Part shown: positions 1 to 30,060 of the stretch, one piece after another | Layout of the letters: the number at the start of each line of letters is the position of its first letter | Numbering within the stretch: the first letter of the stretch is position 1 | Virus record (IMG/VR): IMGVR_UViG_3300023174_002534 | Coordinates: 1 to 30,060 of that record | Strand: one strand, 5' to 3' | DNA from: a virus | DNA: 30,060 bases | Made by a program: the position numbers and the translations under genes | Notes under the pieces: generated by a model | Database searches by the model: none | Told to the model about the DNA's origin: nothing | Seen by the model: the letters and a program-made list of their open reading frames with translations, nothing else

Positions 1-1008
1 AAGATTCAGTTGAACTCCGCATTCGGTGCTTGTGGCAACGAGTACTTCCGCTATTATGACGAGGAGATCGCAGAGGCAATTACCGTGTCGGGTCAGTTGT
101 CAATTCGTTGGATTGAGAAGCATCTCAACGAATTCCTGAACAAGAGCCTGAAGACCAAGAACATGGACTTCATCATTGCCTCCGACACCGACTCCGTATA
201 TCTGCGCTTGGGCAAGTTGGTTCAACAGGTGATGCCCAACGAGACCGACAAGCAGAAGATCACTAAGTTCCTTGACAAGTTCTGCAACGATGTCATTCAG
301 CCGTTCATCAACAAGAAGTACGATGAGTTGGCTTTGCAACAGAACGCCTACAGCCAGAAGATGCATATGAAGCGCGAGGCTATTGCATCGCAGGGGATTT
401 GGACTGCCAAGAAGCGGTATATGCTGAATGTCTACATGGGCGAGGAGAATGTCCTGCTGTCCGAACCTGACATGAAGATCATGGGAATTGAGACTTCGCG
501 CTCGTCCACGCCACAGGTGATCCGCGATTCTTTGAAGAAGTGCATTCACATTATTATGAATGGCACAGAGGAAGAACTAATCAACTATGTCGCGGACTTC
601 CGTGACAAGTTCAGGAACCTCCCTGTGCAGGATGCAGCCTCTCCGCGCTCCGTGAAGAAGATGTCCAAGTACAAGGACACGACTTTCATCTATCGCAAGT
701 CCACGCCGATCCATGTCAAGGGATCGCTCATCTTCAATCATCTGCTCAAGGACAAGGGTCTCGCCAAGAAGTATCAGCCGATCATTGAAGGCGACAAGAT
801 CAAGTTCATTCCATTGAAGGTTCCGAATCCGATTCATCAAGCCGTCATCGCTTTCCCGAATACGATTCCATCAGAGTTCGCCTTGGGCAAATACATAGAC
901 TATGACGCTCAGTTTGAAACCAACTTCGTCAATCCCTTGCTTAAGATCATCAACTGCATCGGATGGAAGATGGAAAAGACCTCCTCATTGGAAGACCTAT
1001 TCGCATGA
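1..1008 (+). CDS. 43: DNA polymerase, family B, C-terminal part (T4 gp43-like), cut by window start
   Basis: Replicative DNA polymerase of the phage replisome. The reading frame is open from base 1, so only the last 335 residues are seen; the exonuclease domain and start lie outside. The first residues carry polymerase motif B (K-x3-N-S-x-F/Y-G, residues 1-9), followed by RYYD, and motif C is DTDS at residues 62-65, whose aspartates bind the catalytic metals. The protein ends in SLEDLFA, which resembles the C-terminal sliding-clamp-binding peptide of T4/RB69 polymerase (established for those; inferred here). Next to uvsX and in the same orientation as the other replication genes. The stop TGA overlaps the ATG of the following gene (ATGA at 1005-1008). 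Family assignment is secure. Confidence 0.96.
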   Translation, partial: KIQLNSAFGACGNEYFRYYDEEIAEAITVSGQLSIRWIEKHLNEFLNKSLKTKNMDFIIASDTDSVYLRLGKLVQQVMPNETDKQKITKFLDKFCNDVIQPFINKKYDELALQQNAYSQKMHMKREAIASQGIWTAKKRYMLNVYMGEENVLLSEPDMKIMGIETSRSSTPQVIRDSLKKCIHIIMNGTEEELINYVADFRDKFRNLPVQDAASPRSVKKMSKYKDTTFIYRKSTPIHVKGSLIFNHLLKDKGLAKKYQPIIEGDKIKFIPLKVPNPIHQAVIAFPNTIPSEFALGKYIDYDAQFETNFVNPLLKIINCIGWKMEKTSSLEDLFA

Positions 1009-1757
1009 TTGACTCATTCCTACGACACAATCAAGAGAAGTACCTCGCAGAGTTTACCCGCCGCCTACCTGATGGCTACACGCGCACGGACGCGGGTGAG
1101 GTTGCTGTATTTCATCCATTAGCCTTGAACACCAACAATCCATCCATTCTTGTGTCAGCGGGGTGGCATGGTGATGAAGAAGGTGCCACTTTGGCACTCA
1201 TGGACTTTGTGTCCAACGAAGATTCAAAGTTCTATGCCAAGAATCTCAACATTTCGTACATTCCCTTGGCATCTGTATCCTCAAATTACATGGGTACTCG
1301 CGGTAATGAGAAGGGCGAAGATCCCAACGCAAGGAATACTTCAAATCAACACTTCTTGAATAACGCTGACGAGGCTTCTGTTGAAATTCAAGGACTAACA
1401 GAAAATATGGATCTCGTCACGCGGTTGTCTACGCAGGGCTATTACACCATGCACGAAGACCCAAGGAACATGGTAGGCGGGGCATACATCTACTACGCGG
1501 GTGACGAGGACGAATTGCCATTCATGCTTACGCAGGAATTGGAGCAATGGATGGATGTCAGCGACCCACCAACACTACCCCATCACAAGCAAGGAACATT
1601 TGAAGAATTGCTTCACAATCAGGGCGTTCCTCAAGTTGTCTGTGTTGAAACAAATTCAAACATCCAACAACGCATTCCCGAAAAGGTGCGCCGTATCGCT
1701 CACATGAATTGTTTGCGGATTTATTGTGAGCATATTATTGCGCTTGGCGTTGAATGA
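1005..1757 (+). CDS. Zinc carboxypeptidase / aspartoacylase-like protein (M14 superfamily)
   Basis: Predicted 250-residue metallohydrolase. The segment SAGWHGDEEGA holds the zinc-binding H55-x2-E58 typical of M14 peptidases and the AstE/AspA deacylase branch. TRGNEKGEDPNARN resembles the M14 substrate-binding N/R segment, MHEDPRN provides a candidate third zinc ligand (H150), and CVETNS gives E215 at the expected place of the catalytic glutamate. The ATG at 1005 is chosen because it overlaps the polymerase stop as ATGA; an in-frame ATG at 963 would overlap gp43 by 46 bases. No signal peptide is apparent, so a cytoplasmic role is likely. Substrate unknown: a peptide, an N-acyl amino acid, or a cell-wall peptide are all possible. 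Its location between polymerase and uvsX is unlike T4. Confidence 0.75.
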   Translation: MIDSFLRHNQEKYLAEFTRRLPDGYTRTDAGEVAVFHPLALNTNNPSILVSAGWHGDEEGATLALMDFVSNEDSKFYAKNLNISYIPLASVSSNYMGTRGNEKGEDPNARNTSNQHFLNNADEASVEIQGLTENMDLVTRLSTQGYYTMHEDPRNMVGGAYIYYAGDEDELPFMLTQELEQWMDVSDPPTLPHHKQGTFEELLHNQGVPQVVCVETNSNIQQRIPEKVRRIAHMNCLRIYCEHIIALGVE

Positions 1758-1766
1758 TGGTATAAT
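1738..1766 (+). promoter_or_regulatory. Sigma70-like promoter for uvsX (extended -10)
   Basis: A perfect -10 TATAAT at 1761-1766 is preceded by TGG, making an extended -10 (TGnTATAAT). A weak -35 TTGCGC lies at 1738-1743 with a 17-base spacer. Predicted start near 1773 gives a leader of about 22 bases containing GAGG (1783-1786), 8 bases before the uvsX ATG at 1795. The promoter straddles the end of the preceding gene. Seen in sequence; activity is inferred. Confidence 0.75.
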
Positions 1767-1794
1767 CTTCCCTAACTACAATGAGGTCTACACT

Positions 1795-2847
1795 ATGAGC
1801 AACTTTCTGAAGGGCATTCTCAAGGATTCTGGCAACGAGTACGCATCCCTAGCGATTGATGGGTTGGAGTCAGACATCTCTGGCTTCGTTGACACAGGCT
1901 CCTATTCATTCAATGCACTCCTGTCGGGAAGCATCCACGGCGGAATGCCTGACAACAAGATCCTTGGTATCGCGGGTGAGTCTGCAACAGGCAAGACTTA
2001 CTTTGCCCTTGGCATTGCACGACAGTTCCTACAGGATAAGCCCGAAGGTGCTGTTCTCTACTTTGATTCCGAACAGGCAATCACAAGCGACATGATCAAC
2101 GAGCGTGGCTTGGATGCCAAGCGCGTGGCTGTATTCCCGATTGCAACGGTGGAGCAGTTTCGTTATCAGATGTTGCAGATCCTTGACAGTTACAGCAAGT
2201 TGAACAAGGAGAATCAGAAGCCGATGATGGTTGTCCTTGACTCGTTGGGAATGTTGTCCACTAGCAAGGAAATGAATGATGGTCTTGAGGGCAAGGAAGT
2301 CCGCGACATGACCCGTTCGCAGGTCATCAAGTCAATTTTCCGCACCGTGACTCTCAAGTTGGGTAAGGCAAACATCCCACTCATCGTCACCAACCATACC
2401 TATGATGTCATCGGAGCATATGTTCCTACTAAGGAAATGGGCGGCGGCAGCGCACTCAAGTATGCTGCATCCACCATCGTCTATCTCTCCAAGAAGAAGG
2501 AGAAGGTTGACAACGAGGTGGTTGGCAACATCATCCATTGCAAGTTGTACAAGGGTCGCTTGACCCGTGAGAACAAGATGATTGATACGCTCCTGACCTT
2601 TGACAAGGGTCTTGACAAGCACTACGGTCTCGTTCCCCTTGCGATCAAGTACGGTATCTTCAAGAAGAATTCCACGAAGATTGAACTGCCTGATGGCAAG
2701 ACTGCGTTTGAGTCGCAGATCAACAAGAATCCCGAGAAGTACTTCACCGAAGAAGTACTGAAGGCTCTTGATATTGCAGCATCCAAGGAATTCAAGTACG
2801 GTATGGAGGAGGCGGAAATCAATGGAGAAGAAACGACTGCTGATTAA
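1795..2847 (+). CDS. uvsX: UvsX-like RecA-family recombinase
   Basis: Strand-exchange protein that forms a filament on single-stranded DNA and drives phage recombination-dependent replication and repair. The 350-residue product has a Walker A motif GESATGKT at residues 61-68, then YFDSEQ, and a Walker B-like VVLDSLGML. The later segment VTNHTYDVIG...MGGGSALKYAAS matches the RecA-core L2/DNA-binding region of UvsX. Slightly shorter than T4 UvsX (391 residues, from memory). The ATG at 1795 is chosen for its Shine-Dalgarno GAGG at 1783; upstream in-frame codons lie within the promoter. All Ile codons I read here are ATT or ATC, unlike the cassette that follows. The end overlaps the next gene by 26 bases. 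Confidence 0.93.
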   Translation: MSNFLKGILKDSGNEYASLAIDGLESDISGFVDTGSYSFNALLSGSIHGGMPDNKILGIAGESATGKTYFALGIARQFLQDKPEGAVLYFDSEQAITSDMINERGLDAKRVAVFPIATVEQFRYQMLQILDSYSKLNKENQKPMMVVLDSLGMLSTSKEMNDGLEGKEVRDMTRSQVIKSIFRTVTLKLGKANIPLIVTNHTYDVIGAYVPTKEMGGGSALKYAASTIVYLSKKKEKVDNEVVGNIIHCKLYKGRLTRENKMIDTLLTFDKGLDKHYGLVPLAIKYGIFKKNSTKIELPDGKTAFESQINKNPEKYFTEEVLKALDIAASKEFKYGMEEAEINGEETTAD

Positions 2848-3502
2848 GTTCCCGAGCCGATCTCGTCCAGGTCGGTTCATGGAGACCTTCAGCCTCTACA
2901 AGAATATGCTTTCGGGGATGCACGATGTGCAGTTCGTGCTGTCCTTTGATGCAGATGATGTAACCATGAACAACAAGGCAATGCACAATTGGCTTGCTCG
3001 TCAAGGCGATACCGTGAAGTGGTTCTACGGCAACTCCGATTCCAAGATCTCCGCAGTAAACGCAGACATGAATCGCGGATGGGATTACGATGTCCTGCTG
3101 TTGGCATCGGATGACATGATTCCCACAAAGGCAGGATACGATGACATTATCATGCGAGACATGGCTGTCAACTTCCCTGACTTTGATGGAGTCCTTCACT
3201 ACAACGATGGACGCAAGGGCGAGGCTCTGAACACACTCTGCATCATGGGCAAGAAGTACTATGACCGCTTTGGATACATCTATCACCCATCCTACAAGAG
3301 TGTGTTCTGCGACAATGAGTTCACCGATGTCAGTCGCGTCCTGCACAAGGCAGTCTATATTGACAATGTGATCATTCGTCACTATTGGATTGATATTGGC
3401 GTGGATGCACTATATGCCCGTAACGAGCATCCATCGTTCTATTCCACAGATGGTCAGAACTACATGGCTCGTAAGGAAAGAGGGTTCCCAAGTGCAGCAT
3501 GA
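2822..3502 (+). CDS. Glycosyltransferase-like protein, paralogue A
   Basis: A 226-residue protein with GT-A-like features: a start K-F-P-S-R-x-R-P, a FDADD motif at residues 42-46, a NSDSKISAVN segment, and an ASDDM motif near residue 97 that could be the metal-binding acidic motif. The later FGYIYHP and CDNE motifs are shared with the gene at 5003. Similarity between the two proteins is clear along their length, so they are duplicates or a paralogous pair. The ATG at 2822 is supported by a strong Shine-Dalgarno GGAGGAGG (2805-2812) lying inside uvsX. It overlaps uvsX by 26 bases and is translationally coupled to the next gene. Sugar donor and acceptor are unknown; membership in a glycosyltransferase fold is inferred from motifs and neighbours. 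Confidence 0.65.
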   Translation: MEKKRLLIKFPSRSRPGRFMETFSLYKNMLSGMHDVQFVLSFDADDVTMNNKAMHNWLARQGDTVKWFYGNSDSKISAVNADMNRGWDYDVLLLASDDMIPTKAGYDDIIMRDMAVNFPDFDGVLHYNDGRKGEALNTLCIMGKKYYDRFGYIYHPSYKSVFCDNEFTDVSRVLHKAVYIDNVIIRHYWIDIGVDALYARNEHPSFYSTDGQNYMARKERGFPSAA

Positions 3503-4430
3503 CACCTTGCTCATCACAGGTGGTTGGGGTCTAGTGGGTTCTGAATTAGACTACAACGAGAGTTGGGCGTTGAAGCCTCATCGCAAAACAGTTGATGTGT
3601 CCTACTACCTAGACTTACAGGATTTCGCATGGACGCGACAGGTGAACGAGGTTATTCACTTGGCAGCAAAGGTCGGAGGAGTCAAGGGCAATAACGACAA
3701 TATGCTTGACTTCTTTCAAGAGAACCTGATAATGAATGCCAATATCATCAAATTGTGTGCTGAACAGGAGCAGGTGAAGAAGGCTACTTTCATGCTTTCT
3801 ACTTGCGTCTTCCCTGAAAAGGTGCAGTACCCCGTAGACGAAACCATGCTGCATCAAGGCGAACCTCACCCTACGAACTATGGATATGCCTACGCAAAGC
3901 GTATGCTTGAAGTTGGCGCACGGGCATTACGGCAATCTGATAAGCAAGCCCGTTGCATCATTCCCTGCAACATCTATGGTCGTTATGACAAGTATGACAC
4001 AACGAATGGTCATGTCATTCCTAGCCTTGTGGCAAAGTGCTTCTATGCACGGCAAAGGGGTACGGACTTTGTGGTGTGGGGTAGCGGCAACGCAGAGCGC
4101 GAGTTCATCTATGCAGAGGATATCGCCAATGCAGTCAAGATGATCCATGAAGACAATCGGGATATCCCAAATACCATGATCGTGTCGCCCTGCATTCAGC
4201 ATAAGATCGGTGACATCGCTCGTCTAATTGCCGATTCTTTGGGCTTTAATGGCAAGATTGTGTTTGACACATCGGCTCCTGAGGGTATACTACGCAAGCC
4301 AACAATCAATAAGTTGTTCATGCAGACCTATCCTGATTTCAAGTTTACGAGTATTGAAGAAGGTATTCGTAAGACTTGCCAACATTTTGAAAGAGAGAAT
4401 GTCCATGCCCATGTCGCCACAAGAGGTTGA
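3492..4430 (+). CDS. GDP-L-fucose synthase-like NAD(P)-dependent epimerase/reductase, copy 1
   Basis: Extended short-chain dehydrogenase of the GMER/WcaG type, which converts GDP-4-keto-6-deoxymannose to GDP-L-fucose. It has the N-terminal nucleotide-binding TGGWGLVGS, AAKVGGVKGN, the catalytic STCVFPE cysteine segment, Y-x3-K in YAYAKRM, and NIYGRYD...NGHVIPSL with the conserved histidine. AEREFIYAEDIA is the usual substrate-domain signature. The GTG at 3492 is chosen as start: AGAGGG lies 7 bases upstream and the protein then begins directly with the Rossmann strand; it overlaps the preceding gene by 11 bases. At 312 residues it matches the family. The exact sugar product cannot be told from sequence, and a sister copy lies at 7454. 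Confidence 0.83.
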   Translation: MQHDTLLITGGWGLVGSELDYNESWALKPHRKTVDVSYYLDLQDFAWTRQVNEVIHLAAKVGGVKGNNDNMLDFFQENLIMNANIIKLCAEQEQVKKATFMLSTCVFPEKVQYPVDETMLHQGEPHPTNYGYAYAKRMLEVGARALRQSDKQARCIIPCNIYGRYDKYDTTNGHVIPSLVAKCFYARQRGTDFVVWGSGNAEREFIYAEDIANAVKMIHEDNRDIPNTMIVSPCIQHKIGDIARLIADSLGFNGKIVFDTSAPEGILRKPTINKLFMQTYPDFKFTSIEEGIRKTCQHFERENVHAHVATRG

Positions 4431-5022
4431 TTTCAGCGTATTGATTCTGACTATTCCAAGTAGAGTACAGAAGTATTGGACTCCACTCTATCAGCACTTG
4501 GAGAAGCAGTTGGAGTCGGTTGGCAATCGCGTTGAGATTCTTACGCTGACTGACAACAAGGCTATGACCATTGGCGAGAAGCGTCAGGCTTTACTTGATA
4601 TCTCCCGTGGCAAGTGGGTCGGATTCCTTGACGATGATGATTGGGTAGCAGATGATTACTTGGTGTCGTTACAGAATGCCATGCGAGATCGTCCTGCTGA
4701 TGTCATCACATTTGAGCAGGACTGCACCGTGAACAATGACAAGTTCAAGGTTGACTTCCGAGTTGGCAATCCGCACGAACCGTATGTTGCAAATTTAGGA
4801 CAGACTTTGATTCGCCGTCCACCTTATCATATGTGCTTCTGGCACAGGAAGATTGCAAAGAATGTGAAGTTCCGTCCATCATCATATGGTGAAGATTTAG
4901 ATTGGATTTCGCGGATGTTGCCATATGTAACCTCAGAGACACACCTAGATAAAGTGCTGCACCAATATCGGTACAGCGATGCGACATCAGAAAGTATTCA
5001 ATATGCAGCACATCATTCTTAA
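4405..5022 (+). CDS. Family 2-type glycosyltransferase
   Basis: A 205-residue GT-A glycosyltransferase. FSVLILTIPSR forms the first Rossmann strand, GEKRQALLDISRGKWVGFLDDDDW is the classic family 2 signature with the DDDD metal/nucleotide-binding motif, and GEDLDWISRM resembles the catalytic ED motif. ATG codons at 4399, 4405 and 4411 are all in frame; 4405 best fits the purine-rich AGAGAG at 4392-4397. It overlaps the epimerase upstream by 26 bases and the next gene by 20 bases, so it is part of the same operon. Acceptor unknown. No membrane segment is visible, so it probably works on a soluble or membrane-surface acceptor. Confidence 0.83.
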   Translation: MPMSPQEVDFSVLILTIPSRVQKYWTPLYQHLEKQLESVGNRVEILTLTDNKAMTIGEKRQALLDISRGKWVGFLDDDDWVADDYLVSLQNAMRDRPADVITFEQDCTVNNDKFKVDFRVGNPHEPYVANLGQTLIRRPPYHMCFWHRKIAKNVKFRPSSYGEDLDWISRMLPYVTSETHLDKVLHQYRYSDATSESIQYAAHHS

Positions 5023-5692
5023 GTATCCAACTCGTCATAGACCGATCAAGTTTATGAACAACTTGAATGCCTATTTGGATAAGGCATCAGGCAAGCATAA
5101 GATTACCGTTGTGGTCACAATGGACATTGATGATTCGTCCATGAACAACAATCCTATGCGCTACTACATGACTAACAAGATCAAGGGTGATGTGGATGTC
5201 ACCTTTTCATATGGCAATAGCGAAGGCAAGATTTCTGCTATCAACCGTATGGTTCCTACAACCGATTGGGATATCATCATCTCTACCGCTGATGACATGG
5301 AGCCTGTAGAACAAGGGTGGGATGACATCATCGTTCAGGATATGCTGCGGGAGTTCCCCAATCTTGATGGAGCCTTGAATTACAACAATGATCCTCGCCT
5401 TGAGACAAAGGGTGCAGAAGGATACAAGACGCTGATTACGCTACCTGTGATTGGACGCAAGTTGTATGACCGTTTTGGTTACATCTATCATCCTGCGTAT
5501 AAATCGGAGTGGTGTGACAACGAGCAAACCGAGGTCTTTGAAAAGTTGGGAGTCCTGCGTCATATTGACCGCCGACCAATCGTCCATAAGTGGGACGAGA
5601 ATCAAGATGCCTTGATGCAGCGCAATATGCAGATAGGTTGGAGTATTGATCGTGAAACCTACAATACAAGAAAGCAAGCGCAGTTTGCATGA
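5003..5692 (+). CDS. Glycosyltransferase-like protein, paralogue B
   Basis: A 229-residue paralogue of the gene at 2822. Shared landmarks are K-Y-P-T-R-x-R-P at the start, MDIDDSSMNN, NSEGKISAIN, STADDM, and YDRFGYIYHPAYKS followed by CDNE. The ATG at 5003 is chosen because the protein then begins like its paralogue; an ATG at 4979 is also in frame. It has no strong Shine-Dalgarno and probably depends on translational coupling with the overlapping upstream gene. The last bases form ATGA with the next start. Function inferred as sugar transfer from the acidic motifs and the cassette; no direct donor evidence. Confidence 0.65.
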   Translation: MQHIILKYPTRHRPIKFMNNLNAYLDKASGKHKITVVVTMDIDDSSMNNNPMRYYMTNKIKGDVDVTFSYGNSEGKISAINRMVPTTDWDIIISTADDMEPVEQGWDDIIVQDMLREFPNLDGALNYNNDPRLETKGAEGYKTLITLPVIGRKLYDRFGYIYHPAYKSEWCDNEQTEVFEKLGVLRHIDRRPIVHKWDENQDALMQRNMQIGWSIDRETYNTRKQAQFA

Positions 5693-6303
5693 ATAAGGTA
5701 GTTGCTGTCTCCTTGTGGGGAAACGATTTGCGTTATGTAAAAGGCGCAGTAAAGAACGCACATCTTTCTGCAAAGTACTACCCTGATTGGGAGTTTCGGA
5801 TATATGCAGAAATCCATTTACACGAATACCTAAAAGATATTCCTGCAAAAATCCTTGCCCCTATTCAGGGATGGGCTAACGGCAGATTTTGGAGATTTGC
5901 ACCTGCATTTGAGGCAGATGTAGATGTAATGATTAGCAGAGATTGTGACTCACGGATATCCAGTAGAGAGGCTTCTTGCGTAGAGGAATGGCTTGCAAGT
6001 GGCAAGAAGTTTCATGTTATTAGAGATCACGAAAGACACTATGATTTTCCAATGCTTGCGGGTATGTGGGGTGTTCGCGGAAGTTTATCTCAATCAATTC
6101 GCTCTTCTATAACTGAATGGGCAACTGATAATACTGCCTATTTGGTTGATCAAATATGGTTAGGAAATAAAGTCTGGTTGGAGTCAAATGCAATCACAAA
6201 TGTGTTTGTCCACGGAGCCAAAGAAAAGACTCTGAATACAAATGCCGGATTGGATTTTGTTGGTCAAAGTTATGATGAAATTGATACTCCATTTTATAGA
6301 TGA
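5689..6303 (+). CDS. Glycosyltransferase-like protein with DCDSR motif
   Basis: A 204-residue protein with a GT-A-type pattern: VVAVSLWGND at the start, FWRFAPAF, then VMISRDCDSRISSRE, where DCD is a candidate DxD metal/nucleotide-sugar motif. VIRDH and GMWGVRG follow and are typical of small capsule-type sugar transferases. The ATG overlaps the upstream stop as ATGA (5689-5692). From here on, base composition shifts towards A+T, and ATA is used for Ile at least four times in this gene, whereas uvsX has none. This suggests a different origin from the replication genes. Function as a sugar transferase is likely, specificity unknown. Confidence 0.65.
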   Translation: MNKVVAVSLWGNDLRYVKGAVKNAHLSAKYYPDWEFRIYAEIHLHEYLKDIPAKILAPIQGWANGRFWRFAPAFEADVDVMISRDCDSRISSREASCVEEWLASGKKFHVIRDHERHYDFPMLAGMWGVRGSLSQSIRSSITEWATDNTAYLVDQIWLGNKVWLESNAITNVFVHGAKEKTLNTNAGLDFVGQSYDEIDTPFYR

Positions 6304-6343
6304 TTTGATGTTTTAATATAACCAACTAAAGACAACAACCACA

Positions 6344-7066
6344 ATGAATAGAACCCTTTTTGTACATCATCATTTAGGAATGGGAGATCATATAATCTGT
6401 AATGGATTGATACGATCTTTGCTTGGAACAAATTCTTCGTTTCAGTCTATTGCAGTTTTTGCCAAAGAGGGAAATCACAAGAGAGTACAGAGGATGTTTG
6501 ATGATGACTCACGAATTATGGTCATTTCAGTTCCATCGGATGCAAACGAAGTGCTTTATGTGAATTCCGTTGTTGAGCAGTATAAAATATGCGATTTTAT
6601 TCGTTGTGGGTTTGGAATAGGAGAGAATTTGGAAAGCATGGGGGTGGTTTCAAATTTTGATGAAGGTTTCTATGCCTGTGCGGGAATTCCTTTTGATCAT
6701 AGGTGGACTCGCTTCCGTCTTCGTAGAAATCGTGAATCTGAACAAGAGGCATTGAAGCGATTGAATCCAACAGGACAGCCTTTTGTGTTTGTACATGACG
6801 ATCCATCAAGGGGATTTATTTTGAATCCCGAGACACCAAAGGAACTTGCCGTGATCAAGAATGATCCGTCAATTGATATGTTTGATATGATTTCTCTTTT
6901 GGAAAACGCATCAGAAATACATTGTATGGAAAGTTCTTTTAGATGTCTTATAGAACATATTGATACCATTGTTTGTCCTCTCTACCTACATACATCTGTT
7001 CGTCCAGAGCGGCGAATGGGAAATTTTGTGCTGTCTAGTAGCAAGAAAAATTGGATACGATCTTAA
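6344..7066 (+). CDS. GT-B/GT9-like glycosyltransferase (heptosyltransferase-like)
   Basis: A 240-residue protein beginning FVHHHLGMGDHIICNGLIRSL, a pattern like the GDxV...R.L opening of heptosyltransferase-type (GT9) enzymes. Near the C-terminus DMISLLENASEIHCMESSF resembles the GT9 segment that binds the donor before the final helices. It is shorter than full GT9 enzymes, so it may be a reduced GT-B protein. No Shine-Dalgarno is visible before the ATG at 6344. The 40-base gap upstream (6304-6343) contains a TATAAC but no convincing -35, so I do not call a promoter. A+T-rich like its neighbours: bases 6901-6960 contain 18 G/C of 60. Confidence 0.55.
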   Translation: MNRTLFVHHHLGMGDHIICNGLIRSLLGTNSSFQSIAVFAKEGNHKRVQRMFDDDSRIMVISVPSDANEVLYVNSVVEQYKICDFIRCGFGIGENLESMGVVSNFDEGFYACAGIPFDHRWTRFRLRRNRESEQEALKRLNPTGQPFVFVHDDPSRGFILNPETPKELAVIKNDPSIDMFDMISLLENASEIHCMESSFRCLIEHIDTIVCPLYLHTSVRPERRMGNFVLSSSKKNWIRS

Positions 7067-7100
7067 ATTGAGTAATAATTTTGAAATGGAAAGGTAATTT

Positions 7101-7451
7101 ATGAGTATTGATATTGCATCTGTGATAGAAAATGCGCTGTCCGAAAAAATTCGTCAAACTCTTGACCAAAAGTATGTTCCCGAACTAACAGCCGATGTAG
7201 TTGCCACCGACAATCTTGGCGAAGTCATAGAGAAGTTGTGTATTCTTCACATCCGAACTTGGTTTTTGGAAGACATGATTGGTGTTGCCAAAACAGATGA
7301 AGAAGTCGCTTCTCTGAAGAGAAAAATTGACACCTGCTTCAAGCAAAAAAGACCACAATATATTCAGGCTATCAATCGTATGGTGGATGCTGCCATATTG
7401 AATGGCAGAACTTTGACTGAAGATTCCGTGAAGATTTACAAAGGCAATTGA
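7101..7451 (+). CDS. DUF4254-like small protein of the sugar cassette
   Basis: A 116-residue, probably helical, soluble protein. The segment IEKLCILHIRTWFLED followed by EVASLKRKIDTCFKQKRPQYIQAI resembles the core of DUF4254, a family of unknown function often found with glycosyltransferases in bacterial polysaccharide loci (match from memory of the family pattern). It is shorter than usual members. AAAGG lies about 7 bases before the ATG. A weak possible promoter (TTGGAT at 7051, 17-base spacer, AATAAT at 7074-7079) precedes it. It lies directly before the second fucose-synthase gene, separated by 2 bases, and is likely co-translated with it. Confidence 0.6.
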   Translation: MSIDIASVIENALSEKIRQTLDQKYVPELTADVVATDNLGEVIEKLCILHIRTWFLEDMIGVAKTDEEVASLKRKIDTCFKQKRPQYIQAINRMVDAAILNGRTLTEDSVKIYKGN

Positions 7452-7453
7452 CA

Positions 7454-8425
7454 ATGATGGAAATCAACTCCAAGATTTTTGTTGCGGGTCATCGTGGTCT
7501 GGCTGGATCTTCAATTGTTCGTTGTTTGGAGAGCAAAGGATTTACCAATTTGGTTGTTCGTTCTAGTAAGGAATTGGATCTTCGCAATCAACAGGCAGTC
7601 CGAGAGTTCTTTCTTCAAGAAAAGCCAGAGTTTGTATTTGATGCTGCTGCAAAGGTGGGTGGTATACTTGCCAATAGCACATACCCTGCCGAGTTCATAT
7701 ATGACAACATAATGATACAGAGCAATCTGATTCAAAGTTCCTATGAAACGGGTGTCAGAAAGTTCCTATTCTTGGGATCTGTTTGTATTTATCCAAAAGA
7801 ATCACAATTGCCGATCCGCGAAACCCATCTTATGACTGGTCCTCTAGAGACAACGAATGAGGCTTATGCCATAGCAAAAATCTGTGGCATAAAGATGTGC
7901 GAGTTCTATCGCAAACAGTATGGCTTTAATGCTGTATCGGTAATGCCGTCCAACCTGTACGGTCCTGGCGACAATTTTCATCCGCATAACAGTCATGTCA
8001 TATCTGGGCTAATACAGAAGTTTTACTCTGCCAAACTTGAAGATAAGAACAAGATTGAGTGTTGGGGTGATGGTAGTCCTGAGAGGGAATTCCTCTATAT
8101 TGATGACCTGGCTTCAGCCTGTTTTGATGTGATGCAGAAATACGATCATCCCGAGATTATCAACATCAGTAGTGGAGTAGAATACTCCATCAAAGAGGTA
8201 GCAGAAATGGTTAAGGAAATAGTCGGCTTTCAGGGAGAACTCCTGTGGGATACGACCAAGCCAAACGGAACCATGAAGCGTCCACTCAATATCAACAAGA
8301 TAAAGAAGATGGGATGGTTTCCCAAAGTGAATCTTTACGATGGTATCAGAATGACTTTTGATTGGTATGTCAACAACTATCAACAACTACAACAGACAGC
8401 ACGGTCCACAGGAAGGATAGTATGA
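7454..8425 (+). CDS. fcl: GDP-L-fucose synthase, copy 2
   Basis: A 323-residue enzyme that closely fits the family: GHRGLAGSSIVR at the N-terminus, LDLRNQQAV, AAKVGGI, GSVCIYP with the active-site cysteine, Y-x3-K in EAYAIAKICG, NLYGPGDNF...NSHVI with the catalytic histidine, and GSPEREFLYIDDLA. It carries out epimerisation and NADPH reduction of GDP-4-keto-6-deoxymannose. GDP-mannose 4,6-dehydratase, the preceding pathway step, is not in this window and must come from the host or elsewhere in the phage. ATG codons at 7454 and 7457 are both possible; AAGG lies 9 bases upstream of the first. It fits canonical GDP-fucose synthase better than copy 1 at 3492. The end overlaps the next start as ATGA. 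Confidence 0.9.
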   Translation: MMEINSKIFVAGHRGLAGSSIVRCLESKGFTNLVVRSSKELDLRNQQAVREFFLQEKPEFVFDAAAKVGGILANSTYPAEFIYDNIMIQSNLIQSSYETGVRKFLFLGSVCIYPKESQLPIRETHLMTGPLETTNEAYAIAKICGIKMCEFYRKQYGFNAVSVMPSNLYGPGDNFHPHNSHVISGLIQKFYSAKLEDKNKIECWGDGSPEREFLYIDDLASACFDVMQKYDHPEIINISSGVEYSIKEVAEMVKEIVGFQGELLWDTTKPNGTMKRPLNINKIKKMGWFPKVNLYDGIRMTFDWYVNNYQQLQQTARSTGRIV

Positions 8426-9120
8426 GCATGAAATTGATCACAGTATGTTCTGATTCGCACAATGAGTTGCTAGAAAAGCATCTTCTTCCTTCACTACCAC
8501 AGACACTAACTCCCGTAGTTGTAAAAACTGAACAGCGCGGAAACGGAAATCATGGATGGACTCCCGATTTCATTGCAGCGATGCGGGAGAAAATGAGTGT
8601 TGTTCTTCATTACACAATGACCGAAAAGTCTCCTTTCCTATACTGTGATGCGGACATCAGATTCAATCCTCTACTGAATCCTGTGCCAGTCCTAATGGAT
8701 CTGCTTCAAGAAAAAAAACTTGACATATTGTGTCAACGAGATGGTTCAGATATTTGTGCAGGTTTTATGCTGCTAGATCCATCAGAAAAGAACGCCGACT
8801 ATTTACAGGCGGTTTTGGACTACATGGATCGCAATCCCTCAAAGTGTGATCAACTTGCGTTCAAGGAGTTGTATCATTCAAATCTTTATTCAGTTGAAGC
8901 AAAACCTCGTATCGGGCTACTTGATATAAACAGCGGATTCGGTAATACAAACCATCTACAGCCAAATGTTTTGTGGAGTTCCGAAAATAATTTACTTGAA
9001 AGTCACAAAGATATAATCAGAAAACAGTTCATGTGGCACGCCAACCATACGATTGGCGTTCAGAACAAGATGGATATGCTTGAAAGATTCAAGATCATTT
9101 GTGAAGAGAACCTATCCTAA
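8422..9120 (+). CDS. Nucleotide-diphospho-sugar transferase-like protein
   Basis: A 232-residue protein: MKLITVCSDSHNELLEKHLLPSL opens a GT-A fold, SPFLYCDADIRFNP is the hallmark DxD segment of the nucleotide-diphospho-sugar transferase type, and DICAGFMLLDPS followed by QLAFKELY matches the later family pattern in which the transferase checks its acceptor. ATGA overlap with the fucose synthase and GGAAGGA at 8411-8417 support ATG 8422; ATG 8428 is also possible. No signal peptide or membrane segment. Donor sugar and acceptor are unknown. Confidence 0.72.
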   Translation: MSMKLITVCSDSHNELLEKHLLPSLPQTLTPVVVKTEQRGNGNHGWTPDFIAAMREKMSVVLHYTMTEKSPFLYCDADIRFNPLLNPVPVLMDLLQEKKLDILCQRDGSDICAGFMLLDPSEKNADYLQAVLDYMDRNPSKCDQLAFKELYHSNLYSVEAKPRIGLLDINSGFGNTNHLQPNVLWSSENNLLESHKDIIRKQFMWHANHTIGVQNKMDMLERFKIICEENLS

Positions 9121-9135
9121 ACAAAAGGAACAGAT

Positions 9136-9750
9136 ATGAAGAGCCTGAATAAAGATCATCTTGGCGGTTGTATCCTAAACGATACAGTAGGAGATATAAA
9201 CACCTGGGCACCATGCCTTTGGGATATGCTCATAGAACTAACGAATGCAAAATCAGTAGTGGATGTTGGGTGCGGTGTGGGGTATTCCTTGAAGTATTTT
9301 CACGACAAAGGTCTTTCGGTCATGGGTATAGATGGTCTTAAAGATGTTCTGGAACATTCTCCTGTTCCCGAACTCATTCTAATACACGATTATACTAAAG
9401 GAGCATACTCCCTAAATGACGATATTGATTTGGCATGGTCGTGTGAATTTGTTGAGCATATTGAGGAAAAGTTTATGGAGAACTTTATGCAAACATTTGA
9501 TAGGTGTAGTTTTGTTGCTATGACTCACGCCTTACCCAATCAAGATGGTTATCATCATGTAAATTGCCAACCTCAAGAATATTGGATCAATACATTTAGC
9601 AATCATGGATTTGCCTATATGGAAAAGGAAACACAGATGCTAAAAGAATCTATAAAAGATAAACCGTATGGGCATTGGGTATTGAACTCATTCATGCTAT
9701 TCAAAAAGAGAAAGCATGAACACCAAAAATGGAATAACGGTAAAGTATGA
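9136..9750 (+). CDS. SAM-dependent methyltransferase, class I
   Basis: A 204-residue Rossmann methyltransferase. VVDVGCGVGYSLKYF is SAM-binding motif I, VMGIDGL is the acidic end of strand 2, and DLAWSCEFVEHIEEKF resembles the Methyltransf_11/23 motif. The later part (HALPNQDGYHHVNCQPQEYW) fits sugar or glycolipid methyltransferases in polysaccharide loci. AAGG lies 7 bases before the ATG. It follows a glycosyltransferase by 15 bases in the same operon, so methylation of a transferred sugar or its precursor is plausible (inference). Confidence 0.8.
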   Translation: MKSLNKDHLGGCILNDTVGDINTWAPCLWDMLIELTNAKSVVDVGCGVGYSLKYFHDKGLSVMGIDGLKDVLEHSPVPELILIHDYTKGAYSLNDDIDLAWSCEFVEHIEEKFMENFMQTFDRCSFVAMTHALPNQDGYHHVNCQPQEYWINTFSNHGFAYMEKETQMLKESIKDKPYGHWVLNSFMLFKKRKHEHQKWNNGKV

Positions 9751-9812
9751 AACGGATGATTCTATTAAGTATGCAATTAACAAGTAACTTTTAACAAGAG
9801 GATTCATAAAAA

Positions 9813-10448
9813 ATGTACTCACAGAATGATGAAGAAAAGCACATACTAAACAAGTTCTCCAATAAGTCTGATGGTGTGTTTTTAGACATTGGCGCATTTG
9901 ATGGCAGATGGGCAAGCAATACTCTTGCTCTGGCTGAAAAAGGTTGGAAGGGTATATGTGTTGAAGGATCACCATTTTCCTTTAGCAAGTTGTTCACGGA
10001 ACACCTTCGCAGAAACGGTGTACTTCTTTTGAATGCGATTGTTACACACGAAGCGGTGTCGGTGGGAGAACGAGTTGTTAGATTTTGGGAAAGTCCAAAC
10101 AGCGCGGCTTCTACAATAAATCGTGAAAATTATGAGAAGTGGAAGGATCGTATTCAAAGTTGCGGTCATGGTGATTTCAAGGAGATGTTCATACCCAAGG
10201 TATCTCTTGACGAGGTTCTTGGTTGGGCAAAGAAACAATATCCAGTCATTGACTTTGTTAGCATAGATGTAGAAGGCGGATCGACTGACTTGGCAATGAA
10301 GTTTGATCCCGATGAGTTTAAAACTTCTATGTTATGCATTGAGCATGATGGAAGATACACAGAATTAGTTACCCATTTTGCTAAATGGGGGTTTTATCCA
10401 GTATCAAATAATGCAGAGAACATTATTCTTGCGAGAAGCATTTCATAA
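9813..10448 (+). CDS. FkbM-family methyltransferase
   Basis: A 211-residue SAM-dependent O-methyltransferase. GVFLDIGAFDGRWASNTLALAEKGW gives motif I, GICVEGSPFSF the strand 2 region, SAASTIN the usual middle segment, and VIDFVSIDVEGGSTDLAMKFD the FkbM signature (IDVEG). These enzymes methylate hydroxyls of sugars and related products. AGAGGA lies about 10 bases before the ATG. The 62-base gap upstream holds only A+T-rich sequence with no clear promoter. The stop and the next start share one base (TAATG), so the two genes are coupled. Confidence 0.82.
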   Translation: MYSQNDEEKHILNKFSNKSDGVFLDIGAFDGRWASNTLALAEKGWKGICVEGSPFSFSKLFTEHLRRNGVLLLNAIVTHEAVSVGERVVRFWESPNSAASTINRENYEKWKDRIQSCGHGDFKEMFIPKVSLDEVLGWAKKQYPVIDFVSIDVEGGSTDLAMKFDPDEFKTSMLCIEHDGRYTELVTHFAKWGFYPVSNNAENIILARSIS

Positions 10449-11239
10449 TGTATTCAGTAACCATACAAACATTTGTCCACAGGTTTGATACTTATTTCAA
10501 ACCTCTGATGTCATCTATCTGCAAGATGCGCCCCGATGTGGATAAGATCATTTTTGTCAATGGTCAGCATAAAAAGGATTTCGACCAAACATACAGAACA
10601 GATATCATGAAGTTCGCAGCAGATTGTCCGCGAACTTATTTGATAATGTCACCTATTGTTCGTGGCTGCTCTTATATGTGGAATACCTGTTTCAATCATA
10701 CCAATACACCATATTGTCTAAACCTAAATGACGATGTGACTTTGTTGGATGGTTTCTTTGATGAATACGAGCAGATGCTTGCTCATAATTCAAAGTTGAA
10801 AGATGAGTCTTTTCGGATCAATTTTTCGTTTTCGCACTACTCACTATACAGGCAAGACTTGTTTGATGTTGGGTATTTTGATGAGAGATTGATTTCTTTT
10901 GGCGAAGAAGACGGAGATTGGATGTGGAGGTGGGAAGTTGCAAAGAAGCGGACAATGAGAGTGTATGGAACAAACCGAATTGTCAATCATTATGATGATC
11001 AGACAAGTGCATCGACACACGCGGAAAACATGATAAAGTTAGATAAAGGTAGCAAATATCCTAAGTTCAACACAGAATGGATATTTAAGAACAAGTATCA
11101 AGCAGATGATCCATCAAACCCAAATAAACCATCTGCAATTTCTATGTACGGTCGCCCAATTCAGATGCGAGATGGGGCATACACTCCTACATACTATCCA
11201 GCAGAAAAGTGGTATAGGGATAACATAGACAAGGTTTGA
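10448..11239 (+). CDS. Family 2-like glycosyltransferase
   Basis: A 263-residue GT-A protein. SVTIQTFVHRFDTYFKPLMSSI begins the fold, RGCSYMWNTCF and YCLNLNDDVTLLD include NDDV as the acidic metal-binding motif, and SFGEEDGDWMWRWEVA matches the catalytic ED-W-R pattern of family 2-like enzymes. NRIVNHYDDQTSAST near the end resembles the histidine-containing donor-binding region seen in such transferases. Start ATG overlaps the upstream stop by one base. Specificity unknown. Confidence 0.76.
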   Translation: MYSVTIQTFVHRFDTYFKPLMSSICKMRPDVDKIIFVNGQHKKDFDQTYRTDIMKFAADCPRTYLIMSPIVRGCSYMWNTCFNHTNTPYCLNLNDDVTLLDGFFDEYEQMLAHNSKLKDESFRINFSFSHYSLYRQDLFDVGYFDERLISFGEEDGDWMWRWEVAKKRTMRVYGTNRIVNHYDDQTSASTHAENMIKLDKGSKYPKFNTEWIFKNKYQADDPSNPNKPSAISMYGRPIQMRDGAYTPTYYPAEKWYRDNIDKV

Positions 11240-11269
11240 TCAATATAAATCAAAGGAGAATTTTTCATT

Positions 11270-12289
11270 ATGAAGCGGATTTTACTTACAGGCGGTGCGG
11301 GGTTCATTGGTCATCATGTGATTGATCACTTTTTGAAGACTACAGATTGTGAAATCGTAGTGTTAGATAGACTTGATTACTCTGGAAACTTGAATAGAAT
11401 TGATGATGTTTTGCAGAGTCAGCCCCACAACAAGAAGAGAATTAAGGTCGTATTTCACGATCTAAAGGCAGAACTCAATCCACTAGTTGCCAACTTTATA
11501 GGAAAGTGCGACACAATTTTGCACTTAGCGGCTGCCTCTCATGTTGATCGGTCAATTACTCATCCTCTTGAGTTCATCTACGATAACATTATTGGAACCG
11601 CAAATCTATTGGAATATGCAAGAAAGTTGGATCACCTTGATAAGTTCCTCTATTTTAGCACCGATGAAATTTTCGGTGCTGCTCCTACAGGAGTGGACTA
11701 CAAGGAGAGAGACCGATACAATTCCACTAATCCGTATTCGGCATCAAAGGCAGCAAGTGAAGAACTATGTGTTGCCTATGAAAACACATACGGTATGCCC
11801 ATGAAGATTACTCACACCATGAATGTTTTTGGCGAGAGACAGACACCGGAGAAGTTCATACCTCTTTGTATCAGAAAGATCAGAAACGGGGAAAAGGTGA
11901 CAATTCACTCAGATCCCACAAAAACAATTGCTGGAAGTCGTTTTTACATTCATGCAAATGATGTAGCAGTTGCTTTGAAGTTTATTCTTGAAAACGATCT
12001 GAAGACCGATCCAGATTACGGTGGAGCAAAGTGTTCAAAGTTCAACATCGTTGGCAAAGAGGAGATCGACAATCTTTCTCTAGCAAAAATGATTGCTTCT
12101 ACACAGGGCAAGGAACTAATCTATGACATGGTTGACTTCCACAGCACAAGACCTGGACACGATCTTCGTTACTCGCTTTCGGGAGATTTGATGCGGTCTC
12201 TTGGTTGGGAACCAACGGTATCAATATCCGACAGAATCAAGCAGGTAACAAATTGGTACTTGGAGAACCCAAAGTGGCTAGAACTCTAA
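11270..12289 (+). CDS. rmlB: dTDP-glucose 4,6-dehydratase (RmlB-like)
   Basis: A 339-residue NAD-dependent sugar dehydratase making dTDP-4-keto-6-deoxyglucose, precursor of rhamnose and other deoxysugars. It has TGGAGFIGHH, HLAAASHVDRSI, YFSTDEIFG, Y-x3-K in NPYSASKAASE, FGERQTPEKFIPL, and RPGHDLRYSL, all typical of the RmlB family, with normal length. The family's catalytic TDEVYG appears here as TDEIFG; the Asp and Glu are kept. AAGGAG at 11253-11258 precedes the ATG by 11 bases. RmlA, RmlC and RmlD are not in the window, so the nucleotide sugar must come from the host or from elsewhere. Overlaps the C-methyltransferase gene by 16 bases, suggesting they share a pathway. Confidence 0.92.
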   Translation: MKRILLTGGAGFIGHHVIDHFLKTTDCEIVVLDRLDYSGNLNRIDDVLQSQPHNKKRIKVVFHDLKAELNPLVANFIGKCDTILHLAAASHVDRSITHPLEFIYDNIIGTANLLEYARKLDHLDKFLYFSTDEIFGAAPTGVDYKERDRYNSTNPYSASKAASEELCVAYENTYGMPMKITHTMNVFGERQTPEKFIPLCIRKIRNGEKVTIHSDPTKTIAGSRFYIHANDVAVALKFILENDLKTDPDYGGAKCSKFNIVGKEEIDNLSLAKMIASTQGKELIYDMVDFHSTRPGHDLRYSLSGDLMRSLGWEPTVSISDRIKQVTNWYLENPKWLEL

Positions 12290-13509
12290 CTCTAATTGAA
12301 GATTGTACAGAAGCAAAAGAATGCATCGCCTGTGGAAATACCGATCTAGTCTCGGTTTTGGATTTGGGCGTTCAACCTCTTGCCAACTCATTCAAAAAGG
12401 CGGCGAATGAAGAGGAAGAAAAGTATCCATTGGCTGTAAGGTTTTGTTCAAAGTGTTCTCATATGCAATTGAGTCATTTAGTACATCCAGATAAACTATT
12501 CAAGCACTACCTGTATGTTTCTGGAACATCTATCACACAGTTGAACTATTTTGCTTGGTTCGCAAAGATGGTTTATTCAAAGGTGAATTGCGGTACAGTA
12601 TTGGACATAGGATGCAACGATGGATCACAACTTGATGCTTTGAAGGAAATTGGATTCGCAACATACGGTGTTGATCCTGCTGAAAATTTATACCCATTGA
12701 GTTCAAAGAGACATTCAGTCGTATGCGACTACTTCAATAATGATGTGGAGTTTGGTTGTAAATTTGATGCTATTGTTTGTCAAAACGCATTTGCTCACAA
12801 CTATGATCAACTTGGTTTTTTGACAAAGTGCAAGCATCATCTGTCTGATAGTGGCTTACTGTTTATAAGCATTTCTCAAGCAACTATGATTGAGAACAAT
12901 GAGTTTGACACCATTTATCATGAACACTATTCGTACTACACAGTAAAATCTATGGATGCGCTTTGCAAACGAGCAGGCTTATATCTTGTCGATGTAATCA
13001 CACATCCTATTCATGGTAACAGTTATATATTTGTGATCTCCAAGATTAATAATAGAAGTAATTTAGTAGAAGAGATGATTTCTCACGAAAAAAAGATTGG
13101 CTTGACAGATCTTTCTACCTACGAAAGATATGCAGATTCTGCAATTCGCATCGCAAATGAGTTTAGAAATACACTTTTAGATATCAAAGCCAAAGGACAT
13201 ACTATAATTGGATATGGGTCGCCTGCAAAAGGCAATACCATGCTAAACTTTTCAAATACGACTTTAGACTTTATTATTGATGACAATCCATTGAAACAGG
13301 GTATGTTTACTCCTGGTAGTTCTATTCCCATTTTTGACATAACCCGTCTGAATCAGTACAGCGAAGATGAGAAACTTTGTTTTGTTCCTCTTGCTTGGAA
13401 CTTTTTTGAAGAGATAGCCAAGAAGATAGAAAAACAGAGACCAAAATCTACAAATGTCTATCTTCGGTATTTCCCTTCAGTCAAACTGTTCACGCAGAAT
13501 TCAATTTGA
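12274..13509 (+). CDS. Deoxysugar C-methyltransferase (NovU/TylC3 type)
   Basis: A 411-residue three-part enzyme. An N-terminal zinc domain has C17-x2-C20 (CIACG) and FCSKCSHMQL with LDLGVQPLANSF between, the signature of nucleotide-sugar C-methyltransferases. A SAM domain follows with VLDIGCNDGSQLDAL and IYHEHYSYY, which carries the catalytic His-Tyr pair of the family. The C-terminal domain has GYGSPAKGNTML and IIDDNPLKQG. Such enzymes add a methyl carbon to a dTDP-4-keto-6-deoxy sugar, the product of the gene just upstream. GTG 12274 is chosen because TGGAG lies 8 bases upstream; an in-frame ATG at 12205 would add 23 residues inside rmlB. Last gene of the cassette. Confidence 0.87.
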   Translation: MARTLTLIEDCTEAKECIACGNTDLVSVLDLGVQPLANSFKKAANEEEEKYPLAVRFCSKCSHMQLSHLVHPDKLFKHYLYVSGTSITQLNYFAWFAKMVYSKVNCGTVLDIGCNDGSQLDALKEIGFATYGVDPAENLYPLSSKRHSVVCDYFNNDVEFGCKFDAIVCQNAFAHNYDQLGFLTKCKHHLSDSGLLFISISQATMIENNEFDTIYHEHYSYYTVKSMDALCKRAGLYLVDVITHPIHGNSYIFVISKINNRSNLVEEMISHEKKIGLTDLSTYERYADSAIRIANEFRNTLLDIKAKGHTIIGYGSPAKGNTMLNFSNTTLDFIIDDNPLKQGMFTPGSSIPIFDITRLNQYSEDEKLCFVPLAWNFFEEIAKKIEKQRPKSTNVYLRYFPSVKLFTQNSI

Positions 13510-13527
13510 TCGCATCCTATAAAGGTA

Positions 13528-13555
13528 TTGACTTTCCCTGCGGATGTGTTATGAT
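13528..13555 (+). promoter_or_regulatory. Sigma70-like promoter for helicase gene 41, abutting the start codon
   Basis: TTGACT (13528-13533), 16-base spacer, extended -10 TGT-TATGAT (hexamer 13550-13555). The ATG of gene 41 begins at 13563, seven bases after the -10, so the expected transcription start falls at or one base before the start codon. No Shine-Dalgarno is present. Confidence 0.72.
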
Positions 13556-13562
13556 CTCCTGA

Positions 13563-14993
13563 ATGCCAAATGACCGTATTGAAACCTTAGTCCTCCGTTC
13601 GCTTATTCACGATGAAGAATATGCGCGGAGGACTTTGCCATTTCTCAAGCCCGAATACTTCATGGATCGCACAGAGCGCGTGGTCTATGAGACCATCGCA
13701 GAGTTTGTATCCAAGTACAACAAGTCTCCTACGGTTGAGATCATTACGATTGATCTCTCTAACCGCGATGGATTGTCAGAGGAGGAGTTCAAGCAGGGCA
13801 AGGAATTGCTTGGTGAACTTGCTGACTTTGACAAGCCTGATACTAAGTGGCTGATCAATGCCACCGAGAAGTTCTGCCGCGACAAGGCTGTCTACAACGC
13901 CATCATGGAATCTATTCAGATCATTGACGGTAAGGGCAGCAAGACACAGAACGCGATTCCCGAGATACTGTCAACTGCGCTTGCGGTTTCCTTTGATGCT
14001 CATGTAGGTCACGACTTCATTGAGGACTACAATGAGCGGTTTGACTTCTATCACCAGATTGAACGCAAGATGCCGTTTGACTTAGAGTACATGAACAAGA
14101 TCACGCAGGGTGGTGTACCAAGCAAGACGCTGAATGTTATCCTCGCGGGTACGGGCGTGGGCAAGAGTCTGTTCATGTGCCACCATGCCGCAAACTGTTT
14201 GATCACAGGGAACAATGTTCTCTACATCACTTGTGAGATGGCAGAGGAGCGTATCGCAGAGCGTATTGATGCTAACCTTATGGACATCACGATGGATGAC
14301 TTGAAGAAGTTGCCCAAGGACATCTACACTCGCAAGATGCAGCGTATTCTGTCTTCTACCTCATCCAAGTTGATCATCAAGGAGTATCCGACCGCTACTG
14401 CAAACGCGATGCACTTTGAAGCACTCTTGGATGAATTGCGACTGAAGAAGAACTTCAAGCCTGATGTGGTGTTCATTGACTACCTGAACATCTGTGCCTC
14501 TAGTCGCTTCAAGGCAAACTCCAATGTCAACTCATACACCTATGTCAAGGCAATTGCAGAAGAACTTCGTGGCATGGCGGTGAAGTATGATGTCCCAATC
14601 TTCACGGCTACACAGACAAACCGTGAAGGCTTTGCCAATAGCGATGTGGAATTGACAAATACAAGTGAGTCATTCGGTCTTCCTGCCACCGCAGACTTCA
14701 TGGTTGCCCTGATCTCCACCGAGGAATTGGAGGAACTTGGACAACTCATGGTCAAGCAATTGAAGAATCGCTACGGCGACCCATCTGCATATCGCCGTTT
14801 CGTGATCGGCGTTGACCGCAGCAAGATGAAGTTGTTTGACTTGGATGCCGCTGCACAGAAGGGCATTTCTAAAATGGGTGAGAAGGAAGATGACGATGAG
14901 GTTGAAATGCCTGAAGGCGGCGGTGGGTTTAAGACTTTCCGTCAGCGTAGGGATGAAAAATTTTCCAAGAGAAACTTTGACAACTGGTCTTGA
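13563..14993 (+). CDS. 41: Replicative DNA helicase, T4 gp41 (DnaB) type
   Basis: Hexameric 5'-3' helicase that unwinds DNA ahead of the polymerase and partners with primase gp61. The 476-residue product has the N-terminal DnaB-like helical domain and the RecA-fold core: Walker A AGTGVGKS at 195-202, ITCEMAEERIAERIDANLMD, Walker B VVFIDYLNIC, ATQTNREGF and SFGLPATADFMVA. It agrees with T4 gp41 along its length (from memory), including the VGHD-x5-YxxR linker segment. The ATG at 13563 is the only suitable start; there is no Shine-Dalgarno and the promoter abuts the ATG, so a leaderless mRNA is predicted. The G+C-richer composition returns here after the sugar cassette. Confidence 0.95.
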   Translation: MPNDRIETLVLRSLIHDEEYARRTLPFLKPEYFMDRTERVVYETIAEFVSKYNKSPTVEIITIDLSNRDGLSEEEFKQGKELLGELADFDKPDTKWLINATEKFCRDKAVYNAIMESIQIIDGKGSKTQNAIPEILSTALAVSFDAHVGHDFIEDYNERFDFYHQIERKMPFDLEYMNKITQGGVPSKTLNVILAGTGVGKSLFMCHHAANCLITGNNVLYITCEMAEERIAERIDANLMDITMDDLKKLPKDIYTRKMQRILSSTSSKLIIKEYPTATANAMHFEALLDELRLKKNFKPDVVFIDYLNICASSRFKANSNVNSYTYVKAIAEELRGMAVKYDVPIFTATQTNREGFANSDVELTNTSESFGLPATADFMVALISTEELEELGQLMVKQLKNRYGDPSAYRRFVIGVDRSKMKLFDLDAAAQKGISKMGEKEDDDEVEMPEGGGGFKTFRQRRDEKFSKRNFDNWS

Positions 14994-15018
14994 CAGCAGC
15001 CAATATACAAGGTAAGAT
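14990..15018 (+). promoter_or_regulatory. Sigma70-like promoter abutting the gene at 15027
   Basis: Consensus -35 TTGACA (14990-14995), 17-base spacer, -10 TAAGAT (15013-15018). The -35 overlaps the stop of gene 41. The ATG at 15027 is eight bases after the -10, so the purine start would be the A of ATG. AAGG (15009-15012) is about 14 bases from the ATG, too far for a normal Shine-Dalgarno site. Confidence 0.65.
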
Positions 15019-15026
15019 TACGCACT

Positions 15027-15269
15027 ATGACATATCGCTTGCACATTGACATTCCGATTGATGCGTGTTCTGTTGCAGAGGCGCAGGAGAAGGTACGGCT
15101 GATTCTGTCCGAACTCTCAATCCGAGAGGGAATGCCAATGTCTCGCACTCTTGCAGAAGAAATCAACTTTAGACTGGGACATGATGATGATCGACAGCGT
15201 TCAAATTATATGGAGATCGATTCTAGGGGGCATTGCTCAAGCAAGAAGTCAACGATCAGGGTCTCCTGA
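15027..15269 (+). CDS. Small hypothetical protein
   Basis: An 80-residue protein I do not recognise. The N-terminal half (YRLHIDIPIDACSVAEAQEKVRLILSEL) predicts a beta strand then a helix, as in small phage regulators or beta-alpha proteins. The C-terminus is hydrophilic with His, Asp and Lys. It has its own sigma70-like promoter immediately upstream and no Shine-Dalgarno, so it is one of the predicted leaderless genes. The 3' third overlaps the reading frame at 15181 in another frame. Either both are expressed, or a +1 shift joins them. Confidence 0.55.
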   Translation: MTYRLHIDIPIDACSVAEAQEKVRLILSELSIREGMPMSRTLAEEINFRLGHDDDRQRSNYMEIDSRGHCSSKKSTIRVS

Positions 15270-15525
15270 TTCTCGTTGTCCGACTTGCAAAGAGTGTGGC
15301 TGCGCTACAATCCGTTCTCGTAGAGATCATGTTTTTCAGATGGGAAGCAACGAAGAAGTAAGAACAGAACCCTTGGTCATGGCTAGAGTCGTCTACAACA
15401 TCCCTGTATTTCAATGCACCAATCAAAAGTGCGGTCTATACTACATGGATCCCGAGGGAGAGAAGCAGTTTGAAAGTTTAGAGAAGGCTTTGAAGAAGGA
15501 AATTAAGACCCGAAGACGGGTCTAA
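15181..15525 (+). CDS. Zinc-ribbon-like small protein (start uncertain)
   Basis: A 114-residue frame whose useful part starts near residue 25. It contains CPTCKECGC followed about 40 residues later by FQCTNQKCGLYYMDPE: two pairs of cysteines spaced as in a zinc ribbon. The C-terminus is Lys/Arg-rich. ATG codons at 15181, 15184 and 15187 are possible, and one at 15151; none has a good Shine-Dalgarno. It overlaps the preceding frame by 89 bases, more than other genes here, so translational coupling or frameshifting is possible. A nucleic-acid-binding role is a guess from the zinc ribbon and basic tail. Confidence 0.5.
   Translation: MMMIDSVQIIWRSILGGIAQARSQRSGSPDSRCPTCKECGCATIRSRRDHVFQMGSNEEVRTEPLVMARVVYNIPVFQCTNQKCGLYYMDPEGEKQFESLEKALKKEIKTRRRV
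15506..15523 (+). other. Perfect 7-bp hairpin before the tRNA
   Basis: AGACCCG (15506-15512) and CGGGTCT (15517-15523) form a perfect stem with loop AAGA at the end of the zinc-ribbon gene. No T-run follows, so it is not a standard terminator. It lies 7 bases before the tRNA and might help tRNA processing or protect the upstream mRNA end (inference). Confidence 0.4.
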
Positions 15526-15530
15526 CAAAT

Positions 15531-15604
15531 GGGACGAGGGGGTCTTTGGTTGGCCCAGGAGAGTTTATACCTCTCTGGAACAGGTTCGATTCCTGATCGT
15601 CCTA
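15531..15604 (+). tRNA. Probable tRNA-Ile, anticodon TAT (reads ATA)
   Basis: A 74-base cloverleaf can be drawn. Acceptor: GGGACGA (15531-15537) with TCGTCCT (15597-15603), one G-T pair, discriminator A at 15604. D-arm: GGGTC/GGCCC with loop TTTGGTT. Anticodon stem GAGAG/CTCTC with 7-base loop TTTATAC, giving anticodon TAT. T-arm: CAGG/CCTG around TTCGATT. CCA is not encoded. Odd points: G rather than T at position 8, a 5-bp D-stem with a short loop, and an A-A mismatch at 49-65. An Ile tRNA reading ATA would suit the ATA-using sugar cassette. Could also be a degenerate tRNA or tRNA-like element. Confidence 0.62.
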
Positions 15605-15644
15605 CTCACAACTACATACAACAACCCTTTTAGGAGAGATTACT

Positions 15645-16037
15645 ATGCTGATTCCAAGTCCAAATTTCATTATCGTTGAGACAACCCAAGAAGTTTTTAA
15701 TTCTCAGGTTCAGGGCAATCCTCAAGATTCCGGTTTGCTGTCCCGCAGCCTTCCTGTTTTGGTCGGCAAGGTCTATGCCATCGGTGACACGCAGTTCTCT
15801 GATAGTCCCGTCATGGGCGATGGTCGCTCATTCTCATGGGCGCGTAAGCCCGAAGAATTCCCTCTGGCTAATGGAGAGGAAGTGGTCTGTCAGTATTGGG
15901 AACACGCCACACAGCACGAAGATAAGTATCTGTTCATTGTAGCAAAGGGCAGCATCCTTGGTGTGTACCGCAATCGTGAGACAGTTGAGGCTACCCTTTT
16001 TGATAATGCACAGCCTGAACTTGAACTGGCAAACTAA
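15645..16037 (+). CDS. GroES/gp31-like co-chaperonin (probable)
   Basis: A 130-residue protein resembling the GroES fold: MLIPSPNFIIVE as first strand, a flexible stretch QVQGNPQDSGLLSRS where GroES and T4 gp31 have the GroEL-binding mobile loop, then VGKVYAIGD (compare GEVLAVG in GroES), LANGEEVVCQYW, and IVAKGSILGVY at the end (compare ESDILAIV). T4 gp31 replaces GroES for folding of the major capsid protein; the same job is inferred here. AGGAGA at 15632-15637 lies 7 bases before the ATG. The gene follows the tRNA. Its TAA stop is embedded in a late-promoter box. Confidence 0.58.
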   Translation: MLIPSPNFIIVETTQEVFNSQVQGNPQDSGLLSRSLPVLVGKVYAIGDTQFSDSPVMGDGRSFSWARKPEEFPLANGEEVVCQYWEHATQHEDKYLFIVAKGSILGVYRNRETVEATLFDNAQPELELAN

Positions 16038-16040
16038 ATA
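16033..16040 (+). promoter_or_regulatory. T4-late-like promoter box ACTAAATA
   Basis: ACTAAATA resembles the T4 late box TATAAATA and includes the TAA stop of the GroES-like gene. By T4 geometry transcription would begin at about 16046 and run into a structured, gene-free segment before the next late box at 16141. Confidence 0.5.
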
Positions 16041-16041
16041 C

Positions 16042-16120
16042 AACAACCCCAGTCAAACTTACCCCGCAGGAGATAGCATCTCCCGCCCGACAACCTCCGA
16101 TCAAAAGGGGGTTGTTTCTT
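16042..16120 (+). terminator. Structured region with probable intrinsic terminator
   Basis: Three hairpins can form: AACAACCCC (16042-16050) with GGGGTTGTT (16108-16116), nine perfect pairs; GGAGAT-AGC-ATCTCC (16069-16083); and CAACCTCC (16091-16098) with GGGGGTTG (16107-16114). The first and last are mutually exclusive. The right arm is followed by TTTCTTATTATT. This reads as an intrinsic terminator between the GroES-like gene and the gene at 16154, or as the end of a short non-coding RNA started at 16046. Confidence 0.6.
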
Positions 16121-16140
16121 ATTATTGAGGATGCCCGTAG

Positions 16141-16148
16141 GCTAAATA
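16141..16148 (+). promoter_or_regulatory. T4-late-like promoter box GCTAAATA for the gene at 16154
   Basis: The last A of the box is 16148. With T4 spacing (box ending at -6) the start is 16154, exactly the A of the ATG. No Shine-Dalgarno lies upstream, so this is predicted to make a leaderless late mRNA. Confidence 0.65.
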
Positions 16149-16153
16149 CGGTG

Positions 16154-17413
16154 ATGATAGCCAATTTTTCAAGTCTGATGTATGCTCCCTCCTGCCCTCT
16201 TAATGAGGCTGTGGAGACACAACATCTTGAGCATATTGAAGACTTGATGTTCAAGGATTTGGATAATGGCATCAACAGTTCCATGACTTTGATGACTAAT
16301 ATCACCAAGTCCTTGGCTAGTAAGACCCCTACCGCCAAGATGGTCATCACCACAAAATGGGATGGCGCACCCGCTATCGTTGCAGGAAAGCATCCCTCAA
16401 ACGGCAAGTTCTTTGTTGCCCTAAAGCACGCAACCACCTCCAAGAATCCAAAGATAAACTTCACGCTTAAGGACATCAAAACCAATCACGGGGATGATGC
16501 CGATCTAGTGAACAAACTCACTCTTTGCTTGGAGAACCTTCCTGCGGTGCTTCCGTCCACAGGAGTCTATCAGGGCGATCTGATGTTCATTCCAACATCC
16601 CGTAAAGAGATAGATGTTGGCGGCGTGAAGAACTATGCGTTCCGTCCTAATACTATTCTTTATGCAGTCCCCGTAGATTCACCATTAGGCAAGAAGATCG
16701 GTGCTGCCAAGTTGGGAATCGTGTTCCATACGGTGTATACAGGGAAGTCGGATACGCTGCAAGGAATGAACAAGGGAACGCTTGCCAATCTAGACGGTTT
16801 CAAGCAGACAACGAATGTATGGTTCTCTGCTGCCACCCTGCCTTCTCCACCAACAGGCAAGACATTTATCACGGCTAGTGACTCCGAGCAGATAGTAGCC
16901 CTACTCAAGATAATGAAGCCATTGGCTCCCAAGGTCAAGACATTCTTGAAGATAGTGGTCAAGGCACACAAGACTGATATCTTTGATGAACTCATGCCAT
17001 TCATCAATTCAGGTGTCAGGGCAGGCATTTCAAAATACGATTCTTCAAGATTGAAAACACACATTGCCTCCAAGTATGATTTGGCAATTTCAAAACTCAA
17101 GCAACCAAAGAACCAAGCAGCAAAGCAGAAAGCAAAGATGGACGCAATCAAGTTCATTGATGCTTACGCTGCACAATTTGATCAAATGTTCCAACTACAC
17201 TCACTCATCAGCGAGGCAAAACTAATCGTCATCAAGAGACTTTCCGAAGTCAAGACGATTGGAACTTACCTACCTACAACTAAAGGTATCAAGGCTACGA
17301 ACCCTGAAGGTTTCGTTGCTGTTTGTGGTGATACCTGTCAGATGATTAAGTTGGTAGATCGTATTGAGTTCGCACGGGCAAACTTTAACCTAGCCAAGGA
17401 TTGGAAGTTATGA
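16154..17413 (+). CDS. Nucleotidyltransferase/ligase-fold phage protein (DUF6267-like)
   Basis: A 419-residue protein of a family common in T4-like marine phages (recognised from memory as DUF6267). TKWDGAP at about residue 67 has the K68-x-D-G nucleotidyl-acceptor motif of ATP-dependent DNA/RNA ligases and capping enzymes. GVYQGDLMF, PNTILYAVP and GIVFHTVYTGK follow, then PEGFVAV (E385-G) and IKLV (K399), which match ligase motifs IV and V. The N-terminus HLEHIEDLMF is typical of the family. The ATG at 16154 is chosen over an upstream in-frame TTG at 16112 because it coincides with the predicted late transcription start. The substrate is unknown. It overlaps the giant fusion gene as ATGA, so the two probably act together. 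Confidence 0.78.
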   Translation: MIANFSSLMYAPSCPLNEAVETQHLEHIEDLMFKDLDNGINSSMTLMTNITKSLASKTPTAKMVITTKWDGAPAIVAGKHPSNGKFFVALKHATTSKNPKINFTLKDIKTNHGDDADLVNKLTLCLENLPAVLPSTGVYQGDLMFIPTSRKEIDVGGVKNYAFRPNTILYAVPVDSPLGKKIGAAKLGIVFHTVYTGKSDTLQGMNKGTLANLDGFKQTTNVWFSAATLPSPPTGKTFITASDSEQIVALLKIMKPLAPKVKTFLKIVVKAHKTDIFDELMPFINSGVRAGISKYDSSRLKTHIASKYDLAISKLKQPKNQAAKQKAKMDAIKFIDAYAAQFDQMFQLHSLISEAKLIVIKRLSEVKTIGTYLPTTKGIKATNPEGFVAVCGDTCQMIKLVDRIEFARANFNLAKDWKL

Positions 17414-20295
17414 AGACCTTTTCAGAAGCAACGAAGAACGCCAAGCCGAAAAAGAAATCGGTAGTCTTTGCATTTGGTCGCATGAACCCACCTACAACAG
17501 GTCACGGTGTTCTTGTAAAGAAGGTCATGGATGAAGCAGGGTCGCGTAGTGCAGATCACTTCATCTTTGTTTCCAAGTCCCAAGACGCAAAGAAGAACCC
17601 ACTCACACACGCGCAGAAGGTATCCTATCTACGCAAGTTGTTCCCACAGGGCAACTTCCCGCTGAACAAGGCAGCGAATCCATACGAGGCTGTTCTCTAT
17701 CTGTGCGAACTAGGTTATACCGATATCACCATGATTGCAGGAAGCGATCAGGTTGACAACTTCAAGGGAATCGCTGCCTACAAGGGCAAGATTGCGGAGA
17801 AGGATCCAAAGAAGCGCAAGTACTCGTTTGATTCTTTCCGTGTTGTACAGGCAGGAGAAGAGCGTGTAGAGAAAGTCAGCCTAGCCGATATTGACAGTAT
17901 GCTCAAGAAGGGCAAGGCAGTTGATCCAATGTATATGTCTGCATCGCTCATGCGGGCTGCTGCATTTGCCAAGCGGTTTGACATTTTCTCTATCGGCATT
18001 CCTGGTAACAAGACTCTTGCCAAACAACTTTATAACGATGTTCGTAAGGGCATGGCACTCAACGAAGAGTATATTCCCGAGGCTGCCGATGATCCAAAGG
18101 ACAAGGTTACGATCCTTGCACTCACATCGTCCGACAAGGACTTGAGCGATACAATTGAGAAGATGCAGGAAATCTGCAAGCGGCGTAAGATTGAGTTCTA
18201 CGCTCTCAAGACATCCAAGGCGCAAGTTGATCTTTCAAATGTCGCTTCCAAGAAGATCGTCATCAAGAACTATGATGGCGAAGGCAAGGATGTAACAATT
18301 GTACCAGGCAACACCGTGGCAATCGTTCGTGGCGGCGTGATGAACACCGATATCGGCGTTGCTATTATGACCATCTTGCAGAACAATGGCGTGTTTATGA
18401 TCAACGAGCGTGGTGGCATGGAACTATGTGCCAACAAGTTGGAGACTGCAATTGCTCTCAAGAAGCACGGTCTCCCGCACCCACGCACGGCATTTGTTGC
18501 CAATGAAGAGAACATTGAAACCGCAGTCAAGGAAATCGGCGGCAAGTTCCCTGTTATCGTCAAGACTCTTACAGGCGCAGAGGGTATCGGCGTTTCCAAG
18601 ATTGAAAGCATGGAAAGCCTAAAGTCGGTGCTACAGACTCTATGGAAATACGGTGCCGAAGTCATTATGCAGGAATTCCTGCCTGACTTCAAGAATGATG
18701 TTCGTAGCATCTGCCTTAACGGCAAGATCTTCGCCTGTGCCAAGCGTGACAAGGCTCCCAAGGATTTCCGTACCAATATTGCCCGTGGTTCCAAGGGTGG
18801 CTCATTCCAACTTTCGGAAGAGGAAATCAAGTTGGTAGAAGAGGCTGCACGGGTCAGCAAATGCTATTATGTTGGAATTGACCATGTAATCAATAATGGT
18901 AAACCCTACATTATTGAAATGAATGCAAGTCCAGGTAGCGGCAACATCTACTATCGCTACTATGAAGAGGGTGAGGGTAAGGACAATGTAAAGGGCGAGG
19001 AATTGGTTGAAGATTTTGTCAACTATATTCTAGATAAGACCCATTGGAAGTTGTTCTCTAATCTTGCCGTGCGAGAGAAAATCAAGATTGAAGGCGTGGA
19101 ATACACCGCCAAAGTTGATACCGGCAACAGCGGCTACAACATGATTCATGCCGATGGCATCAAGGACAATGGCGATCACACCGTCACATTCACTCTGCCC
19201 AACGGCAAGAAAGTCACAAAGAAGATTGTTAGTCGCTTGGTGGTAAAGAGCGGAATTGGTCAGAAGAAGCGAATGGTCGTTTTGATGGATGTGGAATTCC
19301 ACGGTAAGAAGTATCCTAACATCAAGTTCAGTATCGGTGATCGGGCGCACATGAGCAGCAAGGTTCTTCTTGGTTTGCAATTTCTGAGCAAGACTGGCAT
19401 GATTGTAGATCCCGCGCAAGCCATCTATCCACAGAATCAAACAGATGGTGCAAAGAATGTTGGGGGCGATGAGGAAGAAGAAAAGGAAATCAAGGAAGCG
19501 TTCAAGACCGAAAAGAAGTCAAAGCACACTCAACTCTTTGTCAAGAAATTTGGTAGCAAGAAGGAACAGGTTGCCGAAATGGTCAATACTCTCATGGGTA
19601 TTGAGTCTTCGGATATGAACATGGCAGAGAAGATTGAGAAGGCTCGTATGTTGCAAGCCAAGGCTCCATTGACGGAACTCAAGGAAACCTGCAACATCTA
19701 TATTGAAGCCATGAAGGCAGAAATGTATGAGCCATATTCAAATATTCAAACTACCCTTGACGAGGATTTTGAATGGATGTTGATCAATAATGTTCCTGCC
19801 GAATCTGCCACTCGCAGATTGCAGGCACAGATCAAAGAGTATCAGTTACAAGGAACCGATGAGATTGTCCATGCTTATTCCAAGATGACACCTGGTCAAA
19901 AACACTTCACCGCCGAAGACAAGGACAAGGATCAGCAGGAAAAGGACGAACTTTATAAAAAGTGGAAGAGCCTTGTCAATATGGGACCAAAAGAATTAGA
20001 AAGTTTCATTGATTCCGATACAGGCAAGGATGCAGGACTATCCCGTAAGGAAGCGTCCAAGGCAGGAGCCAAGGGCAAGCCAATCAAGTCGGGACGCGAT
20101 TCAGCCCGTGCTATTGTCCGTATGAAGGGTATGAGTAGAGATGAATGGACTGCTAATGATTGGGCATGGGCAAGACGGCAAGTAAATTTCATAACTAGAA
20201 TGAAGGGTGCCGCAGGAAAGATGCGCGAATCGGACGGAACTCCTACACGCAAGTTGATGGCACTCAAGATTTGGGGACACAATCCAGAGAAGTAA
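17410..20295 (+). CDS. Nucleotidyltransferase / RimK-type ATP-grasp / retropepsin-like fusion protein
   Basis: A 961-residue multidomain protein. Residues about 10-225: HxGH-type nucleotidyltransferase (FGRMNPPTTGH, H32; MSASLMR at 176-182 for ISSTxxR), as in NMN adenylyl- or cytidylyltransferases. About 231-540: RimK-like ATP-grasp with CANKLETAIALKKHGLPHP, FPVIVKTLTGAEGIGVS, IMQEFLP and EMNASPG (503-509) for metal/ATP binding; such enzymes ligate amino acids, often glutamate, to a carboxylate. About 545-672: RimK-associated retropepsin-like protease, VDTGNSG with D570-T-G. The rest (to 961) is Lys/Glu-rich and ends in PTRKLMALKIWGHNPEK, a tail pattern also seen in other phage proteins. ATG 17410 overlaps the upstream stop (ATGA). 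Domain calls are by motif; the combined function is unknown. Confidence 0.8.
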   Translation: MKTFSEATKNAKPKKKSVVFAFGRMNPPTTGHGVLVKKVMDEAGSRSADHFIFVSKSQDAKKNPLTHAQKVSYLRKLFPQGNFPLNKAANPYEAVLYLCELGYTDITMIAGSDQVDNFKGIAAYKGKIAEKDPKKRKYSFDSFRVVQAGEERVEKVSLADIDSMLKKGKAVDPMYMSASLMRAAAFAKRFDIFSIGIPGNKTLAKQLYNDVRKGMALNEEYIPEAADDPKDKVTILALTSSDKDLSDTIEKMQEICKRRKIEFYALKTSKAQVDLSNVASKKIVIKNYDGEGKDVTIVPGNTVAIVRGGVMNTDIGVAIMTILQNNGVFMINERGGMELCANKLETAIALKKHGLPHPRTAFVANEENIETAVKEIGGKFPVIVKTLTGAEGIGVSKIESMESLKSVLQTLWKYGAEVIMQEFLPDFKNDVRSICLNGKIFACAKRDKAPKDFRTNIARGSKGGSFQLSEEEIKLVEEAARVSKCYYVGIDHVINNGKPYIIEMNASPGSGNIYYRYYEEGEGKDNVKGEELVEDFVNYILDKTHWKLFSNLAVREKIKIEGVEYTAKVDTGNSGYNMIHADGIKDNGDHTVTFTLPNGKKVTKKIVSRLVVKSGIGQKKRMVVLMDVEFHGKKYPNIKFSIGDRAHMSSKVLLGLQFLSKTGMIVDPAQAIYPQNQTDGAKNVGGDEEEEKEIKEAFKTEKKSKHTQLFVKKFGSKKEQVAEMVNTLMGIESSDMNMAEKIEKARMLQAKAPLTELKETCNIYIEAMKAEMYEPYSNIQTTLDEDFEWMLINNVPAESATRRLQAQIKEYQLQGTDEIVHAYSKMTPGQKHFTAEDKDKDQQEKDELYKKWKSLVNMGPKELESFIDSDTGKDAGLSRKEASKAGAKGKPIKSGRDSARAIVRMKGMSRDEWTANDWAWARRQVNFITRMKGAAGKMRESDGTPTRKLMALKIWGHNPEK

Positions 20296-20296
20296 T

Positions 20297-21082
20297 ATGA
20301 CAATACCATTCAAAACATTCTCAAAGCATCTCACGGAGAAGGCAGCAGGCAATGTCTCTGTATTTGACGGATCTGTAGCAGATAAAGGCAGAATCTTTTC
20401 CGCAGGAGATCTTGCTTCTTTTGGTGCAGCGGGTTGGGGTGGCTCTAATAGTAACCCCAAAGATAACCCAATGTACAAGTATTTTGCTACCAATATTTCA
20501 AATGCAAATACGCAGACAAAATCAACCCTTAATCTATTAAGAGCAACTCCTGGTTTGATGTCGGATGTATTGGGGGATGGTGATGGGGATGAAGAAGACG
20601 ATACCAATACCAATGGAGGTCAAGGTGTAATTTTTAAGGCGATACAAACAGGAACAGATGATCAGCAAAGTTCAGGTTCGGGTGGTTATTCGGGTATGAC
20701 CACAAGCAGTATTCGTGGAAGTTCAGGATTTGGAGATGGCGAGGATGATACCGATGACGAAGATGATGAGGAAGATGATGAGGATGACGAAGATGATGAG
20801 GAAGATGATGAGGAAGATGATGAGGAATTAAATCAAATTCCAGGTATGAATACAGATGCCTTGTACTTTGGCGATCCTGGAGATGACGAAACCAAGAAAA
20901 ACATTTATCGTGCAGCATTAGCACACCAAAAAGATGCACAGGCAAGATGGAAGCAACTAAAGACTTGGGTTACTTCTTTTGGAGTAGATCCTAAAATTCA
21001 ATCAAAAATTACATCATCTACAACCGTTCTTGGAGTGAATACCCCATCAATTATGAAGAATTTAAAAAAGGGTAAGGAATGA
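20297..21082 (+). CDS. Hypothetical protein with Asp/Glu repeat
   Basis: A 261-residue protein of unknown function. The N-terminus MTIPFKTFSKHLTEKA is like that of many T4-type phage structural or accessory proteins. The middle is disordered, Gly/Ser/Asp-rich, and contains a stretch of nearly pure Asp and Glu (encoded at about 20741-20826). The C-terminal 80 residues (ALYFGDPGD...ARWKQLKTWVTSFGVDP) look helical and folded. It starts one base after the fusion gene's stop and has no separate promoter. An acidic linker like this could bind a basic partner or mimic DNA (guess). Confidence 0.6.
   Translation: MTIPFKTFSKHLTEKAAGNVSVFDGSVADKGRIFSAGDLASFGAAGWGGSNSNPKDNPMYKYFATNISNANTQTKSTLNLLRATPGLMSDVLGDGDGDEEDDTNTNGGQGVIFKAIQTGTDDQQSSGSGGYSGMTTSSIRGSSGFGDGEDDTDDEDDEEDDEDDEDDEEDDEEDDEELNQIPGMNTDALYFGDPGDDETKKNIYRAALAHQKDAQARWKQLKTWVTSFGVDPKIQSKITSSTTVLGVNTPSIMKNLKKGKE
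20741..20826 (+). repeat. GATGAGGAAGATGAT-type short tandem repeat
   Basis: Imperfect tandem copies of GATGAT/GAG/GAAGAT units coding only Asp and Glu. Copy number is likely to vary by slippage, so the length of the acidic tract may differ among relatives. Confidence 0.8.
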
Positions 21083-21122
21083 AGCCTTTCAATAAATCTT
21101 ATAAAGGCTAGTATCAAAATTC

Positions 21123-21130
21123 GCTAAATA
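21123..21130 (+). promoter_or_regulatory. T4-late-like promoter box GCTAAATA for the gene at 21170
   Basis: Predicted start at 21136 gives a 34-base leader with GAGG (21161-21164) five bases before the ATG. It follows an 88-base gap whose left part holds a weak 7-bp hairpin (AGCCTTT 21083-21089 with AAAGGCT 21103-21109). Confidence 0.6.
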
Positions 21131-21169
21131 CCCTAGCAATCGGACTCTTTCAGACCTTACGAGGCACAA

Positions 21170-21466
21170 ATGAACAACAACAAGATTTCGGCACAACTAC
21201 AAGATGACATCATGCGAGTTCTCCGTGGCGAGACCACACAGAAAATTGAATTACCCACCGCGATTATGGAAGCCGCCAAGCAGGCTGCTATTGAACTCAA
21301 CCACGCTTTTCTGACAGAAGGCTATGGTTCCGTTGAGCGTAAGCGCGAGATTCTACGCCGCAACCTCAATGAGGGTCTAAAGAAGTGCGGTTGCAGCCCA
21401 ACCGCTGACATGATTGCCCGTTTTGAAGAAGAGGCTATGAAGCCTGTAGAAGTCAAGAAGAACTAA
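21170..21466 (+). CDS. Small hypothetical protein
   Basis: A 98-residue, mostly helical, charged protein that I do not recognise. Visible landmarks are QDDIMRVLRGE at the N-terminus, EAAKQAAIELNHAFLTEGYGS in the middle, and KKCGCSPTADMIARFEEEA near the end with a CGC pair. No membrane segment. A late box, leader and Shine-Dalgarno all point to late expression. The TAA stop is itself part of the late box for the next gene (ACTAAATA), so the pair is packed with no spare bases. A structural or head-assembly role is only suggested by context. Confidence 0.6.
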   Translation: MNNNKISAQLQDDIMRVLRGETTQKIELPTAIMEAAKQAAIELNHAFLTEGYGSVERKREILRRNLNEGLKKCGCSPTADMIARFEEEAMKPVEVKKN

Positions 21467-21469
21467 ATA
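21462..21469 (+). promoter_or_regulatory. T4-late-like promoter box ACTAAATA for the gene at 21498
   Basis: Overlaps the TAA stop of the preceding gene. Predicted start 21475; leader of 23 bases contains AGGAG (21484-21488), nine bases before the ATG at 21498. This is the clearest leadered late promoter in the window. Confidence 0.68.
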
Positions 21470-21497
21470 AAAGAGATACCCAAAGGAGACCTCACAA

Positions 21498-22535
21498 ATG
21501 GGAGTTTGGAACAACAACGACCGCGAAGAATCAAAGCCACAGTTCTTGAACAAGACCGAGAAGCGTCATGTCGTCCGCACAATTCGCGGATGGGAAATGC
21601 CGCTAATGGGCAGTCCGTTTGCATACGGTGTCACTAATGGAAACTCTTTTGGTGGTGGAGCAGGAATAACTTTTGCATCAGTCTTTACTGAAGTCATTGT
21701 CACATTACCAAATGATCCCTCTACCGCAGGTGTGGTTTCTTCAAATTATGCAAACGGATTTACGGGAGATCTGAATGGTTTGACCTTTGGTTCGGATCAG
21801 CAAGATCAGCCATACTTCAGCGCACCATTCTTAGGGGATGGTGGCATTACGGGAGTTCCTGGTGCTGCTCAAATTGCTGGATCAACTGGCGTTTCGCACG
21901 GATTCTTGACTTATGTTCCTGGATTTGATACAAATGGTTACGGATTACCTTGGGGTTCGCCTGGTGCAACTCCTAGTGGACTTAACGCTACCGGTCCAGG
22001 TGCAGGAAGAGGCTATCAATATGGCGTAAATGCTTATGGAGTTTCCACACTTGGTGGACTTACCGGCGTAACAGCATACATCAAGATTCAGGGACATGAT
22101 ACTAATCTATCGCAGAGTCTTACAATTGGTCTATCGGGAACATATTCAGGCATGGCTCTATACACAGGAGTTGGACTTACTGTAGGCAGTACTGTATCGG
22201 CAGGACATATTCCACTTGATGTCTATAAAACTTTCTTTGGTCCAACCGGCGACAAGAACGGTCGCGTATCATATCGTCAAGATAATATTGCAGTTCTTGT
22301 TGTAGGCGGATTAACTGCAACTGGTACTAAGACAGTCAGTCTTACAATCAGAGATAACTCTGGATCTACAGCACCTTACGGAAGCCTCACGGGCGCAACC
22401 GCAGGAACGACTTTTGCTCTTGTATTTGATCGTCCAGCAGGATTGACCACAGGTGGTGGTACTGCGGGTGATGGTATTACTGCACCAACATTTGGTCAAT
22501 ACTTCTATACAAATACTGGCACTATCCGCATCTAA
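21498..22535 (+). CDS. Gly/Thr-rich virion structural protein (probable)
   Basis: A 345-residue protein rich in Gly, Thr, Ser and Ala with almost no Cys, the usual look of beta-rich phage head or fibre proteins. The N-terminus is more charged (WNNNDREE, FLNKTEKRHVVRTIRGWE) and resembles N-termini of structural proteins in T4-like marine phages (from memory). Blocks such as GVTNGNSFGGG, GYGLPWGSPG and TATGTKTVSLTIRD suggest beta strands with loops, possibly a fibre or decoration protein. It has its own late promoter and a strong Shine-Dalgarno, pointing to high late expression. Specific identity not established. Confidence 0.6.
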   Translation: MGVWNNNDREESKPQFLNKTEKRHVVRTIRGWEMPLMGSPFAYGVTNGNSFGGGAGITFASVFTEVIVTLPNDPSTAGVVSSNYANGFTGDLNGLTFGSDQQDQPYFSAPFLGDGGITGVPGAAQIAGSTGVSHGFLTYVPGFDTNGYGLPWGSPGATPSGLNATGPGAGRGYQYGVNAYGVSTLGGLTGVTAYIKIQGHDTNLSQSLTIGLSGTYSGMALYTGVGLTVGSTVSAGHIPLDVYKTFFGPTGDKNGRVSYRQDNIAVLVVGGLTATGTKTVSLTIRDNSGSTAPYGSLTGATAGTTFALVFDRPAGLTTGGGTAGDGITAPTFGQYFYTNTGTIRI

Positions 22536-22545
22536 AGGAGTCATC

Positions 22546-23169
22546 ATGCGATTCAAAGATTTGAGAAAGAAACTTGCGGAAGGAATGTTGCCAACAGATG
22601 TTTATGGTGGCTATGTCGGCGGCACAAAGATTGGTCCTATGGACTCATCGGACAATGCTGTTGATACTCCCGATGCAAGCGTTCACCAACTTTCGCAAAG
22701 AGAACTTCAACGCTTGAACACTTTTGTAGGTGCAGTAGAAGCCAAGTGCTATATTGATCCAAATACTGCGATCAATCAGATGAAGCAGAAGTTGTTCTCG
22801 CAAGGAATCTCTTTTGATTTCAATCAGGAAGCCATGCTTGAAGATGGAGTCCATGCATTCCCACTCAAGCAGTTCGGTGGGCGAGAAGGTATGGATGGGA
22901 CTTCGTACACTCCCATCAAGGATGATGGCATCAGCCACCGCCTTGGTCATGGTCTAAACTTGATGATTTCTGTTCAGAAGGAATCAAGCGGAATGACCCG
23001 TATGAGTGCCAAGGTTGTTGCAAGCAATGGCAACCCAAATCCAGGAGTTGCTTCGCCACCAAACCCACGGGGCAAGGCAGGAATGCAAGGAATGAATTCG
23101 GGTGAGGCAGGGGAATACAATAAGAACCCCTTCACAAACCCGACCTTCTCCAAGCCAGGTTTGGGCTGA
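22546..23169 (+). CDS. Hypothetical phage protein
   Basis: A 207-residue protein of unknown function. The N-terminus is MRFKDLRKKLAEGMLP, then YGGYVGGTKIGPMDSS, a helical region (HQLSQRELQRLNTFVGAVEAK), and a disordered Gly/Asn/Pro-rich tail that includes GMQGMNSGEAGEY and ends in SKPGLG. ATG 22546 is chosen because AAAGGAG lies about 7 bases upstream; an earlier in-frame ATG at 22453 would lie inside the preceding gene. Ten bases separate it from that gene, and a strong terminator follows, so it closes the transcript begun at 21475. Confidence 0.6.
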   Translation: MRFKDLRKKLAEGMLPTDVYGGYVGGTKIGPMDSSDNAVDTPDASVHQLSQRELQRLNTFVGAVEAKCYIDPNTAINQMKQKLFSQGISFDFNQEAMLEDGVHAFPLKQFGGREGMDGTSYTPIKDDGISHRLGHGLNLMISVQKESSGMTRMSAKVVASNGNPNPGVASPPNPRGKAGMQGMNSGEAGEYNKNPFTNPTFSKPGLG

Positions 23170-23180
23170 ATAAAAACAAA

Positions 23181-23212
23181 AAGGGCATCAGGTCAAACTG
23201 ATGCCCTTATTC
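23181..23212 (+). terminator. Strong intrinsic terminator
   Basis: Perfect 11-bp stem AAGGGCATCAG (23181-23191) / CTGATGCCCTT (23198-23208) with loop GTCAAA and trailing TATTC. The left arm is preceded by an A-rich run (TAAAAACAAA), so it could work in both directions. It ends the structural-type operon before 23245. Confidence 0.85.
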
Positions 23213-23244
23213 ATTGGATAGATAATGAGTAACTATGACACATC

Positions 23245-23634
23245 ATGCAATTCAAAAAACTGGATAACGACAACTACACCCTCTATGCTGCAAAGCACTA
23301 CGACAATCCAACTTGCCGTAGTGTGGATGAGTTCAATGAGGACTTAACTCGCTTGATCTATCTCAAGCGGTTGTTTCGCCGTTACAGGCGCACGGGTGAA
23401 TTGCGTGAGCGTCTGATACTCAATCACCTCATTACCTTCTACAATGTGTTTGGCACCGAAGCCGCAACACGCCTCTTATTCTTCAAAATTGATACTGATC
23501 TCTACGATATCCTTAAGACTTTTCTGGTCTACTTGGAGTATTTGTCAAATTCCACAAAGAACCTAGACGGCATAGATATTGTAGGAATTCAATTAGACAA
23601 ATCCATTGTGGATCAATTGAGGAAATTAGGGTGA
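23245..23634 (+). CDS. Conserved phage protein of unknown function (DUF7207-like)
   Basis: A 129-residue helical protein. The pattern LYAAKHYDNPTC...DEFNEDLTRLIYLKRLFRRY, then LRERLILNHLITFYNVFG and ATRLLFFKI...LKTFLVYLEYL, is one I recall from a small family conserved in T4-like marine phages (DUF7207); role unknown. It follows the terminator and so needs its own promoter. A possible -10 TATGAC (23234-23239) lies five bases before the ATG with no good -35 and no Shine-Dalgarno, a weaker version of the leaderless arrangement elsewhere. Coupled to the next gene by GTGA. Confidence 0.72.
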   Translation: MQFKKLDNDNYTLYAAKHYDNPTCRSVDEFNEDLTRLIYLKRLFRRYRRTGELRERLILNHLITFYNVFGTEAATRLLFFKIDTDLYDILKTFLVYLEYLSNSTKNLDGIDIVGIQLDKSIVDQLRKLG

Positions 23635-24374
23635 AGAACAAAGCATACGACAAACTCATTCAATACCGCTTGTTTGAAATAGTTACCACCCCTTGGAAGG
23701 ATCAGAAAGCCTACAAGATGGGGATCATTGACGAGAATGGTTCTATCATCATGTCTCGTCATCTGCTGACGGTAGAAGAGAAAGCAGCATATCCTAGCAA
23801 GTTCTACGCTTATGCGTGGGAACTCAAGCAGATCCTTGAGAGTCGCCTCACGCCCACCCGCGTAGGAAGAGCATTGGCTAAACTCTTTGATATCCGCGAA
23901 AAGGTTGCGGGTGAGGATATGTTCTCTCCTCGTAAGATTGATGAAGCAGGAACGGAACTATTCAAGCACTATGGTGTAGACATTCAACCTATGCTTGAAG
24001 AGAACTACGATGCTCTTCCAATGGAAGGCGAATATGAACTCCGTGGTGAGAAGATCATGTTGGAACAAGCCTTGCTTCCAATTGGAGACATCATGGGATT
24101 CCCTGTCTACTCAATGCCAAACGGCACGACTTTCACCATTCTTGAAGCCAAGAAGTTGAAGACCGAGGATGGCATGGGCGCAGGCGCGGTAGGCGGGGGC
24201 GCACCCGCGAACAATGTCGGTAGCGGTAATATTGCAGGAGTGTCGCCTGGTCAAGAGCCGCCAGGTCCAAAGGGCGGATTCAAAGCATTGGCAAAGCAGA
24301 AGAAAAAAAAGATCACTCAACTTCGCCGCGATGCACAGACTCTCAATGTAGTGGCGAGAGAAAAGAAGGAGTAA
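23631..24374 (+). CDS. Hypothetical phage protein
   Basis: A 247-residue protein I do not recognise. It starts at GTG 23631, which overlaps the upstream stop as GTGA, with GAGG (23620-23623) and AGG as weak ribosome sites. The N-terminal half is mixed helix and strand (YRLFEIVTTPWKDQKAYKMGIID, YAYAWELKQILESRL). The middle includes DIMGFPVYSMPNGTTFTI. The C-terminal 70 residues are disordered, Gly/Ala/Pro-rich, then very basic (KQKKKKITQLRRD), which could bind nucleic acid. Two bases separate its stop from the next ATG. Late structural or assembly role guessed from context. Confidence 0.6.
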   Translation: MKNKAYDKLIQYRLFEIVTTPWKDQKAYKMGIIDENGSIIMSRHLLTVEEKAAYPSKFYAYAWELKQILESRLTPTRVGRALAKLFDIREKVAGEDMFSPRKIDEAGTELFKHYGVDIQPMLEENYDALPMEGEYELRGEKIMLEQALLPIGDIMGFPVYSMPNGTTFTILEAKKLKTEDGMGAGAVGGGAPANNVGSGNIAGVSPGQEPPGPKGGFKALAKQKKKKITQLRRDAQTLNVVAREKKE

Positions 24375-24376
24375 CC

Positions 24377-25282
24377 ATGAAAATTTCAAGATGTTTGGGA
24401 ATGGCTCTAGGCGTTGCGGCAGTCTTGCTCATGGGAGGATGTCCTCCAAAGGCTCAACAGGTTACTGAAGATGCCCCGACCGAACTCATGTCGGTCTCAT
24501 CCCATGTGAAGGGCGCAAACAATGAAATCTTGAAAGATGCAACTGCAATAACCAAGGAAGCGGCATCGGCAAAGACAAATGTTGATAAGTTGACATCCGA
24601 AGTAAATCGTCCTATTACAGGAAACATTCGTCAATCGCTTTCAAGTATAGAAAGTCATGCCGATCAAATCATAGATGGTTCAAAGCGAATAGCAGAAGAG
24701 ACTGCACAGTTGGATCAAACTCTCTCAGATATCTCCAACATGGAGAAGAAGATTGCAGAGTTGCAAGGATCACTAGATGAAGCAAAGAAGGCGGCACTAG
24801 AACGCCTCTATACTTACATTACGATGTTCTGGATAATTGGATTCATCGTAATTGTAGGAGGTGCCATTGTGTCGTTCTTGGTGAACAAAACGATGGGATT
24901 CGCTTTAATAATGGTCGGTGCCTTGATGATTGGATTTGCATCCGCTAGTCATTACTACTTACAGCAAATTGCCTTTGTTGGTGGAATCCTCATAATAGGA
25001 ACAATGCTGTTTGGCGTAGGTCTACTTGTATGGTCTATGGTAACTGCCAAGAAGACATCTACTGCTGTCAAGGAAATTGTAGAGATGATGGAGATTCTGA
25101 AAGAGTCCATGCTTGATGGCGAGAAGGAGCGTATCTTTGGTGCTGACGGTCTTGCCTCAAAGGTGCAGTCCGACATCACCAAGGAAATAATTGCAAAGAT
25201 CAAGGAGCGTAATGGCTTCAAGCGTCTTGCAGAGTTGCGTAATGCTGCCACACAACAGCAACCAACGCCTCCACCAACTTGA
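24377..25282 (+). CDS. Lipoprotein with coiled coil and three transmembrane segments
   Basis: A 301-residue envelope protein. Residues 1-22 form a lipoprotein signal peptide ending LLMGGC with C22 as the lipidated cysteine. Residues about 40-145 are heptad-rich and probably a long coiled coil (LKDATAITKEAASAKTNVDKLTSEV and similar). Three hydrophobic segments follow at about 147-169, 172-191 and 197-222, then a charged helical tail. A lipid anchor followed by a coiled coil and membrane segments resembles the plan of unimolecular spanins, which bridge outer and inner membranes during lysis, although those have a single C-terminal membrane segment. AAGGAG lies 6 bases before the ATG. Alternatives: superinfection-exclusion or membrane-remodelling protein. 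No endolysin or holin is seen nearby. Confidence 0.6.
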   Translation: MKISRCLGMALGVAAVLLMGGCPPKAQQVTEDAPTELMSVSSHVKGANNEILKDATAITKEAASAKTNVDKLTSEVNRPITGNIRQSLSSIESHADQIIDGSKRIAEETAQLDQTLSDISNMEKKIAELQGSLDEAKKAALERLYTYITMFWIIGFIVIVGGAIVSFLVNKTMGFALIMVGALMIGFASASHYYLQQIAFVGGILIIGTMLFGVGLLVWSMVTAKKTSTAVKEIVEMMEILKESMLDGEKERIFGADGLASKVQSDITKEIIAKIKERNGFKRLAELRNAATQQQPTPPPT

Positions 25283-25365
25283 TCGCTATGTATACAAGAT
25301 GTTTGCGAAATTAGCCTCATAAATCAGCAAATCCAACAATTAATTTTCTCACGCATCAAACATAT

Positions 25366-25410
25366 GAGAAGTCAAGGTTTCGTACTTAAAACCTTGACTT
25401 TTCTGCTTGA
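25366..25410 (+). terminator. Intrinsic terminator between the lipoprotein gene and gene 61
   Basis: AAGTCAAGGTTT (25369-25380) and AAACCTTGACTT (25389-25400) form a perfect 12-bp stem that can be extended by a few pairs, loop CGTACTTA, followed by TTCTGCTT. It lies in the 158-base gap 25283-25440. The rest of that gap is A+T-rich and holds only the gene 61 promoter. Confidence 0.78.
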
Positions 25411-25434
25411 CAGATATGCGATGAGCAGTATACT
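25407..25434 (+). promoter_or_regulatory. Sigma70-like promoter for primase gene 61, abutting the start codon
   Basis: Consensus -35 TTGACA (25407-25412), 16-base spacer, -10 TATACT (25429-25434). The ATG is at 25441, so the expected start (7 bases after the -10) is the A of ATG itself. No Shine-Dalgarno. The promoter starts just after the terminator above. Confidence 0.78.
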
Positions 25435-25440
25435 TACCCC

Positions 25441-26481
25441 ATGCCCAATTACATTGATACCAAGTACATCAACCTGATCTCTCCCCGTCTACAGAAGTTT
25501 GGGTGGAAGAAGCAGGATCTTGCTGCGTGTCGGTGTCCCATCTGTGGGGATAGTCAGAAGTCCAAGTCAAAGACACGATTCTATTTCTATGAGAAGAAGG
25601 GCGGCTTCTTTGTTCGTTGTCACAACTGCGACTACGGGACTACACTTGGCAAGTTCATTGAGTATTTGGATCCGTTTGTCTATAAGCAGTATATGCTTGA
25701 GAAGTATCGGGACGGGGTAGAGGGTCGCCACGAAGTTAAGGATACGGCTGAGAAGCAGTACAAGTTTGAGGCTCCCGTCTTTGAATCTAAGCGGAGGGAG
25801 TTGTTGTTGGAGTCCCTAGAGACCCTTTCGGAACTACCCGAAGATCATAAGGCTGTGGAATTCGTTCGCCGCCGTAAGATCCCTGTAGATAAGTGGGATC
25901 GCCTCTACTTCACCGAGGACTTTGGATGGTGGGCAACTCAAGTGGATCCTGAAGTAGAAGCCCCGCCTGATGAGCGATTGGTCATTCCTATCATGCGAGG
26001 CAAGCGTCTTGTTGCTGCACAGGGTAGATCCCTGACTGCTACTGCATCGGGCAAGAATATTCGTTACATTACCATCAAGCGAGACAAGGATCTCCAATCT
26101 ATTTGGTTTGGCTTGGATCATATTGACAAGAGCAAGCCTGTGATTGTGGTGGAAGGTCCATTGGATTCGCTCTTTCTTCCCAACTGCGTAGCCATGCTAG
26201 GAGCAAAGCACATCTCCGAACTGCCTTCTGAACTGAAGGACTGCAAGTTGATCTTTGCCTTGGACAACGAGCCACGCAACAAGGAAGTAGTCGGCATTTA
26301 TCAAAAATTGGTAGAGGATGGTTACCGTGTCTGCTTTTGGCCCGATAGCATTCGGGTCAAGGACATCAACGACATGGTATTGGTCGGTCACGATCCTATA
26401 AAGATTGAAAAGATTATTCACGAAAATTCATCAGAAGGTCTCATGGCACGGCTAAAATTGTCTACTTGGCGACAGATCTGA
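25441..26481 (+). CDS. 61: DNA primase, T4 gp61 type
   Basis: Makes RNA primers for lagging-strand synthesis and works with helicase gp41. The 346-residue protein has an N-terminal zinc finger, C32-P-I-C35-GDS and C60-H-N-C63, then a TOPRIM core with VVVEGPLDSLF (E238) and FALDNEPRN, and ends GLMARLKLSTW, all agreeing with T4 gp61 from memory. Length is as expected (T4: about 342). The start ATG abuts a consensus promoter and has no Shine-Dalgarno, so a leaderless mRNA is predicted as for gene 41. In T4 genes 41 and 61 are near neighbours; here about 10.4 kb of structural-type genes separates them. Confidence 0.95.
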   Translation: MPNYIDTKYINLISPRLQKFGWKKQDLAACRCPICGDSQKSKSKTRFYFYEKKGGFFVRCHNCDYGTTLGKFIEYLDPFVYKQYMLEKYRDGVEGRHEVKDTAEKQYKFEAPVFESKRRELLLESLETLSELPEDHKAVEFVRRRKIPVDKWDRLYFTEDFGWWATQVDPEVEAPPDERLVIPIMRGKRLVAAQGRSLTATASGKNIRYITIKRDKDLQSIWFGLDHIDKSKPVIVVEGPLDSLFLPNCVAMLGAKHISELPSELKDCKLIFALDNEPRNKEVVGIYQKLVEDGYRVCFWPDSIRVKDINDMVLVGHDPIKIEKIIHENSSEGLMARLKLSTWRQI

Positions 26482-26489
26482 CCTAAATA
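26482..26489 (+). promoter_or_regulatory. T4-late-like promoter box CCTAAATA abutting the gene at 26495
   Basis: By T4 geometry the start is 26495, exactly the A of the ATG. The box begins at the base after the stop of gene 61 and there is no Shine-Dalgarno. Another predicted leaderless late gene. Confidence 0.65.
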
Positions 26490-26494
26490 TCAGC

Positions 26495-27214
26495 ATGAAC
26501 GAAGAACCAACAGACAATGAGATTTCACAGCCATCCTTGGATGGTCTATTTGATCGCCTCTCTAGCAAAGACATGATCGGTGGTCGGCATCAGATCAAGG
26601 CTATGCTGTATACCAAGTTGAAGGACAGGCTTGATTCTCTGAACGCATCATCTGCTCCTCTTCCATATGAAGAAGAACAGACAATTGAAGAGAGTGGTGT
26701 TGGCGCAGCCATGACAACCGACAAGCAGGTCACAGGTCGCCGTGGATTTGATCGTCACTACCGCGAGTTCCCAAAGGAGTTTGTGTGGGCGGCTGAAAAA
26801 GACGGCAAGGTAGTTGATACTGCCGTGATCAATGTGCAGGATCTTCAGCAAGCCCATGCCGCAATTCGTGAGATTGCATCTAATCTAGCAGACAAGGGTG
26901 CAGATACTGTCAAGATCATGGGTCGTGGAGACAAGTTGCTTTCCACCATGAAGATTGATGGTCAAGGCAAGGTTACCAATTATGAATCCGTTGAATCGGG
27001 TGGATGGAATCTTGGCGCACTTGATGACATCAAGGGAACAGGAAAGGCAAAGAAGCCTTTCAACAAGACTAACATCCGTGAGAAGATTGTCAAGCAGGGC
27101 AGCAAGTTTGTCATCCTATCCAAGGATGGCGACAAGAAGTTGGGCGAGTATGACAACGAAGATGCAGCAAAGAAGCGTCTTCGTCAGATTGAGTTTTTCA
27201 AGCGTAAGCACTAA
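26495..27214 (+). CDS. Conserved phage hypothetical protein
   Basis: A 239-residue protein of unknown function. The N-terminal 75 residues are acidic and helical (LFDRLSSKDMIGGRHQIKAML). A middle domain follows with GRRGFDRHYREFPKEFVW and SNLADKGADTVKIMGRGDKLLS, perhaps an alpha-beta fold. The C-terminus FVILSKDGDKKLGEYDNEDAAKKRLRQIEFFKRK is a short strand-strand-helix module that I recall at the ends of many phage and some bacterial proteins. It is predicted to be expressed late from a leaderless message, followed by thyX after 14 bases. Not recognised as any T4 gene. Confidence 0.65.
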   Translation: MNEEPTDNEISQPSLDGLFDRLSSKDMIGGRHQIKAMLYTKLKDRLDSLNASSAPLPYEEEQTIEESGVGAAMTTDKQVTGRRGFDRHYREFPKEFVWAAEKDGKVVDTAVINVQDLQQAHAAIREIASNLADKGADTVKIMGRGDKLLSTMKIDGQGKVTNYESVESGGWNLGALDDIKGTGKAKKPFNKTNIREKIVKQGSKFVILSKDGDKKLGEYDNEDAAKKRLRQIEFFKRKH

Positions 27215-27228
27215 CAAGGAGTCATAGT

Positions 27229-27942
27229 ATGGGGGTTTCCAATGTTTTGGTATTGGACAATGGTTTTGTACAGTATGTTGATCACATGGGTGATGATCTC
27301 ACCGTTGTAAATGCTGCCCGTGTTTCTTTTCATAAGGAAAGTGATTGGGACGGTGAGCAGCATTGGACTGGCGCGATCAAAGACAAGAAACTCAATGAGA
27401 AAGATCAGAAACTCATTGGCTATCTTGCCAAGCATAAGCATTGGACTCCATTCGCTCACCCACAGATCACCCTGCGAATCAAGGCTCCCATCTTTGTCCG
27501 CACTCAACTTTTTAAACATAAAGTTGGAATGACAGAGAACGAAGTAAGTCGCCGCTATGTGAGTGATCCGCCAAGCGTGTATTTTCCACGATGGCGTGGC
27601 AAGCCAACAAACGGTGCCAAGCAGGGGTCTGAAGACTTTATGCCTATTGATGACGATTACAACACCGTGAACCGCCACTACGAACTCACGGTTCGGGAGG
27701 CTTTGCTTACCTATGATGAACTGCTGAAGCGCGGGGTGGCTCCTGAACAAGCACGGTCGGTGCTGCCTCAAGGCACATACACCGAGTGGTGGTGGACGGG
27801 TTCCCTTTCAGCCTTTGCACGGGTTTATACGCAGCGATCAGATCCTCATGCCCAATGGGAATGTCAGGAATATGCCAAGGCAATTTCAACAATCATACAA
27901 CCTTTGTTCCCTCATTCGTGGAAAGCGTTAACAGGGACATAA
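27229..27942 (+). CDS. thyX: Flavin-dependent thymidylate synthase ThyX
   Basis: Makes dTMP from dUMP with FAD and methylene-tetrahydrofolate, supplying phage DNA synthesis. The 237-residue protein has NAARVSF, HKHWTPFAHPQITLRIKAPIF, and KHKVGMTENEVSRRYV where classical ThyX has the RHR-x7-S motif. Here it reads K96-H-K with one extra residue before the serine, a variant I recall in phage ThyX proteins. PEQARSVLPQGTYTEWWWTGSLSAFARV and AQWECQEYA complete the family pattern (dUMP and FAD binding). AAGGAG lies about 7 bases before the ATG. Same transcript as the gene upstream; not a T4 feature, since T4 uses a ThyA-type enzyme. Confidence 0.93.
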   Translation: MGVSNVLVLDNGFVQYVDHMGDDLTVVNAARVSFHKESDWDGEQHWTGAIKDKKLNEKDQKLIGYLAKHKHWTPFAHPQITLRIKAPIFVRTQLFKHKVGMTENEVSRRYVSDPPSVYFPRWRGKPTNGAKQGSEDFMPIDDDYNTVNRHYELTVREALLTYDELLKRGVAPEQARSVLPQGTYTEWWWTGSLSAFARVYTQRSDPHAQWECQEYAKAISTIIQPLFPHSWKALTGT

Positions 27943-27948
27943 GCGGGG

Positions 27949-27956
27949 TCTAAATA
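27949..27956 (+). promoter_or_regulatory. T4-late-like promoter box TCTAAATA abutting the fibre gene
   Basis: The predicted start is 27962 or 27963, against the ATG at 27963. The only purine run upstream, GCGGGG (27944-27948), is 14 bases from the ATG and upstream of the box, so it would not be in the mRNA. Leaderless late message predicted. Confidence 0.65.
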
Positions 27957-27962
27957 TCCTGC

Positions 27963-29933
<1,971 letters not shown>

Positions 29934-29936
29934 CCC

Positions 29937-29944
29937 CATAAATA
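29937..29944 (+). promoter_or_regulatory. T4-late-like promoter box CATAAATA for the gene at 29968
   Basis: Closest match in the window to TATAAATA. Predicted start 29950; the 18-base leader has AAGGAG (29957-29962) five bases before the ATG. Confidence 0.68.
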
Positions 29945-29967
29945 TCAAGATTGTTTAAGGAGAAATT

Positions 29968-30060
29968 ATGCCATTTACGGGAACAAACATTGCAAGTGCA
30001 TACGGCGGAACAGCAAACTATTGGAAGTTGGGTCAATTGTATATTGATTACAACACCAAT
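29968..30060 (+). CDS. Structural protein, N-terminal fragment (window ends)
   Basis: Open from ATG 29968 to the window end, 31 codons: MPFTGTNIASAYGGTANYWK and on. The late promoter and good Shine-Dalgarno before it, and the position after the fibre gene, suggest a virion protein. Too short to assign. Confidence 0.6.
   Translation, partial: MPFTGTNIASAYGGTANYWKLGQLYIDYNTN

Follow-up and report, generated by a model that had tools for sequence, protein, structure and literature searches.

Promoters placed five to eight nucleotides before start codons predict leaderless genes in a T4-like environmental phage

Results

Six promoters adjacent to start codons

The window analysed here, a 30,060-base virus record from IMG/VR, is a fragment of a T4-like phage carrying UvsX-like (1795-2844), gp41-like, gp61-like, ThyX-like, DUF6267 and collagen-fibre genes. 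By gp41, it is closely related to further environmental contigs (85-99% amino-acid identity), the largest of which (L019, hereafter G001) comprises 177,364 bases; the nearest cultured phages (~56-61%) are cyanophages, methylophages and one pelagiphage. A search of contigs for host markers found neither a WhiB nor a ribosomal protein S21 gene; no gp41 relative was recovered from GTDB genome contigs by the search used.

Six genes of the window, all on the forward strand, begin directly downstream of a promoter-like sequence, at exactly the positions given by the original prediction. Three of these promoters are of the sigma70 type. The gp41-like replicative helicase (13563..14993; PHROG 19, E=3e-128) follows a -35 box TTGACT (13528..13533) and, after 16 nt, a -10 box TATGAT (13550..13555; TATAAT or TATACT in relatives) that ends 7 nt before the ATG at 13563 (promoter score 10/12). 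For orf15027, a conserved hypothetical protein of 80 aa (15027..15269), the boxes are TTGACA (14990..14995) and TAAGAT (15013..15018), 17 nt apart and 8 nt from the ATG (score 10/12); for the gp61-like primase (25441..26481; PHROG 47, E=1.4e-74) they are TTGACA (25407..25412) and TATACT (25429..25434), 16 nt apart and 6 nt from the ATG at 25441 (score 11/12). The remaining three genes are preceded by a late-type TAAATA box: at 16143..16148, 5 nt before the ATG (16154) of a DUF6267 protein (16154..17413; PF19782, E=2.6e-91); at 26484..26489, 5 nt before the ATG (26495) of the hypothetical protein orf26495 (26495..27214), which is conserved in L218-L220 and G001; and at 27951..27956, 6 nt before the ATG (27963) of a collagen-like tail fibre (27963..29933; PF01391 and PHROG tail fibre families). 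Two promoter classes thus share one range of spacing (5-8 nt), as had been proposed.

PMC1524935 places the T4 late box TATAAATA at -13 to -6 from the transcript start, so that a late box ending 5 nt before an ATG would put the A of the start codon at +1; the -10 box of a sigma70 promoter, which occupies -12 to -7, would do the same when it ends 6 nt before the ATG. This agrees with the earlier count by standard distances. A Shine-Dalgarno (SD) sequence at usable distance was sought before all six genes and none was found. Longer leaders with SD-like sequences precede uvsX (ATG 1795) and the genes at 21170, 21498 and 29968, so that the distinction drawn by the original prediction is correct for the genes checked; the ATG at 21498, for example, is preceded by TAAATA at a gap of 28 nt and by AAGGAG (21464..21500, forward strand), and the gene at 29968 has the same arrangement with a gap of 23 nt (29939..29970, forward strand). 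On these grounds all six genes are predicted to be leaderless, orf15027 perhaps with a leader of 1-2 nt.

In a mechanical scan of the region the gp61, gp41 and orf15027 promoters fell within the best five of 27 sigma70 matches; the only other scores of 10 among the 27 were at 17051 (forward strand) and 19979 (reverse strand). As a bare hexamer, TAAATA is no commoner in the window than expected (10 copies compared to 12.3). Its position is non-random: of the five copies close to a called gene, three stop 5-6 nt short of the ATG.

Spacing compared to chance

Genes were called with a simple custom caller in the window, in five relatives and in control phages (T4, S-PM2 and DSL-LC02 among them), and for each promoter-like site we measured the distance (d) to the gene ATG that follows in frame; dinucleotide shuffles of the upstream sequences served as the chance control. 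In the window the 5-8 nt class holds two sigma70 sites compared to 0.06 in shuffles (orf15027, dropped by the caller, is missing from this count) and three late boxes compared to 0.09. The larger genomes gave the same result: for G012 (119 kb) ten sigma70 sites vs. 0.16 and nine late boxes vs. 0.49, and for G001 five vs. 0.13 and ten vs. 0.21. The spacing therefore occurs far above chance rates, so that the refuting condition attached to the original prediction, when tried, turned out in its favour. Expressed as a share of all sites near genes, the 5-8 nt class accounts in G012 for 10 of 13 strong sigma70 promoters (p=8e-11) and for 9 of 38 TAAATA boxes (p=2e-4), and in G001 for 10 of 46 TAAATA boxes (p=3e-4); taken alone, G003 gave no significant class.

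The bin of 5-8 nt is the highest in the window's clade, whereas T4, S-PM2 and DSL-LC02 have 0-1 promoters of each class in it and most of their promoters further upstream. In the shuffle test T4 itself yielded no case of either class, consistent with the earlier remark that no such rule is known from T4. Within the sigma70 class d=6 and d=7 dominate; four G001 genes have d=9-11 and these, together with the d=8 genes, would keep a leader of ~2-5 nt. A count that used neither the -35 nor the late motif gave a matching picture: upstream of SD-less clade genes, -10-like hexamers peak at d=6 (7) and d=7 (12), compared to ~0.6 per position at d=15-39. This peak is absent from T4 and the cyanophages and was seen only in the window's clade.

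Spacing, Shine-Dalgarno sequences and start codons

Short spacing is not the general rule of these genomes: among TAAATA-linked starts in the clade, 27 have the box at 5-8 nt and 62 at 13-45 nt. The two sets differ sharply in their SD sequences, which are present in 2 of the 27 short-spaced starts and in 53 of the 62 long-spaced starts (Fisher p=1.6e-12). For sigma70 sites the corresponding fractions are 0/23 and 7/7 (Fisher p=4.9e-7). Because the pooled counts include both G010 and G011, which are near duplicates, the p-values derived from them are somewhat optimistic; G001 alone and G012 alone each show the pattern plainly. The short class is also restricted to ATG, being found at 4.1% and 3.5% of in-frame ATGs compared to a background of 0.3-0.7% of GTG/TTG codons, which is what one would expect if initiation requires recognition of an AUG at the very 5' end by the ribosome.

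A further element of the original prediction, that the arrangement links replication and virion genes, found no support. In relatives the short-spacing class includes UvsW, DUF6267, fibre and many hypothetical genes besides gp41 and gp61, and the SD-led class includes uvsX, RegA and many other genes: functions are mixed in both classes, and SD-led genes make up the majority of the promoter-linked late genes.

Conservation in relatives

Upstream of gp41, the footprint shared by nine aligned sequences consists of the -35 box, the -10 box and the gap of 6-7 nt: the surrounding DNA is mostly different, and TTGAC, the -10 box and a gap of 7 nt (6 nt in L005) are kept. The DNA just upstream of this promoter (window 13510-13562; L003-L019) is unrelated even among close relatives, as if a variable island ended exactly at the promoter. 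In gp41 relatives at ~60% identity no promoter was found before gp41, and this feature is thus confined to the near clade.

The frame and promoter arrangement of orf15027 are kept in relatives at 65-77% aa identity, with a similar promoter. The gp61 arrangement is kept (7 nt) down to L114 (52% aa), with a wider gap of 11 nt in G001. In relatives as distant as 62% aa, and in G001, the DUF6267 box stands at 5 nt; in L024 (49% aa) it stands at 6 nt. Among relatives holding the gene and its upstream DNA, the orf26495 box is kept in L220 and G001 and the fibre box in L219, L220 and G001. G001 also encodes a RegA-type repressor (PHROG 242) and a gp55-type late sigma factor (PHROG 234, E=3.4e-56), the latter making it reasonable to regard TAAATA as a late promoter.

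Some features of the neighbourhood are recorded here for completeness. A single tRNA-Ile gene (anticodon TAT) lies between gp41 and DUF6267 (window 15531-15605), and a tRNA-Ile(TAT) occupies the corresponding place in G001, G003, G010 and G011; G012 also has one. DUF6267 is adjoined by the gene of a large protein (window 17401-20295) with cytidyltransferase, RimK-like ATP-grasp and zinc-protease-like stretches, and a similar neighbour is present in G001. A low-complexity run of Asp/Glu codons lies within orf20297 (window 20735-20830).

Alternative explanations

The promoters could be real and yet of minor importance, the genes being translated mainly from read-through transcripts by translational coupling. 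Indeed 13-33 nt separate the preceding stop codon from the starts of orf15027, orf26495 and the fibre gene, and read-through could also carry these. A longer transcript, however, would have no SD to use, and a fixed spacing of 5-8 nt with its restriction to ATG would not be selected if the promoter-proximal transcript were unimportant. Terminators bear on the same question. An intrinsic terminator (16089..16124, forward strand) lies directly upstream of the DUF6267 promoter, with equivalent hairpins in G001, G003 and G011, and a terminator-like hairpin (25369..25408, forward strand) just upstream of the gp61 promoter is kept in G011. Across the clade such hairpins precede 10 of 47 short-class starts compared to 19 of 403 genes overall (p=2.6e-4), which argues against dependence on read-through. 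We consider this explanation unlikely.

Chance, or rather compaction, would bring AT-rich boxes close to ATGs simply because intergenic spaces are short; the six cases were, after all, picked by eye in one window in which TAAATA itself is not over-represented. But shuffles and spacing histograms speak against it, equally compact T4-like genomes show no peak, the spacing is conserved amid unrelated flanking DNA, and the gp61 promoter uses the last 34 nt of an intergenic space of 158 nt. At the level of the genome the chance reading is already refuted, and for the six genes it is highly improbable. Equally improbable is that the starts are mis-assigned and translation begins, after a normal leader, at an SD-led in-frame codon further downstream: one G012 gene (60830) does have an SD-led alternative ATG 21 nt downstream, but for the six genes no SD-led start lies in the first 60 nt downstream, and N-terminal residues, those of gp41 among them, are kept from residue 1 in close relatives.

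Occurrence in other phages

The class is not peculiar to the window. In the Pelagibacter phage HTVC008M (NC_020484) 16 genes have TAAATA 5-8 nt before the ATG, compared to 2.2 in shuffles, and 12 of the 16 are at exactly d=5. In the 26-kb stretch checked, the deposited start codons agree (6280, 7562, 11972, 16007, 18916, 18943, 19456, 24712 and 31132). Weaker signals were obtained for Mosig (late 8 vs. 1.7, sigma70 5 vs. 0.5 in shuffles) and for the contig G013 of 168,789 bases (sigma70 6 vs. 0.27). The trait is thus patchy among T4-like phages. Curli CsgF, head closure and baseplate genes are among the late short class of HTVC008M. Several of the G013 sigma70-like sites at d=6 share a TTAGATC-like stretch directly before the ATG and look like a family of near-identical leaderless promoters.

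Discussion

Sequence, spacing, statistics, conservation and the lack of both SD sequences and alternative starts lead us to conclude that the six genes are, with high probability, true leaderless genes, expressed from host-type early and gp55-type late promoters. In the mechanism we envisage, host RNA polymerase with its housekeeping sigma factor would initiate at gp41, orf15027 and gp61. Polymerase bearing a phage sigma factor of the gp55 type would act later, at DUF6267, orf26495 and the fibre gene. RNA would start on, or within ~2 bases of, the A of the start codon, so that the mRNA would begin with AUG; the ribosome, most likely in its 70S form together with initiator tRNA, would bind this 5'-terminal AUG directly and with no SD pairing. 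The same phage would also use ordinary promoters with leaders of ~10-40 nt and strong SDs, the two modes of initiation being allotted gene by gene. Across the clade, messages of the short-spacing set probably lack a ribosome-binding leader and have the ATG as their first bases.

Such an arrangement would unite promoter and start codon in a single portable cassette of ~36 nt, which may be its advantage. At the gp41 locus the upstream DNA has been exchanged repeatedly among relatives and the cassette has persisted. More speculatively, the clade and, separately, the Pelagibacter myophages may possess a standing leaderless programme that covers early promoters read with the host sigma and late promoters read with the phage sigma. 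Such a programme might make use of, or itself bring about, an altered state of the ribosomes during infection (more 70S initiation), by which these genes would be translated when SD-led messages are not; we put this forward tentatively, as the less probable extension of our reading. T4 RegB cuts GGAG (PMC3014915), but escape from RegB is not proposed as the reason for SD-less messages, many genes having kept their SD.

Leaderless genes with comparable architecture are known from bacteria: TA-led genes, as in Actinobacteria (Zheng et al. 2011, PMC3160421), and, in Deinococcus-Thermus, genes directly adjacent to a -10 box (PMC12340547). The phage genes resemble both in having a TANNNT-type -10 box ~6-7 bp before the ORF, no SD where other genes of the same genome have one, a preference for AUG and no bias to a single function. 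They differ in belonging to a lytic-type T4-like phage, in having clear -35 boxes and in including a second promoter class, of the phage-late-sigma kind. With T4 the window's clade shares sigma70 early promoters, the TAAATA late box and (in G001) a gp55 homologue; T4-like promoter-to-ATG distances are not what the clade shows, since in T4 neither promoter class has a member that ends 5-8 nt from the ATG of a gene, and distances peak further upstream. A phage mRNA that starts at AUG is that of lambda cI, transcribed from PRM; there, a single gene of a temperate phage is concerned, whereas here a set extends across early and late genes. Phage Aeh1 has the CTAAATA form of the late box, which is also the form in the phages studied here; the paper gives the promoter sequence, in passages that do not mention leaderless genes (PMC1524935). 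That phage transcripts are often leaderless is noted in passing in work on phage AR9, with no T4-like data (PMC5312081). In the Melnitz paper the word 'leaderless' occurs only in the title of a reference. Searches of open-access literature, which leaves out most subscription journals, turned up no description of systematic leaderless genes for phages of the T4 type.

T4, the textbook example of SD-led expression in phages, itself has no short-spacing genes, and our results thus suggest a second mode of translation initiation in some of its uncultured relatives. Because HTVC008M is cultured and shows the late class, the idea can be tested now. If it is true, start codons and promoters would be readable straight from the sequence, improving gene annotation, and these phages would provide a natural system in which to ask when ribosomes prefer leaderless messages.
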